This document shows positions 1 to 64,000 of a DNA stretch of 64,000 nt, one piece after another. Every line of letters starts with the position of its first letter. Position 1 is the stretch's first letter. Both the position numbers and the translations under genes were made by a program. The notes under the pieces are model-generated. The model ran no database searches and was not told the origin of the DNA. It saw only the letters and a program-made list of their open reading frames with translations. Source of the stretch: Candidatus Woesearchaeota archaeon (GTDB lineage: Archaea > Nanobdellota > Nanobdellia > Woesearchaeales > B29-G15); the NCBI GenBank assembly GCA_017610005.1, contig JAFCCU010000001.1:16371-80370 (forward strand), read 5' to 3'.

Positions 1-228
1 ATTTTAAAAGATAAAATTAGAAAAGAAAAATTTAAGTGTTTTTTAGTTGGAAAATTTAAAAATAAAAATTTAATTGTACAACCTTCTTTTAACTCAATTT
101 CTCAAGGCACAGATGTTGCTCACAGTAAGTTAATAAGTCCATTTCTGGCGCAGGATATTATGAATTTTAAGGTGTTTATCGTAGGGGATAAAGTGTATAA
201 CTTTGGTCCTTTACAAGAACTTATTTAA
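1..228 (+). CDS. SbcD/Mre11-related archaeal metallophosphoesterase, C-terminal fragment
   Basis: The frame is open from base 1 and stops with TAA at 226-228, so only the last 75 residues of a gene that starts outside the window are present. The tail reads KCFLVGKFKNKNLIVQPSFN, then a QGTD segment, an SPFL motif and a KVYNFGPLQEL end. This matches the C-terminus I associate with archaeal SbcD-related phosphoesterases (a VLPSFN...G.DV...SPLL pattern). The metal-binding motifs lie upstream and cannot be seen, so the family call rests on the tail alone. The 3' end overlaps the convergent thioredoxin gene by 18 bp. Confidence 0.55.
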   Translation: MLKDKIRKEKFKCFLVGKFKNKNLIVQPSFNSISQGTDVAHSKLISPFLAQDIMNFKVFIVGDKVYNFGPLQELI

Positions 229-522
229 CTTTTCAGTAAATTGTTCTTTATTAAACATTCCAGAGAAACGATCAACTTCTTCTCCATCCTTCAATATTAA
301 GACAGTTGGAATAGATCTAATTTCAAATTTAGTTGCTAAATCTTGGTCTTCATCTGTATTGACTTTATAAAATTTCATACCCTTAATCTCTTCAGAGACT
401 TCTTTAAATGTTGGACCAAATAATTTGCATGGACCACACCATGGAGCCCAAAAATCAATTACTGTTAACCCTGTTGTTGTTTCGCTCTCAAAATTTTCCT
501 TTGTAAGATCAGTATAAGCCAT
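211..522 (-). CDS. trxA: Thioredoxin
   Basis: A 103-residue single-domain thioredoxin, the usual family length. It carries the redox motif WCGPCK at about residues 28-33, after the VIDFWAPWC strand, and the cis-proline motif SIPT near residue 71, followed by a VLILKDGEEVDRFSG strand pair. It should act as a cytoplasmic disulfide reductase for client proteins. A TATA-like CTTTTAAAG sits about 25 nt upstream of the ATG (near 543-551), which suggests a leaderless or nearly leaderless transcript. It is convergent with the metallophosphoesterase fragment and divergent from metK. Confidence 0.95.
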   Translation of the reverse strand: MAYTDLTKENFESETTTGLTVIDFWAPWCGPCKLFGPTFKEVSEEIKGMKFYKVNTDEDQDLATKFEIRSIPTVLILKDGEEVDRFSGMFNKEQFTEKLNKFL

Positions 523-603
523 TATTAAAAGAAATTGTAAACTCTTTAAAAGCTTATTGTTGTCACTGTTACAAGAAAATTTATTATATGTTTTTTTAGT
601 GGT

Positions 604-617
604 AAATTTTATATATC
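604..617 (+). promoter_or_regulatory. Probable archaeal TATA box for metK
   Basis: The A/T run AAATTTTATATATC lies about 33-46 nt upstream of the metK ATG at 650. It would place the transcription start near 640, just before the ribosome binding site GGTGAGG (640-646). Pattern reading only. Confidence 0.5.
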
Positions 618-649
618 AGTTGTAAGAAATATAATCTCGGGTGAGGAGT

Positions 650-1801
650 ATGAAAGGAACTTATGTATTAACTTCAGAATCAGTAACAGAAGGGCATCCT
701 GATAAGGTTGCAGATCAAATCTCAGATGCTATTGTAGATGCAATGATTTCTCAAGATCCTGAATCAAGAGTGGCTTGTGAAACTCTTTGTACAACTGGAA
801 TGGTTTTAATTGCAGGGGAAGTCACAACAAAAGCTTATGTGGATATTCCTGAAATTGCAAGAAAAACAATTAAGGAAATTGGATATGACAGCCCAACTTA
901 TGGATTTGATTATAATTCAGTTGCAGTTTTAACAACAATTCATGAACAATCTCCTGATATTGCTATGGGTGTAGATGTCACAGATTCACGTGAAGAAGGC
1001 GCTGGTGATCAAGGCATGATGTTTGGGTATGCTTGTAATGAAACAGAAGAATTAATGCCAATGACAATTTCACTTTCTCATAAACTTGTAAGACAATTAG
1101 CAAAAGTCAGAAAGGATAAAACCCTTGATTATTTGGGGCCTGATGGTAAAAGCCAAGTGAGTGTTGAATATACTGATGGCAAAGTAAATAGAGTAACAGC
1201 TGTTGTTGTTTCAACCCAACACACTGCAGAAGTTAATCTTGAAAAAATTAGAGAAGATATTATTGAACATGTAATAACTCCTATTGTTGGAGAATATACA
1301 GATGATGAAACTGTAATCCATGTAAACCCAACAGGAAGATTTGTTAAAGGGGGCCCAGCAGCTGATACTGGCCTAACTGGAAGAAAAATTATTGTTGATA
1401 GTTATGGTGGCATTGGGAGGCATGGCGGAGGAGCTTTTTCAGGAAAAGACCCAACTAAAGTGGATCGTTCAGGGGTTGCTAATGCAAGGTATATTGCAAA
1501 AAATATTGTTGCAGCAGGTTTAGCTGATCAATGTGAAGTTCAAGTATCTTATGCAATTGGAATAGCTGAACCAACTTCATTTGTTGTATATACATTTGGA
1601 ACTGGCAAATATCCAGATGAGATGATAACAAAAGTTGCAAGAAAAATTTTTCCATTAAAACCAGGCGAGATTATTGAACATTTAGATCTTAGAAAACCTA
1701 TTTGGAAGAAAAGCTCAGTATATGGTGCATTTGGTAGAGATGGTTTTCCTTGGGAAAAAACAGATAAGGTTGAAGAACTCAAAGAAGCATTAGAGGAGTA
1801 G
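650..1801 (+). CDS. metK: S-adenosylmethionine synthetase, bacterial/eukaryotic type
   Basis: A 383-residue MetK that makes S-adenosylmethionine from ATP and methionine. Diagnostic motifs are [16 protein letters not shown] near the N-terminus, [12 protein letters not shown] in the middle and [16 protein letters not shown] toward the C-terminus. These belong to the bacterial/eukaryotic family, not to the divergent archaeal MAT family found in most Euryarchaeota. I chose ATG 650 rather than the in-frame GTG at 641 because GGTGAGG at 640-646 is a good ribosome binding site that overlaps that GTG. The 3' end overlaps the convergent membrane-protein gene by 23 bp. The product would supply methyl groups to the methyltransferases in this window. 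Confidence 0.95.
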
Positions 1802-2480
1802 ATGCAGTTGCTATGTAACTTCCTGCAAATATCGTAGCAATAACCCAAGAGATAATATAGATTGGGAGGGCAGTTACATACCAGATTAACTCTTTTCTTT
1901 CTTTTATATCTTTAATTATAAATACATTTAAAACCACAAAAAATAGTAGACTTGAAATTATTGGATTGTGGGGAACTCCCACGGTTTGTAAAAAATCTAA
2001 TGCCCCTCTTGGATTATTAAGTTTTAAATATTTATATATCTTAGATTTAGTTAAAAATACCACAAAAATTAATGTTAGGGAGATAAATGAAGATAATGTG
2101 CCTGCTAAAATTTCATATTTTGATTTAGCTGTAAATATCTCAATACTTTTTTTAATTATATACCCTCCAATTAGGGCCATAAACAATATTAAGAGATAAT
2201 GCCCAACATAACCTCCTTTTCCAAAGCCTGAATAGAATATAATTGGAATGGTAAGGATAGTAAGAACAGCCCCCAATGCAAAAATTAAAATTATAAAAAT
2301 TTTAAGAGAAAATTTATTTTCTGGCTTAGTTATTGGAATTGGTTCTTTTAAATTTTCAAATAATGAATCCACTTCTTCGCCAGAATACCCTGTTTCAATC
2401 ATTACTTCTTTAATTTCATCATGAGAATATCCTTTTTTTATGTTAGAGTTGATATACTCAACTACTTCTTCATCGGGCAT
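1779..2480 (-). CDS. Membrane protein with N-terminal UBA-like helical motif
   Basis: A 233-residue protein of unknown function. The first 45 residues contain two short helices with a repeated GYSxDEI / GYSGEEV pattern ([20 protein letters not shown]), which resembles the UBA/CUE-like N-terminal segments seen in DPANN membrane proteins. After a charged linker come five or six hydrophobic segments (for example [20 protein letters not shown] and [14 protein letters not shown]), so it is an integral membrane protein. I see no catalytic motif. It is convergent with metK and overlaps its end. Confidence 0.6.
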
Positions 2481-2537
2481 AAGGACTAATTTTACCTTAT
2501 GGGTATATTAATTTTTCTAAAAAAATCAATAAAAAGT

Positions 2538-3503
2538 TTATTTAGGCCCAAAAACATCCATTAAATCAATAGTCTCTTCAGCATATTTCTTTTTTGGCTT
2601 TTCTTCAACTTCCGAGTTTTGCTCTCCAGACTCTGAGCTTTGTTCTGTAACCTCCGGACTGCTGACTCCAGACTCTTCTGGGCTTTGAGCTACAGGCTCT
2701 TGGCTTTCAACTTCCGACTTCAAACTTCCGACTTCAAACTGTTCTGGTTCTTCTTGGATCATTCTTTTTTCTTCGAGAGAATCATCTGGCATTAGTTCAT
2801 TTAATGGTTTTTCTTCTTGAGTTATGTCAAAATCATTAACTGGTTGTGAAGGCGTTTCAATAACTGGTTTGAATTCTTCAACAGGCTCAATAGGTTGTTG
2901 TGGTGATTCATATTCTTCATAACCTTCAAAACCAATAGGCTCCGAGCTTTGAGCTGTGGGCTCCGAGCTTTGAGCTTTGAGCTGTGAAATTGGTTCTTCA
3001 GACTTCAGACTTCTAACTTCAGACTCTTGTTGGCTTTCCTCTCCAGACTCCAGACTCCCGACTCCAGACTCCAGACTATTAACTTCCAACTGTTCTGTTT
3101 CCACAATTTGTTCAGCTTGATCCATAATAGAAGGTTCAGTTTTTACAACAGGTTCTTCTGGACTTTGAGAAGGTTCTGAAATTGGTTCTTCAGACTTCAG
3201 ACTTCTAACTTCAGACTTCTCTTCTTCAGACTCAATAAACGCTTCTTTAACAGCCAGTGTCTCCTGACTGCTGACTCCCGACTCCAGACTGTTAGACTCC
3301 AGATTTTTCTTTGAGCCTTCATAATCCTTAATGTCTGTCTCAACCTTTTTGACGGGAGACTTTCTCTCAGGAATTTCTTCTGGCTTAGAAGCAAAGGATT
3401 GGCCGAGCATCATTTCTGCTCGTCTGATGGCTTCGTCTTGAGATGAAGCAAGACCATTTTTCTTAAGATTTTCAGCAAGTTTGATAACTTCTTCGGATAC
3501 CAT
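2538..3503 (-). CDS. Low-complexity Glu/Ser/Pro-rich protein built from heptamer-repeat DNA
   Basis: A 321-residue protein of unknown function. Residues 1-45 form an ordinary charged helical segment (SEEVIKLAENLKKNG, then a DEAIRRAEMMLG helix). The last 18 residues (KKKYAEETIDLMDVFGPK) also look conserved. Everything between is low complexity, rich in E, S, P and Q, with recurring blocks such as SLKSEEPIS, SLESGVGSLESGEES and QSSEP. The DNA under these blocks is made of 7-bp units (GACTCCA, GACTTCA and GAGCTTT types). Because 7 is not a multiple of 3, three units encode a 7-residue repeat. I chose ATG at 3503; an in-frame TTG at 3509 is possible. The ends look functional and the middle disordered. 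Confidence 0.6.
   Translation of the reverse strand: MVSEEVIKLAENLKKNGLASSQDEAIRRAEMMLGQSFASKPEEIPERKSPVKKVETDIKDYEGSKKNLESNSLESGVSSQETLAVKEAFIESEEEKSEVRSLKSEEPISEPSQSPEEPVVKTEPSIMDQAEQIVETEQLEVNSLESGVGSLESGEESQQESEVRSLKSEEPISQLKAQSSEPTAQSSEPIGFEGYEEYESPQQPIEPVEEFKPVIETPSQPVNDFDITQEEKPLNELMPDDSLEEKRMIQEEPEQFEVGSLKSEVESQEPVAQSPEESGVSSPEVTEQSSESGEQNSEVEEKPKKKYAEETIDLMDVFGPK
2600..3310. repeat. Dispersed and tandem heptamer repeats inside a coding gene
   Basis: Runs of related 7-mers occur throughout, for example CTCCAGACTCC, GACTGCTGACTCC, GACTTCAGACTTC and GAGCTTTGAGCTGT. They are translated in the minus-strand gene. The same words recur at 3816-3885 and, in reverse complement, at 21019-21057 and 21166-21204. 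Confidence 0.7.
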
Positions 3504-3557
3504 TGTCAAGGGGTGCTAAGAGTGTGGTGTTTTTTAATGATTATTGTGTTAAAAACT

Positions 3558-4103
3558 CTATTTTAGAAGTAATATCAGATCTTTACTAGAATTTATTTCA
3601 TCTAGAATTTCAAATTTATCGTCAAGAAGCTTGTAAATTTTTTTAAAATTTTTAGCTCTTTTTAATATACTTATTACTTTTGTACCTTTAACAACTCTTT
3701 TTAACTCTTTTATTGCAAGTGAATAATCATTAAAGTTATGAATTGCAGTTAATGAAATTGCACAATCAAAACAATTATCCTTAAAAGGCAAATGTTCAGC
3801 AAAACCACAGACAGTCTGAAGTCGGAAGTCGGAAGTCGGAAGTCGGAAGTCGGAAGTCGGAAGTTTGAAGTTTGAAGTTTGAAGTTTTCTTGACTCTTTG
3901 AGCATTTCAATACTGGGGTCTATTCTTATTTTTGTGCAATCAAAGTTTTTGCTGGCAATCCCGGTTCCACATCCTAAGTCTAATAGAAGATCTGTTTTTT
4001 TAACTGAAAATTTTGCTTTTATTAATTTAATTTTTTCAAATTGTTCTTCTTCATATAATTTGTTGTAAGAACTAGCTATATTCCCATAGCCTATACTATT
4101 CAT
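3558..4103 (-). CDS. Class I SAM-dependent methyltransferase with a heptamer-encoded insertion
   Basis: A Methyltransf_11-type enzyme of about 181 residues. Motif I is LLLDLGCGTGIAS, followed by an acidic-strand region (RIDPSIEMLKES) and an HLPFKDNCFDCAISLTAIHNF stretch typical of small-molecule or RNA methyltransferases. The substrate is unknown. Between the helix ending ESRK and the strand VCGFAEHLPF lies a segment with two copies of LPTSDFR, encoded by about ten 7-bp tandem repeats (3816-3885). It looks like a repeat inserted into a normal fold. I prefer ATG 4103 because the family usually begins just before an ASSYNKLYxEEQ-type motif; an upstream ATG at 4148 would overlap the giant gene by 53 bp instead of 8. 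Confidence 0.7.
   Translation of the reverse strand: MNSIGYGNIASSYNKLYEEEQFEKIKLIKAKFSVKKTDLLLDLGCGTGIASKNFDCTKIRIDPSIEMLKESRKLQTSNFKLPTSDFRLPTSDFRLQTVCGFAEHLPFKDNCFDCAISLTAIHNFNDYSLAIKELKRVVKGTKVISILKRAKNFKKIYKLLDDKFEILDEINSSKDLILLLK
3816..3885. repeat. Tandem 7-bp repeat (about 10 units) within the methyltransferase gene
   Basis: On the plus strand: one CTGAAGT, six CGGAAGT and three TTGAAGT in succession. Translated on the minus strand, three units give the heptapeptide LPTSDFR. Sub-variants cluster as blocks, as expected from slippage or unequal crossover. Confidence 0.9.
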
Positions 4104-7100
4104 AGTCCATTGGTTGGATAATATTTTCTTCATCTTTTTCCTTTGCATAAAGCGTAGTTATCCCCTCTGTGTGATCAAATATCAATTTGTTTACTGGGCC
4201 CCTCACAGTAACCTTATTATAAGGGATTTGAGGTGTATATACTGGCATGAGTTCATATTCATAATCTTTTGAACCGCGAGCTCTAAATGTCCAACTTAGC
4301 ATATCTGAATCTGAATCTTTTAAGTACCTTGTGGATCTATCATTTAAGCTTATATCAAGACCGCAGGAAGGGCAGGTTCCATTACAATCTAAATCTTCTT
4401 CATCACAGTTTGTAGTGTAATCTTCACAATGGTTTTCAAAAAATATCCCTTCAACACAAGAGTTACTTCCAATGATGCAAAAGTTGTCCATAATCCCTTG
4501 ATCTCCACAACAATCTTGTGCATCATCTGACCAATTAAAGTCATTGCAAATTTCACAGCCTTCAAGTGAGTCTGCAGAAGTAAAACATGTTAATTCACAA
4601 CTATTTGAGTAGTTATACTCTCCGTATTCTGAGAGGCCACAAAAACCAACCCCACACCCATTTGATGGGCAAGGTTTATCCACCCAAATACCATTAGAAT
4701 CATATGGAGAACTTAGTTCATAATTATTACTAACCCACACTCTTGCACTCCAATTTTCCGCTCTTACAGTTACATCATAGTCTACTCCTTCTTGCCTTTG
4801 GTTAACGCCTTCCTGATACAACTTTTCTAATTCAGAGTCAGTAATTGCTGAATTAAAAAGTTTAACTTCATCAATCTGCCCATCTAAAAAATTACCGATA
4901 AATAGTTCTGCAGTATTTGCATCAATTACGCCAGTGTAATCTTGACTAATTACTTGTTGACCATTAATATACAAAGAGATTGCACTCCCGTTATATTTAA
5001 TTGCATATTGTTTCCATTCTTCTTTACCTGTAAACTCATAATCAACTTCTTGGTCATTTACAATCCCCTTAATCTTTGATCCAATTGGAGATAATTTCAT
5101 ACCATAACTAGCTTCTTTATTGGCAAGGGTTGCATACTCTACTTCAGGTATTTCTTCCCCTCCTGTGCCTGAAATTGGAATCAAATAATACCCATCTTTG
5201 CTAGTTAGGTGTTCAATAAGTTTAACTCCTGGACAGGTGGGCGAAATTTCTTCGATACTTTTTGCATTTGGGCATAAAATTACGGAACCTGTTTCTGAAC
5301 CGGCTGGAACATGCAATGTAAACGAGTTTGATACTTCTGGATAGTCTGTTACATTTATAGATAGCAAAGATTTAGATTCAGCAGGATTTGAAATACCTAT
5401 AATCTCTGAAAGATTAACATCTTGGTTGTAAAAATCAACTGTGAAATTAGCAATTGGATTTCCAGAATCAAGGAGCAGCACATTTTGAGGGCCATAAACT
5501 GAGTTAATTTCTAAATTTTTAGTGCGGTCTTCCATTAAAGTTAATGATAATCCTTCTGGAAGCTCTTCAATTGAATACCCTTCAGTTGAAAAATTATAAA
5601 ACCGAGTTTGGAATCCCGGGTCCATCTCACTTGACACAGTTAGCCGCCATTCATATAAATTATTTGCAATGGGGATTTCCCAGGTCACATTTGCATAAGC
5701 CCCATTTGGAACTAAGAAATCTTGATCAATTAAATCTTCATTTTTATCATAAAATCTAACCCACATAACTTGCTCTGCAACATTTGTTATTGTGACATTT
5801 AATACTATGCTTGTAGGGGGCACTAAACTTTCTTCAATTGGATTATTAATTGTTACTCTTGTGGGTTCAGCTTCTTCTAGTGCCCCTCCATTTTCTATTT
5901 TGAATGAATAAAATCCTCCTTGTGAAACTTGATTAGTTAAGAGTTCAACATTAGCACAATTTCTTGAAACTTCTTCAAAAGTAGTTGCTTGTTTGCACAA
6001 GTAAATTGCCCCAATATCATTTCCTATTGGTACTTGCAAGGAGAAATTATCTCCTACAAATGGATAAGAAACTCTATTAAAATAAATCATGCTTTTTCCA
6101 GGTTCAGATTTAATAACTGCTTCACTTAAGTCTCTATTTGCATAAAAGGATATTGTGGTATTTCCTACTTCTGCTCCATTATAACTAAACATTACATTAT
6201 GCTCTCCATAAAGATAAGTTGTTGTTGGATCAATTATTGGACTTCCAACTAATGTTGTTGTAACAAGGTTTGGTAGGGTGCTAATTCTATAACCTTGTGT
6301 AATAAAGTTAAAAGTTTCTGAAATTACATTTTGTATAGGGTGGCTAACAATAACATACCAAGAATGAGGTGTTTTAACATCAGATAAATCCCAGTCAACA
6401 CTGGCTGTCTGGCCATCACCTACATCTTCCACATACCCGATTAATGAGCCATCGCTTGAATCATAAAAGGATACATTCCCAAAAATTGCATATCCATTTT
6501 CAACCAACACACTTAAAGAAACAACAGTGGGTGGTATGGTTTCATCACCATTAACAGGACTGAGAAGGGTGATATTAAAGATTTCTTCATTTTCTTGTTC
6601 ACCATACCACTCAAAGTTGTCGATAGCTGTATTAAAATTAGATTTAAAATAATCAGAATCTCTGGCGATACTTGAGACTCTTATTTCATCGAACAAACCA
6701 GTAACTCCATTTCCAATTTCTAATGGGATTAAATTTGCAGGGATTACACTCCCTATTAGTTTTTGATCTTTAATAATGCCGTCAAGATACAGTTTTAAGG
6801 TGTTAGCATTATAAGTTGCAGCAATGTAATTCCATCCAGAATTAAGCTCTGTTGAGATATTTTGATTGTTGATAAATGCTACAACTTCATTACCTTTTTG
6901 TTCGAGTTGGTAAATGCTTCTACCCTTGCCAATTAGAATTTTTGGTGGAGAATTGTCTACTGTTTTTCTAACCCATACTTCTAAAGTTACTTCACCTCTC
7001 AGATTTAAACTCGCTGAAGCAGGAATTGTTAAAACTGAACTTATGTTTGCTGCACTGCCGATTATTCCATTTTCATAAACAGGTAATCCCCCTGCACTGT

Positions 7101-10002
7101 TTACGTTTCCAGAAGAGTCAGTTAAGTCTGTCTGATAATGCGAAACTAACTTAAAATTATCATTCCAAGTTAGATCTTTATTTTCTCCATAAGTGTCAGT
7201 GCAATTGTAATAAATATATATTAGATCATTTTTACTGCTTAAAATGCTTGGAACATTTACCCAAATCAAACTTTCACCACCAGGATTCCATGTAATAATT
7301 TCATGATTTAAAAATTGATTATCAAAAAACCTAATTTCATTAATATCTGTTGCAGTATAATTAAAATCCGCATTTAGTTTAATAAGCGTAGGAAAATCAC
7401 TTAGGACATTATTTCCATAATTATTAAATATAACCCTTTCTCTAGCTTTGCAAGTTGGTGACTCCCAAATAGTTTTACCAAAAGTTGTTAAGAAACTAAA
7501 TGTTTCAGATTGGTTAGTATCTCCAAATTTATCTTTAGCTTTTGCATACCACTTGTAGATTGTACCTTTTTCTAGGCCAGTTAGGGGTAAAGAAGCAATT
7601 CCTCCACTTGCAATGTTTTTTACTTCTCCTAAAACCTCTCCAGTATATCCGTTGTAAAATGAAACATTTAAATTATCTAAATCTGGATCATTAACAGTCA
7701 CACTTAAGATAGGTTCTAGAGATACCCCGTTAGCACGATTTTCAGGTGATGGATTAATTGGTTGATCTGGGAAGTTATTACATTCATACTCTTCTTTGTC
7801 AGTCCAAATATCGCAATCATTATTTTTAGTATCATGGCAAAAGCCAATCTCATTATCTAAATTGAAGTCACCACATGAACAATCACAATTTGTACAGTCA
7901 ACTGGAATTTCTGGACAAGTACAAGCTTGACAAATTCCTATAAAGCAAGTTTGTGTACAGTCAGTTCCAAAAGTAATGTTTTCATCATCTCTACAAAAGG
8001 AATCAGGACAAGAACCCGTACCACAGGCTTCTCCCTCAAAGTAACCTTTACAAACTAAAGAATTATCTTCACAATCGTTGCAAAGCCCACAAGTTGCAAT
8101 TGTTGTATTGGTATAATCCACTTGGTTACTTGCATTGCAAAAGTAGTCTCTTGTTAATATCTGAGAAACCTCCATCGCTCCTTCTGTTCCAACGCAAAAT
8201 CCATCGGTATCATCTGGGTGCCACTTTGGATCTGAATTAAGCGGAAGCCACCTGCAATTATCTGGAGAACAGCATTCATCTGCCGCATCACAGTCGCATA
8301 TTTGGATGGTTTCTGACCAAACTAAAAGTCCAGCATCTTCTCCATCATTTGCATCAACAGAGACATTTACATAGTCTCCTCTGTTTAGTGCAGTTGAAGA
8401 TAGAAGACTTGAACTATTTGTGCCATTAGCTTGATTTGACTTGCCTGAGGAAGCGCCATATACATCATTTATATACCATCTAAAAGTTACAAAACTTAGA
8501 TCCAGGTCATCATCCCTAATAACTGACGAAGCGTTGACATCCGAATACCACCAGTATATTGTATCATTAAATGTTGGAGGCGTTACAACCGGAGGGGTAT
8601 TTAACTTAGAATAATAAACAGCCACCCAATCTAATTCTGGTGAGATTGTTCCATCTCCAAGTAACTTTAATCTGTAATAAAAGTTCTCTCCTGACCAACT
8701 AAGCCCAGATAAGTCCACACTTTCAGTTGTTCGATAGTCCCAAGAATCTGAAACTCCAGAAGAATCAACCCAATTAATTCCATCTTGTGAAAATTGAACT
8801 TCATAGAAGCTTTCTCCATCTAAAGAGGTAAAACTGGCGTCAAAAGAATCTATTGAGTCAGTTGGGGTGCCCGTAAGCAAATTTGTTGATTTAATCCTGG
8901 ACGATTGAGCGATTGGATCATATCTTAAAACTAAGGTTTCATCTGGTCTAAGCCCAACTAAATCATCCCAGCCACCATAAACAACTGTAGCATTAAGTTT
9001 TTCAACATATTCTGCACCAAACCCTCCAAATTGCCCAACACTTTCTCCTTCTGGAAATAATTCTTCCCAAGTGTTTAAATCAGCATCATACGCCCAAACA
9101 TCATCATCCCATACTGCTCCTACATCACCGTGCATAATTAAAAATTTATCTTGTTTTATATCGTAAACCATTTCGTGTTTATACCTTGCAGGAGGACTAG
9201 AAGCAGGGGTTGTTTCAACCCAACTATTAGTGGAGTAAGTATATTCCCACGTACCTGGCATTGGCGTGCTACTTGTGGTACCTCCAAATAATACACATAC
9301 ATCCGGATTGCAGGCAAATCCAGGATAATTTCTTGCGGGAGGTCTTAATGGTGGATTTTTGTTAGTCCAAGTATTTGTTACATAATTATATTCCCAAAGC
9401 TTATCACTCCAACCTGCATCCCCATTCCCTCCAAAAAGGAGTACCACTCCATTGGAAAATTCCATGGCGTAATCATAAAACGCCTCAGGTGGGCTGACTG
9501 GGTTTCTATTGGTCCAAGTATTAAGATCAAACTCCCAAGTATCAGAAAGTGCACCTGGGCCTAGTCCTCCATAAAGAATAAACACTTCATTATTGGAGTC
9601 ATAAACCATCTTTGCAGCTTGCCTCCCCCCAGGAGAAGTTGGAGGGAAAAGTTGGGTCCAAGTATTTGCAGTTACATTAAAAATCCAAGTTTCTCCATTA
9701 TCTCCTGATCCATCCCATCCCCCAAATAATACTCCTATTCCCTTATCATTAAATGCAAATCCAGGATAAGACCTCATTCCTGGACTAGTTGGAGGAGTTC
9801 TGTTCCCCCATACCCATTTTCCTGGGTCTAAATTGAGGGTCATAATCCCATTGGAAACTGTAGAATTGATAATCTCTGAAATTAAATTTTGATTATCAAA
9901 AGGTTCAACAATCACATCTCCTGTTGGAGGAGTTTCTGCACTAACTAACATTGCAAAAAGAGTAAATAGGATAATTCCTACAAAAGGCAGTTTTTTATTC
10001 AA
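4096..10002 (-). CDS. Giant secreted kelch/LamG/DUF2341 surface protein
   Basis: A 1968-residue secreted protein. A Sec signal peptide (about 1-22, KKLPFVGIILFTLFAMLVSA) is followed by about six kelch-type repeats (roughly 55-370; recurring VLFGG, TWEY/TWEF and PPARxYPGF), a jelly-roll-like segment, Ig-like domains with many N-x-S/T sites, a Cys-rich block (roughly 570-740), a fibronectin-III-like domain, a DUF2341 domain (IWVNVP...IYIYYNC) fused to a LamG-like domain, two SLP-like beta domains, a second short LamG and a Cys-rich C-terminus. There is no C-terminal membrane anchor. The start is TTG, with GGGTGA 6 nt upstream, and overlaps the upstream stop as TTGA, so translation is probably coupled. 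It is likely a cell-surface adhesin or carbohydrate-binding protein. Confidence 0.8.
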   Translation of the reverse strand: MNKKLPFVGIILFTLFAMLVSAETPPTGDVIVEPFDNQNLISEIINSTVSNGIMTLNLDPGKWVWGNRTPPTSPGMRSYPGFAFNDKGIGVLFGGWDGSGDNGETWIFNVTANTWTQLFPPTSPGGRQAAKMVYDSNNEVFILYGGLGPGALSDTWEFDLNTWTNRNPVSPPEAFYDYAMEFSNGVVLLFGGNGDAGWSDKLWEYNYVTNTWTNKNPPLRPPARNYPGFACNPDVCVLFGGTTSSTPMPGTWEYTYSTNSWVETTPASSPPARYKHEMVYDIKQDKFLIMHGDVGAVWDDDVWAYDADLNTWEELFPEGESVGQFGGFGAEYVEKLNATVVYGGWDDLVGLRPDETLVLRYDPIAQSSRIKSTNLLTGTPTDSIDSFDASFTSLDGESFYEVQFSQDGINWVDSSGVSDSWDYRTTESVDLSGLSWSGENFYYRLKLLGDGTISPELDWVAVYYSKLNTPPVVTPPTFNDTIYWWYSDVNASSVIRDDDLDLSFVTFRWYINDVYGASSGKSNQANGTNSSSLLSSTALNRGDYVNVSVDANDGEDAGLLVWSETIQICDCDAADECCSPDNCRWLPLNSDPKWHPDDTDGFCVGTEGAMEVSQILTRDYFCNASNQVDYTNTTIATCGLCNDCEDNSLVCKGYFEGEACGTGSCPDSFCRDDENITFGTDCTQTCFIGICQACTCPEIPVDCTNCDCSCGDFNLDNEIGFCHDTKNNDCDIWTDKEEYECNNFPDQPINPSPENRANGVSLEPILSVTVNDPDLDNLNVSFYNGYTGEVLGEVKNIASGGIASLPLTGLEKGTIYKWYAKAKDKFGDTNQSETFSFLTTFGKTIWESPTCKARERVIFNNYGNNVLSDFPTLIKLNADFNYTATDINEIRFFDNQFLNHEIITWNPGGESLIWVNVPSILSSKNDLIYIYYNCTDTYGENKDLTWNDNFKLVSHYQTDLTDSSGNVNSAGGLPVYENGIIGSAANISSVLTIPASASLNLRGEVTLEVWVRKTVDNSPPKILIGKGRSIYQLEQKGNEVVAFINNQNISTELNSGWNYIAATYNANTLKLYLDGIIKDQKLIGSVIPANLIPLEIGNGVTGLFDEIRVSSIARDSDYFKSNFNTAIDNFEWYGEQENEEIFNITLLSPVNGDETIPPTVVSLSVLVENGYAIFGNVSFYDSSDGSLIGYVEDVGDGQTASVDWDLSDVKTPHSWYVIVSHPIQNVISETFNFITQGYRISTLPNLVTTTLVGSPIIDPTTTYLYGEHNVMFSYNGAEVGNTTISFYANRDLSEAVIKSEPGKSMIYFNRVSYPFVGDNFSLQVPIGNDIGAIYLCKQATTFEEVSRNCANVELLTNQVSQGGFYSFKIENGGALEEAEPTRVTINNPIEESLVPPTSIVLNVTITNVAEQVMWVRFYDKNEDLIDQDFLVPNGAYANVTWEIPIANNLYEWRLTVSSEMDPGFQTRFYNFSTEGYSIEELPEGLSLTLMEDRTKNLEINSVYGPQNVLLLDSGNPIANFTVDFYNQDVNLSEIIGISNPAESKSLLSINVTDYPEVSNSFTLHVPAGSETGSVILCPNAKSIEEISPTCPGVKLIEHLTSKDGYYLIPISGTGGEEIPEVEYATLANKEASYGMKLSPIGSKIKGIVNDQEVDYEFTGKEEWKQYAIKYNGSAISLYINGQQVISQDYTGVIDANTAELFIGNFLDGQIDEVKLFNSAITDSELEKLYQEGVNQRQEGVDYDVTVRAENWSARVWVSNNYELSSPYDSNGIWVDKPCPSNGCGVGFCGLSEYGEYNYSNSCELTCFTSADSLEGCEICNDFNWSDDAQDCCGDQGIMDNFCIIGSNSCVEGIFFENHCEDYTTNCDEEDLDCNGTCPSCGLDISLNDRSTRYLKDSDSDMLSWTFRARGSKDYEYELMPVYTPQIPYNKVTVRGPVNKLIFDHTEGITTLYAKEKDEENIIQPMDYE

Positions 10003-13000
10003 CTTGAATCACCCTTCGCCCAAATAACTAAAGTAAATTCCTCTAAATCCAAGCTATCTTCATCAGCTACTGTAATGAAATCATTCTCCCCATCAAAGTG
10101 ATATGATGCGCCAATTTGTCCATCTGGCACCCAGATTGGAGCAGTTTCAATTACTCCTAAAGTGCCATTGTTTTCAAATGAGGAATAATCAGGAATGGCC
10201 CCTACCTCAAGCGAATTAAGATTATCTTTAAAATTTAGATTAAGGACTAAATCTTCTTTTGAATTAATTGTATTATTATACAATTTATATACTTCATTTG
10301 GAGGAATTACCCTATTATATATTTTAACTTCATCAAGCATCCCAGTGAAGTTGCCAGGTGAGTGAGAGCATGCTGCAATTTTCAAAGGTATACTTATAGT
10401 GTATTCTGGCATATCTGCGCCAACAATTGTATTTTCAAGTATTCCATCAACATATATTTTGCTAGTTCCCCTATCATGAGTTCCAATAATATGGTGCCAC
10501 TCTCCATCTGCAATATTTGTAGTGGAAATTGCCTGTGTGCCTGTGCCTGAACCGTTATATGTGCCTAAATAAACCCTTCCAGTTGTGGGGGAAATGGCCA
10601 ATGCATAACCATACCAATCAGTATCAAAATTAGTGTGCCCTATTAAATAACCTTGTTCTGCTGACGTGGGAATTGTATCTGTCTTGATCCATGTTTCTAA
10701 AGTTAAAGTTTTACTAATATCAAATAAACTATTATTAGGAAGAATCAAGTTTGAGGAACCATCAAAAATATATGCTCCCCCCAGAAGTCCAAATCTTGTC
10801 CATTTTACATTAAACACATTTGCATGATGCAGGTTACTTGAATAATCTCTAGTGATATTTGAAGGTGTATGATTTATTTGAAAAGCCAAATTAAGTAAAG
10901 CAATTGAATTACTATTTACTCTCCAATCAACAACTTTAGTTAAATCTCCATAAGCTGAATCATTTCCTCCAAATTCTAAGTTTAAATCATGTGTCCCCTC
11001 TATATCTACATTACCATCTAATAGCGCGTGAGTAACATAAGGTAGGGCAGATGTTGTAAATGTGAAATTACTTGACAAACCTATGTTGCTAAAAATATCA
11101 ACTCCTCTTGCATACCAGGAGTATTCTGTATTGCCAGTTAAATCAGTAAATAATGCACTTGCTCGAGTCCCATTTTCAACATCTGTATCTATCCCTTTTT
11201 TTATGACCTTTAATGAAACATAATTTGTTGCCACTTTAAATGCTGCAGGGGTTTCAAAGGTCCAAGTGCTATCTACTGGATCACCATAAAAAGTCCCACC
11301 ATCGCTGGCCGACACAGACCAATAGTATACCGTGTTAGGTGCAAGTATTGGGGAAGCATATTCTATTTCAGTTCCGCTAGGTATTGTTTGTGTAACAACT
11401 TCTTCAACTATTAAGGGATCAGTAAAATCAGGATCATCATCAATAATAATTGTGTATTCTATAATATTATCTCCTTCTGGATCAGTTAAAGTGAAGTTAA
11501 GTGTAGCAATTGAAGTATCAACAATTGTATTATTTTGTACTAAAAGAGGTTCTGGAGGAAGAGGAGGGTAGTTGCAAGCAGGACAATCGGCTCCACCGCA
11601 ATCAAACCATTCTTCGTCACAGTTCTTTTGATTATCTGTGCAATGGTTTGTAAAGTAAAAACCATTGATACAGGAGTCTGCTCCCAAATTACAAAAATCA
11701 TCATTAACTAAATCTCCACAACACTCAGATGATACAGTAGACCAAATGGAAGTGTTACAAGTTTCACATGCTGATTGGTGTTCATCTGGGTTATGGCAAG
11801 TTATTTCACAGTTACTCAGTTCATTAAAATCGCCCCATTGCTCTTCAGTACAATCTCCTATGGAGCAGGTGTCTGCTGGGCAGGATTCACATTGACTAGT
11901 AACATTACAACTGGTTCCAATTGGACAATCTGTATCAATTGCACAGCAATCTCCTGAAGCACAACAAATTCCATTTGAACAATGCTCAGACACGCACCCT
12001 TCATTTAGAGTACAGGCACCCCCATTTAATTGTGGGCAGTCATTTCCTCCGATGTCTATTTGGATTTCATCACAGTTTTGCTTGCCATCTAAACAGTGAT
12101 CAATAGAATAAACTCCTAATACACATGAATCTGCTCCGTTATTACAAAAATCCTCTCCCGGGTCACAACATTCATTATTTGTTGCCCAGTTTCTTGTATT
12201 GCAAGTGGTGCAGGAATCCTGACTTTGATCTGGCCCTAAACAACTTAATTCACAGTAACCCAGTTCATTAAAGTCTCCCCATTCAAGGGGTCCACAGGTT
12301 TCAGCATCACAAGCATCACTTGGACAAAGTTCACATTGATTTACATTACATCTTTGACCAATAGGACAAACTAAAAAGTCATTTCCACAACTACCTGCTT
12401 CACTGACACCATAATCTAAAAATATATCTGCTTGGGAAAGGTAACTTGCATTAACCCACTCCGCACTTCTTGCAGTATCTGATATTCTTACTTCATCAAT
12501 AATCCCCCCAAAAACTGAACCAGGACAGCACTCTCTTTGTCCTAGATCAATCGGACCAGTGTCTGCAGCAATTGTTCCAGAAGGATAAGTTGTTTCTCTT
12601 AACTTTCCATCAACATAAAGCTTCTTTTCTTGAGCAATACTATCATATGTTCCAACAAAGTGATGCCAATTTTCGGGATTAGGGATATCGTAACAACTCC
12701 CGTATTGCCAAGAATCCCCGTTGTGAATAAGAAAACAAACATTATTTGTTCCAGTTCCACTTGTTCCCAGTATATAAGAGGAGTATTTGCTCACTAATTG
12801 CCACACTCCTCCATAACCTGTTCCCACTGCTGATTTAATCCACGCTTCAACGGTTATTGCAGTAGTGGGATTTACACTTGGCAATTCTACATAATCATCT
12901 ACCCCATCAAAAGCGAGTGCATTTCCAAGAGGAGAATCAGTTGTAATGTCTGCACCAACCACCTTCCCTTCGTAAACATTGCCACTAGAGTCAATAACAT

Positions 13001-15791
13001 CACTAGGTGCATCTGATATTAAATCTGCAATAGAAGGTTCTGTGCCATCAATTATATCTACCCTTGGATAGGCCCACTGTTGCCTAGTGGACGCATCTGT
13101 TGAATAATAAAGGTAGGAACGGTGCCTTGATTTTACATTATTAGTACTCCAAACATAATCTCGATGAATGGTTCCAAATTTACTCCCTGCAGTATTATAT
13201 CTGCCCGAATCAGTATGAACACTTCCAGTTCCTGATCCTGCAGGCCAAATGTGGCCCACTACTAAAACCCATGTGCCTGTAGGAAGTTCTGTATTTGGTG
13301 GTGATGAAGAATACCAAAAATAGGGGTTGGTATTTGTAGCACCTGTGCCTCTATCAATAACCCCTATTGCCTCTTCTGCAGAATTAAAACCCTTAGTCCC
13401 CAAATAAAACCTACCTGTGCTTCCTTGAACATCCCGTTTCACCCAAGTTGAAAATCTATAAGTTTTAGTATTATCAATATTAAATATGGCTCCATTCCAT
13501 CCACCATCGGCGCCACTTACTGCAGTTGGTCTTGCTTCCCATATAACTGTTTCTTCCCCAAAAGGATCATTGCTAAGTATTCTGTAATTTTCAGTTTCAT
13601 CTCCATTTCTTGTGAATCCTATGGCGCTCCCTGTACTAACTGTCCAGGTACTTGGGTCTATTACATTGTTATCTAAGCGCTCATTTAAGTGCCACACTCC
13701 TTCATAATCGCCATCATAAGTCCCCACTTCATTTTGGACATCAGGCGCACTTGGATTATTATAATATAAAAAGATAAAATCTTCTCCACTATTTTCAATA
13801 ATTGGGACATTTACCCAAATATAACTTTCTCCTAAAGGGTCCCAACTTTCAATGTGGTAATTTAGCACAGTGTTTCCATAATTATCAATAAATCTTAAAT
13901 CACTGCCATCTGATTTACATTTAGAATAATCTATTTTCCCAGAATCAAGCTTAACCAAAAGGGGAAATTCTGCAAGATTAGTCTGATCCCAATTCGAGAA
14001 TGTAAGATTTATTCTATCTGACCAAGAAGTATCCCACCAGGTAACTGGATCATAAACCAAAAAGTGAATTTCATTCCATCTTACATATTGGCTAATATTC
14101 TCTCCAATATCTGAACTTAAGTTAAGTTCAACATTAGTGTTTTCAGAGATATTTAGAAAATCCCATGTCAAAAAATCATAGTTCCAAATATATACTTCAA
14201 TACTTCTGCCAGCGCCAGTTCCTTGCCAATCAAATCGCAGTGCACCAATTTCATTAGCATCTTCAGTTATATTAAAAATGAAATGATCATATACATGATT
14301 TGTTAAATTTATTATGTCAATGTAATTCCCATCACTTATAGTGATGTTAGTTGTATCAGTAACAAGGGTTTCTCCAGCAGGATGTAATACACTTGGTAAT
14401 GCACCAATATTTCTAAACATCTTCTGTCCAGGATTATTAAAATCATATTCTCTTGACAGGTAAAATTCAACATCTGAATCAATTTCAAGAGAAGTATTCA
14501 CCTTTATTGAAAGCTCAGGATTTGAAGAAACAGAAACTGCATTATTTTCTGGAATTGGCTCATTTAAATCTGCATTTCCAAATATTGAATTGCCACATTT
14601 ACAACAAATTTGATTGTCAAAGTAACCGCACTCTCCTACATGAGAGTTTGTAAAATCATAAATAGATGCGACACATTCTTCATCTGCATTACAATGATCT
14701 TTTATTGAACATGAACAATTCCAAGCACATATAGAGATAGGATAGTTAGTTAATTCAGGGGCTTCAACATGGGTATTGTCGAGTTGATAAGCTTTTAAAA
14801 TGGCCCCTTCACGCTCACTACATCCTTCCTCATCAAATCTAGCCATTTGGATATCTTCACAACAATAATTTAATCCAAAATATCCACATTGGCCAATATG
14901 GGTATCATTTTCTTGAGGCACAGAAAATACACAAGTTTCAGCTTCAGAGCATGTTTCTTTAATTGTGCAAAACTTTGGTAAACTTGTAGTATTAAACTTC
15001 CACTCATCAGAGGTTGTTGAAACTCCCCCACTGCCATTTACTTCTACATGCCAAGAATAAGTATCATTTCTTGATAATCCAATTAATGGAAAACTTGCAT
15101 TTGTGCCATTTGGAATATTATACCTTTTCCACATCAAAGTTGATCCATTATAAAAAGTGATATTTAATTCTCCTCCGAGTGAATCAGTTAAATTAACATT
15201 TAAACCCACCTCTTCAGGATGACCAGCAGATTCATCTTCCGGAGAAATTAGTGTAACCCCTGGTGGACTTAAACATTCACAACATAAATCTTCATCATAA
15301 TATCCACAAGAGCCAACATGTGCGTCAGTTGAGTCAGACATTGAAACCATACAAAATTCTTCCCCTTCACAACTTGGTTTTAAAGTGCAATTGCAAGCTT
15401 TACTGCATAATACTTCACTGTACAATGAGCCATCGGGAGCTTCAACATGAGAATCATCAATTTCAAATTGTCTTAATAATATTCCTTCATTCCCTTCACA
15501 TACAAATGGACGAAGGGTGGCATCATAAAGTTCATCACAGCAAACCTTAGTGGAATAATAGTCACAAGTACCAACATGGGAATCAGTTAAAGGGAATATT
15601 GAAAAAGCACAGGTGTCCGTACAAGATTCAGTTATTTGACAATCAGCAGAAAAACCAAGGGGTAAAATCAAGATAAATGCAACAAGTAGTAAACCTACTT
15701 TACACTTATCAATACATGTGATATCAATCACCCCTTTCAGTCCTAAGGGAATTAGATATACATTTTTTATATAAACTTTTCTAAAGAGCAC
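9999..15791 (-). CDS. Giant secreted Cys-rich/LamG/DUF2341 surface protein
   Basis: About 1930 residues. The secretion signal is the hydrophobic run GLLLVAFILILPLGFSA near residues 29-48. Then come Cys-rich modules with a repeated (D/N)SHVGxCGYxxxxxCC pattern (about 50-445), a DUF2341 domain (about 583-700), a carbohydrate-binding-like segment, LamG 1 (about 955-1125), more Cys clusters (about 1130-1380), fibronectin-like domains, LamG 2 (about 1667-1837) and only the first 40 residues of a third LamG before the stop. The start is uncertain. The ATG at 15791 follows the previous gene directly, but a TATA-like box (AGTTTATATAAA) lies just after it, so GTG 15731 or a nearby codon behind GGGGTGAT may be used. 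Probably an adhesin acting with its neighbour. Confidence 0.75.
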   Translation of the reverse strand: MLFRKVYIKNVYLIPLGLKGVIDITCIDKCKVGLLLVAFILILPLGFSADCQITESCTDTCAFSIFPLTDSHVGTCDYYSTKVCCDELYDATLRPFVCEGNEGILLRQFEIDDSHVEAPDGSLYSEVLCSKACNCTLKPSCEGEEFCMVSMSDSTDAHVGSCGYYDEDLCCECLSPPGVTLISPEDESAGHPEEVGLNVNLTDSLGGELNITFYNGSTLMWKRYNIPNGTNASFPLIGLSRNDTYSWHVEVNGSGGVSTTSDEWKFNTTSLPKFCTIKETCSEAETCVFSVPQENDTHIGQCGYFGLNYCCEDIQMARFDEEGCSEREGAILKAYQLDNTHVEAPELTNYPISICAWNCSCSIKDHCNADEECVASIYDFTNSHVGECGYFDNQICCKCGNSIFGNADLNEPIPENNAVSVSSNPELSIKVNTSLEIDSDVEFYLSREYDFNNPGQKMFRNIGALPSVLHPAGETLVTDTTNITISDGNYIDIINLTNHVYDHFIFNITEDANEIGALRFDWQGTGAGRSIEVYIWNYDFLTWDFLNISENTNVELNLSSDIGENISQYVRWNEIHFLVYDPVTWWDTSWSDRINLTFSNWDQTNLAEFPLLVKLDSGKIDYSKCKSDGSDLRFIDNYGNTVLNYHIESWDPLGESYIWVNVPIIENSGEDFIFLYYNNPSAPDVQNEVGTYDGDYEGVWHLNERLDNNVIDPSTWTVSTGSAIGFTRNGDETENYRILSNDPFGEETVIWEARPTAVSGADGGWNGAIFNIDNTKTYRFSTWVKRDVQGSTGRFYLGTKGFNSAEEAIGVIDRGTGATNTNPYFWYSSSPPNTELPTGTWVLVVGHIWPAGSGTGSVHTDSGRYNTAGSKFGTIHRDYVWSTNNVKSRHRSYLYYSTDASTRQQWAYPRVDIIDGTEPSIADLISDAPSDVIDSSGNVYEGKVVGADITTDSPLGNALAFDGVDDYVELPSVNPTTAITVEAWIKSAVGTGYGGVWQLVSKYSSYILGTSGTGTNNVCFLIHNGDSWQYGSCYDIPNPENWHHFVGTYDSIAQEKKLYVDGKLRETTYPSGTIAADTGPIDLGQRECCPGSVFGGIIDEVRISDTARSAEWVNASYLSQADIFLDYGVSEAGSCGNDFLVCPIGQRCNVNQCELCPSDACDAETCGPLEWGDFNELGYCELSCLGPDQSQDSCTTCNTRNWATNNECCDPGEDFCNNGADSCVLGVYSIDHCLDGKQNCDEIQIDIGGNDCPQLNGGACTLNEGCVSEHCSNGICCASGDCCAIDTDCPIGTSCNVTSQCESCPADTCSIGDCTEEQWGDFNELSNCEITCHNPDEHQSACETCNTSIWSTVSSECCGDLVNDDFCNLGADSCINGFYFTNHCTDNQKNCDEEWFDCGGADCPACNYPPLPPEPLLVQNNTIVDTSIATLNFTLTDPEGDNIIEYTIIIDDDPDFTDPLIVEEVVTQTIPSGTEIEYASPILAPNTVYYWSVSASDGGTFYGDPVDSTWTFETPAAFKVATNYVSLKVIKKGIDTDVENGTRASALFTDLTGNTEYSWYARGVDIFSNIGLSSNFTFTTSALPYVTHALLDGNVDIEGTHDLNLEFGGNDSAYGDLTKVVDWRVNSNSIALLNLAFQINHTPSNITRDYSSNLHHANVFNVKWTRFGLLGGAYIFDGSSNLILPNNSLFDISKTLTLETWIKTDTIPTSAEQGYLIGHTNFDTDWYGYALAISPTTGRVYLGTYNGSGTGTQAISTTNIADGEWHHIIGTHDRGTSKIYVDGILENTIVGADMPEYTISIPLKIAACSHSPGNFTGMLDEVKIYNRVIPPNEVYKLYNNTINSKEDLVLNLNFKDNLNSLEVGAIPDYSSFENNGTLGVIETAPIWVPDGQIGASYHFDGENDFITVADEDSLDLEEFTLVIWAKGDSS
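15765..15785 (-). promoter_or_regulatory. Possible internal promoter before the giant Cys-rich gene
   Basis: Read on the minus strand, GAAAAGTTTATATAA lies about 45 nt upstream of a GGGGTGAT Shine-Dalgarno-like site and about 60-90 nt before the signal-peptide codons. It could drive the giant genes separately from the pilin genes. Confidence 0.35.
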
Positions 15792-17687
15792 TTAATGCTC
15801 TTCAAAGTATTCAAGAGATATTAAATCTAATCCGGGCGTATCTATACCAGTTGAATTAAATTTCATTTGGTAATAAAATGAGTCTCCGCCCCAATCAAAG
15901 TGTTTAAGGTAAATATTATTTTGGCCTGCTAGTAATTTATTCCAACCAGCAGTAGTACTTGAATTAATCCAATTAGTTTGATCTTGAGAAAATCTCACAA
16001 ACACATTTGTACCTATTGGAAGTCTTGGGATTGTAGCATTAAATGCAGTGACGTTAAGTGCTAATCTCCCATCAAGAAGATTTGTGGATGTTAAATTTCC
16101 ATATTTCTCATACCCATTTAATGTTTGATTTTTCGTTAAATTCACAAATCCGTTTGCAATAGTAATATTACTTATTGAATCTATTTTTGAAGAATCATCA
16201 AAAGTATCATTAAGACTTACGGGATCACCAAGCCAGATCTCAAGTTCCCCACATTCTCCTCCAACGCAAGTTACATTAACCTTTAAAATGCCCAATATGC
16301 CATAATACCAGGTCACTTCGAAAACTCCCCAGTTTACAAACCATGTTGTGATTCTTTTATCCTCTAGGTTGTTATCATCTATGCAATTTGCAGTTAGTGT
16401 CCATGAATCAGAATCATTAATTATAAGATTATCATTGTCATATATCCAGTAGTCTCCACCATCAAATGGCGCATCAGCAGTTTCAAAAAAAGTAAATTCA
16501 TCAAAATCATTTTCCATAATAAATCCAACTTTATCAATGTGACCTTGACCATCAGTATGCACACATTTTGCTCTCACTCGAGTAACATTTTTATGCCATA
16601 ATGCCCTAGTACATGCTTCCCATGTATTATTTATTTCACACTGTGTTGATGTTAATGAAGGAACTCCTGTTGGAGAACTTCCAGTAGTACCATTGCCTGA
16701 AAACCCTCCTGTTTCAACATAATGCCTTGCGTCTAACTTAAAACCATAAAATTTTTCATCAGGATCGTGGCTAGTGATATGTTTTAACTCATATAATGTC
16801 CTATTAATCCCAAATGGTGCACATCTTCCAGTAGAATAAAAGCAAAAATCAATGTATGTTCTATTTAATTCTTTAGTAAATCCCAATAAATTCGGATTAA
16901 CTGCAGACTCAATACCACAACAAGTTGAAGCATTTAAATTGTCATAAAGCCTCATTAAAAATGAAGGCCCATAGGGCTGGGCAACATAATCTGAGTCATT
17001 AATAAACCTGTATAAAGATTTCCAGTCAAGTTCATAATCCACTTCATAATCCGCAAAATGAATAGGTATTTTTATGCCTTCATAAATAGACCATAGTGGA
17101 TCATATAACCCTTCGATGGGGATTATAACTTCTGAAGAATGGTTTACATCCCAATTTGCCGCGCCTGCAACTATTGAATAATCTATCGAGATATTAACTC
17201 CAATGTATTCAGCCCCAGTATCATTATTTTGGAAAAGTCCAACTTCTGCACTCTCTCTGAAAAATTTAGCTTCAATACTTAAGCCATCATAAATTGCTTC
17301 TTCGAACATATTTAGTGCTTCAAAGAGTGAATTGTTTTCCATCATTGGGAATCCAATATCTTCATCAATTTTCCTGTTAACAGTAGTATTTCCTGTAAGC
17401 ATTACAGTTTGAAATTTTGCATCTAATGCTTCTTTATCTGCAAATGCCCGGTCACCATCAACATATAATGCTAAAGCACTAAGCGCCCTGTATGAAGATA
17501 CGACAACCATTCTATCTAAAAATGCATCATTAATATTTCTAATAAGATTATCAGCCACTTCAACCCTAGTATTTTCAACAATTAATCTTTCTTGTGCAAT
17601 TTCTTCTGTTTGGGGTTGGAAAGCAACAAGCAGTATTCCAACTATAATTAATGACATGATAGTATAAAACACCCCTTTCTTATTCAT
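15792..17687 (-). CDS. Large pilin-like surface protein with N-terminal membrane helix
   Basis: A 631-residue protein. The N-terminus MNKKG followed by VFYTIMSLIIVGILLVAFQP resembles a class III (type IV pilin-like) signal with a basic tip, a glycine and a hydrophobic helix. The rest is extracellular-type sequence with many N-x-S/T sites, a few Cys pairs (TCCGIE, CVGGECGE) and beta-rich segments ending in a SFYYQMKFNSTG strand that resembles one in the kelch protein. It overlaps the 173-residue pilin-like gene upstream by 4 nt and directly abuts the giant gene downstream. It may be a large pseudopilin or tip-like component that anchors or presents the giant proteins. The function is inferred from context only. 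Confidence 0.6.
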   Translation of the reverse strand: MNKKGVFYTIMSLIIVGILLVAFQPQTEEIAQERLIVENTRVEVADNLIRNINDAFLDRMVVVSSYRALSALALYVDGDRAFADKEALDAKFQTVMLTGNTTVNRKIDEDIGFPMMENNSLFEALNMFEEAIYDGLSIEAKFFRESAEVGLFQNNDTGAEYIGVNISIDYSIVAGAANWDVNHSSEVIIPIEGLYDPLWSIYEGIKIPIHFADYEVDYELDWKSLYRFINDSDYVAQPYGPSFLMRLYDNLNASTCCGIESAVNPNLLGFTKELNRTYIDFCFYSTGRCAPFGINRTLYELKHITSHDPDEKFYGFKLDARHYVETGGFSGNGTTGSSPTGVPSLTSTQCEINNTWEACTRALWHKNVTRVRAKCVHTDGQGHIDKVGFIMENDFDEFTFFETADAPFDGGDYWIYDNDNLIINDSDSWTLTANCIDDNNLEDKRITTWFVNWGVFEVTWYYGILGILKVNVTCVGGECGELEIWLGDPVSLNDTFDDSSKIDSISNITIANGFVNLTKNQTLNGYEKYGNLTSTNLLDGRLALNVTAFNATIPRLPIGTNVFVRFSQDQTNWINSSTTAGWNKLLAGQNNIYLKHFDWGGDSFYYQMKFNSTGIDTPGLDLISLEYFEEH

Positions 17688-18205
17688 TGCCAGATCCTCA
17701 CTTCAATAAGATATGGGCCCCAAAGTGCTGTTGAATTATATACACCTACTGCTGGAGTTTTTGATGTAAGCAAGATTTTTGTTACTTTGTTTTCCATAAA
17801 TCTTGGGCGTTCAAAAATAGGATCTCCATCAATATAAAATCCTACGCCATATTCTTGTTGGATTAGATTTTTAGTTAACTCTTCAAGTAACAATCTCTGA
17901 TGATCAGTAAAGTTTGTGCCCAAATCTCCTGTTATATTTGCTTTAAATTCAAATTCTCCAATTTGTTCTAAAATAGTATTTTTTGGATTTGTAATAATCT
18001 TTCCTGCTATTAATAGTTTAAGATGTTCATTATGAAGATCCTCAATTCTATCGGTGGAGAATGTCGCGAGTTGCCCAGAAGCATATGCTCTTGTTTGATC
18101 AGCAGAGGGTGTAAAAGAATATAATGTGGAGATAATCATCATGCCAACTATTATGACCCCGATTGCAAGAAAAGCATCAAGCGTAAAAAAATATCCTTTT
18201 TTCAT
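17684..18205 (-). CDS. Type IV pilin-like protein
   Basis: A 173-residue protein with a class III signal: MKKG followed by YFFTLDAFLAIGVIIVGMMI. A basic tip, glycine and then a hydrophobic helix is the pattern cut by archaeal prepilin peptidase and assembled as a pilin core helix. The remainder is a small soluble head with no recognisable enzyme motif. It is the first gene of the surface operon running down to the methyltransferase. Its stop overlaps the start of the 631-residue gene by 4 nt. The promoter lies in the 176-bp gap shared with the divergent NSUN gene. Confidence 0.65.
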   Translation of the reverse strand: MKKGYFFTLDAFLAIGVIIVGMMIISTLYSFTPSADQTRAYASGQLATFSTDRIEDLHNEHLKLLIAGKIITNPKNTILEQIGEFEFKANITGDLGTNFTDHQRLLLEELTKNLIQQEYGVGFYIDGDPIFERPRFMENKVTKILLTSKTPAVGVYNSTALWGPYLIEVRIWQ

Positions 18206-18339
18206 GTGTTAAAATTTCCCCACTGTTTGTAGGATTTCTAACATAAAAAATGCCTCTTTTTAATTGTTCGAATTTTTATGTCACCCTTTTTTTAGTTTTA
18301 TAAAATTGCTAGGTATATAATATTTTCGAGTGATTGTTT

Positions 18340-18360
18340 GCAACCAAAAGTTATAAATGG
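18340..18360 (+). promoter_or_regulatory. Probable promoter for the NSUN-type methyltransferase
   Basis: CCAAAAGTTATAAATGG contains a TATA-like TTATAAAT about 30 nt before ATG 18382. This supports a short or absent leader and that start rather than the upstream in-frame ATG at 18334. Confidence 0.5.
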
Positions 18361-18381
18361 CAGAGCTTACCCAGAAGGCAT

Positions 18382-19305
18382 ATGCTCGTTGAAAAACCTA
18401 AATGGAAAGCTAGATTCACACAAATCCTAGGGGAAAAAGACTACAAAGAGTTTATGAAGTGCAACAATGAGTGGCTTAGGAGGAGCATCCGAATAAATAC
18501 ATTAAAAATAACTTCTGAAGAACTTAAAAAAAGACTTCCTGAGTGGAAATTTACAAAAGTTCCATGGTGTGAAATTGGATTTTTTATGGAACATAAGAAA
18601 GGGGAACGCTTAGATATTGGGAATACTACAGAATTTCAATTAGGTTATTATTATGGCCAAGAAGCCGCTTCTATGATCCCCCCATTGGTCTTAAACCCAA
18701 AACAAAATGATATAGTGCTTGATATGTGCGCAGCTCCTGGCAGTAAAACAACTCAAATGGCTGCAATGATGGAAAATAAGGGAGTGTTAGTTGCAAATGA
18801 TGTTAAAGGTTCGAGACTTGCATCCCTAGGGATTAATTTACAAAGAATGGGGATAACAAATACTATTGTAACATTGATGCAAGGGCATTGGTTTAGACAG
18901 CCAAGATTTAATAAAATTTTACTTGATGCGCCATGCTCAGGAACAGGGAACGTTAGAAAATCTCCCAAGATTATGTTAATCTGGAATCCAAATGGAATAA
19001 AAAGATTAGCAGGTCAACAAAAGAGTCTGATTAATGCTGCATTTAATTCTTTGAAAAAAGGAGGAATTTTGGTTTATTCTACTTGTTCAATAGAACCAGA
19101 TGAAAATGAAGGAGTAATTGATTTTTTATTAGGCAAACATGAAACTGCAAAATTAATGGAAATTAAATTAAATCTAAAGCGAGCAGACCCAATATTAGAA
19201 TTTGAAGGGAAAAAGTATAATTCTGAAGTAAAAAAATGCTTAAGAATTTGGCCTCAGACTAATAATACTGGTGGCTTTTTTGTGACAAAAATTAAGAAAG
19301 TTTAG
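18382..19305 (+). CDS. NSUN/RsmB-family RNA cytosine-5 methyltransferase
   Basis: A 307-residue enzyme that transfers a methyl group from SAM to C5 of a cytosine in tRNA or rRNA. It shows motif I DMCAAPGSKTTQMA, motif IV DAPCSGTG (with the release cysteine) and motif VI YSTCSIEPDENEG (with the catalytic cysteine), as well as the N1-domain signature RINTLK and the EFQLGYYYGQEAAS segment. Length fits archaeal Trm4/NSUN6-like single-domain members without a PUA domain. Which RNA and position are modified cannot be read here. The 3' end overlaps the convergent P-loop kinase gene by 14 bp. Confidence 0.9.
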   Translation: MLVEKPKWKARFTQILGEKDYKEFMKCNNEWLRRSIRINTLKITSEELKKRLPEWKFTKVPWCEIGFFMEHKKGERLDIGNTTEFQLGYYYGQEAASMIPPLVLNPKQNDIVLDMCAAPGSKTTQMAAMMENKGVLVANDVKGSRLASLGINLQRMGITNTIVTLMQGHWFRQPRFNKILLDAPCSGTGNVRKSPKIMLIWNPNGIKRLAGQQKSLINAAFNSLKKGGILVYSTCSIEPDENEGVIDFLLGKHETAKLMEIKLNLKRADPILEFEGKKYNSEVKKCLRIWPQTNNTGGFFVTKIKKV

Positions 19306-19837
19306 CTTTAATAAAGCTAGTTAATTGAGTTTTAACATCGTCATCTGATTCGATGATTGTGTGCGGTCTTGTGATATGTTGCCACTTCTTTTTCATTTGA
19401 AGATACATTTTCCATCTACTTTCTTTGTCTCCAATCATTCTATGTTCTTCATGAGGATTATTAAAAATTTTCTTTTTAACTTCTTGCTCTGGGCAAACAA
19501 TTTCAATTACATGCATTTTAATTCCATAAGAATGGGAAAATTCGTAAAAAAGCTTTCTTGATTCAGCTAGATCAAAGCACGTATCAAGAATTATTGTGTT
19601 AAATTGATCAAAATCTTTAATCAGTTTGTCTATTTTCGCTTGATGGATCCCTAGTCTTATTTGAGTTTGCTCAGGCAATGATAAGCCTACAAATTCAATA
19701 CCTTGACTCTCGATGAATTGTTTGGCAAATAAGTCAGAATCAAAGTAATTTGTATTCTCTAACATATTATGGAGCATTCGTGCGGCATAGCTTTTGCCTA
19801 CACCACTTAACCCACCGACTATAATTAGGGTTTTCAT
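19292..19837 (-). CDS. P-loop kinase of the AAA_33 / small-molecule kinase type
   Basis: About 181 residues from ATG 19837, which places the Walker A motif GGLSGVGKS at residues 8-16, right after a hydrophobic strand (MKTLIIV). A DSDLFAKQFIES segment resembles the acidic substrate-binding element of gluconate/zeta-toxin-like kinases. TIILDTCFDLAESRKLF supplies the Walker B-like strand, and KMHVIEIVCPEQEVKKKI the later core strand. The substrate is unknown. The C-terminal RPHTIIESDDD motif fits nucleotide- or sugar-kinase families. An in-frame upstream start at 19903 would add 22 residues with no core function. Confidence 0.65.
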   Translation of the reverse strand: MKTLIIVGGLSGVGKSYAARMLHNMLENTNYFDSDLFAKQFIESQGIEFVGLSLPEQTQIRLGIHQAKIDKLIKDFDQFNTIILDTCFDLAESRKLFYEFSHSYGIKMHVIEIVCPEQEVKKKIFNNPHEEHRMIGDKESRWKMYLQMKKKWQHITRPHTIIESDDDVKTQLTSFIKAKLS

Positions 19838-19902
19838 AACTTCTTGCAATAAGTCATCACTTAAAAAGATTGTGTTATTTTTTAAACTTTTGAGTGACAA
19901 CA

Positions 19903-20853
19903 CTAAAATAAGCTTAATCTTAATATAAAATATGCAAAGTAACTAAGAATTAGGATTATAGCTTCGTATTTATTAAGGTATTTACCTTTCCAAAATAATA
20001 ATAGCCCAAGGAAACTTATCCCAAACCAAAAAGGAATATCAAAATAAAATAAAGGTGAACTAACAGAATAACCGGAAATCATTGCGCCAAGGCCAATTGC
20101 AAGCATTGGATTTGTGATATTGCTCCCAACAAGGGTGCCAAGAGACATTCTAGAGGATTTACTAAATAAAGCAGTAATGGCAGTTGTTAGTTCAGGGAGA
20201 GCAGTTGCAACACCAATAATTAGTGTACCAATTAAAGAACCGGAAATATTGTAAGTTTCAGAAAACCAAACAGCTTGTTTTAGGATATAATTAGCACAAA
20301 AGATCAATAAAGTAAACCCCATAGCAATAAAGAATATCTCACTTGAAAGTTTTCCTGTTTTAATTTTTTCTTGGGCATTTTCACTACGGCTTAAAAAAAT
20401 AATATACCCTATGTAAAGTAGTGTTAAAATAATCCCTTCATACCTGTTAATCCCCCCTAATGAAAATACCCATAATAATACAATTCCAGCAAGCATAAAC
20501 ATATAATCTTTTTTTAAAAATTTTGAATCACAAATAAGCTTTCCAAACAGGCCAACAATCCCAGTTATAAGAGTGATTTGGATAATATTTGATCCAATGT
20601 TTGTGCCTAGGGCAATTTCACTTAAAACATCCATTTGTAAGGGATATTTTAAGATAGTGATACTTGCAATAATATGCTCCGTTATTTCTGGAAGAGAGGT
20701 TAAAACAGAAAGTAATGTTAAACCTATAAAAAATTCACTTATCCCAAGTCTTTTTGCAAGCTTTTTTGCAGCATGCACAACAAATTCGGCTCCCAAGATT
20801 AGGCCGAATAATGCACAAATTCCCAAGAGTACACTAATAAAAATTGAGACCAT
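19903..20853 (-). CDS. Cation/Ca2+ antiporter, CaCA (YrbG-like) family
   Basis: A 316-residue, roughly ten-helix membrane transporter exchanging Na+ or H+ against Ca2+ or another cation. Both inverted alpha-repeats are visible: GLTLLSVLTSLPEITEHIIAS with ALGTNIGSNIIQ in the first half, and GTLIIGVATALPELTTAITA with SLGTLVGSNITNPM in the second. The key acidic residue in each SLPE/ALPE motif is present. The first repeat has Ser-Val in place of the usual G-x-G-T-S pattern, so ion preference is uncertain. The gene is apparently monocistronic. Confidence 0.85.
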   Translation of the reverse strand: MVSIFISVLLGICALFGLILGAEFVVHAAKKLAKRLGISEFFIGLTLLSVLTSLPEITEHIIASITILKYPLQMDVLSEIALGTNIGSNIIQITLITGIVGLFGKLICDSKFLKKDYMFMLAGIVLLWVFSLGGINRYEGIILTLLYIGYIIFLSRSENAQEKIKTGKLSSEIFFIAMGFTLLIFCANYILKQAVWFSETYNISGSLIGTLIIGVATALPELTTAITALFSKSSRMSLGTLVGSNITNPMLAIGLGAMISGYSVSSPLFYFDIPFWFGISFLGLLLFWKGKYLNKYEAIILILSYFAYFILRLSLF

Positions 20854-20942
20854 TTATTAAATATTCTCTTATCGTGTATTAAAAAGTTTCTATTTTGCAA
20901 AACCTTTAAAAAGGGCTAGTTAATTCTTTTTCTTACTCAAAT

Positions 20943-21016
20943 GGGGCCGTGGGGTAGCTTGGCCATCCTCACTGGTTTGGGGCCAGTTGACCCCGGTTCG
21001 AATCCGGGCGGCCCCA
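20943..21016 (+). tRNA. tRNA-Pro (anticodon TGG)
   Basis: Acceptor arms GGGGCCG (20943-20949) and CGGCCCC (21009-21015) pair fully. The D arm pairs GGGT with ATCC. The anticodon stem ACTGG/CCAGT closes a TTTGGGG loop with anticodon TGG. The T arm is CCCGG-TTCGAAT-CCGGG. The discriminator is A, and CCA is not encoded (the genome reads ATT). An AT-rich CTTTAAAAAG lies about 30 nt upstream. Confidence 0.95.
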
Positions 21017-21288
21017 TTGAGTCAGCAGTCAGCAGTCAGCAGTCAGCAGTCAGCAGTAATATATATTAAAAACACAACCTTGGCGGGTTAAGGCAAAGCC
21101 TTACACCCTCCCCGTTTGCTACTCTGCTTTATGAAAGCAGAGGTTTGAAACAGGGCGGCCCCATTGAGTCAGCAGTCTGGAGTCAGCAGTCAGCAGTCAG
21201 CAGTAATATATATTAAAAACACAACCTTGGCGGGTTAAGGCAAAGCCTTACACCCTCCCCGTTTGCTACTCTGCTTTATGAAAGCAGA
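20995..21288. repeat. 147-bp tandem duplication starting inside the tRNA-Pro T arm
   Basis: Copy 1 (20995-21141) begins at GGTTCGAATCC of the tRNA; copy 2 (21142-21288) begins at GGTTTGAAACA. Both continue GGGCGGCCCCATTGAG, then five heptamers of the AGCAGTC type, an ATATATATT stretch, a TAAGGC-AAA-GCCTTA hairpin and a CTCTGCTTT-ATG-AAAGCAGAG hairpin. Copies are the same length. Differences are 3 substitutions in the tRNA-derived part and a TGGAGTC heptamer in copy 2. No gene lies here; copy 2 is not a full tRNA. The rpl37ae promoter follows directly. Confidence 0.9.
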
Positions 21289-21295
21289 GAAATCA

Positions 21296-21308
21296 AAAAG
21301 TATATAAG
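21296..21308 (+). promoter_or_regulatory. TATA box for the rpl37ae operon
   Basis: AAAAGTATATAAGG sits about 30 nt before ATG 21334, implying a nearly leaderless first gene. Confidence 0.6.
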
Positions 21309-21333
21309 GGACAACAAAACAATTGACTTGAAA

Positions 21334-21573
21334 ATGAAACATCAGGGAACATCACGACGCTTTGGAGCCAGATATGGTCTGAAGGTAAGAAAAAAGCTAG
21401 AAAAGATAGAAATTTTAACCAAAGCAAATAAGAAGTGTCCCTACTGTGGGTATCCTGCATTAAAAAAAATAGCTATCGGAATTTTCATCTGTAAAAAGTG
21501 CAATAAAAAGTTTACTGGAAAAGCTTATACAATTGCAAAAAAAACACCAGTAGTAGAAGTAAAAGAGGAATAG
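21334..21573 (+). CDS. rpl37ae: 50S ribosomal protein L37Ae
   Basis: A 79-residue zinc-ribbon protein of the large ribosomal subunit. The basic N-terminus (KHQGTSRRFGARYG) and the pair of Cys motifs CPYCG and CKKC around residues 34-56 are diagnostic. ATG 21334 gives the standard N-terminus; the in-frame TTG at 21328 would add two residues. It is the first gene of an archaeal operon that continues with rpoP, pcc1, prefoldin beta and a UPF0147 gene, all closely spaced on the same strand. Confidence 0.92.
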   Translation: MKHQGTSRRFGARYGLKVRKKLEKIEILTKANKKCPYCGYPALKKIAIGIFICKKCNKKFTGKAYTIAKKTPVVEVKEE

Positions 21574-21574
21574 A

Positions 21575-21712
21575 ATGGTTCGATATAAATGTTTTAATTG
21601 TAACGAAGAAGTTGCTATGGATTATGTGAGAAAAAGAATCAGATGTCCTTATTGTGGTTCAAAAATCATTTACAAAGCAAGAGAACGTGTGACTCATGTT
21701 AAGGCAAGATGA
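21575..21712 (+). CDS. rpoP: DNA-directed RNA polymerase subunit P (Rpo12)
   Basis: A 45-residue protein: MVRYKCFNCNEEV at the start, then RIRCPYCGSKIIYKAR. The C-x-x-C and C-x-x-C pairs bind one zinc ion, as in archaeal Rpo12 and eukaryotic RPB12. It helps assemble the polymerase platform. It begins one base after the rpl37ae stop and its stop overlaps the pcc1 start (ATGA), so the three genes are almost certainly cotranscribed and coupled. Confidence 0.93.
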   Translation: MVRYKCFNCNEEVAMDYVRKRIRCPYCGSKIIYKARERVTHVKAR

Positions 21713-21942
21713 AGTATAGTTGTGTCTTAAAAATACCTAACGATAAAAAACTCTTTATGTCTCTTGAGCCAGAAATGACCAAGAGTAAAAGAGCTTCATG
21801 GAAATTAAATAAAACCAAGGCGGAAGTGCAATTTTTTGCGGAAGATATTTCTGCAATGAGGGCATTGTTTAATTCATTAACAAAATTACTTTCAGTCTGG
21901 GAGACTGTTGAAAATGGAACTACCACAAGACGCTCAAGATAA
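21709..21942 (+). CDS. pcc1: KEOPS complex subunit Pcc1
   Basis: A 77-residue protein. The pattern SLEPEMTKSKRASWKLN, followed by a short strand (AEVQFFAED) and a long helix (ISAMRALFNSLTKLLSVWETV), matches Pcc1, the small dimerisation subunit of the KEOPS/EKC complex that makes t6A37 in tRNA with Kae1. Its position between rpoP and prefoldin beta is a common archaeal arrangement and supports the call. The start overlaps the rpoP stop by 4 nt, and the end overlaps the prefoldin gene. Confidence 0.85.
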   Translation: MKYSCVLKIPNDKKLFMSLEPEMTKSKRASWKLNKTKAEVQFFAEDISAMRALFNSLTKLLSVWETVENGTTTRRSR

Positions 21943-22252
21943 AATAAAACAATTACAAAATTACGAACAAAAGGTTCAAGCGCTAGGGCTCCAACGCCAT
22001 AAAGTCGAGGGAGAATTAACTGAAATTGAATCTGCACTTTCTGCATTAGAAGATAAGAAAACTAAAGATGTTTACAAAATTGTTGCAAATGTTATGGTTT
22101 CAGCAGAAAAAGAGCCATTAATTAAGGATTTAGCAACTCAAAAGAAAAAAATTGAGATTAGAATTTCTTCTCTTGAAAAACAAGAAAATGAGTTAAGAAC
22201 TGTTGCTGAAGCAATGCAAGCCGAAGTTCTAAAGAAAATGAAGGATAAGTAA
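21914..22252 (+). CDS. pfdB: Prefoldin subunit beta
   Basis: A 112-residue coiled-coil protein with the prefoldin-beta pattern: an N-terminal helix (DAQDKIKQLQNYEQKVQAL), a central hairpin region around VYKIVANVMVSAEKEPLI and a C-terminal helix (KKKIEIRISSLEKQENELR). Prefoldin is a hexameric jellyfish-shaped chaperone delivering unfolded proteins to the thermosome. I chose ATG 21914; TTG 21908 is in frame 6 nt earlier. It overlaps the pcc1 3' end by 29 bp. Confidence 0.9.
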   Translation: MELPQDAQDKIKQLQNYEQKVQALGLQRHKVEGELTEIESALSALEDKKTKDVYKIVANVMVSAEKEPLIKDLATQKKKIEIRISSLEKQENELRTVAEAMQAEVLKKMKDK

Positions 22253-22253
22253 G

Positions 22254-22499
22254 ATGACAAACGAAACTCTTGAGCAAATTCATTCAATCATTCAAGAATT
22301 AAAAGATGATGGATCAATTCCAAAAAATGTTATAGCAAAATTAGAAGTTATGGAAAAAATCTTCGAAAATGGTGATGACTTATATATTAAAGTAGATAAA
22401 GCATTACAAGTTGTTGAAGAAGTTGTCGATGATTCTAACCTTCAACCATTTATGAGAACAAGACTTTGGAATATTAGTTCTTTACTTGAGAGTATGTGA
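22254..22499 (+). CDS. UPF0147 family protein
   Basis: An 81-residue all-helical protein beginning one base after the prefoldin stop. The sequence around DGSIPKNVIAKLEVMEKIF and the end MRTRLWNISSLLESM is typical of UPF0147, a small archaeal family of unknown function often found beside prefoldin or ribosomal genes. The end overlaps the convergent gene by 18 bp. Confidence 0.8.
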   Translation: MTNETLEQIHSIIQELKDDGSIPKNVIAKLEVMEKIFENGDDLYIKVDKALQVVEEVVDDSNLQPFMRTRLWNISSLLESM

Positions 22500-23348
22500 T
22501 CTTGGAGTGTATTTAGTTAATTTCTCAATTCCATATTCTAAACTTGTACCATTAAAAGCTCGTCTTATACACATCTTATTTACTTGTTCAACACATTTGT
22601 CTGATAAATTAAAAAATACATTTCCTTTTGAAGCGGCAGTTAATAATTCAGTAGCATTGTAATTGCCATTTAATACATCTGAAAGCTCAATAACACTAAG
22701 CTGATAATCACTTCTTTGTCCATTGGGAAAGAAACTTACTACTGCAATATTCTCTTCACCTTCACTTGCCAACAATGAGTTAATTTCACGCATGTCAAAT
22801 GCAGGAATATTTACCTTTCCCTTTGAAGATTTATATTGAAAAATAGAAATATAATCTAACAATTTCTCATGGCCGATGGTAAAATCCAAAGGTAAAGGCA
22901 TTTTTAATGCACCTTGATTAATGACTCCTGCAGTCGCTTCACTTAATTTTTTTTCAAGTAATTCATATCTTGGCCCTTCAATTGGAAACCATGTCGTGTC
23001 AACTTGGTCCATGTGGGGAAAAAATAAACTTGTATCTGTACTCCCGGAAGTTGCAGGTTTATTTGTGTCTGTTTTTAGCATCCCTAGTGCCCACAGGCCC
23101 CCTTCAGTTCTTGTTACATCATAAATATCAAGTTTTGAATTTATGCAAGGGCCACTAACGCATTCTCTTCCATAGCTAAGATTTTTAGATTCAATCCACT
23201 CTGGTTCTTCAATAAACCTTATTTCTACTTGATCCAATAATTTTTGGTCCACCGGGTATGGGAGTGAAATAGTTTCAGAAACCCCTGAAGCCATTACATA
23301 AAGATAATTTCTTAAGGTGTTTGCAATACGCATAGCTAGGTCATCCAT
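22482..23348 (-). CDS. Conserved hypothetical protein, possibly a truncated membrane-linked protein
   Basis: A 288-residue protein that I do not recognise. It starts with an amphipathic segment (MRIANTLRNYLYVMASG) and has a pair of Cys (RECVSGPC) plus a C-terminal pair (KCVEQVNKMC), mixed alpha/beta content and several N-x-S/T sites, which suggests an extracytoplasmic location. No signal peptide is seen from the ATG at 23348. The frame stays open further upstream without an ATG, overlapping the divergent Nudix gene, so a non-standard start or an N-terminal truncation is possible. A TATTAAAGG box about 50 nt upstream supports a local promoter. Confidence 0.45.
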   Translation of the reverse strand: MDDLAMRIANTLRNYLYVMASGVSETISLPYPVDQKLLDQVEIRFIEEPEWIESKNLSYGRECVSGPCINSKLDIYDVTRTEGGLWALGMLKTDTNKPATSGSTDTSLFFPHMDQVDTTWFPIEGPRYELLEKKLSEATAGVINQGALKMPLPLDFTIGHEKLLDYISIFQYKSSKGKVNIPAFDMREINSLLASEGEENIAVVSFFPNGQRSDYQLSVIELSDVLNGNYNATELLTAASKGNVFFNLSDKCVEQVNKMCIRRAFNGTSLEYGIEKLTKYTPRSHTLK

Positions 23349-23434
23349 AAGGCCAACTGTTCTTTCATCCTTTAAAAGCCTAACTGTTAAGTGATAACAA
23401 AAAACCTTTAATATAATTAATCTAATTTCATTGA

Positions 23435-23926
23435 ATGGAAGAAATCTTGGACCAAGTTGATGTGAATGATAATGTTATTGGCACAGTTGAAAAGAGGTTT
23501 GCTAAAGTAAAGGGAGTAATTCATAGAATAGTACATATCATCATTTTTGATAAAAAAGGTAAGATCGCCCTTCAAAAGCGTTCCAAGGAAGTGTCTTATA
23601 TGCCTGGTGCATGGGTAACAACTGCTGGAGGGCATGTAATCTCAGGTGAAACTTATTTGCAGGGTGCAAACAGAGAACTATTTGAAGAACTTGGAATCAA
23701 ACTAGAATTAGAAAAGCTCTTTTATGATTTTTATGAAACTGATAGAGTTACTGAATTTTTAACAACATTTAAAGCAGTTTATGAAGGGGAATTTAATTTA
23801 AACCCTAAAGAAGCAGAGTGGGTAGAATATTTCACTTTAGAAGAAATTCAAAAGATGATTAATAATGGAGAACTTTTCCACACAGAACTATTATTTTTAC
23901 TTAAAAAACACTTTAACGTTTCTTAA
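23435..23926 (+). CDS. Nudix hydrolase, Idi/YfcD-like
   Basis: A 163-residue protein with a perfect Nudix box: G66-x5-E72-x7-R80-E-L-x-E-E-x-G-I (GHVISGETYLQGANRELFEE). The N-terminal VDVNDNVIGTVEK segment and the MPGAWVTTAGGHV strand before the box are typical of the type 1 isopentenyl-diphosphate isomerase / YfcD branch. An isomerase role would fit archaeal lipid precursor synthesis, but hydrolysis of another diphosphate is equally possible. The 3' end overlaps the convergent MscS-like gene by 14 bp. Confidence 0.75.
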   Translation: MEEILDQVDVNDNVIGTVEKRFAKVKGVIHRIVHIIIFDKKGKIALQKRSKEVSYMPGAWVTTAGGHVISGETYLQGANRELFEELGIKLELEKLFYDFYETDRVTEFLTTFKAVYEGEFNLNPKEAEWVEYFTLEEIQKMINNGELFHTELLFLLKKHFNVS

Positions 23927-24470
23927 CTTTAACTACTGTTTTATACATTGTGGTATTAGGTACAATTAAGAAGTCTTTTTCAGGTGTTTCCAACATTGTA
24001 TCAAGCAGAGTCATCTCAATTATTTTACCTAAGGTATTATCAAATTCAATTTTATCTCCGACTTTAATATGCCAAAAGTGGAGCATATAAAAACCAGCAA
24101 TAATATTTGGAAAGAAATCTTTTATCGCAATTACCATTGAAATAACGACGATAACAATTATTGCAATTGCTACAATATCAATAATCCTTGTAGTTAAGCT
24201 TAATTGGTTTAGGGCCATTATGATTGTAATAAAGTAGATAAAATAAGTAAATCCTGCAATTAAGATTTCTTCAATAGAAAATTTAAATCCTATTGTGTTT
24301 TCAAAAAATTCGTTTAATTTTACACTGTTTAAAATTGTTCTTGCAAGAATACTAAACATTCTAGCAATAATAAACCCCACTAAAAGGATAACAACTGCTG
24401 CAACATACTTTGTTACTAAGGGGGATGTTGCCCCGTTAAGAACTCCTACGAGTGATGCAATAATTGACAT
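23913..24470 (-). CDS. Short MscS-like mechanosensitive channel protein
   Basis: About 185 residues with four hydrophobic segments followed by a small beta domain whose pattern VGDKIEFDNTLGKIIEMTLLDT and FLIVPNTTMYKTVVKV is the MscS beta-domain signature. A conserved KDFFPNIIAGFYML helix corresponds to the pore-lining region. The C-terminal alpha/beta cage domain of E. coli MscS is missing, so this is a minimal form. The product would sit in the cell membrane and relieve osmotic stress. Start ATG 24470 is preferred to 24482. Confidence 0.75.
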   Translation of the reverse strand: MSIIASLVGVLNGATSPLVTKYVAAVVILLVGFIIARMFSILARTILNSVKLNEFFENTIGFKFSIEEILIAGFTYFIYFITIIMALNQLSLTTRIIDIVAIAIIVIVVISMVIAIKDFFPNIIAGFYMLHFWHIKVGDKIEFDNTLGKIIEMTLLDTMLETPEKDFLIVPNTTMYKTVVKVKKR

Positions 24471-24528
24471 TTTATGCCACAAATATTCTGTAGGGCTTTA
24501 AAAACCTTGTGTTCAGAGGAGTTGTTTA

Positions 24529-24879
24529 TCAGCCAAGCACTATTTCAAAAGCAACAAACTGGGCTTTTACTTGCCTACATTTCATCATTTTTAAAACTTC
24601 GACAGCTAGTTCATCTTTTGTTCCAGCTTCAGGATCAATTAATCTAAAGTCAACAATTTCCAAAATTTCATCAATTGTGCCTGTAATAACCTCTCCAACA
24701 ACTCCTAGTGCATGAACCTTTCTGTATGCTCTTTGAAGGCTTACTTCCCTTCCAGGAAAAACCTTCTGGGGGGTGTACATTGCATTAGATGATAATCTTA
24801 CTTCATACCTTTTAGTTCCAGCCACAAATGCATCATAATATTTATCCTTCAACAAAACATGAAGTGGTTTACTATACAT
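24529..24879 (-). CDS. ASCH-domain protein
   Basis: A 116-residue single-domain protein: a KPLHVLLKDKYYDAFVAGTKRYEVRLSS start, a strand containing FPGREVSLQRA, then VVGEVITGTIDEILEI. The K-x-x-x-Y...G-K-R-Y-E-V-R pattern and the beta-barrel order fit the ASCH/PUA-like fold, which binds RNA or modified nucleosides. The substrate is unknown. It directly precedes (in genome order) the Fic gene on the same strand and could be cotranscribed with it. ATG 24879 is chosen; 24900 is also in frame. Confidence 0.65.
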   Translation of the reverse strand: MYSKPLHVLLKDKYYDAFVAGTKRYEVRLSSNAMYTPQKVFPGREVSLQRAYRKVHALGVVGEVITGTIDEILEIVDFRLIDPEAGTKDELAVEVLKMMKCRQVKAQFVAFEIVLG

Positions 24880-24901
24880 TAGAATATGAAAGTAGAGCAA
24901 A

Positions 24902-25792
24902 TTAAAAAAGTTTTAGGTAATTTTCGTATTCTTTGATATATCTTTTTAAAAACCAACTAATAAAGATTCCATCTTCCTCTCGCAATTGGGCCTTTTCAAG
25001 TGCATTATAATAGCCTGCCCTTTTTTCGTAAGCAATATTTAACATAGGAAACTGGTTTTTGTTTAGAATAAAATTCATAAGCATTCTAGAGGATCTCCCA
25101 TTTCCATCTGAGAATGGATGGATTGTAACAAATTTGAGATGAACTAAAGCCGCAAGGATTGCTGGGTGAATTTTTGATTTAGAGAAGTTGTACCATTTAA
25201 TAAATTCATATAATAGTGTGTCGAGTTCTGCAGGAAATGGTGGAGAGAATTTACTCCTTGAAATTGCTACTTGGTGATTCCTTATTTTGCCAGCGATATC
25301 TGGTTTGGTTATAGAAAAAAGCTTTTTATGCCAAAAAAAAATTGTTTGTAAGGATAAGTCTTGTTTATAACTTAACATATTAAAAAATACTTCTTTATGG
25401 GTTTCTGCTTCTGTAACATCTTTTATTGGTTTTTCGTTTGGGCTTAATTTTCTTTCAAGTAAATTAGCAGTTTCTTTGAGAGTTAAGGTTGAACCTTCAA
25501 TTCTTTGGGAATTGTAGGTAAATTTTATCATAAATGTTTCTAGCTGTTTTGTTTTGGCAGAAGGGGGCATATGAGATAACTCATAACTAAAGTTTTTTTT
25601 AATTATATTAATCTTTTTAATCCACAGTTCATCATAAATCTCAGAAAGTAGTTTTGCTTTAATACTTTCAATTTCTTCAGGGATTGTTTTTCCAATGTAT
25701 CGTTGCTTCTTTTTGACTTTGTTTCCCTCTCTAAAACTATGCTCAAGATAGTAATACTTTCTCTTTTTAATAATTCTTTTAATAATTCTCAC
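24902..25792 (-). CDS. Fic-domain protein (class II, N-terminal inhibitory motif)
   Basis: A 296-residue protein. The Fic motif HPFSDGNGRSSR spans residues 225-236 with the catalytic histidine first. An S-x-x-x-E-G motif (SQRIEG, 95-100) before the Fic core matches the inhibitory helix of class II Fic proteins, which blocks ATP binding. Such proteins usually AMPylate target proteins. The basic N-terminal 50 residues (RIIKRIIKKRKYYYLEHSF) look like a separate small domain. Targets are unknown. It may act alone, or with the ASCH gene 23 bp downstream. Confidence 0.88.
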   Translation of the reverse strand: MRIIKRIIKKRKYYYLEHSFREGNKVKKKQRYIGKTIPEEIESIKAKLLSEIYDELWIKKINIIKKNFSYELSHMPPSAKTKQLETFMIKFTYNSQRIEGSTLTLKETANLLERKLSPNEKPIKDVTEAETHKEVFFNMLSYKQDLSLQTIFFWHKKLFSITKPDIAGKIRNHQVAISRSKFSPPFPAELDTLLYEFIKWYNFSKSKIHPAILAALVHLKFVTIHPFSDGNGRSSRMLMNFILNKNQFPMLNIAYEKRAGYYNALEKAQLREEDGIFISWFLKRYIKEYENYLKLF

Positions 25793-25905
25793 TTATGAAT
25801 ATTATACCTACTTATTTAAATAGTTTTCCTTTTCCTTCAAATTGTAGGTACAAAGATTATAAGTTAAAAAAAGATTAAAGCACTCCGCTTATGAGATTTT
25901 TATTT

Positions 25906-25963
25906 AAAATTTCGGAAGAAATTTTACAGGGGTTTAATACCCCGGACTTCAGTCCGAAATTTT
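25906..25963. repeat. Palindromic element with two mutually exclusive stems
   Basis: Outer arms AAAATTTCGG (25906-25915) and CCGAAATTTT (25954-25963) pair perfectly. Inside are GGGGT-TTAAT-ACCCC (25929-25943) and CGGACT-TC-AGTCCG (25943-25956). The last stem competes with the outer one for the same bases. It lies in the 323-bp gene-free gap before cutA. Confidence 0.6.
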
Positions 25964-25970
25964 TAATCCT

Positions 25971-26044
25971 AAAAATCCATCTTTTTTCGAGGACCGCAAT
26001 ACCCCAACTTTTAAGTTGGGGATAGGTCCGAGTGATGGATTTTT
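25971..26044. repeat. Long interrupted hairpin upstream of cutA
   Basis: Nested arms are AAAAATCCATC (25971-25981) with GATGGATTTTT (26034-26044), GGACC (25991-25995) with GGTCC (26025-26029), and CCCCAACTT (26002-26010) with AAGTTGGGG (26013-26021). Both palindromes in this gap share the word AATACCCC. They could be an IS200/IS605-like end, a REP-like element or a structured RNA; no transposase is nearby. Confidence 0.6.
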
Positions 26045-26115
26045 GTTATTCCAATTTTATCAGGTATTTTTTAAACCACAGAATTTTTATATTATTTCAA
26101 TTTATTACAGTAAAT

Positions 26116-26424
26116 ATGGCACATTATAAGGGCCTAATCTCTTGCCCAATAAAAGAAGAAGCAGAAAAGATTTTAGCAATTTTGCTAGAACAAAAGCTTG
26201 CTGCAGGAGGATTTATAACAGATGGAATATCAAACCATTGGTGGCAAGGCAAAATTGATAAAGAACCGTATTGGAATATTTCTATTTTTACAATAAAAAA
26301 ACACTTTGATAAAATAATAAATATTGTAGAAAAAGAATCCACAGACGACACTCCAGGAGTAACTTTTTACAAAATCGATTACGGAAATAAGAAATTTTTA
26401 GATTGGATTACTCTCAATACTTAA
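26116..26424 (+). CDS. cutA: CutA1-like divalent cation tolerance protein
   Basis: About 102 residues from ATG 26116, a start that matches the usual family N-terminus (YKGLISCPIKEEAEKIL, then a helix and LAAGGFI). The SNHWWQGKIDKEPYWN segment corresponds to the CutA1 signature WWxGKI...E. The protein forms very stable trimers of ferredoxin-like fold; its molecular role is not settled. It is somewhat diverged, as the usual strand after WWxGK is shortened. It stands alone downstream of two palindromes. Confidence 0.7.
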   Translation: MAHYKGLISCPIKEEAEKILAILLEQKLAAGGFITDGISNHWWQGKIDKEPYWNISIFTIKKHFDKIINIVEKESTDDTPGVTFYKIDYGNKKFLDWITLNT

Positions 26425-26483
26425 GGCAACAGCTCTTTTTTCAGAGTTTCATTTAATTTAGAAAAGACTTCTTCAAATCGAAA

Positions 26484-27077
26484 TTATTGATTACTCGCCG
26501 GAATTTCTCCAAATTCACATTTAGTACAAGTCCATTCCATTTGCACCCAGTCTCCATCTGTTTTATATTGCCTTGCAGCTTCGGGTAACCATGCTTTAAC
26601 ATAAACATGATTTGGAATAAAAACAAATTCTGTTTCAATCCCAATTGATTCTAACATTGATGCTAATAGAACAGAGCCATCATCACAGTCTCCTCCACCA
26701 TTTTCAATAGTAGATAAAGGATTTTGGATAAACTCTCTTGAAACTGGGTCATTAATATATGCAATATTGTCTCTAACAAAATAATATAATGCTTTTGCAT
26801 AACAAATCTTGTTTCCGTTTGGACAACCAGTTGTTGCGATAAAGTTAGCAACATGTTTTGCATTATCTACATCAATAGTAATTTTCTCAAGTGGAATAAG
26901 AGAATTATTTGAAATTAGTTTTCTAACTTCCTCTAAACTAGGCAACTTTCCCGGCGATGGATCTGGGGAAATTGCATACCTTGGAATAAGCCAACCCACA
27001 ATTAATAATAATAAAAAAGCTGTAATAAAATAGATAAGAGGAGACTTTTTCCCTTCGTCAATAATTTCTTCTTCCAT
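26484..27077 (-). CDS. Membrane-anchored transglutaminase-like protein
   Basis: About 197 residues from ATG 27077 (27101 also possible). One transmembrane helix follows the acidic N-terminus (LIYFITAFLLLLIVGWLIP). The outside domain carries the transglutaminase-like core: a helix (CYAKALYYFVRDNIAYI), the catalytic Cys in GGGDCDDGSVLLASML and the His in NHVYVKAW. A Cys-x-x-Cys pair (CTKC) near the C-terminus may bind metal or form a disulfide. It is probably a peptidase or protein cross-linker at the cell surface. The upstream region is divergent with the cis-prenyltransferase gene. Confidence 0.75.
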   Translation of the reverse strand: MEEEIIDEGKKSPLIYFITAFLLLLIVGWLIPRYAISPDPSPGKLPSLEEVRKLISNNSLIPLEKITIDVDNAKHVANFIATTGCPNGNKICYAKALYYFVRDNIAYINDPVSREFIQNPLSTIENGGGDCDDGSVLLASMLESIGIETEFVFIPNHVYVKAWLPEAARQYKTDGDWVQMEWTCTKCEFGEIPASNQ

Positions 27078-27128
27078 ATAATTATGTATATCAAAAAACA
27101 TATAAAGCTTTTTACAATAATTCTATTC

Positions 27129-27830
27129 ATGGGCGTTAATCACATTGCAATAATTCTTGATGGCAATAGGCGCTATGCTGAAAAAATTGGAATTAGTAGG
27201 CTTAAGGGCCATGAACATGGTGCTAACACTATTCGAAGATTGCTCAAATGGGCTGCCTTATTAAGTGAAGAAAAACGAGATAAATATTGGCCAAGGATAT
27301 TAACCCTTTATGCATTCTCTATGCAAAATTTTAATAGGCCCGAACATGAAAGAAAAGTAGTGCTTGGTTTGATTACAAAAGGATTTGAAGAGATCTTAAC
27401 TAATAGAGAAATAGAGAAATTGCAAATTCAAGTAAATTTTCTAGGACGAATACATTTGTTGCCTAAAAAAACAAGATATGCAATTAACAAAGTAATTGAA
27501 AAGACAAAAGATTATAATAATTATAAAATTAATTTTTGTGTTGCATATGGTGGCAGGGAAGAAATTGTAGATGCAGTAAATAAAGTGATAAAAGAAAGAA
27601 CAGAAAACATAACAGAGAAAGAGTTTGAAGATTTTTTATATAGTAAGGATAATGTGGATCTTGTAATTAGAACAAGTGGAGAAAAAAGGACTAGTAACTA
27701 TCTTCCTTGGCAAACAACTTATGCTGAATGGTTCTTTTTAGAAGAAACCTGGCCTGAATTTTCTCCAGAACTTTTTATGCAAATAACTGATGAGTTTCAA
27801 GAAAAAAGAGAGCGAAGGTTTGGAAAATGA
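27129..27830 (+). CDS. uppS: cis-Prenyltransferase (undecaprenyl-diphosphate synthase family)
   Basis: A 233-residue enzyme extending prenyl diphosphates with cis double bonds to make the lipid carrier for glycan transfer. It shows IILDGNRRYAEKIG (catalytic Asp), FSMQNFNRP (the FS-x-EN-W-x-R region, with Gln for Glu) and the C-terminal signature DLVIRTSGEKRTSNYL followed by WQTTYAEWFF. ATG 27129 is chosen because it starts right before the conserved strand. Its stop overlaps the next gene by 4 nt. A role in glycosylating the N-x-S/T-rich surface proteins is a reasonable inference. Confidence 0.9.
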   Translation: MGVNHIAIILDGNRRYAEKIGISRLKGHEHGANTIRRLLKWAALLSEEKRDKYWPRILTLYAFSMQNFNRPEHERKVVLGLITKGFEEILTNREIEKLQIQVNFLGRIHLLPKKTRYAINKVIEKTKDYNNYKINFCVAYGGREEIVDAVNKVIKERTENITEKEFEDFLYSKDNVDLVIRTSGEKRTSNYLPWQTTYAEWFFLEETWPEFSPELFMQITDEFQEKRERRFGK

Positions 27831-28576
27831 AAACTCCCATCTTACAGGTTGAGAATTTGCCCTCAATTTGCTTAATGATTTCCGGCGAAGATTTTACCTT
27901 AGTTAAATCAATTCTAAAAGAAATTGGTATTGAAATAAGTAAAGAACATAGGGCAAGGGAATTTTCTGTCTTTCATTCTTTAATTGAATCAAAAGAGTTT
28001 TCAATTGTAATTACTGGGCTTGGATCAGCTTCAATAGAACTTGCAACTCAAGAACTTTTGCAAAGTGGAGTTGATACAATTATTCTTGCTGGCACTTGCG
28101 GAGCTTCAAAAGATTATAAAATTGGCGAACCTGTATTTATTGAAAGTGGGGCATTTGAGAGAGGTTCACCTAACTATTATAAAGAATTTAAAGGAAAAAA
28201 ATCTTGTGTTCACCCGGACTTTATCAATTCCTTGCCTGAATTAAAGCGTGGATCTATAATCTCTTCTGATTCTTTTTATGCTATTGGAGGGATACTAAAA
28301 GAAGGCAAGATTATTTACCTTGGGGCTAAAACTAGAATAGAACCAATTTGGGTTAATAAATTCCGTAAGCTTTACAATTCAAAAAGTTCATACTTAATAG
28401 ACATGGAAACTGCATTTTTTTATGCATTTGGGGAGATTTTTGAAAACTTCAAATTTTGTGCAATTAAAGGAGTTTCAAATTATGTACCTTTTAATCCAAT
28501 TAATATAATAAAAGAAGAAAGATTGGCATTAAAAAACTCTATAAGTTCAAGTATTCTACTAATTTCTGAACTTTAA
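27827..28576 (+). CDS. Nucleoside phosphorylase / MTA-SAH nucleosidase family protein
   Basis: A 249-residue member of the PNP_UDP_1 superfamily. The core shows TGLGSASIELATQELL, the IILAGTCGA phosphate/ribose-binding turn and the diagnostic IDMETAFFYAFGE motif with its ribose-binding Glu, then FCAIKGVSN. It may act on purine nucleosides, uridine or methylthioadenosine; the last would link to the SAM-consuming enzymes here. The start overlaps the uppS stop (ATGA). Confidence 0.8.
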   Translation: MKTPILQVENLPSICLMISGEDFTLVKSILKEIGIEISKEHRAREFSVFHSLIESKEFSIVITGLGSASIELATQELLQSGVDTIILAGTCGASKDYKIGEPVFIESGAFERGSPNYYKEFKGKKSCVHPDFINSLPELKRGSIISSDSFYAIGGILKEGKIIYLGAKTRIEPIWVNKFRKLYNSKSSYLIDMETAFFYAFGEIFENFKFCAIKGVSNYVPFNPINIIKEERLALKNSISSSILLISEL

Positions 28577-28647
28577 ATAAAACTTAATGTGATTCATAAG
28601 TTTAACTTTCATGAGGGGAAATGATTATTATCTCGTTAGTAGTACTC

Positions 28648-28664
28648 GAAAAGTATAAATACAA
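28648..28664 (+). promoter_or_regulatory. Probable promoter of the 3570-residue surface protein
   Basis: CGAAAAGTATAAATACA contains a good TATA box (TATAAATA) about 75-80 nt upstream of ATG 28733, with a GAGGTG ribosome binding site at 28722-28727. The transcript would have a leader of about 50 nt. Confidence 0.55.
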
Positions 28665-28732
28665 AGTAATTTCTAATTATTAGATTCAAATTAATTTTTG
28701 AAAGGGAATGGTAGTAATACCGAGGTGTGGAA

Positions 28733-31700
28733 ATGAAAAGAGGTATAGTTAGTAAGTATTTTATTTTAGTTGTTATGTGTTTATTGTTTTCTAGTGTGTT
28801 TGCCTCAGCAGAAGTCTTGACTTTAAACTTAAATCAAGCAGAGTTTGAAGAAGGCAAAACTGCAAGAGTTTTTGGTTATGTTTTAGATGATAGTCTTGGT
28901 GGCAAACCCAATAATATAACTGATATGTACCTTGATGGGGTGTTTGTGAGTACACAAACATCTGACTCTGAAGGTTTTTATGAAGAATTTTTAACAAACT
29001 TAACCGCAGGAATACATAATGTAAGTGTTAATACTTCCTCTTCCACACAGGTATTACCATTTACAGTGTACGTTACTGCATCCATCCCTTCATACCAAAT
29101 TATCGCATCTTCTTTAACTGTTCCCTACAAAACTCACACCTTAAATTTTACAGTAAAAAAGTATTCTGGGAGTACTCTTTCAAGTGATACTATTGAATAT
29201 GAAGTCTTTCACCAAAATGGTTCCCTTTATACCTCAGGTAACCTTACAAGTGATGTTGAAGAAAGTTTAGTACTACCTCAAATTGTTGGGTCTTATACAA
29301 TTACTCTTGAAGGTAAGAAAAGCTTTGTTGCACAAGTATCTAAATTTGATTTAAAATTTAAAATCTCAGATATTGGTGGAAACTTCAAAGAAGTTTTTAA
29401 ACCTAATGGAATAGCTTATTTTGAAGTAGAAGGATTTTCTAATGGCCAAAAGATTACTAACGCTACTGTTACAGCAGAGGTTACTAGTCCTTCTGGAGCA
29501 GTTAGCACTGTGTCATTTGTTGAAACTGAAGGAACCTATAATGGGAATACTAATGTAACTTTATCTGGTACTCCAATAACTTTGATGGGTGGAGATTACG
29601 ATGTTGAATTTATTGCCAAAGATCCATCAAACAATGAGCAGCGTGTAAAGGGCTTTTTCAAAGTATTAGGTCTTGCAGTTGATTTAGATTTGCAAAATAA
29701 AAAACCTTATGTTGAAGAAGATACAATTACTTTTGATGTTATTGTTAAAAATCTTGAAGATGGAACTTTAGTCAACCATAGCGATGTGGTTTACACAATT
29801 GAGTTGGAAAAAGACGGTAAATTTTATGATACTACTTTTATTACTCCAACTGCATCAAGTAATTCCGCTAAAACAAGTTTAATCTCATTTGATATTCCCT
29901 CTGAATTTGATGATGGAGATTATTTTTTGAATGTAAAAGCAAATTCAAATGGTAAGTTAGGTTATGGAAAAGAATATTTCTTGGTTAGAAACACTGAATT
30001 TTTCATTGAATTATCTGATAATTATGGGTGGTACAGAGATTCTTTCCAGCCAGGAGAACTTGCAAAACTTCAAGCGCATTCAGAAGATAACATTACTTTC
30101 TTACAAGTCTTTGTTTATGATGAATTGGGTGCCTTAAAATCACAAGTAAATATATCTGGTGAGTCAACAAGCATGGAAGTTACCTTTAATGTACCAAGTA
30201 ATCAAGATGATTACTTCGCAGAAGTTCATGGAACTATCAATGGTGAGGAGATTATTGATGATAGATGGTTTGCAGTTCAAAATTACTTTTCATTTTTAGA
30301 TGTAAAAAATCTTGATAATCAGTTTCAATTTATGATTCCTGGAGATGAGGGATTTTTAACTGAAATTAGAGTAATGGATGTTGCTAAGGGTGAAGGAGTT
30401 GATTTATCAAACTTTGTTGTTAAATTTGATAGAATTTTAAATGAAGAAACAGAAGTTGCTTATACAAGTATTAAGGCAACAGAGAATTCAACTTATTCTA
30501 ACCGTGAAACCGGACAAATTGTTTTTAATATTGCATCAATGAATCTGCCAAATGGGCATTATAAGATTGAATATACACTTATTGATGAAAACGGTAAATC
30601 ATTTAAGGGAAAAGGTTGGTTTGGTGTATCCTCATTTTTTGTTGATGTTTCAACTTATTCAGAAACTAGTCAAAGAAAAGAAGTATTCTCACCAGGAGAT
30701 ACTATCAATGTATCCGTAAACATTGGAACAGAAACTGGAAACGCCACAATTTATAGAGAATTTTTTGATCCAATTACCTTTGAATTTCATAATGGAGAGG
30801 GATCAACATTACTAACTGCTTCAGCAAATGAGCTTCCTTCAGAAACTGGATGGTATCCTTTTGGAGTTGAAGTAGAATTAAATACTGGAGATGAAGGCTT
30901 TGGTGAAGGATGGTTTGAAATTAGAAGCTTGAACTTCAGAAGTATTGTAGCTAAAGATGCTGGAGAATTTTCTTCAGGAGATGATGTAATTGTTGATGTT
31001 GTTGTTGAACAGTCTGGAGTAGTTGTTGAGGGCGCAGATATTTACCTTGAAAGAGTTGTTAGAGCGCAAGATTGGCAAGATGTCTCTGCAACCGCAGGAC
31101 TTAATGCTACTGATTCTCAAGGAAGGGCAGCATTAACTATTACTCCAGGAGAACCGCTTCCACCAGGCGATTATTTTGCAGATATTAGGGCAGAATATCA
31201 AAATGACATGGTGTGGGGAGGCCTTGGGTTTAGAGTTACTGGAGATGATGTATTAATCACAATAGACAGTACAGATAATTCATTTGCACAAACTGAAACT
31301 GTGCCAATTAATGTGAAAGTAATTGACAGTAGTGGAAGTCCTAAAGAAAATGTTACAGTTAGTCTTGTTGGTATTATGAATCTTGAAACATGGGGTCCTG
31401 TGCCAATAAGTAAGGCAGCAGTAAATACTTCTTCATCAGGAATTGCAACTTTCTCACTTTCAGCTGCAAATTACAATCCCGGGAGATATGCTCCAATTAT
31501 TAATATATCAACAATTGATAGTGTTATAGTTGGATTTGGTGATGGAGAATTTGAAATTAAACCATTTGATTCAACCTTGGGTTTCCAAGGCGATGAGTCA
31601 TTTGCAATTGCTGAAACTATTTTAGTTGATGTTACAATTGTAGGAACAGTTACAGTGACAGCAGAAGTCAAAGATATGGATAATAACGTTCAAACAATTG

Positions 31701-34700
31701 ATTATTTTTATTCTGATGGAGTCTTAACAATTAATAATGACTTAAACCCAGGAGAATATTTCTTAGAAATAACAATTACTTCAGGAACTAAAAGTAAGAT
31801 TGAGACTTTATGGTTTGAAGTGCAAGCCCCTTGGGCTCAAGTATGGATGGATCAAAATAATTATGCACAAGATTCAATATTAGAATATGATTATAGTATA
31901 TTTACATTTGGTGCTCAAGGATGGTTGCTTTCTGAAGGCACATTAAATGTTGTAGAAATTGAAAACATGTGGACAGGGGTACCAACTCCTGTGGATATTA
32001 ATATTTCAGCAACAGGTGAAGGGGACGATACACTTGACCTTGCACCATACAATTTAGCGCCAGGAGATTATTTACTTAGATTTAATCTAATTGAAAACCC
32101 TCAATATGAAGAAGCACTTTACTTTAGAGTTGAAAAAGACTTTTTCTTTACTGTGGATGACGTTGTTAGTGGGAGAAATGTTACTCTTAATGTGACTGCT
32201 CACGGTCTTTCAGATAATATAAATTATACACTTACAAGATACTTTAACTTCCATGAATTTGAAGAGGTAGTTGTAGGTACAAATAATGATAATGGAGTGT
32301 TTACATTTAATGATTTAAGTAATGGATTTTATCAAGCTCAAGTAGAAATAAGAGATCCTGACACAGGAGAGTTTTATCAAGTAGATGCTCACTTTGATGT
32401 ATGGATTAGAGATGTTAATATCAGTGCTCCATGGCAAGTAAATATGGGGGATACTGTCACATTTAATATAACTTCAACAATAGATACTAACTTTTGGATA
32501 ATGGATCCATTTAGTCAGCAGGTTCTTGTTCAAGAGCCAATTACTGCTGGTAACCTTGAGTATCCATACGATTTTTCCTATTCAGGAAGATTCATGTACA
32601 GTTATGGAGATGATAAATGGGCTGCTTTTAGCAATGCAGAAGAAATTGAAGTTATTCAAATGGGATTTAATGTATGGTTCCCTATGAGATGGAGATACCA
32701 AACTGGGGAAGATTATGAGTTTAATATTTCAACTCCAATGAATGGCACAAATGTAACTTTAAGGATTAAAAGCCACTTTAGTGGAAATGTTACTGTGGTA
32801 TCATTAGGAAAAACTCATTTAACTCCTGATACAGAAAAAACTTTTACTGTGCCTATAAATATTTCAGGGCCACAAGATTGGGAATTAACTTTAGATGTGC
32901 CAACTGGCGAAAAACCAAAGATGTACACTTTTGTTGATTCATTCCCTGATCAATATGAGATAAATGCTTGGAATGATGGCTGGGAGTATAAAGCAGGAGA
33001 AACAGTTAATGTTAAAATTGAAGTTAGAGATATTATAAATGATCAACAAGTTGCCCCCACTGGGGTTGTTGCACTAAGGATTGAAAATCCATTTGGTGCA
33101 GATATGGGTTCAGGAGCCTTAAACTGGGATTCAGGCAATCTTGCAAATATCACAACTGGTGAAGATTGGTTAACTGGACATTACCATGTTGAATTAAATG
33201 TTTCAAAAGATTCAACAGATAGGATTCAATGGTTTGACTTTTTTGTTAGAGGTAATGATAACTTAGAACTTTACTGGTGGCAAAATCAATGGGACTTTGT
33301 AGGAAATGAAGTTTTGGAAGTGGAAATTGAAGCAAAAGATGCTGGTATTCCAAAGGCAGGTGTTTTAGCCTCACTTGATGGCTTTGAAGAAAGACCCGAC
33401 AATTGGGAAACCCCACCAACTTCTCACCCCTTAGGGCCCGGATCTTACACATTTTCAACAATAGATAATAAAACTGATTCCAATGGAAGAGTAACATTTA
33501 GTATTGAGTTAAGTCAAGCAGGATTATCTAGTGGTGGTTTTGACGGAAGGTTAAATGTTGGAGGACAAATTGTTTGGTTTGGCTTTAATCTAAGGGCATA
33601 TGGTTTAGATACTTACACAAATGAGTGGGAGTATGGAATAACTGATACAATTGAATTAAACATTAGAGCTAGAAATATGAATGATTGGACTCCACTTCTT
33701 GAAGATGGAAATGTTACAATTAAAGAAATTAGAAAGCATGATCCAGGAACTTGGGAACCAGTAAATGTTTCACTAGCTGCATTTGGTTTAGATAGTAACA
33801 GGACCACAATGAATGGCGGCGAAGCATTAATAGAAATGATTGCCAATAATTCAATATTAAACATAGCAAGACCATATGAATTTGAGGTATGGTTAGAAGT
33901 TGAATTGCCATCTGGTACTGAGGAAGGCTGGGGATGGTTTAGATTAAGTAATTCAGCAAAACCAGGATTATCAATTATTGATGGCACTGATACTGTTCCA
34001 GAATCATTTTTTGGAAATCAAGAGTATACTTTACTCTTAACTGGACCAGATGGAATGAACGCCACATTAAGAAATATGTGGGGGCCAGAATCTAAGAATT
34101 ATGACTTAGAATTAGAAAGTGGATCAGAGGGGCTAGAGGTTAACTTTACCACCCCAGAATGGCCTGGTATGTATGAACTTGAAGTTGAAGTAATTCGTGA
34201 TGGTGGATGGCCAGAATACATGCATGAGCAGTTTACAATTGGTTCAGGTGTTGAATTCCATTGTCATGCCGAAGGAAATATTGTGCCTGGAGTAAATTAC
34301 ACTGCTAGCATGAATTTATTTGGTTCAGGTCAAGATCCTTTCTGTCCACCTGATGATGAATGGTGTAGTGAAAGAACTTGGTTTGGCCCAATGGCAAATA
34401 AGACTATCACCTTGATTGGAATGAAAGACTTAAGTGACTTCTCATTTACTGATTTAGGAGGATTTAGTTTAACAACACAAACAGCAGTATGGCCAGACCA
34501 TATGATCCCTGCAAATTGCTGGAGTTATGATGGTGATGGAGAAGCAACCTGCAATGAACAAAACAGATGTGCCTGGGGACTTAGACAACATGATCAACAG
34601 ATGGGTTGTATGGATTCCTGGGAATATTGTAGTGGGGCTGCAAACACTGAAGAAGAATGTGATGAAGTTACTGCATTTGATTGTACTTGGAATTCAGGAG

Positions 34701-37700
34701 AAAACATGTGCCAATATATGGAAGACCATATGGAAGATGAAATGACCTTCCCTGGAGATGCTACTTTTACTATTGATCCAGAATTATTGTTGTTAGAAGA
34801 GGGTAAAAAGTATGACTTCTGGTTTGTTTATACAGATGAAGAAGGCACTAATGAGACCTGTAAAATGTTTGCACAGGTTGAAAACTTCCATGTTCCAATC
34901 TCAAGAAGAGAAGAAAACTTAGCAGCAAATAGTGCTCAGAAGGTTTGGGTAAAAACACAAAGTTTGACTGGAAGTCCAATTGAAGGTTGCGATGTAAACT
35001 TCACAGGAATTTACAATGAAAAAGACTTTAGTATTGTTAGAACTTTAACAATTAATAGCGTCACTGATGAGAGGGGTGAGCTTGTATTTAATTACACTGC
35101 ACCTTCACTTCCAGGACAGTATATTGTTGAAGGTAGCGCTACTTGTAATATATCTGATGTACTTTCTAAGCAAGACTTAGCATATTGGATTGAAGTAGGG
35201 GCTAGAAACTTAGAGGTTGACGTTAAAAGTAAGTTTGAGACTGGCGAGAATATTAAAGTCTCAGTTATTACTAGAGATAGAACTGGTAACCCTCAATCTC
35301 AAAAATTAGAGTTACAGTTATGGCATTTAAGAGAAGATTATGATATGTCAATATTCCCAGAAGGGGGCGCTAATTGCATCCCTCTTGAAGCAAAAGCAGA
35401 AGGAAATTGGGCTTGGAATGAAGATAGTCAGTTTGAAACAGATGAGACTGGCACATTGGAAGTTGAATTATGTCCACTTCCAGGAGGAGTATATGACATA
35501 GAAATTTTCCCAATGTTTGACTTTATGATGGGAGATATGGGTGGCGACAAATTTGGTGATGATGACTTTGGATTCTTCGGAACTTTCATTGTTAGTGATA
35601 TTGATGTTACAATTGAAAGTGAATTGCAGTATTCTATTGGAGATGAAGTTGAAATTAATTTAACCGCGGTTGATGAATTTGGTATTCCTATCAATGGAAC
35701 TGTTGTTGCTTTTGCAGTTGATATTGAGGATTTAGCAAGCGAAGGAATGATGGGCCCAGAAGAATATGTAATTTATGAATATTCTGGAGGAGGAGTAGAA
35801 CTGGATGAAAATGGTTCTGCAACCTTCACTTTTACAGTTCCAGATAATGTGACTGAAGATGAGGAAACAATTAACATCACCTTTGGACCTGCATTTTTAA
35901 TGTTGATGATCCAGGATTCAGATGGAAATATGCATAGTTATGAAGGGATGTCCTTTGTGATTAAGAGTAGCGATGATTCATCATTAACAGCTGATGCTAG
36001 CGTTATGACTAATGAATTAATTACAGTTAATGTTACAACTGATAATGATGAACAGTATAAGGCCCAGATTGGTTCATTTTTCTTAACTGACAATCCAGAC
36101 AGTATGAAAGAATGGATGATTCAAAATGGAGTTTTACTTGAAAATAAAACTGATCATAGTGAGGGTCTTTTTAAGATTTTGACTCCTAATGAACCAGGAG
36201 AGTATTATCTTGGAGTTCCAATCTTAAGAATGGGTTCATTATTTGTTCAAGGACAAAGCCCAATGGCAAATGCAATTGAACTATTAATTACACCAATTGA
36301 AGTTAAACTTGATGCAGTAAATGTAACTGTTGAAGTTGAAGACTTGGCAGGAGCACCTATTGAAGGAGCACTTGTTGAAATTGGAAAAAGAGAAGGCTTT
36401 ACTAATGTAGATGGATATGTTTCATTAGAGATTCCAAAGGGTAAAAAATCAATCAAGGTTGAGCGTAAAACTGGTGCATTAAAACAATTCATGCAGAGTG
36501 ATATGGTCAACTTTGATGTTGATAAAACTGTAAATATCTCACTTTATGAGATTGTTTTAGGAGGAAACCTTGCAGCACCATTCTTCAACATTACTGATCC
36601 AAGCTATGAAATTTCAACTGCAAAATTGAGAATAAATGTGTCAGTAAATAATACTGGTATTGAAGACTTGGAAAACTACACAATCAAAGCAATTGCATTA
36701 AGTGGAGAAGAAAGTTTCATTGAAGATGTGCTTGCAGATTCAATTGATTATGTATTCTTCTCAAACCTTTATGCAGGCTTTGAAGATGATTCTTATGAGG
36801 TTGAATTAAGAGTTACAGATGAAGAATGGAATGGTACAGCTTATTTCCTTGTAGATGATACAGGTGTTAATTCAACTGTTGGTGCAAGATACTTGCGAGA
36901 ATACACAGTTGAAACCTATGCAACAGCAGGAGATGGTATTGATAACGATAAAGACGGAAGAATTGACGAAGAGATAGATAATAATAAGGATGACGATGGC
37001 GACGGTTTGATTGATGAAGATTTGGAGGGCGAAGATTACTTTGAATTTTGTGGTAATGGCTTTTGCTCATGGGAAGAATCAGAAGGTGGACACTGTTGGG
37101 AAGATTGTGCAGTAGGTTCAGTTTGTGGTGATGGTTTTTGTGATGATGATGAAGAATTTAATTGTCCAGAAGATTGCGTAGAGCCAGGGAATCTTTGTTC
37201 GCCAAAGATGATGTGTACAGAAGATGGAATGTGGTGTAATGAATTTGGTGTAAAACAACCTGCTTCTCATTGTGAGATGCAGTGTGGACCAGATGCCTGT
37301 TGGAAGTGTTCAATTGGTGAATGTTCTAACTATGCAGATTCTTGTGAAGTTAGAGCTTTTGACAGTGGTGATGAATGTGACTTCAAGAAGGAATGTTCAC
37401 CTGAACAATGTTGGAATTGTGATGATGAGTCAACTTGCGACGATACCTCATTTTGCTTATGGGAGGATAATGATTGGGGGGGAGAATGCTTCCAACCAAA
37501 TGGATGTGACAATGTCTGCTTTGACTGTTATGATCAAACTTCTTGTGATACTTCTGATGCAGAGATGGATGGAGTTGGGTGTATATGGAATGAAGATAAC
37601 TATGGCTCATGGTGCATGTGGAACTTCACAAATAATATGCAGGGAGAAGTTGGAAATATCTGGTTAGCTGCAGTCAACGACACTCCAGAGTGGAATGCAA

Positions 37701-39445
37701 TAGCTGATATGGATGGTATGAGTGGCAATAGTGGAACTGGACTTACTCCAGGTATTTATTATATATTAACTGATATTGGTAAATCCAGATTTAACTTAAC
37801 TAGAAATGGACAAGAAATTGACATTTTCAATAATGAAAATGGCTTCTGGAGACTCTTCTCAACTAGTTCGGCAATTACCTTCCTTGATGGAGATTACACA
37901 ATTGAATTAGATGATATGAATAGCGATGACAACGTTATTTGGGAAGTCTCATTTGGTTCACAAGTTGAAGGTTATCCAGAGTTAAATCTCTCTGCGGCAG
38001 AAGTGGACATTGGCAACAATGACACTAATATATGGTTTGAGATTTATGTGGAAGATCTTTCAGTAGCACCATTTTGTGATGAACAGATAGATCAGGCTAA
38101 CTTCCTTTATTGGGAAGTGTACCTTGATACTGTGTCTGGGCAGGGGTGCGATGATCCGGATTGCTTAATTCCTTATGATTATGCAATTACTTTTGAATCA
38201 GATTCCGGTGGCAACTTAAATGCATATATTGATGCATGGACTGGCAGTGACTGGGGATTCTTTGAAGATTTTGAGGTTAACTACACTTATCTTTGTGAGA
38301 CTGACTTCATCAACCTCTCGGTATTGAGGGCGGATGTGAATGCTTCCTTGTGTGAAGCCATAACAGTGAGTTTTGAGAGTTCATATGGGGATGGCCAGGA
38401 TGAGCAGGCAGTGAGGAATGTTGAAAATATCCAGTACATACTTGAAGGGGATTGCGCAGTGTGTGGCAATGGGATTGTTGAAGCTGGAGAAGAGTGCGAT
38501 GGCATTAACCTTGGCAATGAGAACTGCAACTCTGGAATCTTCCAAGGGGCTTTTAACGGAGGTACTTTGAGCTGCAATGCTACATGCGGGTTCAACACCA
38601 CGGCGTGTACAGTAGGAGGTTACTCGCTCTCAGGCCAGGTTAACGGTTCAACTATTGTTGGCGCAGAAATTGACCTTTATAACCGTTCTAATGGCGAGTT
38701 TGTGGTTTCTGTCCAAACAAATGCCCAGGGAGATTTTTCAATGGAAGGTTTAAAGCAAGGAGTCTATGACATTGAGATTTATATGCCTGCAGACCATGAG
38801 CTTGAGGATATTGAGATTTTGATTGATAACTTAACTATAGAAGGAGAGGAAATCATGAATGTGCTTATGCCTCACTTGTATGTATTCCCTTTTATTGGAG
38901 AGCAAATGGTAGGAGGAGGGTATGCACAAATTCAAAATGGGACTGAACTCAACTTCAGCGTGGAAATTAATAACACAGAAACTTACGAGATAAATGTTTC
39001 ATTTGAATTCAATGCTTCTGAAGTAGGTGATGACTTTAATGATTCTATTACTGGGATTCCGGTCTCAGGAGGTGGATTAGAGGCACCATTTTATTCCTTT
39101 ACTCCGACCATACTTGGAGAAGCACTGCTTAAATTCAATTTATTTTTTGAAATTCCATTTAATGAAGTTGTGTTCGGAACCTCTGCTTTAAATAATGCTT
39201 TACTTCAGGTTGAGGTGTTTAACATTGGTGTGTTAGTAAATGTGACTCAAGGAGGCGCACAGTGTGATTTTGGTGACCTTGGTTCTTGCGAGGCTGCACC
39301 GGATTGTGGGTGGGCCGACCCTCCAGGAGAGGACCCTGCGGAGTGCGTACCCTGCTTTGAGATAACTGCATTTGGTGAAGGGCCGTGCGAAGCTTCCTTA
39401 GGGTGTCATTGGTTAGATTCTGAATGTGTTGGTGATGTGCAATGA
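28733..39445 (+). CDS. Giant multi-domain cell-surface protein
   Basis: A 3570-residue secreted protein. The signal peptide is about residues 1-27 (KYFILVVMCLLFSSVFASA). Residues of about 30-1800 are many Ig-like/alpha-2-macroglobulin-MG-like beta domains of about 100 residues with recurring F-x-P-G-D/E, G-x-Y and W-F motifs, almost free of Cys. Cys appears from about 1840 on. Around 2735-2757 a DGIDNDKDGRIDEE...DDDGDGLIDED stretch resembles Ca2+-binding thrombospondin-3/dockerin loops. It is followed by Cys-rich blocks, a CGNGIVEAGEECD module near 3243 and a carboxypeptidase-regulatory-like domain (YSLSGQVNGSTIVGAEIDLY). There is no C-terminal anchor; the coupled next gene has one. Start ATG 28733 follows GAGGTG. 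It is likely an adhesin or S-layer-associated fibre. Confidence 0.8.
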   Translation: MKRGIVSKYFILVVMCLLFSSVFASAEVLTLNLNQAEFEEGKTARVFGYVLDDSLGGKPNNITDMYLDGVFVSTQTSDSEGFYEEFLTNLTAGIHNVSVNTSSSTQVLPFTVYVTASIPSYQIIASSLTVPYKTHTLNFTVKKYSGSTLSSDTIEYEVFHQNGSLYTSGNLTSDVEESLVLPQIVGSYTITLEGKKSFVAQVSKFDLKFKISDIGGNFKEVFKPNGIAYFEVEGFSNGQKITNATVTAEVTSPSGAVSTVSFVETEGTYNGNTNVTLSGTPITLMGGDYDVEFIAKDPSNNEQRVKGFFKVLGLAVDLDLQNKKPYVEEDTITFDVIVKNLEDGTLVNHSDVVYTIELEKDGKFYDTTFITPTASSNSAKTSLISFDIPSEFDDGDYFLNVKANSNGKLGYGKEYFLVRNTEFFIELSDNYGWYRDSFQPGELAKLQAHSEDNITFLQVFVYDELGALKSQVNISGESTSMEVTFNVPSNQDDYFAEVHGTINGEEIIDDRWFAVQNYFSFLDVKNLDNQFQFMIPGDEGFLTEIRVMDVAKGEGVDLSNFVVKFDRILNEETEVAYTSIKATENSTYSNRETGQIVFNIASMNLPNGHYKIEYTLIDENGKSFKGKGWFGVSSFFVDVSTYSETSQRKEVFSPGDTINVSVNIGTETGNATIYREFFDPITFEFHNGEGSTLLTASANELPSETGWYPFGVEVELNTGDEGFGEGWFEIRSLNFRSIVAKDAGEFSSGDDVIVDVVVEQSGVVVEGADIYLERVVRAQDWQDVSATAGLNATDSQGRAALTITPGEPLPPGDYFADIRAEYQNDMVWGGLGFRVTGDDVLITIDSTDNSFAQTETVPINVKVIDSSGSPKENVTVSLVGIMNLETWGPVPISKAAVNTSSSGIATFSLSAANYNPGRYAPIINISTIDSVIVGFGDGEFEIKPFDSTLGFQGDESFAIAETILVDVTIVGTVTVTAEVKDMDNNVQTIDYFYSDGVLTINNDLNPGEYFLEITITSGTKSKIETLWFEVQAPWAQVWMDQNNYAQDSILEYDYSIFTFGAQGWLLSEGTLNVVEIENMWTGVPTPVDINISATGEGDDTLDLAPYNLAPGDYLLRFNLIENPQYEEALYFRVEKDFFFTVDDVVSGRNVTLNVTAHGLSDNINYTLTRYFNFHEFEEVVVGTNNDNGVFTFNDLSNGFYQAQVEIRDPDTGEFYQVDAHFDVWIRDVNISAPWQVNMGDTVTFNITSTIDTNFWIMDPFSQQVLVQEPITAGNLEYPYDFSYSGRFMYSYGDDKWAAFSNAEEIEVIQMGFNVWFPMRWRYQTGEDYEFNISTPMNGTNVTLRIKSHFSGNVTVVSLGKTHLTPDTEKTFTVPINISGPQDWELTLDVPTGEKPKMYTFVDSFPDQYEINAWNDGWEYKAGETVNVKIEVRDIINDQQVAPTGVVALRIENPFGADMGSGALNWDSGNLANITTGEDWLTGHYHVELNVSKDSTDRIQWFDFFVRGNDNLELYWWQNQWDFVGNEVLEVEIEAKDAGIPKAGVLASLDGFEERPDNWETPPTSHPLGPGSYTFSTIDNKTDSNGRVTFSIELSQAGLSSGGFDGRLNVGGQIVWFGFNLRAYGLDTYTNEWEYGITDTIELNIRARNMNDWTPLLEDGNVTIKEIRKHDPGTWEPVNVSLAAFGLDSNRTTMNGGEALIEMIANNSILNIARPYEFEVWLEVELPSGTEEGWGWFRLSNSAKPGLSIIDGTDTVPESFFGNQEYTLLLTGPDGMNATLRNMWGPESKNYDLELESGSEGLEVNFTTPEWPGMYELEVEVIRDGGWPEYMHEQFTIGSGVEFHCHAEGNIVPGVNYTASMNLFGSGQDPFCPPDDEWCSERTWFGPMANKTITLIGMKDLSDFSFTDLGGFSLTTQTAVWPDHMIPANCWSYDGDGEATCNEQNRCAWGLRQHDQQMGCMDSWEYCSGAANTEEECDEVTAFDCTWNSGENMCQYMEDHMEDEMTFPGDATFTIDPELLLLEEGKKYDFWFVYTDEEGTNETCKMFAQVENFHVPISRREENLAANSAQKVWVKTQSLTGSPIEGCDVNFTGIYNEKDFSIVRTLTINSVTDERGELVFNYTAPSLPGQYIVEGSATCNISDVLSKQDLAYWIEVGARNLEVDVKSKFETGENIKVSVITRDRTGNPQSQKLELQLWHLREDYDMSIFPEGGANCIPLEAKAEGNWAWNEDSQFETDETGTLEVELCPLPGGVYDIEIFPMFDFMMGDMGGDKFGDDDFGFFGTFIVSDIDVTIESELQYSIGDEVEINLTAVDEFGIPINGTVVAFAVDIEDLASEGMMGPEEYVIYEYSGGGVELDENGSATFTFTVPDNVTEDEETINITFGPAFLMLMIQDSDGNMHSYEGMSFVIKSSDDSSLTADASVMTNELITVNVTTDNDEQYKAQIGSFFLTDNPDSMKEWMIQNGVLLENKTDHSEGLFKILTPNEPGEYYLGVPILRMGSLFVQGQSPMANAIELLITPIEVKLDAVNVTVEVEDLAGAPIEGALVEIGKREGFTNVDGYVSLEIPKGKKSIKVERKTGALKQFMQSDMVNFDVDKTVNISLYEIVLGGNLAAPFFNITDPSYEISTAKLRINVSVNNTGIEDLENYTIKAIALSGEESFIEDVLADSIDYVFFSNLYAGFEDDSYEVELRVTDEEWNGTAYFLVDDTGVNSTVGARYLREYTVETYATAGDGIDNDKDGRIDEEIDNNKDDDGDGLIDEDLEGEDYFEFCGNGFCSWEESEGGHCWEDCAVGSVCGDGFCDDDEEFNCPEDCVEPGNLCSPKMMCTEDGMWCNEFGVKQPASHCEMQCGPDACWKCSIGECSNYADSCEVRAFDSGDECDFKKECSPEQCWNCDDESTCDDTSFCLWEDNDWGGECFQPNGCDNVCFDCYDQTSCDTSDAEMDGVGCIWNEDNYGSWCMWNFTNNMQGEVGNIWLAAVNDTPEWNAIADMDGMSGNSGTGLTPGIYYILTDIGKSRFNLTRNGQEIDIFNNENGFWRLFSTSSAITFLDGDYTIELDDMNSDDNVIWEVSFGSQVEGYPELNLSAAEVDIGNNDTNIWFEIYVEDLSVAPFCDEQIDQANFLYWEVYLDTVSGQGCDDPDCLIPYDYAITFESDSGGNLNAYIDAWTGSDWGFFEDFEVNYTYLCETDFINLSVLRADVNASLCEAITVSFESSYGDGQDEQAVRNVENIQYILEGDCAVCGNGIVEAGEECDGINLGNENCNSGIFQGAFNGGTLSCNATCGFNTTACTVGGYSLSGQVNGSTIVGAEIDLYNRSNGEFVVSVQTNAQGDFSMEGLKQGVYDIEIYMPADHELEDIEILIDNLTIEGEEIMNVLMPHLYVFPFIGEQMVGGGYAQIQNGTELNFSVEINNTETYEINVSFEFNASEVGDDFNDSITGIPVSGGGLEAPFYSFTPTILGEALLKFNLFFEIPFNEVVFGTSALNNALLQVEVFNIGVLVNVTQGGAQCDFGDLGSCEAAPDCGWADPPGEDPAECVPCFEITAFGEGPCEASLGCHWLDSECVGDVQ

Positions 39446-40734
39446 AAACAACAATAATTTTTACATTAATTTTTGTGCTTGCAATGGGTTTGGCAAATGC
39501 AGCTACTCTTACCTGCGAACAGACAACAAGTAGTTCACTTGAAGTTGCGCAGTTTTCAAGTACATCGGTTCAAATTCAATGTACTGCATCAGGGGGAACT
39601 GTAAGTAACATACAGATTACTCCAAACCCAAATCCAGGTACTGGTTTATCTATTTCAACAACTTCAAGCATGTCATCAAGTCTTGGAGATACCGAGAGTG
39701 ATACAGTTGAATGGAGCGTAACAGGAGATACTCCAAATACTTATGCTGTGGCTTACAGTTTGGTATCTGATGGTACAGAAGCCTGGATTGGAGCAGATTC
39801 AACAACAATTGAAGTTGTAGCTGTTGCACAGTTGCAAGTGGAATATGTATCTCCTCCAAGTCAATACTCGGATGGAGAAACTCTTAATGTAAAGATCACA
39901 AATATTGGAGGAACAACTGCTAACAGTGTTAAATTAAAATTAAATTCAGGTAGTAAATTAAATTATCCTTCGACAATTAGTGCTAATTCACAAGCAAGTT
40001 ATTCATGGACAAGTTCAACTGGATTTGACGAAGCTGATAATTATACAACAACTGTGTATATTGGAGATGTTCAACATGATACTGTTGCTACTGAAGTGAA
40101 GAGTGATGGATCAAGTTCAACAACCACAACATCCATTGCAGCTACAACCACAAGCACTGCTTCTAGCGGAGGAGGAGGCGGAGCTGGCGCAGCACCTGCA
40201 GCTTATGGTACTTATTCCATGGCCTTAAAACAGGAAATGTTTGCATTAAAAATTCAAGACCGCGTGTCATTCACAGCAGGTAATTCTCCTCACACAGCAA
40301 GAGTGCTGGGAATTACCTCTGAAGAAGTCACAGTTGAAATAACATCTGACCCAATTGAAGTAACTGTTCAAAAAGGAAGCAGTGTTAAGATTGATTTAGA
40401 TTCAGATGATATCTACGATCTTCAATTAAGATGTGATAGAATTGCAAATGCTTCAGGGGTATTAACAGCAGACTTAGACTTCAAAATGATAGAGGAAACA
40501 ATACCTGAAGGAACTGTTGTTGAAGATGGCGTCTCACAACCGGTTGTTGATTCAACCGAAGAAACAGAAGAAACAGAAGAAGATGAAACTGGTGGCAGAA
40601 GGAAGGTTACAAGCGGTGGAGATGGCGAAGAAAAACCCAATTGGATTATTCCAATAATCTTAATTATTGTTGGAGTATTAATTGTTGCTGCAATTGTTGT
40701 AAAGATTGCAATTCAACACAAAAAAGAACAATAA
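39442..40734 (+). CDS. Membrane-anchored surface protein with CARDB-like domain
   Basis: A 430-residue protein with a signal peptide (about 1-20, TIIFTLIFVLAMGLANA), two beta domains (the second, VEYVSPPSQYSDGETLNVKI, is CARDB-like), a Ser/Thr-rich linker (STTTTSIAATTTSTAS) followed by a Gly-rich stretch, another small domain, an acidic low-complexity segment and a C-terminal transmembrane helix (IIPIILIIVGVLIVAAIVV) with a basic end. Its start overlaps the giant gene's stop by 4 nt. It is probably the membrane anchor or partner for that protein. Confidence 0.7.
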   Translation: MKTTIIFTLIFVLAMGLANAATLTCEQTTSSSLEVAQFSSTSVQIQCTASGGTVSNIQITPNPNPGTGLSISTTSSMSSSLGDTESDTVEWSVTGDTPNTYAVAYSLVSDGTEAWIGADSTTIEVVAVAQLQVEYVSPPSQYSDGETLNVKITNIGGTTANSVKLKLNSGSKLNYPSTISANSQASYSWTSSTGFDEADNYTTTVYIGDVQHDTVATEVKSDGSSSTTTTSIAATTTSTASSGGGGGAGAAPAAYGTYSMALKQEMFALKIQDRVSFTAGNSPHTARVLGITSEEVTVEITSDPIEVTVQKGSSVKIDLDSDDIYDLQLRCDRIANASGVLTADLDFKMIEETIPEGTVVEDGVSQPVVDSTEETEETEEDETGGRRKVTSGGDGEEKPNWIIPIILIIVGVLIVAAIVVKIAIQHKKEQ

Positions 40735-40741
40735 ACTTTTT

Positions 40742-41296
40742 TTAACCTTTTTCTTTAATTATATTTGCTTGAAACTTATAGATTTTACAATCTTTATCAA
40801 GCCAAGAACTTCTAGACAATCCTGCTTTAATACTTAATTGTTCCAAAAATTCGCGTGAATCCCATCCAAATTCCCCAGGCACTTGGGGCAATAGTAACCC
40901 CGAATGAAAGTTTTTCTCTAAAATCAATCCATCTGTTCCAACCTTAATTTTTTTTGGATATTCCCTTGGATCATTAACCTTAATAAAAGTTGGAACACTT
41001 AACACTGAAACCTCAAAACTCAAATCTCCCAGTTCTTCTTTAGTTACTGGTGGAAATCTAGGATCTTGAAATGCTGCTGCAAGTGAAGCTTTCATTGTAG
41101 CCTGCCATAAAGGATATAATGGAACTGGAAACCCTATGCATCCTCTCAAAGTTCCATCTTTTTTAATAGTTACAAAAACCCCTTGTTTTAATGAAAATAA
41201 TTCTTTAGTTTTGAAAAAATTAGGAGCTTCTCCAGTAAGATGACCAGAAACAGTTTCTTTTGCAAGCTTTAATAGCAACTTGCCGTTTTTAATCAT
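40742..41296 (-). CDS. AMMECR1-domain protein
   Basis: A 184-residue archaeal AMMECR1-family protein. It shows the family motif GTLRGCIGFPVPLYPLW (LRGCIG), the SLAAAFQDPRFPPVTKEEL segment, SFEVSVLSVP and the LLPQVPGEFGWDSREFLEQL end. The molecular function of this very conserved family is not known. Its start overlaps the upstream rpoL stop by 4 nt, so the two are coupled. The 3' end lies 8 bp from the convergent surface-protein gene. Confidence 0.9.
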   Translation of the reverse strand: MIKNGKLLLKLAKETVSGHLTGEAPNFFKTKELFSLKQGVFVTIKKDGTLRGCIGFPVPLYPLWQATMKASLAAAFQDPRFPPVTKEELGDLSFEVSVLSVPTFIKVNDPREYPKKIKVGTDGLILEKNFHSGLLLPQVPGEFGWDSREFLEQLSIKAGLSRSSWLDKDCKIYKFQANIIKEKG

Positions 41297-41565
41297 TTTA
41301 GTTTGTCAAAAGCACCTACAAAATCTTTATTTCTTTTCTTTAATCTGTCTACTGCTGATTTAAGAGCATCTCTTGGACTCCCGCTTTTAGTTTTAACAAT
41401 CATTTCAGGAATTCCAATTAATGGATGTGCAATATTATATGTTGCAAATTCAACATTTTTATCTGTGATAAGCTCATTTTTTAGTGCATTACATAGAGTA
41501 TGGCCTTCACCATGAAGCTCAAATGTAATCCTGTCTTTTTTATCCTCAATAATCTTGATTTCCAT
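41293..41565 (-). CDS. rpoL: DNA-directed RNA polymerase subunit L (Rpo11)
   Basis: A 90-residue protein with the alpha-CTD-less dimerisation fold: FELHGEGHTLCNALKNEL is the RPB11/RpoL signature, and AHPLIGIPEMIVKTKSGSP continues the core. It pairs with RpoD in the polymerase assembly platform. It is first in a two-gene operon with the AMMECR1 gene and is divergent from the ITPase gene. Confidence 0.93.
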   Translation of the reverse strand: MEIKIIEDKKDRITFELHGEGHTLCNALKNELITDKNVEFATYNIAHPLIGIPEMIVKTKSGSPRDALKSAVDRLKKRNKDFVGAFDKLK

Positions 41566-41627
41566 TTTATCTCAAGAGTGAAGGTGGTATTTAAAAATGT
41601 TTCCCCTCAAACCTTTGGAAAAGCACG

Positions 41628-41706
41628 AGAAAATCTTCGATTTTCTGTGTCCTAAAAATCTTCGATTCTTTATGAGTTTGATCGAAAATGGGGTTCTCCG
41701 AACCCC
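41628..41706. repeat. Two hairpins in the rpoL/ITPase intergenic region
   Basis: AGAAAATC-TTC-GATTTTCT spans 41628-41646 and GGGGTTC-TCC-GAACCCC spans 41690-41706. The word AAATCTTCGATT occurs twice, near 41631 and 41657. A TATA-like TTTTTATTAG (41730-41739) follows, about 25 nt before the ITPase ATG. Function unknown. Confidence 0.5.
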
Positions 41707-41758
41707 TTTGTCTGCGACAAAACGAAAAGTTTTTATTAGCAACCTTAAGAGAGATTAT

Positions 41759-42289
41759 ATGGTAATCTACTTTATTACTGGAAATAAGAATAAATTTTCA
41801 GAAGCTAAACAAATAATTCCTGAACTGGAGCATTTGGAAATTTCTTTACCTGAAATTCAAGATTTAAACCCCCAAAATATAATAAAAGAAAAACTTTGTG
41901 AAGCATTCAAACACCATTCTGGCCCTTTTATTGTTGAAGATACCTCTCTCGTTTTTGAAGGATTAAAAAAATTACCCGGGCCATTTATTAAGTGGTTTTT
42001 AGAAACTCTTGGTAGAGAAGGCCTATGGGATTTAGCAAAAGGGCTAAACACCCAAAAAGCATATGCTCAGTGCATGGTTGGGTACGCAGAAAATCCAAAT
42101 AATATCCAATTTTTTGAAGGGATTGTTAAAGGAGAAATTGTCAGCCCCAAGGGAGATTATTTTGGTTGGGATCCAATCTTTAAGCCAGAAGGCTATGATA
42201 AAACATTTGCTGAAATTCAAAGTGTAAAAATGGTTATAAGCCACAGAAAAGTGGCTTTAGAGAAGCTTAAAGAATATCTAAAATTGTGA
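41759..42289 (+). CDS. Non-canonical purine NTP pyrophosphatase (ITPase/RdgB/HAM1 family)
   Basis: A 176-residue house-cleaning enzyme that hydrolyses ITP/XTP and their deoxy forms to monophosphates. Motifs present are FITGNKNKFSEAK at the N-terminus, VEDTSLVFEGLKKLPGPFIKWF in the middle, GWDPIFKPEGYDKTFAEI and the terminal SHRKVALEKL. ATG 41759 puts the substrate-binding strand at residue 3, as in the family. The longer open frame upstream runs through hairpin DNA and is unlikely to be translated. The promoter is close to the ATG, so the mRNA is probably leaderless. Confidence 0.9.
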   Translation: MVIYFITGNKNKFSEAKQIIPELEHLEISLPEIQDLNPQNIIKEKLCEAFKHHSGPFIVEDTSLVFEGLKKLPGPFIKWFLETLGREGLWDLAKGLNTQKAYAQCMVGYAENPNNIQFFEGIVKGEIVSPKGDYFGWDPIFKPEGYDKTFAEIQSVKMVISHRKVALEKLKEYLKL

Positions 42290-42366
42290 GCATTTTAACC
42301 TACACTTTTCACAACAATAATAATTAAATACAAAACTTCTAGATTTTAGTATTGGGGTAGATAACA

Positions 42367-44127
42367 ATGCATATCATGTCTAATTTTACTTTTGAAGAAC
42401 AAGAGCTTATTAGAAAATTTATTTTTACTAATCCTCATGGAGATATCTCATTTATCTACCCTCAATCATTATATGGGCACGAAGAACATCTGCCTTTTAT
42501 CTCATCTTACTCTAGATCTAAGATGCCTTTACAGGATAAGGTGTTAATGTTCCTTGATAAGGATAAACCTGAAACAGTTAAAGAGTTTTTACCTATTATT
42601 CCAAAGTTAATTAAGTTATCAAGAAAAGAAGATGGCACTTTAAAGGTGCCTATGACAACTGCTTTATTTAACAGGCGTTGGGCTGTTTTTTACAAACACA
42701 ATTCAATCAAAGAACAAGCGCAGTTTTTCGGTTATATGGAGAATATTTCTGATTTTATGCATCATGCATCAACTGGGAGTCATCCATTATGTTCTCCTCT
42801 TGCTAAATCAAGTAGGTATATATTTTGGGATGGAACATTTCCCGAGGCAGATAAAGACATCCTTTCTTTACCTAATGCAAATAAAAATAAAGAGTTTATT
42901 GAACTTATGAATAAAAATTATGTAAAAGCTGTTAAACAATTAACTGAATTTGTTAAAGGACATCGCTTTACAGGTGAATTTGTTGAGCATATAAAAAGCA
43001 GTGAAGTAGTAGAAAGTAATGTTGCAGAATTTATCAAATCTGAAAAATTGATTCGAGAAGGAAAAGAACCAAGCAAAGAAGAAATTGAAAAAGAACGGCA
43101 AAAACATATAATCGCTTCAGATCCTGAAGTAGTTGAAAAAGAAATTCAGCGTTTTGTCTTGGATTATGCACGTGTTTATCTAATAGCTGGTGTAAAAACC
43201 TCAGTTGGTTTTGCAATGAACGCTAGAAATTTAGGTGAGATGATAACAAGTATGATCTCAACGCCTAGAAAAGAGGATCAGGAAGCAGGATATACACTTC
43301 TAAAAGAAGCAAAAAAGATTACTCCAATTATCTTAGGGTCTGAAGGCACAGTTGGAATTGATGAATGGCAACTTCATACAGAAACTGAACTTCGAACTTT
43401 AATGGAGAAGAAGTTCCCTAAATTAATGCATCCAAAAAAAGAACATAAATTAGTAAGACTAATAAAAAATTCAGAAATGTATAGTGATAAATTTATGGCA
43501 GCTTTAGCTGTCTTCCCATTTGTGGGGGCATCAATTGATGAGATTTTCAAAACCCTTAAGGATAGTGATGTAAGTGAAATATTACATCTAATCCATAAAC
43601 ATAGGGCGCCAGGCCAAGGACTTGCATCAAGTTTAGTTCACTCAGGAATTATTGCTGAAACAATGTTGCCTTGGCATATTAATAGAGATATTTTGAGGCA
43701 CAGAAGGGGGAGCAGGAGCAGGCAACTCTTAGGTACAAGGTTAGGTTTTGTAACCCCTGAATTATTCCAGCTTGCGGGAATTGATACTGAATTTGCTGAG
43801 TCTATGAAGGTTGCTGAAGAGATATTTGAAAATGCAAGAAGTTATGATAAATTTATTGCTGAAAAACTTGTGCCGTGGGGATTTAAATATAGAAGTTTGC
43901 AAACTTGGCAATTAAACCAATTGTCTTATATAATCGCGATTAGATCAAGACCAAAAGTAGGGCATTTAGATTATGTTAAATTTGCTAGGGAGCTATGGGC
44001 TGAAACTGCAAAATTTTATCCTGAAACTGCAAAATACATTGAAGTAAACCGCGATGAATATCCTGTAGAACTTTGGAAGAAGGGATATTCTTGGTGGGAT
44101 AAGGAAGGCAAGTTTAGGAATCTTTGA
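42367..44127 (+). CDS. ThyX-like (flavin-dependent thymidylate synthase family) double-length protein
   Basis: A 586-residue protein. The second half contains ILRHRRGSRSRQLLGTR, close to the ThyX motif RHRxxSxNExSxR but with the Asn-Glu pair replaced, after the helix LVHSGIIAETMLPWHINRD. The first half has a related all-helical layout with a degenerate counterpart (EQAQFFGYMENISDFMHH). This gives two ThyX-like domains in one chain, about twice the size of bacterial ThyX. If active it would methylate dUMP using folate and FAD; the altered motif makes that uncertain. The start has GGGGTAGAT upstream. Confidence 0.7.
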   Translation: MHIMSNFTFEEQELIRKFIFTNPHGDISFIYPQSLYGHEEHLPFISSYSRSKMPLQDKVLMFLDKDKPETVKEFLPIIPKLIKLSRKEDGTLKVPMTTALFNRRWAVFYKHNSIKEQAQFFGYMENISDFMHHASTGSHPLCSPLAKSSRYIFWDGTFPEADKDILSLPNANKNKEFIELMNKNYVKAVKQLTEFVKGHRFTGEFVEHIKSSEVVESNVAEFIKSEKLIREGKEPSKEEIEKERQKHIIASDPEVVEKEIQRFVLDYARVYLIAGVKTSVGFAMNARNLGEMITSMISTPRKEDQEAGYTLLKEAKKITPIILGSEGTVGIDEWQLHTETELRTLMEKKFPKLMHPKKEHKLVRLIKNSEMYSDKFMAALAVFPFVGASIDEIFKTLKDSDVSEILHLIHKHRAPGQGLASSLVHSGIIAETMLPWHINRDILRHRRGSRSRQLLGTRLGFVTPELFQLAGIDTEFAESMKVAEEIFENARSYDKFIAEKLVPWGFKYRSLQTWQLNQLSYIIAIRSRPKVGHLDYVKFARELWAETAKFYPETAKYIEVNRDEYPVELWKKGYSWWDKEGKFRNL

Positions 44128-44173
44128 CAAATTATTTATAGTTGAATGGAATTTTTGTAATGAGGCGATATAA

Positions 44174-44635
44174 ATGGATGAAACTTTATCAAATAAAATA
44201 AACTATCAGATTAACAGGGAATTATATTCTGGTTACTTGTACTTGTCAATGGCAGCTTATTTAGATTCAAAGAAGTTAAAAGGAGGCTCCAATTGGATGA
44301 AAAAACAAGCAGCTGAAGAATATTTTCATGCAATGAAACTTTATGAGTACCTCGCAGGCAAGAATATTAGAATTACAATGGAGGCAATTGAAGCTCCTCA
44401 AGAGTCCTGGGAGTCTGTAGAAGCAGTTTTTGAACATGTCTTAGCCCATGAAAAAGCAGTAACGGGTATGATTAATAATCTAGTAAGTGTAGCACAAGGT
44501 GATCAAGAAACATTAGGTATGCTTGATTGGTTTGTCCATGAACAAGTTGAGGAAGAGGAATCAGCTGAAAAAGTACTTAAGATTGTAAGGGAACTCCCTT
44601 TAAACGAGGCTAATAAGAAACTAGGAGAAAGGTAA
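44174..44635 (+). CDS. ftn: Ferritin
   Basis: A 153-residue four-helix ferritin, slightly short. Iron-site residues appear as ELYSGYLYLSMAAY (E17 region), AAEEYFHAMKLYEYL (E-x-x-H) and the helix-C/D segment HVLAHEKAVTGMINNLV with HEQVEEE. It oxidises and stores iron in 24-mers. The ribosome binding site GAGGCGAT lies 4 nt before ATG, with an ATTTATAG box about 35 nt further up. Confidence 0.93.
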   Translation: MDETLSNKINYQINRELYSGYLYLSMAAYLDSKKLKGGSNWMKKQAAEEYFHAMKLYEYLAGKNIRITMEAIEAPQESWESVEAVFEHVLAHEKAVTGMINNLVSVAQGDQETLGMLDWFVHEQVEEEESAEKVLKIVRELPLNEANKKLGER

Positions 44636-44640
44636 ATTTT

Positions 44641-45387
44641 TTATTCTTCACGTTTAAATCCAGGCTTTTTAGATAGGTCCCAAAGTAAGTTGAAGTATTG
44701 GCGGTAGGCTTCTGCAATCTTTTCATTCTTAATTTGAATCATCATTGGAGGTTTAATCCAAAACTGTAATACTACTTCATCTCCACAAACAATAGTAGAA
44801 ACTTCAGTATCATATATCTTTGGCAAGAATCCTGCACAAGTGTACTTCATCTTATTTAGGTGTTCAATTCTTTTTAAAGCGTCATGGTTATAAATATGTT
44901 TCATCCAGATTTTCTTTTCTATTCTTACTTTGTGAAAATGAGGAATTTCAAATTTTAAAAAATCTCCAACAACTTCTTTAGGGATACCATATGCCAAAAT
45001 TTCTTCTTTTTGTTCTAAGAATCCATAAAGAATATTCATAAAAGCTTTAACTCCTTCAAAGATATGGGCTTCACCTTTTTTCTCATGGATTTTCCCAATT
45101 AGTTTTAATTGAGGGATTGCTTTTTTTAAGGCATCTTCTTTTTCTTTAATATACCTCATTAAATTATCGGGTGGACTTGCTTCAAAATATTTAGTTTTAT
45201 ATCGCGTAATATAACTAACTAGTCCTTTTTCAATTAATCTTTCTAAAACATCATAAACATTAGTTCTATGGACGCGACTTTTCTTTGCAATTTCAGAAGC
45301 TGTTGCAAGTCCTGTTTCGAGTAATGCAAGATAAATGGAGGCCTCGTTGTGTGATAATCCGATATCCTCAAGAAATGCAGTATCCAT
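44641..45387 (-). CDS. TrmB-family transcriptional regulator
   Basis: A 248-residue protein. Residues of about 1-65 form the TrmB winged helix (GLSHNEASIYLALLETGLAT, then IAKKSRVHRTNVYDVLERL as the recognition helix). A short coiled linker follows, then a PLD-like C-terminal sensor domain (EILAYGIPKEVVGDFLK...). TrmB proteins bind operators near archaeal promoters and respond to sugars or other ligands. A CTTTATAAAGAA box about 30 nt before its ATG is preceded by a perfect palindrome that may be its own operator. Confidence 0.85.
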   Translation of the reverse strand: MDTAFLEDIGLSHNEASIYLALLETGLATASEIAKKSRVHRTNVYDVLERLIEKGLVSYITRYKTKYFEASPPDNLMRYIKEKEDALKKAIPQLKLIGKIHEKKGEAHIFEGVKAFMNILYGFLEQKEEILAYGIPKEVVGDFLKFEIPHFHKVRIEKKIWMKHIYNHDALKRIEHLNKMKYTCAGFLPKIYDTEVSTIVCGDEVVLQFWIKPPMMIQIKNEKIAEAYRQYFNLLWDLSKKPGFKREE

Positions 45388-45430
45388 AAAGAGTAGTAAC
45401 TGAACTATTCTTTATAAAGGTTTCTAGGGA

Positions 45431-45451
45431 TTGTCTACCCAAGGTAGACAA
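45431..45451. promoter_or_regulatory. Palindromic operator candidate upstream of the TrmB gene
   Basis: TTGTCTACC, a 3-nt spacer, then GGTAGACAA: a perfect 9-bp inverted repeat placed directly upstream of the TrmB gene's TATA box (minus strand). One arm, TTGTCTACC, recurs at 45986-45994 in front of the 46-64 kb gene train. Confidence 0.65.
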
Positions 45452-45497
45452 ACTTTGTCGTCGAGAATATAAAAAGGTGTTAAAAATGTCTAAGGAA

Positions 45498-45914
45498 TTA
45501 TTTTTCTGGAACTAACTCCATAAACGGGCGTAAATCTTCAAGAGATTTTAGTTCAAGTTTTACACTTGAGATTTTCCCCCTTATTTTTATTAATTTATTC
45601 TGATTGTTAATTAGCTTTTCTCTGACTTGAAGTTCTTTTCTTTTCACTTGCCGTGGAGACATAGACTGAATGTTTTTTAATTCAGAAAAACCATAATTTT
45701 CATTTAAATCTTTTTTATCAATTGTAAAATTCGTGCATGCTCCTTGCAAAATAAAAAGGTAATTCCTATCTTCTTCAAGCCACCAAATATGGTGCTCTAA
45801 TCTTAAGATCTCTTGTTTTAATAGATTAGCTTCTTCTACTGCTCCATCCACAAGTTCTGTAACAACTTTATTAAGAGTATTATGAATCTTTGAAATTCTC
45901 AACCTTTTTTTCAT
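45498..45914 (-). CDS. Coiled-coil protein of unknown function
   Basis: A 138-residue, highly charged, helical protein with two likely coiled-coil stretches (about 20-60, NLLKQEILRLEHHIWWLEED, and about 90-130, RKELQVREKLINNQNKLIK). A short central part (LFILQGACTNFTIDKKDL) is more globular. I recognise no family. It is divergent from the 46 kb gene train and shares the 177-bp intergenic region containing the TTGTCTACC half-site, so it might be regulated with it. Confidence 0.5.
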   Translation of the reverse strand: MKKRLRISKIHNTLNKVVTELVDGAVEEANLLKQEILRLEHHIWWLEEDRNYLFILQGACTNFTIDKKDLNENYGFSELKNIQSMSPRQVKRKELQVREKLINNQNKLIKIRGKISSVKLELKSLEDLRPFMELVPEK

Positions 45915-45985
45915 TTCTGTTCCTTGTTAATAATAATGTAATAACCAACAAGTAGTAATTTATTTTTATTTTATTTAAACATGAG

Positions 45986-45994
45986 TTGTCTACC
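45986..45994 (+). promoter_or_regulatory. TTGTCTACC half-site in front of the 46-64 kb gene train
   Basis: Identical to one arm of the palindrome at 45431-45451. It lies between the divergent coiled-coil gene and the train's promoter. The second arm is not conserved here. Confidence 0.35.
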
Positions 45995-46042
45995 TTTATA
46001 CGACTTACTGGTGGTGACAATATTGCTGTTCACGTACGCATA

Positions 46043-46060
46043 CCAAAGGTTTATAAAAAT
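46043..46060 (+). promoter_or_regulatory. Promoter of the 46-64 kb gene train
   Basis: CCAAAGGTTTATAAAAAT combines a BRE-like purine-rich start with TATA box TTTATAAAAA. It is 32-49 nt before ATG 46092, and the ribosome binding site GGGTGA (46079-46084) lies between them. It also shows that the apparently longer open frame from 45981 is not the gene start. Confidence 0.7.
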
Positions 46061-46091
46061 AATCTCTTTAGTACTTTTGGGTGACACTTTA

Positions 46092-48509
46092 ATGGGTGCA
46101 GAAGAAGATAGGTTTGGAAGGCAGGGGGTAAACGCCATAATGAGGGGAGTAGGTGGTTCTGGCTTAAACCGGCCTGTTAACCTAGCTTTGTGGGGGATAA
46201 GCAAGATTTGTAAATTTACTCTAGAGCATCTATTTACAGACCAAAATTATCAGCTTCTTGGGAACACTAACATCGAAAATATAGTTCTTGTGGGCAGCGA
46301 TTCCTCTGAAGCTGAAGCAGATAGAAGGCATCTAATTGGGACCTTACAAACATCTGAATTTGCAACAGTTGGAGGAGTAAAAATTATTTCTACAGATTAT
46401 GGGAAATATGAAAGTGTTGCTTCTGATATGGGGGGAATTGATATTTTAGTTTTCACTCACGGCAAGCCTATTGATTCAGAAATTACAGATCCTCAGGCAG
46501 CGAGAGAAGAGAGAACAAGGGTAAATATTAAATTAATAGATGATTTCTATAAATCTCTTGGGAACCAAATGCCAGGCCATTTATTAATGGCTGCAAATCT
46601 CCCTGCTGCTCTGATGTACAGGGCTGCACTGCTTCTTGATGGCATGGAGTTAAGCCAATTTTCTGGACTTGCACATTTGGATTATTTAAGGTTAGATGCT
46701 CTTGCACGACCCTTATTAAGGCGAAAGATTGCTGAAAATCTTGCTTGGGATGAGTCACAAACCTCTGAGGATTTAGAAGATATAATGAGTTCTTTACAAG
46801 AAATACAATGGTTTAACTTAGGATACCATGGAAACTCTCGGGCAGTATTAAATGGGGTGCCTGCAATTATTGATCCAAAAAGTAATTCTAAAATAAACTT
46901 AAGGGAACATTTCAAAGTAGAATTTTCTCAAGAAGAAGTAGAGGCAATCTCCCACGCAGTTATGGAGGGAGCAAGAGCCTTGATGGAAGACTATAATGAT
47001 TCTGGGGAAAGAGCACTACTCAAGACTAATCCTGCGGGTGCAATATTATGGCACCTTCAGGCTTTGCTTAATCAAGATAGGTTTGTTAATGCTGGAATTT
47101 TCTCCATAATTGATGATACTGGAAGAGTCCTTCCATTAGCGCAACCAGCAATCTGCCATGATCTCCATATTTACAGAAGTGATTTATTTGCTGTTGCAGA
47201 TAGTGATGACCTCGCGCAATTTGAAAGTATCCAAGGAGATCTTCAACAATTAATTGATAGGCATCCAGAGGTAACCAATGGTTTTAGTAGACCCCTAATG
47301 AGAAGAGGAAACTGGAGCGGAAAAACTCCCTCAAGTGTTAGGAAACTATATGCTAGACCTGACTTGCTTCAAAAAATACTTCCAATGGCATTTAAAACTC
47401 CTCCTATTCCTTCCATTGAAAAGTTGTGCACTTCCACATTTTATTCTAATGGCCTTCATAACGGAGATTTAAAAAGTTTATTTGAAGTGACTCCCGGCAA
47501 AGACAAGCGCCCTCGTGATCCTGTTCCAATTGGTCTTAAAAGAGAAGAAATTACAATTGGCAAGAAAAGAGTTTACCTAAAAAAGGAACAGGATTCTGTA
47601 GTTTCCCTTGAAGGAGGTAGCAAACTTATTCATATCTTGACAAGAAACAATATCTCTGATCAAGAACATAAGGGGCCAAATTTTGTTTATAGAATAGCCA
47701 ATTTTGATCGTGAAACCAGAGAATTCTTAACCCCTTCTCAACCATTAATTAGAAATGGGCTTCCAATCTCAGTAGTTTCCATGGCCTTAGCACCAGATGG
47801 GACATTGTTAGTAGGTTATGATTATAAAAAAAATTTTACTGTAAGCAGTATTGTTGACGGTCAAATTGGAGAAGATATCCTTTCAGTTGAAGAAGGAATG
47901 GAATGGTTTGAATATAGAGAGAATGAGATATATCTCATCAAAGAAAATTGTCTTTATAAATATGATAGAAAAGCAGAAGTTGCTTCAATAATGCCCCCTA
48001 CATTAAAAATATATGATCCTGTAAATAGTAGATTTACCTTTGCAACAAGTCATGGTAGGGGCTTATCTCATGGAGATTCCCCACTTGTAAAGTTAGTTAA
48101 CGCGCAAGGAGAGTCAATTGGGATTTCCTCAAATAATCAAATCTTTGATTTTCATAATAGCAGCCAAGGGTTTGTCTCTGCTAGTTTGGTTCTAGCAAAT
48201 AAATTGGGAGTATATTCAGCTAGTTCAATTGGTCAATTTTTCTCTGGGATGCAAGAAGAAGGAATTGAGATGAAGACAACAAAAGCTTCATTTACAGATG
48301 TGGAGAGATTATTGGTCCAAGATTTAAAAGTTGCATATGTTCTTCAACATGCTTTTAGTGAGGGCGCATCTGTAAAAAGTGCAAATGGCGCCTTATCCCG
48401 GGTAATAAGTGCAGTATCTTTAGAGCATGTAAAACAAAAACCTTACACTATTAATGCTCAGGGCATGTCCTTTTCACAAATGATAATGGTGGGGCCTCTT
48501 GATAACTAA
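46092..48509 (+). CDS. Divergent malate/lactate-dehydrogenase-like protein fused to a beta-rich domain
   Basis: An 805-residue protein. Residues of about 27-390 follow the LDH/MDH layout: a Rossmann start (RPVNLALWGISKI), a FTHGKP strand like the family's VVITAGVP, an EERTRVN segment, AANLPA in place of VTNPVD, LDYLRLD with the family's catalytic Asp and Arg (about 197 and 200), and GYHGN with the catalytic His (246) in place of GEHGD. The glycine-rich NAD loop is lost. Residues of about 490-805 are repeated short strands (VSMALAPDGTLLVGYD) suggesting a beta-propeller. It is the first gene of the train and overlaps the phosphatase gene by 11 bp. It is probably a sensor or scaffold derived from an enzyme. 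Confidence 0.6.
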   Translation: MGAEEDRFGRQGVNAIMRGVGGSGLNRPVNLALWGISKICKFTLEHLFTDQNYQLLGNTNIENIVLVGSDSSEAEADRRHLIGTLQTSEFATVGGVKIISTDYGKYESVASDMGGIDILVFTHGKPIDSEITDPQAAREERTRVNIKLIDDFYKSLGNQMPGHLLMAANLPAALMYRAALLLDGMELSQFSGLAHLDYLRLDALARPLLRRKIAENLAWDESQTSEDLEDIMSSLQEIQWFNLGYHGNSRAVLNGVPAIIDPKSNSKINLREHFKVEFSQEEVEAISHAVMEGARALMEDYNDSGERALLKTNPAGAILWHLQALLNQDRFVNAGIFSIIDDTGRVLPLAQPAICHDLHIYRSDLFAVADSDDLAQFESIQGDLQQLIDRHPEVTNGFSRPLMRRGNWSGKTPSSVRKLYARPDLLQKILPMAFKTPPIPSIEKLCTSTFYSNGLHNGDLKSLFEVTPGKDKRPRDPVPIGLKREEITIGKKRVYLKKEQDSVVSLEGGSKLIHILTRNNISDQEHKGPNFVYRIANFDRETREFLTPSQPLIRNGLPISVVSMALAPDGTLLVGYDYKKNFTVSSIVDGQIGEDILSVEEGMEWFEYRENEIYLIKENCLYKYDRKAEVASIMPPTLKIYDPVNSRFTFATSHGRGLSHGDSPLVKLVNAQGESIGISSNNQIFDFHNSSQGFVSASLVLANKLGVYSASSIGQFFSGMQEEGIEMKTTKASFTDVERLLVQDLKVAYVLQHAFSEGASVKSANGALSRVISAVSLEHVKQKPYTINAQGMSFSQMIMVGPLDN

Positions 48510-49359
48510 ACAACTTAGAGGGATTGTACGTTCAAGAAGTTTAAAGGCTAAAAAAAAAGTAAAAAAACACATCCCTGGAGATGATAAAAAATTACCATTG
48601 CCTCACTTAGGATTGTATATTCTCGCAGATGGGATGACATCTGGTGGATTTGGATACCATGCAGCAGGAAAAGCAGTAGGTTATCTTGGGGAAGAATGTT
48701 CTGTTTTGGCAAAGGCATTAAGAGATAAAGAAGATGGTGAACCAATACTTGACCCGGAGGCTCTTTTAGGATTTGTTAGAAATGCTTTTTTAGCAGTCAA
48801 TCAAGATATTTCTGATATGGCGTACAACAGAGAATTGAAGTTTATGGGTACAACTCTTGATATTTGCATGACTTTTGAAAATAAAGCCTATTTTGCTCAT
48901 GTTGGAGATTCAAGGATATACCATTTTTCAGCTGAAGGACTTGATCAATTAACAGTTGATAACATCCCCACTCCTCCTGGTTTAAATGAGGAAGAAAGAG
49001 GATACCACGCGCTAGTTGAACATCGCTTGACTGAATATTTAGGAACTGGATCTGGAGAATTACACATTCAAACTGGAGTTATTGATATTGGGCCAGGGGA
49101 TTTAATTTTCATGGCTACTGACGGGGTAACAAATAATATTCATAAGGCTGAATTAGAAGAAATTTGTGCTTTAAACGATGTTAATTTAATGAAAAAAAGA
49201 ATTATCAAATTAGTAAAGGAACCTGGATTGATGGCATCGTGGTTACATGAAAATAAATATCCTGAAAATTCTTTAAGAGAAGTTCAAGAGAAGATGGGGC
49301 GACGAGATGATGCAACATTTATGTTAATTCAAATGATTGAGGGTAAGAAATATGGCTAA
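48499..49359 (+). CDS. PP2C-type protein Ser/Thr phosphatase
   Basis: A 286-residue PP2C/PPM phosphatase, metal dependent. Motifs are LGLYILADGM (43-46, the DG metal ligand), MGTTLDICM (117-120), AHVGDSRIYHF (133-141), DLIFMATDGV (201-210) and RRDDATFML (268-276, with Asp where Asn is usual). The N-terminus is basic, with GDD where most members have NED/NQD. It starts at TTG with GGTGGGG 4 nt upstream, overlapping the preceding stop. It overlaps the kinase gene by 8 bp, so phosphatase and kinase are made together and likely act on the same proteins. Confidence 0.88.
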   Translation: MITKQLRGIVRSRSLKAKKKVKKHIPGDDKKLPLPHLGLYILADGMTSGGFGYHAAGKAVGYLGEECSVLAKALRDKEDGEPILDPEALLGFVRNAFLAVNQDISDMAYNRELKFMGTTLDICMTFENKAYFAHVGDSRIYHFSAEGLDQLTVDNIPTPPGLNEEERGYHALVEHRLTEYLGTGSGELHIQTGVIDIGPGDLIFMATDGVTNNIHKAELEEICALNDVNLMKKRIIKLVKEPGLMASWLHENKYPENSLREVQEKMGRRDDATFMLIQMIEGKKYG

Positions 49360-50731
49360 ACCATTTGGAGTTCAAGAAAGGACTTTACAGGATAAAATTC
49401 GAAGGGATGGTAGATTTGTTCATATTAGAGATTTGAGAAATGGAGATGAACGCCCAAATCTTTTTGTGGTTCACGAACGAGACCACCCCGAGAATGAATG
49501 GGTCTTAAAAATGGCTCCAGACACTACTGATTATCATAGAATCTCGCTTGATAGGGAACTAAGTGTGCCTGTAAAATTCTTAAAAAAACATGGAAGAAAA
49601 CCAGAATATATTTTGCCTGTTTTTCCTCTTGAACCCGGGATTGCAGACCTCCCATCAATTTTAGTTATGAAAGGAATGTGTTCATATCACTATTTTCTAA
49701 AAAATTTTGAAGAGGAGTTCAAAGAAAAAAGAACTTGGGAAGTCATTCACCCACTTTTAATTCACTTGGCAAAAGGAGTAGAAGAATTGCACTCTATTGA
49801 TGTTTATCATAGAGATCTTAAGCCACGAAATAGAATTATGGTTCAGAATAGGTCGTATCCTGAAGGGAGAGTATTAACTGGTGATTGTGGCGAATTATCT
49901 TCTCATAAAAACTCGACATCTGCACATGGAACTAGTATTTGGTGGGCACTTGAAACCCATTTTGGTGACAAATTAGAGGGCCATGATTTTGTATACGATG
50001 AGAAAACCGATCTCTATCAACTTGGGCTGGAGATTTGGGTAAGTGTTTTAGTGGATCCTATTTTGCCTTGGGATGATGATAAACAAAAATACTATGAATT
50101 TAAAAGTGCAGGAAATGGAAGAAAGATGCAAAAAGCAATTGCTAATTCTGAATTTATTCCAGGAACTCCTGGATCAATTGTGGATTTGATCCAGTGGTTA
50201 ACTCAATCTGATAGAAATAAAAGACCAGATGGGCCAGATCGGGTTGTAAGGGCCTTAGAAGATAAACCCACTCCAAACCAACTACCTGGAAGATTCGAAG
50301 CTAGTTATTCCAATTTAAATAATCTTTTAGAAGAAGGTTACAAGGGAGAAGGAGAATATGGGGCCGCAAAAATTACTGATATTTTTGCAATTAGAAATGA
50401 GCTTGGAATATTGAAGGGGTACTCTCAACAGAGTGGATTAAAGGGTAACTCCGACCTTCAGGCTTTAATGAAAGAAGCTGAAAAGGCAGTGAAAGCTTTA
50501 AAGAAAAGAGATAAGGGGCGAAGGGATAAGGCTATAGATAATCTTTATGAGGAGAAAAAAAATATGAGTGACAGCGAGTTTATATCTCAACTTAACACTT
50601 ACTTTGTCCCAGAAGCAATTAAGATTTTAAATCTATCGACTGCATGGGGTTATGAACCATTAGATTTTGATGCAACGCTTGATGATCTCATTGAAGGTAA
50701 CACCACTTATGCTAGGGAGTATAGGGGTTAG
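49352..50731 (+). CDS. Hanks-type Ser/Thr protein kinase
   Basis: A 459-residue cytoplasmic kinase. The VAIK-type lysine is in WVLKMA (53), the alpha-C Glu is likely in DRELSVPVKFL, the catalytic loop is HRDLKPRN (153-160), the metal-binding motif is GDCGE (177-181, DCG for DFG), the APE-like motif is WALE, and KTDLYQLG (218-225) matches the conserved D-x-Y/W-S-L-G. A glycine-rich loop is not obvious. The last 150 residues are helical and variable. Key catalytic residues are kept, so it is probably active. ATG 49352 follows GAGGGTAA. The tandem paralogues begin 3 bp after its stop. Confidence 0.85.
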   Translation: MAKPFGVQERTLQDKIRRDGRFVHIRDLRNGDERPNLFVVHERDHPENEWVLKMAPDTTDYHRISLDRELSVPVKFLKKHGRKPEYILPVFPLEPGIADLPSILVMKGMCSYHYFLKNFEEEFKEKRTWEVIHPLLIHLAKGVEELHSIDVYHRDLKPRNRIMVQNRSYPEGRVLTGDCGELSSHKNSTSAHGTSIWWALETHFGDKLEGHDFVYDEKTDLYQLGLEIWVSVLVDPILPWDDDKQKYYEFKSAGNGRKMQKAIANSEFIPGTPGSIVDLIQWLTQSDRNKRPDGPDRVVRALEDKPTPNQLPGRFEASYSNLNNLLEEGYKGEGEYGAAKITDIFAIRNELGILKGYSQQSGLKGNSDLQALMKEAEKAVKALKKRDKGRRDKAIDNLYEEKKNMSDSEFISQLNTYFVPEAIKILNLSTAWGYEPLDFDATLDDLIEGNTTYAREYRG

Positions 50732-50734
50732 GTA

Positions 50735-51559
50735 ATGACAAGAGATGACTCCATAAGGGATAGAGTAGATTCAATTCTTAAAGTAGTTCCTGCCCTCCCG
50801 AAAGGATTGGTAAATTCTAATGGGGTAATCTTCGCCCAGGATCAAGTAAAAATTTTGCCCCCTTTTGTTAGTGTAGAAGAATTAATGGAATCATTAAGTA
50901 ACAGTCTTCCTTATGCTATGAATGATTTTTTTAGTGGTAACAGAACAATTACTGCCGTATTTGATGGAGTAAGGATTCAACATCAAGGTATAGAAGAGAG
51001 ATATTTAAGGGTTTTTAAATTGGGGGAAAGGGGGGTTGTATCCATTGAACTTGAAGAAGCCATATTAAGGTTTTTTCCATTTGTTACAATTGAACCTGAT
51101 TCGTTAAAAAATTGTGGAACTCAAGAGTATTTTAGGGCTAAAAGAATAGGTTTATCCAATGAAGATTCAACATATAAACAAATTAATATGACTGGGGGGC
51201 AGCCTAAATTTGGAAGCCTTTTAGCTACTGCAATAGATCATGGCAGGACTTTAGACGCAATTGAGTTTGATCCAAGAATGGAATTTCCTAAAAGAGATAT
51301 AGGTGGGGAAACTATCTATGTTCCATTCTGGAATATTAAATTTTGGGTTAAGGAAGTAAGTTGTCTCTCAATAGATGTTGGAAATATTGTCGGAGCACCA
51401 AGTGCTCCGATTATGGATTTTGCATGTCAAGATTTTCTTTGTAGTATATTATTTAATCCATTTGGAGAATTCGTTTCCCAATCTATTTCTCATCCAGTTT
51501 TAAGTAGATATGGCGCTTCGAAGTTGGAATCATATTCTGGAGTGGTGAGGCCAAGATGA
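50735..51559 (+). CDS. Tandem paralogue 1 of an unrecognised family
   Basis: A 274-residue protein of unknown function; no known domain recognised. It begins with the shared tag DDSIRDRVDSILKV, then the LPKGLVNSNGVI segment and VKILPPFVSVEELMESL. A variable middle holds a FFPFVTIEPDSLK strand. The shared IYVPFWNIKFWV strand (about 197-208) and the C-terminal LFNPFGEFVSQSISHPVL complete the pattern. It is most like paralogue 3: both have ..TA..(H/Y)G.T.(D/N)AIE. It starts 3 bp after the kinase stop and overlaps the next gene by 4 nt. Confidence 0.6.
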   Translation: MTRDDSIRDRVDSILKVVPALPKGLVNSNGVIFAQDQVKILPPFVSVEELMESLSNSLPYAMNDFFSGNRTITAVFDGVRIQHQGIEERYLRVFKLGERGVVSIELEEAILRFFPFVTIEPDSLKNCGTQEYFRAKRIGLSNEDSTYKQINMTGGQPKFGSLLATAIDHGRTLDAIEFDPRMEFPKRDIGGETIYVPFWNIKFWVKEVSCLSIDVGNIVGAPSAPIMDFACQDFLCSILFNPFGEFVSQSISHPVLSRYGASKLESYSGVVRPR

Positions 51560-52599
51560 CAAAAGGAGATAGTGTGAGATTAAGAATTGATGAGATTCTT
51601 GGAATAAAACCTTCTTTAGAAGACTATTTTGAAGGGATAAGGGAAGAAGGAGAGTATTATCTTTTACCAAAAGGAACTAGTGCGGTTTTTCCTAAATTAT
51701 CTGAAATTGAGAAAGCATTGTCTGATCCTAGAAAAGTATCTACTGCTTTAAAAAGCCAATTAAGGAAAAATGAATTTTTTAATGTTGCACTTTCTGAGTT
51801 TCGGCGATTAAGAAGGAAGTTTTTAGACCAATTAATTAAAGATGATGGAGAATTAGAAAGAACTGATTTGATTGCGCCAAGTTACTCCATTCTTGAGGTT
51901 ATCTTAGGGGACCGGTCAGTCACTTATCACCCATTTTCAATATCTACAGAGAAAGAGGGATTAAAAATAAAAGATTTAGTCGCAGGTCATGAATATGTTG
52001 GAACTGTTGAATCTCTTGTAGGACAATTAGCCCTTACTGATTTTCCTTTTTCACAAACAAATATTGCGATGCTTATGTCAATGGCAAATCAAGGAGGTAA
52101 ATTTTCAAATCAGGTGCAAAAAAGCACTAGTGATATATTTAGAAAACCAAATTTTGAGGGAGAAATTACTTTTGTACCCCTAATCAGCCAAGAAGTAACA
52201 ATTACTCAACAGCTACTTTCTTCCATCAGTTCCGATTATAAAAGTGATGTGGATAGATATGTAAACACTTGGGAAGAAAGGTTTGTATATACTACCCACG
52301 GGCAGGTGAGGGCTTTTGGTCTAGGAGATTCCATTGAGTTTATTCCCAACCATTCTGAGAAACAGATAAGATATGTTAGGGAGCTTGTCAAAGAAAATAT
52401 TCAAAAAATTAGATTTGCAGATTATAAGAAAGAGTGGTTAATTATTTTTAGGAGTTATGATCGGATAGGAAAAAGAAATAGTAAGAAAACAAATGCAAGG
52501 GTTCGAGAGTCTTTAGAAAACGCAAGAGGATATCAAACTAATCCCACAAATTTTAGGAAAAAGCAAAATACAAGATTAAATGTTAATTGGGAGACATGA
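51556..52599 (+). CDS. Tandem paralogue 2 (long subtype)
   Basis: A 347-residue protein of unknown function. The N-terminal tag is GDSVRLRIDEILGI. It differs from paralogue 1 by a helical insertion (FFNVALSEFRRLRRKFLDQL) followed by TDLIAPSYSILEV, features shared only with paralogue 4. The VTYHPFSISTEKEGLKIKDL strand and a TFVPLISQEVTIT version of the YVPFW strand follow. The C-terminus is basic and lacks the FNGFGEY motif, so it is the most diverged member. Its start overlaps paralogue 1 (ATGA). Confidence 0.55.
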   Translation: MTKGDSVRLRIDEILGIKPSLEDYFEGIREEGEYYLLPKGTSAVFPKLSEIEKALSDPRKVSTALKSQLRKNEFFNVALSEFRRLRRKFLDQLIKDDGELERTDLIAPSYSILEVILGDRSVTYHPFSISTEKEGLKIKDLVAGHEYVGTVESLVGQLALTDFPFSQTNIAMLMSMANQGGKFSNQVQKSTSDIFRKPNFEGEITFVPLISQEVTITQQLLSSISSDYKSDVDRYVNTWEERFVYTTHGQVRAFGLGDSIEFIPNHSEKQIRYVRELVKENIQKIRFADYKKEWLIIFRSYDRIGKRNSKKTNARVRESLENARGYQTNPTNFRKKQNTRLNVNWET

Positions 52600-52601
52600 G
52601 G

Positions 52602-53471
52602 ATGAATGAAGATTCAGTAAGAGGGAGGTTAGATTCGTTAGTTGGAACAGATTCAATTCTTCCTACTGGATTTATTAGATCTCAAGGGATAATAAGGGCG
52701 CCTCCTGGAGTAAAAATAATCCCTCCTACTGTAACTGGGGAAGAATTAGTTGAACTTTTAAAAACTCAATTGCCATATTCTTTAGAAACCACTTTTTCTA
52801 CAGGGGAGGGGTATGAGTTTGCAATGGAGGATATTATTAAAGTACCTTCCAAGGAAAAAGTAGACTATAGTGAGTTGGATCCAAAATATAAAAAGTTTTT
52901 TTCTAGAGGTATGCGTAGTATGGAAAAAACTGAATTTTATGAACCTGTTATTTCCTTTCGACCTTATCAAAGACTTAAAGAAAAGGCATTTTTAGATTTA
53001 ATTAATCAAACAAAATTTGAAGGAAAGTTATTCCCCTCCCCTTTGGATGATTCAGTTTTAAGGCATATTTCATTAGAAAAAACTCCTAATCAGTTTCCAA
53101 GATTATTAGTAACTGCTTGTGCCTATGGTGAGACTTGCAATGCAATTGAGCAAACCTCCGGTATGGTCTTTATGAAAGTACCTCCAGTGGAAGGAATGAT
53201 GGTATATGTCCCTTTCTGGGAGATACCCTGCCTCTTAACTGTTGCAACTACTATTAGAACTACAGTAGGAAATGTTTCAGTCCAAGATTCCAAGGATCAT
53301 TTAGAAATTTTACTTAGAGATTATTCTGCTAGGATTATATTTAATGGTTTTGGAGAATATACTCAAACACAAATGGAAAGTCCAGTTTTGGATATAAACA
53401 ATCCAGATAACATTAGATACTGGGAAGGTATTGTTCCTAAGGGTGATAAGGGAGTGATTCCTTTTGAGTAA
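52602..53471 (+). CDS. Tandem paralogue 3
   Basis: A 289-residue protein of unknown function. I chose ATG 52602 because it aligns the tag NEDSVRGRLDSLVG with the other members; in-frame TTG 52587 and ATG 52596 lie just upstream. It then has ILPTGFIRSQGIIRAPPGVK, IIPPTVTGEELVELL, a variable lysine-rich centre, an EPVISFRPYQRL strand, VYVPFWEIPCLL and IIFNGFGEYTQTQMESPVL. It is closest to paralogue 1. The end overlaps paralogue 4 by 8 bp. Confidence 0.6.
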   Translation: MNEDSVRGRLDSLVGTDSILPTGFIRSQGIIRAPPGVKIIPPTVTGEELVELLKTQLPYSLETTFSTGEGYEFAMEDIIKVPSKEKVDYSELDPKYKKFFSRGMRSMEKTEFYEPVISFRPYQRLKEKAFLDLINQTKFEGKLFPSPLDDSVLRHISLEKTPNQFPRLLVTACAYGETCNAIEQTSGMVFMKVPPVEGMMVYVPFWEIPCLLTVATTIRTTVGNVSVQDSKDHLEILLRDYSARIIFNGFGEYTQTQMESPVLDINNPDNIRYWEGIVPKGDKGVIPFE

Positions 53472-54534
53472 AGATGATTCAGTTAGAAAAAGAATTGATA
53501 CTCTTTTGGAAATAATTAAAGGAGATGTAGTAATTTCAGGAGGATTATTAGAGGTTATTGAAGGGAGGGCAACTGGCTTAAAAAGGCAAAGTATTGTTCG
53601 CCCCGCAGTAGATAGTTTGAAATTGAAGGAACAATTTTTAGAACGTAACATTATAAATCAAGCATTAGAAATAGCAAGAGGGAGCAGTCAATATAAAAGA
53701 GTATTAAAGCAGTTTAGGAATGAAAGGAAAAAATTAAAGGAAAATTTACTTAATGAAAAAAATGCCCCATTTAAAACAAATTTAGTTGCCCCCCAATTTT
53801 CCCTTGTGCAACCAACATTAAGAGATCCTGTTTTGGAATATCACCCTTGCATTGTAAGTTCATCAGTGGGCTTAAAAACGACGCTTCATGATTTATTTCT
53901 AGATAAATTTCTTGAAAGACAAAATATTAATCCTTCTGAAACTTTAGAAAGTATTCGAGTTGAGGGAGAATGTTCACTTATTTCGGGTGTTGTTGCATCA
54001 AGGTGGGAGAACCGTATATCCTCTACTTTTCCTGAAGATATTTTAGTTAGGGCTGCCTCAATACCTGTTGATTATGAAGAAGTGTTATGGGTGCCGTTTT
54101 ACACTTATCCTATGTTAATTCATGGAACCTTTAGTGTTAAAAATCAAGCATGGTTTGCTTATGGCGAGACATTCCAATCCCAAGATTGGCAACAGAAAAT
54201 GACTGTTTCAATCCCCGGATATTTTACTACAGATGCTATTTTTGGATCTCTTTATTATTTTTCTTTAACTGATCCTAACATAGATCCAATAGTTCCTGAT
54301 AACCCTTGGTATTCATTGAAACAAACAGGAGGATATCCCTTAATCGGACAGTATCACTTGGCATTCTGGGGTCCAAGAATGGCTGGAGAGGAGTTTACTG
54401 AAATGATCAGTCTAATGCAAGAAAAAGATCCCCAAAAAGCAGACTTACTTTTTTCATTATTCCATCAACGAGAATCATATAACCCCTTACCTGAAAATGT
54501 GCCAAATGGATTTAAGGTGATTAGAAGTGAGTGA
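53464..54534 (+). CDS. Tandem paralogue 4 (long subtype)
   Basis: A 356-residue protein of unknown function, starting at TTG inside the end of paralogue 3. The tag is SKDDSVRKRIDTLLEI. A helical stretch (RVLKQFRNERKKLKENLL) and TNLVAPQFSLVQPTL match paralogue 2. LEYHPCIVSSSVGLKTTLHD and LWVPFYTYPMLIHGTF are the shared strands. The C-terminal third is unlike the others (a longer YHLAFWGPRMAGEEF segment). It overlaps paralogue 5 by 8 bp. Confidence 0.55.
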   Translation: MSKDDSVRKRIDTLLEIIKGDVVISGGLLEVIEGRATGLKRQSIVRPAVDSLKLKEQFLERNIINQALEIARGSSQYKRVLKQFRNERKKLKENLLNEKNAPFKTNLVAPQFSLVQPTLRDPVLEYHPCIVSSSVGLKTTLHDLFLDKFLERQNINPSETLESIRVEGECSLISGVVASRWENRISSTFPEDILVRAASIPVDYEEVLWVPFYTYPMLIHGTFSVKNQAWFAYGETFQSQDWQQKMTVSIPGYFTTDAIFGSLYYFSLTDPNIDPIVPDNPWYSLKQTGGYPLIGQYHLAFWGPRMAGEEFTEMISLMQEKDPQKADLLFSLFHQRESYNPLPENVPNGFKVIRSE

Positions 54535-55363
54535 GGAGATAAGGGGGAGGATTGATGATTTATTAAGAGTTGAAGTAGATGTTCCAGAAGATTTTTCTTT
54601 AGAGGGAGACGAATTAATTGCCCCAAGAGGATCAAAGTTCATCCTTCCAACCGTGGAACCAAGAGAATTAGTTGAGCTAATAGAACGTAGAAGAAGGCAC
54701 CCTCTAGGAATAAAAGAACAGCTTATTGAATCTTCAGAAATGAATAATGCAACTATGTCTGTAGCATCAAGTTTTAAAGAATTATCCCTAATTCTAGGAG
54801 TCTCCAACGGTTACACTGTTATTCAAACAGATTTAGAAAGAAAGTTGGAAGATCCCACTTTGGAGTTTCAACCTTTTATTACTTTTGAAAAATCCGGATT
54901 ATATATTGCACATAACCTTTACACAGATGAAGAAACAAATTATATTAAGATAATGCAAAAACTTAGGAGCTGTGCTTTTCAAAATTTAACACTCCAAGTT
55001 AGGAAGAAAAAAATGGCTCGTGCGATACTTTACGCTTCGGCAGATATTTCTCATCCAGATAGAATTGGTATAACTCCTGGTTTAAGTGTGAAGGGATTAA
55101 AAACCAAACCAAAAGAAGAAATCTTATATGTTCCCTTTTTTAATGTTCCATTTGAAATAAGACAATACTTAGCATGGAGGGTTAGTACCTCGGCAGGATA
55201 TGCAGAGTCAAAAAAAGTACCTGCAACATTAAGGGGTCATTTTATATTTAATGGATTTGGAGAATATCAAGGATGTAAACTTTCAAAAGTATTGATCGAT
55301 ACTAGTGCTTATGGGGGTAAAATGTCTTCTGATCGTGGAGCTGCTAATGGGGTAATCTCATGA
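54527..55363 (+). CDS. Tandem paralogue 5
   Basis: A 278-residue protein of unknown function, starting at GTG. The tag is shortened to SEEIRGRIDDLLRV. Then come DVPEDFSLEGDELIAPRGSK, FILPTVEPRELVELI, LEFQPFITFEKSGLYIAHNL, LYVPFFNVPFEIRQYL and FIFNGFGEYQGCKL. It is very similar to paralogue 6 at the N-terminus, also at DNA level (AGGATTGATGATTTATTAAG is identical), so this pair is probably the most recent duplication. Overlaps are 8 bp before and 4 bp after. Confidence 0.6.
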   Translation: MSEEIRGRIDDLLRVEVDVPEDFSLEGDELIAPRGSKFILPTVEPRELVELIERRRRHPLGIKEQLIESSEMNNATMSVASSFKELSLILGVSNGYTVIQTDLERKLEDPTLEFQPFITFEKSGLYIAHNLYTDEETNYIKIMQKLRSCAFQNLTLQVRKKKMARAILYASADISHPDRIGITPGLSVKGLKTKPKEEILYVPFFNVPFEIRQYLAWRVSTSAGYAESKKVPATLRGHFIFNGFGEYQGCKLSKVLIDTSAYGGKMSSDRGAANGVIS

Positions 55364-56139
55364 GTGAGGGAGTTAGGGGAAGGATTGATGATTTATTAAG
55401 GGTAGTTGAGGGAAAGGTAATTGGGACACTACCTCCTGGTTTTTCTTTAGCTGGGACAACCCTTTCTTCATCGAAACAAATATTGATCATCCCTCCAACA
55501 ATAACAGCTCAAGAAATAAAAGAATATGTTGGAAGTAGAAATATCCCCCCAAGTCTTGTTGACCATCTTAAAACAGAACTTTATCCAGATCCAGTTGAAA
55601 GCGGGTTTAGAGAGTTAGCATTACAGAGAGGAATAATTAAATCAGAATTTGGAAAAGATTATTCTGCCTATAGTGTAGTCCTTGGCAACCCTGTACTTGA
55701 GTTTAGGGCAGTTGATGTGGATATCTCAGATGATCGGTTTTATGCTGGTTTGGTTGAAGATGAAAAAACCAGTAGACAATGGAGAAAATTAAGTTTAGAA
55801 AAACCAACAAGTTTAGATGACTCAGTTGAGAGAGCAGTTAAGATAGGATTAGCAGTGAACTCAATTGATTTGTCAACAGATACTATTGTTCACAGTAAAC
55901 CAGGAAGCGTTTATTTGGGATTTTGGGTATTTCCAGCAATTGTTTCTCAAATGGGGAGTATGCTATTTGATCTTGGCGGCGAATCTGATCTTTGGAGAGC
56001 AGGAATAGATATTACTTCTGCCTGTACATTAGTATTTGATTCTTTTGGAAGCTATCATTCTTCAAGTGTGGATATTTTATTCTATGATGAAAAAAATAAA
56101 ATTTCAGTGGCCCCAAATTTTGAGATTAAAAAGGTATGA
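55360..56139 (+). CDS. Tandem paralogue 6
   Basis: A 259-residue protein, the shortest member, of unknown function. The tag is SEGVRGRIDDLLRV, followed by TLPPGFSLAGTTL, LIIPPTITAQEIKEYV, LEFRAVDVDISDDRFYAGL, VYLGFWVFPAIVSQ and a diverged LVFDSFGSYHSSSVDI end. Start ATG overlaps paralogue 5 (ATGA), and the stop overlaps a possible start of paralogue 7. Confidence 0.6.
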   Translation: MSEGVRGRIDDLLRVVEGKVIGTLPPGFSLAGTTLSSSKQILIIPPTITAQEIKEYVGSRNIPPSLVDHLKTELYPDPVESGFRELALQRGIIKSEFGKDYSAYSVVLGNPVLEFRAVDVDISDDRFYAGLVEDEKTSRQWRKLSLEKPTSLDDSVERAVKIGLAVNSIDLSTDTIVHSKPGSVYLGFWVFPAIVSQMGSMLFDLGGESDLWRAGIDITSACTLVFDSFGSYHSSSVDILFYDEKNKISVAPNFEIKKV

Positions 56140-56147
56140 GGAATTTA

Positions 56148-57023
56148 ATGAATGAAGATGATTCAGTAAGGAGAAGAATTGACTCTTTATTAGATATTAG
56201 AATCTCTCATCCATTGATTGTGGGGAAATTACCACAAGGATTTAAGATAGTTAATGATCAAGTTCAAAGCCCAGAAGGAACTTCAATAATTTCTCCAACT
56301 GCGACGGTTGAAGAAATTTTAAACTTAATTAAAGTTGAACTTAAACCCCAAATCCTTTCTGGGGGGATAGATTCAGTGGGGATAAATGGAGGAGTAGTAA
56401 ATATTTCGACGAATGGATATTCTCAAGTTGTTCAAGATAGATTTACCCAAACAGTAAATATTGTTGGAGGTAATGTTAGCACAAACCCTCAGGATATTGA
56501 ATTATTAGATTTAGAACTATCTGAATTAATGTTGAAATATCATCCATTTGAAGTTCTAATATCAGAAGGAGATTTATGTATAAATGATCTATATTTGGGG
56601 AAAATTTTTAAGGGCATAAGTTTGAAGGGGGGCAATATACTAAATAGTCATTATAAGAATTTAAGTTGTGGAAGAGATATAACTCCCGGGGGAGAGTTAG
56701 AAAGACTAGCTCAGTCAATTGAATTAATAAGAAGAGCAGGTCCTACTGATGTTGCTGCACTTAGCTTAAAAACATGTTTCTTACTAATATCTGAGGGGGT
56801 TACTCGGTTAGAAGGCGCATTTTTAACTTATGTCCCTTTTTATTATATCCAAACAAGTTTATCTCTTGGAGTTTGTCCAAAAATAGGTTTAACTGTTCTT
56901 CAAGAGCTTGGTTTAAGCTCAGTGGTTTCAGACCAATCTTTAAAGCATGATATTTCTGGAACAATTATCTTTGATGGTTTTGGTCAATTTTATTCATTTA
57001 AACTTAAAAGCCCCAGGAGATAG
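56148..57023 (+). CDS. Tandem paralogue 7
   Basis: A 291-residue protein of unknown function. ATG 56148 aligns the tag NEDDSVRRRIDSLLDI with the family; ATG 56136 is in frame and would overlap paralogue 6. Then KLPQGFKIVNDQVQSPEGTS, IISPTATVEEIL, a unique Gly/Val/Asn-rich beta-like insert (GGVVNISTNGYSQVV, TVNIVGGNVST), LKYHPFEVLISEGDLCINDL, TYVPFYYIQTSL and IIFDGFGQFYSFKLKSP. It ends the paralogue array; a 110-bp gap with a hairpin follows. Confidence 0.6.
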   Translation: MNEDDSVRRRIDSLLDIRISHPLIVGKLPQGFKIVNDQVQSPEGTSIISPTATVEEILNLIKVELKPQILSGGIDSVGINGGVVNISTNGYSQVVQDRFTQTVNIVGGNVSTNPQDIELLDLELSELMLKYHPFEVLISEGDLCINDLYLGKIFKGISLKGGNILNSHYKNLSCGRDITPGGELERLAQSIELIRRAGPTDVAALSLKTCFLLISEGVTRLEGAFLTYVPFYYIQTSLSLGVCPKIGLTVLQELGLSSVVSDQSLKHDISGTIIFDGFGQFYSFKLKSPRR

Positions 57024-57057
57024 CTACCAATTTCTTATATTAATAATGTGTGAATGT

Positions 57058-57077
57058 GTTGTTGTAGCACCAACAAC
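57058..57077. promoter_or_regulatory. Hairpin in the only sizeable gap of the gene train
   Basis: GTTGTTG, a 6-nt loop, CAACAAC. It lies between paralogue 7 and the membrane protein gene, just before an ATACTAATATAC stretch that could be a second TATA box. It may be an attenuator or an RNA-processing site separating the two halves of the train. Confidence 0.35.
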
Positions 57078-57133
57078 CGTTGCCAATGCGTGAGCAGCTA
57101 ATACTAATATACTTTCTTTGCTTAAATCTTTCT

Positions 57134-57610
57134 ATGTCAATCGAAGGAATTGTTAAAAATGGAGCCACAAAGGCAGTATCTTTCCTAGAGAAATCAATTA
57201 TTAATTTCAGACCAAGAAGGGGCGAATGGAAAAAAGATGCATTAAAGGGAGTGGCCGCAGCAGCCTTGGGAGTTTTTCTTAATTATAAAGGTGGAACTGT
57301 TGGTGATATCGCTTCAGCATTACCTTGGGCTTATGCAGCAATAAAAACATATCATGTTCACAAAAATATGGGGAGAACCCCATTAAGGGGCGTCAAAAGG
57401 AAGCTTAATGATATTGTATTAAAGAATTATGGCGAGTACAGGGCTAATCATAACACTTGGAGAGCAAATGCTGGCAAGGCAATAATTGTGGCAGGAGGCG
57501 CGGTTTTGTTAAATATTTATGGAGGTGGTATCAGTGATATAGCTTCTGTTTTGCCTTGGATTTATAGCGGAACAAAAGCATATCACGCAGTTGCCGATTT
57601 AAAAAAATGA
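57134..57610 (+). CDS. Small membrane protein with internal duplication
   Basis: A 158-residue protein of unknown function. Two halves repeat each other: GVAAAALGVFLNYKGGTVGD with IASALPWAYAAIKTYH in the first, and AIIVAGGAVLLNIYGGGISD with IASVLPWIYSGTKAYH in the second. Each half has two hydrophobic helices around a Gly-rich turn, so four membrane segments are likely. Basic linkers (RPRRGEWKKDALK, PLRGVKRKL) suggest positive-inside loops. ATG 57134 is chosen because the 18 upstream residues precede any conserved feature. It overlaps the next gene by 4 nt. It could be the membrane base of the assembly encoded by the train. Confidence 0.55.
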   Translation: MSIEGIVKNGATKAVSFLEKSIINFRPRRGEWKKDALKGVAAAALGVFLNYKGGTVGDIASALPWAYAAIKTYHVHKNMGRTPLRGVKRKLNDIVLKNYGEYRANHNTWRANAGKAIIVAGGAVLLNIYGGGISDIASVLPWIYSGTKAYHAVADLKK

Positions 57611-57996
57611 AAGATCAATTTTCCCCCCAGTCATTAATTGGAATTAGAAATAATGAAAGCATTATTGAGGGAGTTAATAGACAACTCTCAGTAATCCTTT
57701 CTCCTAATCCAGTTGTTAAATTAAAATATATATTAGGACTAACCAGCAAACAAAATGAAATAACTAGGTTGTTTTTTAGACTCGAAACATTTCATGGAGG
57801 GCTTGATAAAATCCGTGAAAAGTATATGGGATTAGTTAAGATAAAATTAGAGGATCCAGAAAATCTAGATATTTCAAAATCTGAGATGATTATGTATGAA
57901 CGATTAATAATGTTTGCAGATCAAATGCTTGAGCATTCTAATCAAGCAATAGTAAAAGTACAATCAAGACTAGCAATGGAAGCAGATCAAGAATAA
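57607..57996 (+). CDS. Helical protein of unknown function
   Basis: A 129-residue, mainly helical protein with no recognised domain. Helices include EGVNRQLSVILS, KQNEITRLFFRLETFH and EMIMYERLIMFADQMLEHSN. Its start overlaps the membrane protein stop (ATGA), which points to coupled translation. The next gene begins 13 bp downstream after a GGAGG site. Confidence 0.45.
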   Translation: MKDQFSPQSLIGIRNNESIIEGVNRQLSVILSPNPVVKLKYILGLTSKQNEITRLFFRLETFHGGLDKIREKYMGLVKIKLEDPENLDISKSEMIMYERLIMFADQMLEHSNQAIVKVQSRLAMEADQE

Positions 57997-58009
57997 CGGA
58001 GGCAATAAA

Positions 58010-58696
58010 ATGATAGATGAAAAAGTACAAGATGATGATCATGGCCCAATATACGAACAAGGAAGAGTGTTGTCTGCAAGAATGGACTTGCATCGTGGTG
58101 GAGATGGAGAAGGTCTAAAGTTACATGATGGGAGTTATTTGACTCTTCCAAAAGCCATTAGTGGAAAAAGTTCCATTACAGATAGGTTTTTAGAAAAATT
58201 AATCGGTCCTGATAGGATGATAAAGAGACAAAAAGCTGGACTTGAAAAAGGGGTTGAAGCCCTTTATGATTTTCGCGATCACCTTGTTGAACTTACAGAA
58301 AATTATGCCACGGATTTGGAGAATGATAGAACTCAATTAACTATCTTAAGAGGAAATACTCATGAAATGGAACAGGAAGCAAGCTTTTTGAGAGGTTATG
58401 AAACTGCTTTAAGTTCCGGGGATGGAGAACAATTTTTAGCTCAAAACCGGGGGCATGTCTTGGACTTTTCAAGTAAGATTGATGGGATGGGACTTCAACA
58501 AATCAAGAGTTATAGGCTAAGGTTAGAAGGTCAACTTAAAAAGCAATTTGCTTTAATCTCTGTTGAAAATATAAGAGTTTTGGGACTAGAAGATACATTA
58601 AAACAAGCTAAGGGAGATATTGCGGTTTTAGATCAAGTCCTTGATCACACACATGAAATGCAAGTTAACTTGGCAGAGTTAGTTTATCAAAACTAA
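58010..58696 (+). CDS. Coiled-coil protein of unknown function
   Basis: A 228-residue protein. An acidic N-terminus is followed by a short strand segment (GLKLHDGSYLTLPKAISG) and then long helices with coiled-coil character (about 75-225; EKGVEALYDFRDHLVELTEN, YRLRLEGQLKKQFALISVEN). No catalytic motif is seen. A GGAGG ribosome binding site lies just upstream. It may be a structural or adaptor subunit. Confidence 0.5.
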   Translation: MIDEKVQDDDHGPIYEQGRVLSARMDLHRGGDGEGLKLHDGSYLTLPKAISGKSSITDRFLEKLIGPDRMIKRQKAGLEKGVEALYDFRDHLVELTENYATDLENDRTQLTILRGNTHEMEQEASFLRGYETALSSGDGEQFLAQNRGHVLDFSSKIDGMGLQQIKSYRLRLEGQLKKQFALISVENIRVLGLEDTLKQAKGDIAVLDQVLDHTHEMQVNLAELVYQN

Positions 58697-58749
58697 ATTT
58701 TCAGACTAGTTAAAATTAATTAATGTAGCGATAGCTACGGAGGAAAAAA

Positions 58750-59895
58750 ATGACAGATGGAACAAACATTGGAACAATCGTCAAACAAGATGAAGAGATA
58801 AGAATCGGAGAAGAACCTATATTTGAGGAAGATAGAGAAACCTTGGATGTTAAAGTCCAGGAAAGGTTGTCAAAAGATAAGGGCACTGACCCTTCTAAAA
58901 GGGTGAGAGAAAAAAACGACAAGGCTTCACAAACTTATAGTGATAATGTCAAAGAAGCTCAAGCAGCAACAATTGGTTCTTTAAGAAAAGGATTATATTT
59001 TGCTTTAAATGCAGTAGGTGTTGATACAATAAAAATAGAAACAAAGAGAAACAACCGCCAAAACCTAAGAAAAGAAAGTGAACTTCAAGGCCTTAAAGAA
59101 GAACTTTGGGAAGCATATGAAGGCCAGGTTAAAGAAAATACTAATCTTGCTGGTAGAGAAGACCAATTGAGAGAAGAGAGGGCAAGTCATAAAGAGGCGG
59201 CAAGATTTCATGGCCACTTAAAAGCTGCAAGTTTTAAATATGCAGGGATAATCAAGGGGGGAAAAACTCCTGAAGAGGCAATGGATGCAGTTTCTCAAGA
59301 GTATGGTCAAAAAATTGGAAATGAACTAAAAGGAAAGAGTATCCAAGAGGCCAGATTTGTTGCAAAGTTTGAAGCATTTAGGGGAGAGTCTGATGCCAAT
59401 GATGCATTATACTCTGCTAATAGAGAATTAAATGGGCTATACTTAGCAATGGATTTTGGTGAAGTTCATGGCGCAGTTTTACATGAAATGATTACAAGAA
59501 TAACTGAAGTTGCTGCAGGCATTAGTGATTACACTCAACCTGCTGTTTCAAAAGATTTGCAAGGCTTAATTAATAATTGTCTAAGTGAAGAAACTGATTC
59601 AAGAGAAGCTATTGCAAGAAATAAAGCCTTATTAGAGAAAACAACCGGATATAAGGCAGATTATCTTGGAACAGTATTAAAGACCCCCAGAGTAGCAATC
59701 GCTCAAGAAGTTATTGCTCGAAGTAACCCTAAATTAGGTGGTCTTATGAAAGTTCTTGTAGCTAGTAATGATGGACATGTTGACTCAAGACAAGGTCTTG
59801 ATGATGAGATGGACACATACATTGAACAAAGAGATCAATCAGAAATGAGTGGAAATCCAGTTGACATATTGACTAGATATGCTCCACAGAACTGA
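58750..59895 (+). CDS. Large helical protein of unknown function
   Basis: A 381-residue, charged, predominantly helical protein. The N-terminal 60 residues are acidic and probably disordered, followed by coiled-coil (about 105-165, ESELQGLKEELWEAYEGQ) and an all-helical C-terminal part (about 170-340). I recognise no family. GGAGG at 58739-58743 is an unusually strong ribosome binding site for this window and could mean high expression, as expected for a structural subunit. Confidence 0.5.
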   Translation: MTDGTNIGTIVKQDEEIRIGEEPIFEEDRETLDVKVQERLSKDKGTDPSKRVREKNDKASQTYSDNVKEAQAATIGSLRKGLYFALNAVGVDTIKIETKRNNRQNLRKESELQGLKEELWEAYEGQVKENTNLAGREDQLREERASHKEAARFHGHLKAASFKYAGIIKGGKTPEEAMDAVSQEYGQKIGNELKGKSIQEARFVAKFEAFRGESDANDALYSANRELNGLYLAMDFGEVHGAVLHEMITRITEVAAGISDYTQPAVSKDLQGLINNCLSEETDSREAIARNKALLEKTTGYKADYLGTVLKTPRVAIAQEVIARSNPKLGGLMKVLVASNDGHVDSRQGLDDEMDTYIEQRDQSEMSGNPVDILTRYAPQN

Positions 59896-59903
59896 GGAAC
59901 GAA

Positions 59904-61445
59904 ATGAATTCAATAGTTATTTCAGATAGGGCGATTACCTCTAAAAGAAGAGATCTTCGCCCAATTCTGAGTAAGGGTTTGTATGGAATTAAAGAGAACT
60001 TAGAAAGTGAGTCTGGTTTGTTTGATATAGTTGTAAACTTTGTTGCAACTTATCAAACAGTAGCAGAAGTATTAAACGAACATTACTCTAAGAATGATAA
60101 GTTTGTCAATTCTTATGCTACATTTATTGCTGCCGAAGCTTGTTTAGAAGATTTAGTGGAACAAGATTTAACTCATGTTGAAAATGGGCAAAATCTATTT
60201 TCAGATAGGGAAGTAGATTTTGGGGAAGGAAGTACAGCAATGAGACTTTTTATGGTAAATTCCTTAGGCCAAGTACTTAGTTCAAATAATAAAAAACCTG
60301 GAGCAAATACACTATTTGATTATTTCAGTTGGTTAAGTTTAGCGGCAAGAGACACATCTGACTCACCTGAAATTGAAGCGTTGGTAAGGGGAGCTTATGC
60401 GTCTAAGATAACTTTAGAAGGCCCACCTAAACATGAGTTTTCAGGTTATGAAAGAAAAGATAACCTGACTATCCCAGAAAAAAAGGATATGTCCCAAGGA
60501 TGGGACCATGTAGGAGGGTATGAAGAAGCAAAGGTTTGGCTTAAAAGATGGACAAGTAGGCTAAAAAGACCAAAAGAATATTATGAATCAAGGGGAGGGA
60601 TTGCAAAACATGTCCCTTCAGCTTTTTTACTTGTTGGACCTCCAGGGACAGGAAAAACTACCATGGCAAATTTGTTTGCCAGAATGAGTGGGCTTGATTT
60701 TTATGAGATCTCACTTGGAGAAATAGCGTCAACATATAAAGATGGAACGGCTTTAGCATTGCAAAGAAGAATAGATGATGCTACAAGGGCTGTAAAAAAA
60801 GGATATAAAAAAGGATCTGTAATTTTTATTGATGAAATTGAGGTAGTTGTCCCTCAAAGAAGTTCTCAAAACCAAGAATCAGGTAAGAATGTAAATATTC
60901 TAAACCTTGCAATGAGTGGTAAAAATCAGGTTCCAGGTGTAATATATGTTGCAGCAACAAATCATCCTGAAATGATGGATTGGTCTCAAATACGAAGTGG
61001 TAGATTTGGATATGTGATTAACTTAGGAATTCCAAATGATGAAACTTTGGGAAAAGTCTATGAAAGTTTAATTGGAAGAATTAATACAGAAGTTACAGAA
61101 TACTTGGCAATTGATCCAAGTGTATCAATTGCAGATCTTGTGAAGGCTTCCTCCAATGAACCTAAATTAAAGAAATTAGCACCAGGCCATCAGGTGCTCT
61201 TAAGAGAGGGGGTTTTGTTTGGAGAAAAACTTGATGCATATACTGAAGTTGCTTCGCAAATGGCTACTGGTGAAAGGTTACCTTTTCACCAAATGACTAC
61301 TGGTGCAGATGTAGGTGAAATCTTATCTTATGTTTTCTCGGAAAAATGTGATATGGTCGAAAAGACTGGAGGAATTTGGTCTCCTATTACAACAAAAGAA
61401 ATTATTGAAGGTATTCAATTGTATAAAACAGCGGGGAAGAAATGA
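59904..61445 (+). CDS. Classical AAA ATPase
   Basis: A 513-residue protein. Residues 1-190 are a helical domain with no match I recognise. The AAA module starts at DMSQGWDHVGGYEEAK (about 195-210). Walker A is GPPGTGKT (245-252), Walker B SVIFIDEIE (305-313), sensor 1 AATN (350-353), and the second region of homology ends RSGRFGYVINLGIPN with two candidate arginine fingers (364, 367). The substrate-loop region is YKDGTALALQ. It should form a hexamer that remodels or unfolds proteins, like Vps4/FtsH/p97 AAA domains; no protease domain is present. Its stop overlaps the next ATPase gene (ATGA). The paralogues are plausible clients. Confidence 0.85.
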   Translation: MNSIVISDRAITSKRRDLRPILSKGLYGIKENLESESGLFDIVVNFVATYQTVAEVLNEHYSKNDKFVNSYATFIAAEACLEDLVEQDLTHVENGQNLFSDREVDFGEGSTAMRLFMVNSLGQVLSSNNKKPGANTLFDYFSWLSLAARDTSDSPEIEALVRGAYASKITLEGPPKHEFSGYERKDNLTIPEKKDMSQGWDHVGGYEEAKVWLKRWTSRLKRPKEYYESRGGIAKHVPSAFLLVGPPGTGKTTMANLFARMSGLDFYEISLGEIASTYKDGTALALQRRIDDATRAVKKGYKKGSVIFIDEIEVVVPQRSSQNQESGKNVNILNLAMSGKNQVPGVIYVAATNHPEMMDWSQIRSGRFGYVINLGIPNDETLGKVYESLIGRINTEVTEYLAIDPSVSIADLVKASSNEPKLKKLAPGHQVLLREGVLFGEKLDAYTEVASQMATGERLPFHQMTTGADVGEILSYVFSEKCDMVEKTGGIWSPITTKEIIEGIQLYKTAGKK

Positions 61446-63331
61446 GGCATGATCTAACTGCGGAAGGGAGAACTACCTGGGCAAAGCGTTACTTAACTGA
61501 CAGGGCAGATTTGGTTACTTTTGCTAATGATGTTGAAGATGTTTATCAGGCAATCTTAACTTCAAGAACGGTTGCCGAATTAGATGAGATAAGACAAGAA
61601 CTTCATCCATATTTTATAATGAGAGACGCATGGAACTTTAATCCAACTCCTCAGGCATTCCACTTGAAAAGGCTTTTGGGTGTTGTAGATAAGGTGGATA
61701 CATTGTCAAAACAGATGGCTGGACTATTGGGTGTTAAGCTACAAGAATTGCCAAAGTCAGCAGATTTAAACCCAAATAGATATAACCTTTTATGGGAAGT
61801 TGCTGGAGAATTAGGAATTGATTTAAATTGTGAATTTCCAAAAGAAAGACCACTTGATGAAAAATTAAAAGAGCTAAGATCTCTTGAGGATTTACCATTA
61901 GAAGAGCTTTTGGAAGAGCCCCCATTATTTGGCGACCCTTCAGTTTTAGAAGAAGAGGTTATGCGCCCTAGTCCTAAATCTTCAATAGGAAAATACATGC
62001 AAGAACTCTCTTCTGGACACGTAGATGTTACAAAAAGAACTCCTCAAGGAAAAAAAATCTTAAGAAGACCAGAAGTTACAAAATCAAGTTTTCAAGCAGT
62101 TCTTGAGTTTTTTAGTAGTGAAGGATTAATTGGTGAAGAAAGATTGGCTTTAGTTGAAACTCTTGCAGCAATTCATCAGATTCCTTTAGGGGTTGAAAGT
62201 TTAAGTGGCTCCGGGAAAAGTAAGTCAGTTGACATTTTAATGAAAATGCTTCCAGAATCAGCAGTATATGTTGTAGGGTTGCAATCTCCTAAAGCAATGC
62301 ATTATGATAGTATTAATGTTAATAAAACTAAAATAATATATATCCCTGAGTTACAAAAAGCAATGAATTCTAGAGACCCATTTATAATCGATGTTGTGAA
62401 AGATCTTTTTGAAAAAAAAGATAGTGATTTTACTTCTTTAGATCCAAGCAGGAAGGTTAGAAAAAGAACAATCAAGGGAGATAAGGGAATAATTTTTACT
62501 TTGGCTGTAGAAAATGCTTACAAGTATGATACAGAAACTGCAAGAAGATTTATGAGAGAATATACTGACCCTTCTAAGGAACAAACAAAGAGAGTTATTG
62601 CTGGTAAAACTTTAATGAAAAGGCATCCAGTTTTGGCAGGAGAATTTGCAATGGACCCAACAACTAGAACAGAACTTTTATCACATGTAGCTGCTTGTCT
62701 AGAAATTAGCGACAAGAAATATGAGATTCCATTTGCGGATTATCTCCAAGCATTTATCCCCTTAACGTTGAAGGCTAGAAGTTATGATGATTATTATTTT
62801 GGTATGATCGAGGCAGTTAGCCATTTTCATTATTCAGACCGTTTGTCATCAGAAGGAATTACATATGTAGAACTTTCAGATGCATATGCAGTACACGAAC
62901 TTGCTTGGCATCAGTTTTGTAAATCACTTTTAGGAATTCCTTTAATCGGCGAACAAGTCTTAGAATTATTAGACCCCGAAGAAATTGATAAAAATTCTTT
63001 TTCAAACATCTTTGAAGGAGTTAGAGCTCAGATTCCAACAATAAGAAAGGATGTTGTCCAAAAGACAATAGATAGTCTAGAAAGGGCAAATTTGATTGAA
63101 GGAGTTGATGGATATGGGGCTCCACATTATAGACAAATTGGAGATTTGAGTGTTTTTAATCAACAAATTGATTGGCAAGAAGCATGGGACGAAGGTTATG
63201 CTTTTATGGAGCAATATTGCCCAAATAAAGCTAAAGAATGGGCTACAAGACAAATTAAAGATGGAGTAGTTGTTGGATACCATCCATTGACAGGAGAGGT
63301 GAAAGAACTTGCGAAATCAAATATTTCATAG
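61442..63331 (+). CDS. P-loop ATPase resembling primase/helicase-type proteins of mobile elements
   Basis: A 629-residue protein. The P-loop is SLSGSGKSKS (253-262), followed by SPKAMHYDS and a Walker B-like strand KTKIIYIPELQ (296-305). Then comes GDKGIIFTLAVENAY (sensor-like) and ETARRFMREYTDPSKEQT (365-382). This order matches, in my reading, P-loop modules of CHC2-primase-like/helicase proteins on integrative elements (GPSGSGKS, then IEELEG, then a t-R-l..vDeS-x-EQT motif). The N-terminal 200 residues are helical. The C-terminus has a winged-helix-like RKDVVQKTIDSLERANLI. It could act on DNA or be repurposed. The next gene starts inside its end. Confidence 0.6.
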   Translation: MRHDLTAEGRTTWAKRYLTDRADLVTFANDVEDVYQAILTSRTVAELDEIRQELHPYFIMRDAWNFNPTPQAFHLKRLLGVVDKVDTLSKQMAGLLGVKLQELPKSADLNPNRYNLLWEVAGELGIDLNCEFPKERPLDEKLKELRSLEDLPLEELLEEPPLFGDPSVLEEEVMRPSPKSSIGKYMQELSSGHVDVTKRTPQGKKILRRPEVTKSSFQAVLEFFSSEGLIGEERLALVETLAAIHQIPLGVESLSGSGKSKSVDILMKMLPESAVYVVGLQSPKAMHYDSINVNKTKIIYIPELQKAMNSRDPFIIDVVKDLFEKKDSDFTSLDPSRKVRKRTIKGDKGIIFTLAVENAYKYDTETARRFMREYTDPSKEQTKRVIAGKTLMKRHPVLAGEFAMDPTTRTELLSHVAACLEISDKKYEIPFADYLQAFIPLTLKARSYDDYYFGMIEAVSHFHYSDRLSSEGITYVELSDAYAVHELAWHQFCKSLLGIPLIGEQVLELLDPEEIDKNSFSNIFEGVRAQIPTIRKDVVQKTIDSLERANLIEGVDGYGAPHYRQIGDLSVFNQQIDWQEAWDEGYAFMEQYCPNKAKEWATRQIKDGVVVGYHPLTGEVKELAKSNIS

Positions 63332-64000
63332 AGGAAAAACCTTACTTGGGATTTTGCAATCTGAGCAATGGGTTTTAGATGCACCTGTGTTAAGGGCGGC
63401 CGTGTCAGTTTCTCAATTCAACGCCCTTGTAGGAATTAGTACCTCAAAAGACCCAATTGGCACCTTAGTTGATATTATTGGAAAAATAAGAAATGCAGAA
63501 GAAATTTTACCAGATTATGAATCTCTAAGCAATGTACAAGACTTCTGGGAAAGAGATGAAAAAAATGCAAGATATATTCGTGCTGGATTAGATACATATG
63601 AAGATGCTGTTGAAAATTTGCCCTTAATTACAAAACAAGTTGGAATAGAAATAGAAAGTTTAGCAAGAAGAATAGAGAAAAATTATGTAGAAGAGATAAC
63701 AGAAGGAATAAGACCTTCTCAAGCAATATCCTTGTATCAGGAATTAAGAGCTAAATTACCCGATTGGAGTAGCCCAAATGAAAGAATAGATTTCTACCTT
63801 AAATCAGAAGAAGCAATTGAAGATATCCAATCACAACTTTTGGCATTAGGGAGAGACCAATCTATTTTCCCTGAAACACTTGCAAAAGGAGACCATGTAA
63901 AATTACTTGTTAAAAGAATTGAAAAATTAGTTTCAGAAGGCAACCCTGATTGGAGCGAGAGTTATTTTGCAAGAGAATTAAGAGATGTACAAGCCTACCA
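63309..64000 (+). CDS. Helical protein, truncated by the window edge
   Basis: The frame is open from TTG 63309 to the last base (230 codons seen). The start is supported by GAGGTGA (63296-63302) 6 nt upstream; it lies inside the end of the preceding gene, as is usual in this train. The sequence is charged and helical. Three segments look related: ILPDYESLSNVQDFWERDEK, LPDWSSPNERIDFYLKSEE and NPDWSESYFARELRDV, suggesting a repeat of about 75-100 residues with a conserved (P)D-(W/Y)-x-S-x(5-6)-(F/Y) pattern. Function unknown. Confidence 0.6.
   Translation, partial: MRNQIFHRGKTLLGILQSEQWVLDAPVLRAAVSVSQFNALVGISTSKDPIGTLVDIIGKIRNAEEILPDYESLSNVQDFWERDEKNARYIRAGLDTYEDAVENLPLITKQVGIEIESLARRIEKNYVEEITEGIRPSQAISLYQELRAKLPDWSSPNERIDFYLKSEEAIEDIQSQLLALGRDQSIFPETLAKGDHVKLLVKRIEKLVSEGNPDWSESYFARELRDVQAY

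Follow-up and report, generated by a model that had tools for sequence, protein, structure and literature searches.

A conserved dual-ATPase gene train of Woesearchaeal archaea and an N-terminal tag shared by proteins with different bodies

The window, a stretch of 64,000 nucleotides from the genome of a Candidatus Woesearchaeota archaeon (G000), contains most of a train of 17 genes (train 1), all on the plus strand, with intergenic gaps ranging from -23 to +56 bases; the starts of several of these genes (TTG or GTG) are uncertain. Such a one-strand train, with overlaps or tiny gaps, had been seen in a preliminary description of the window, and our analysis bore it out. Extension past base 64000 showed that the last gene stops at window position 65234 (L005:3605), 1.2 kb beyond the window. 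It is followed by a TrmB-type regulator (L005:3606-4328) and then by a second train of 10 genes (train 2), which reaches L005:17962. Train 1 is flanked by a TrmB-family transcription regulator at 44641..45387 on the minus strand (PF01978, 68.1 bits with a cut-off of 25.6), and a third TrmB-type regulator, split over two ORFs as judged by eye, is located at L005:18221-18951. Of the 30 loci compared, 16 have a TrmB-type gene within the region retrieved.

Upstream of train 1 we observed a promoter-like element, TTTATAA-N11-TTAGTACTTT, at 46050..46077 of the plus strand. The assembled genome has two exact copies of it, this one and one at L005:4682-4709, so that one copy stands ahead of each train, which supports the promoter proposed earlier. 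With two mismatches allowed, six further matches appeared, a number at the chance level (nine in a backward control).

The gene at 46092..48509 (plus strand) codes for a protein with an MDH/LDH-like N-terminal domain and a long C-terminal part that by eye resembles a beta-propeller. The idea that this protein derives from lactate or malate dehydrogenases could not be sustained from the single sequence, which had no Pfam family and matched malate dehydrogenase only at E 0.6. On the other hand, a five-genome profile (A6) had malate or 2-hydroxyacid dehydrogenases as its top PDB structures (E 2.1e-7), with the match spanning, for the best three, profile positions from 172-185 onward and the nucleotide-binding half lying outside it. 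The N, D, R and H columns aligned to MDH, presumably the catalytic Asn, Asp-x-x-Arg and His residues, are invariant in all five sequences. Membership in the malate/lactate dehydrogenase superfamily is thus supported by sequence homology.

The PP2C phosphatase and the Ser/Thr kinase named in the preliminary description both scored above the Pfam cut-offs. The PP2C-type protein phosphatase (48499..49359, plus strand; PF13672, 35.5 bits, cut-off 24, E 9.6e-9) has five Asp columns, D27, D43, D200, D207 and D269, invariant in 5/5 sequences; we take these residues to be metal-binding. In the Ser/Thr protein kinase (49352..50731, plus strand; PF00069, 44.6 bits, cut-off 31.7, E 1.6e-11) inspection by eye revealed the motif HRDLKPRN and a DCG in place of DFG.

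Both proposed ATPases were recovered as well. The gene at 59904..61445 (plus strand) encodes a single-domain AAA ATPase with an N-terminal part of its own (PF00004, 88.5 bits, cut-off 21.2, E 6.5e-25). Its AAA domain aligns best with the VCP-like ATPase, AFG2 and Cdc48 (best E 4.5e-36 among PDB structures); the protein differs from VCP/Cdc48 in having just one such domain and, at the N-terminus, some 195 residues that are private to it. A single-sequence search of 60 relatives found it near full length only in G001, and over residues 41-390 in G046. For the second ATPase, ATP2 (61442..63331, plus strand), the predicted structure supports an AAA+ core with a fold like that of MCM, Mg-chelatase and RavA. 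ATP2 differs from these in its low identity of 8-13% in the aligned rows, in whole-chain query TM-scores of only about 0.15-0.34, and in a private N-terminal helical region. Placement of ATP2 in the MCM helicase family was rejected, since no Pfam MCM or chelatase match was obtained and only the AAA+ core fits by fold.

The remaining non-paralogous genes of train 1, all on the plus strand, code for smaller or probably coiled-coil proteins (the latter recognized by eye). CC1 (58750..59895) is located ahead of the AAA gene and CC2 (63309..65234, 641 aa) downstream of ATP2; a third probable coiled-coil protein (58010..58696) and a small protein (57607..57996) have no family. The small protein at 57080..57610, with an uncertain start, is probably a membrane protein with two similar hydrophobic stretches. 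A simple hydrophobicity scale gave one clear and one weak segment there, and not the four membrane helices described earlier.

ATP2 was present in 28 of the 352 genomes of the order, and the gene order around it is conserved: 22 of the 30 loci have the AAA gene directly upstream of ATP2. In 20 of the 30 the place of CC1 is taken by a gene of 302-459 aa, a likeness of position, and a same-strand gene follows ATP2 in 23, with homology to CC2 shown for G001. The MDH-like protein was found in 11 of the 28 ATP2 genomes compared to 9 of 324 others; with the five profile-making genomes removed, the counts were 6/23 and 9/324 (p 1.5e-4). Recovery of individual members was uneven. HMMER in a leave-one-out mode recovered none of seven MDH-like proteins and three of nine kinases, which counts against the reading of the locus that we prefer below. 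With hhalign, used without a control, five of eight MDH-like N-domains were recovered at E 4.1e-5 or better and that of G126 at 0.0026; those of G008 and G100 were not recovered.

Seven successive genes of the plus strand, at 50735..51559, 51556..52599, 52602..53471, 53464..54534, 54527..55363, 55360..56139 and 56148..57023, encode paralogues 1 to 7. These proteins, 17-30% identical to the first row of their alignment, make one family, which has one more member, the eighth, beyond the window (L005:6049-7035). The seven paralogues of the preliminary description therefore stand, with one added, but their N-terminus is not theirs alone: beta-helix and transmembrane proteins of train 2 bear it too. 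This tag (DDSIRDRVDSIL in paralogue 1) reads mostly S-V-R-x-R-[LI]-D-D-L-L-R, with a core of about 11 residues. The tag region is helical in the predicted structure of paralogue 3 (pLDDT 71, pTM 0.71), with pLDDT <50 in that region. Altogether 17 proteins of G000 are tagged (eight paralogues, six beta-helix proteins and three singletons), and a tag profile searched against the whole G000 genome at E <= 10 returned exactly those 17. Their bodies fall into nine BLASTP clusters, or into five kinds after profile merging. We regard the paralogues as lineage-specific clients of the locus, not as its core.

Of 811 comparisons between identical tag residues, 350 (43%, compared to 56% if codons were independent) differ in the synonymous codon used, and for this reason we consider the G000 tag to be held at the peptide level. 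This codon difference, the occurrence of the tag on five body kinds and the shared N-termini with other sequences seen in other genomes make it highly improbable that we deal with an ordinary paralogue operon, whose shared N-terminus would be a functionless relic of a recent gene-start duplication. The seven plus one paralogues, the six related beta-helix proteins and one nearly identical tag pair in G187 are what such a duplication would leave.

Several relatives have the same layout with a different shared N-terminus of their own, carried by eight proteins in one genome and by two to four in others. Over 18 trains, whose limits were drawn after the N-termini had been seen, 121 of 724 pairs with bodies non-homologous by BLASTP reached an N-terminal score of 38; 200 draws of an internal-window control gave on average 1.9 such pairs and never more than 8. 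Among genes outside the trains, 13 of 5580 control pairs were at this threshold. BLASTP clusters overcount body kinds, as the profile merging in G000 showed, and the body kinds of G129 were defined by BLASTP alone; across the merged kinds of G000, 58 of 93 tagged pairs were still at the threshold, and without G000 and G129 the count was 16 of 359, with the single pair of G209 and two of the four pairs of G242 looking doubtful. Four loci (G214, G197, G001 and G306) were left out of the count; the one N-terminal pair of G214, with a score of 39, is included in the 13 of the control. Nine of the 18 trains (G266, G008, G204, G116, G130, G178, G258, G313 and G053) had no N-terminal pair. The tag is either non-universal or beyond the reach of the pair test.

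For six tag sets, the averages of the helical hydrophobic moment ranked between the 78th and the 98th percentile of those of random stretches. In stretches picked by eye, a strand-like periodicity fitted the G126 tag better than a helix did, and the G242 tag nearly as well. The tag Ser of G000 is missing from other tags; therefore, phosphorylation of the tag would not be a general rule. Tags that are short and mostly amphipathic, with 17 carriers from one region of G000, enough to assemble alone, are what one would expect if the tags were self-association helices. The clients would then bind each other as a coiled coil or polymer with no dedicated receptor, and the AAA+ pair would act on the filament or cluster. 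The G000 core of about 11 residues is short for a stable coiled coil, however, and we consider self-association unlikely.

The proposed association with the membrane is supported for a part of the clients. A hydrophobic segment was found in 16 of the 44 tagged proteins, the tag side being more positive in 13 of the 16, but no membrane segment was found in the other 28. In G000 such a segment is missing from all six tagged beta-helix proteins but is present in G242 proteins of the same profile family, and the train proteins of G258 start with signal-peptide-like sequences (by eye) instead of a tag. Both observations would agree with the tag being an export signal of a new secretion route, where the AAA+ ATPases unfold the tagged proteins and push them out, as with leader peptides elsewhere. 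Such a route appears quite unlikely given that a hydrophobic segment is already present in 16 of the 44 tagged proteins and that an unsystematic look at the core noticed no channel-like gene.

A tagged client of 520 residues in G242 matched NosD with 28.6 bits (cut-off 23.6) and Chlam_PMP with 19.9 (cut-off 20.6). Of six train-2 proteins scanned in G000, one passed Beta_helix (E 1.6e-10) and one was just under, and several other members of the tagged profile family had no Pfam match. Unlike in chlamydial Pmp proteins, no autotransporter part was seen in the beta-helix clients.

A close parallel to the tag is the encapsulation peptide, described (PMC11157265) as a short amphipathic end helix that addresses unrelated proteins to a microcompartment by fitting into a groove that the shell subunits form between them. 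Short shared N-termini on otherwise unrelated proteins are present here too; their helical character is a prediction, good for most sets and poor for G126. The trains differ from microcompartments in having membrane and beta-helix proteins among the clients and in the addition of a kinase, a phosphatase and two AAA+ ATPases. No microcompartment shell domain (PF00936) was found in the seven tagged genomes (84-99% complete), with the control positive in E. coli and Synechococcus elongatus, and no encapsulin HK97-type shell protein (PF04454) in the same seven, with the control positive in 3 of 14.

The PFNA operon of bifidobacteria, as far as the excerpted account goes (PMC8430577), is a one-strand operon with a Ser/Thr kinase that phosphorylates an AAA+ ATPase, joined in some species by a PP2C gene, and with a large secreted FN3 surface protein that has a presumed role in meeting the host; it shows lineage-specific divergence, its AAA protein is of the MoxR family and its partners are DUF58 and transglutaminase. 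Our trains resemble it in a Ser/Thr kinase within a one-strand gene train. The excerpt mentions no N-terminal tag like that of our clients, and no Pfam match to FN3, DUF58 or transglutaminase came up among the 23 train proteins scanned out of 27. The AAA ATPase of the window is VCP-like, the fold of ATP2 is near MCM, chelatase and RavA, and a MoxR-like gene was seen, by eye, only in G008.

In the TerY-P triad, a VWA protein stands beside a PP2C phosphatase and a kinase. The latter two are present here; none of the 23 train proteins scanned, out of 27, gave a VWA match. The trains fit none of the named systems tested, and with the neighbourhood conserved, the earlier view of a kinase, phosphatase and dual-ATPase system that matches no named one is supported. 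A defence or conflict system, with phage sensing, kinase signalling and effector proteins, would agree with the patchy spread (the 28 of 352 genomes above, and a locus missing from G002, a genome of the same genus that is 97% complete), and with the clients, for which a search of limited reach found no outside homologue. The kinase and AAA parts match defence models in PADLOC-DB 2023; these matches, however, were to generic kinase and AAA/ATPase domains only (10 of 27 train proteins scanned), and no nuclease or toxin family exceeded the Pfam cut-off among the 23 of 27 scanned. A defence role seems to us decidedly unlikely.

The reading that we prefer, and hold to be right or wrong with about equal probability, is that of an assembly, encoded by the locus, whose conserved part would handle lineage-specific clients gathered by an N-terminal docking address. 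The conserved part would consist of the two AAA+ ATPases, the probable coiled-coil proteins, the MDH-like protein, the PP2C phosphatase and the Ser/Thr kinase. The tag, a predicted amphipathic helix and probably a cytosolic address, would bind a common groove on a platform, for which the N-domain of the AAA ATPase, CC1, CC2 and the C-terminal part of the kinase are candidate receptors; clients with unrelated bodies could in this way be recruited together. Some clients would span the membrane, keeping the tag in the cytosol while the body, a stalk or a beta-helix, is exposed on the outside; others would be soluble. The kinase and phosphatase may turn assembly on and off, possibly following a metabolite or the NAD state as sensed by the MDH-like protein, and two AAA+ rings may load, remodel or disassemble the complex. 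Co-divergence of tag and receptor would give each lineage its own address. The nearest folds of ATP2 are replicative helicases, and a role on DNA would fit too, which counts against this reading.

To our knowledge, how DPANN archaea build structures for possibly meeting other cells is largely open. We suggest tentatively, with doubt prevailing, that the trains encode a new supramolecular machine of Woesearchaeal (DPANN) archaea. It would be a platform with two AAA+ ATPases, controlled by phosphorylation, on which lineage-specific clients, surface beta-helix proteins included, are gathered and displayed by means of an address peptide re-invented in each lineage or diverged past recognition, an exclusive lock-and-key code, and it might plausibly serve as a host-contact apparatus. 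More generally, N-termini that look like those of paralogues can be an address instead of ancestry. A large conserved set would here have a readable internal code, with the tag marking which proteins belong together; an uncharacterised machine would thereby become testable one gene at a time, and the genome-specific tags would supply orthogonal docking peptides.

In the source genome (1.58 Mb in 62 contigs), from which the window takes positions 16371-80370 of contig C20, the first train comprises 17 genes on the forward strand, from 46092 to window position 65234, with gaps between genes of -23 to +56 bases. Directly after it, on the opposite strand, lies a TrmB-type regulator (PF01978, 63.1 bits) at 3606-4328 of L005, the region running on past the window end. 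Beyond the regulator stands the second train, whose 10 genes span L005:4802-17962 with spacings of -23 to +121; after it, a third TrmB-like gene, split over two ORFs, was recognized by eye. A small hydrophobic protein is encoded between the regulator and the second train (L005:4430-4640). Both trains have in common a promoter-like element, TTTATAA-N11-TTAGTACTTT, at window positions 46050-46077 and at L005:4682-4709. These are the only two exact copies in the assembled genome, one per train, while the 6 further sites with two mismatches did not exceed the backward control (9). We take the element as a putative promoter and operator common to both trains. Elsewhere in the window we observed an ORF of 3572 residues with repeated extracellular-type sequence (28727-39445), two further very large ORFs (4096-10002 and 9999-15791) and a ThyX-like match (PF02511, E 3.8e-10) within an unusually long protein of 586 residues (42367-44127).

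The seven paralogues of the first train and one eighth member make up one body family. No outside homologue of this family was among the matches listed in a database search, the reach of which was limited because only two of the seven own paralogues were listed. The N-terminus of the paralogues was also found on six proteins assigned by profile to a beta-helix family (one passes PF13229, E 1.6e-10), on two large membrane-segment proteins and on a 114-residue protein. A profile of this tag, run against the whole source genome at E <= 10, retrieved these 17 proteins and nothing else; in seven related genomes, every match was at E 0.41 or above. The tag core has 11 residues, begins at residue 4 to 10 and carries Arg3 in 17/17 and Asp7 in 16/17 proteins. 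Identical tag residues were written with differing codons in 350 of 811 comparisons (43%, where body usage predicts 56%); comparisons between body classes gave 228 of 527. Selection therefore acts on the peptide. The predicted model of paralogue 3 places residues 4-13 in a helix, at low confidence. The N-terminus of the G001 kinase (L122), SLEDRIKKDGRF, is similar to that of the window kinase, TLQDKIRRDGRF, and to the start of the next gene; it is possibly related to the tags.

Tags were compared in 18 trains, 8 around ATP2 (the second ATPase), PP2C or kinase genes and 10 around MDH-like genes; G214, G197, G001 and G306 were omitted. Pairs were counted if the bodies were non-homologous by BLASTP at E 0.01, with an N-terminal score threshold of 38. 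With train limits chosen by the analyst after the N-termini were read, 121 of 724 pairs scored 38 or above, compared to a mean of 1.9 pairs (maximum 8) for internal windows and 13 of 5580 pairs for genes outside the 18 trains, one of the 13 being a pair in the omitted G214 train. The source genome gave 84 of the 121 pairs and G129 gave 21, with 16 of 359 in the remaining 16 trains. The 17 tagged proteins of the source genome fall into nine body clusters by BLASTP and into five body kinds after merging by profile; across these five, 58 of 93 pairs were still at threshold. G129 has eight tagged genes in five BLASTP clusters, G126, G100 and G203 have three each, and G187 has two. In G242 six genes were listed and two pairs trusted; G250 has two tagged genes, with two weaker ones added by eye, and the two in G209 are doubtful. 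Nine of the 18 trains had no N-terminal pair at threshold. The tag sequence varies from genome to genome. Six tag sets showed high helical hydrophobic moments; a strand-like period beats the helical one for G126 tags and nearly equals it for those of G242. Train proteins of G258 (L131, 5687-11728) start with signal-peptide-like sequences, behind which three carry an EGKEVWQL- or EGKDVWQL-type motif, perhaps an exported form of a common N-terminal element.

For ATP2 (61442-63331), a protein database lists PF27228, a family that our Pfam copy did not report. ATP2 was detected in 7 of 60 relatives by single-sequence search, in 28 of the order's 352 genomes by profile search (the source genome counted) and in 16 of 371 genomes sampled from the phylum, all 16 belonging to this order. 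It was not found in the same-genus genome G002 (97% complete). Beyond the order, ATP2 was seen in L055, from a MAG filed as Aenigmatarchaeota, and in L057, a contig labelled Yonathbacteria, a CPR bacterium. The core locus of L057 looks archaeal and includes a TrmB-type gene; its bacterial label is probably due to misbinning. Among these 30 loci (28 genomes, L055 and L057), many on short contigs, AAA is directly upstream of ATP2 in 22, another gene precedes AAA in 20 and another follows ATP2 in 23; 16 of the regions include TrmB and 9 include PP2C. The MDH-like profile matched 20 of the 352 genomes, 11 of 28 with ATP2 vs 9 of 324 without; it had been built from five of those 11, and with the five removed the counts were 6 of 23 vs 9 of 324 (p 1.5e-4). 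Near the MDH-like gene, G250 (L129, 2646-5899) and G258 (L131, 279-1736) have AAA-like genes by eye; neither genome gave an ATP2 match, and both may have a divergent version of the core. In G008 (L049:15816-19333 and L050), a MoxR-like ATPase lies between AAA and ATP2 together with a VWA-like protein, and a barrel-like exported protein closes the train (all by eye).

On a simple scale, 16 of 44 tagged proteins have a hydrophobic segment, and in 13 of these 16 the tag side is more positively charged. By the positive-inside rule, the more positively charged side of a membrane segment is cytosolic, which would place the tag of such clients in the cytosol. All four G242 proteins in this set have a hydrophobic segment, three with Thr/Pro-rich stretches behind it (by eye), and two of the four are in the beta-helix family. 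Among the client bodies of other genomes are TPR repeats (by eye) and a beta-helix of GXGXG-like type, which at E 0.0023 falls below the cut-off.

Encapsulation peptides (PMC11157265) are one of the two nearest working analogues; the other, for a kinase, AAA and surface protein combined, is the PFNA operon (PMC8430577). Both were rejected as a home for the locus, since BMC and encapsulin shells were found in none of the seven genomes searched, and a scan of 23 of the 27 train proteins found no FN3, DUF58 or transglutaminase. We infer that the tag is a docking address: it would bring clients, a set particular to each lineage, onto a common platform at the membrane, which the kinase/phosphatase pair and the AAA+ ATPases would control.
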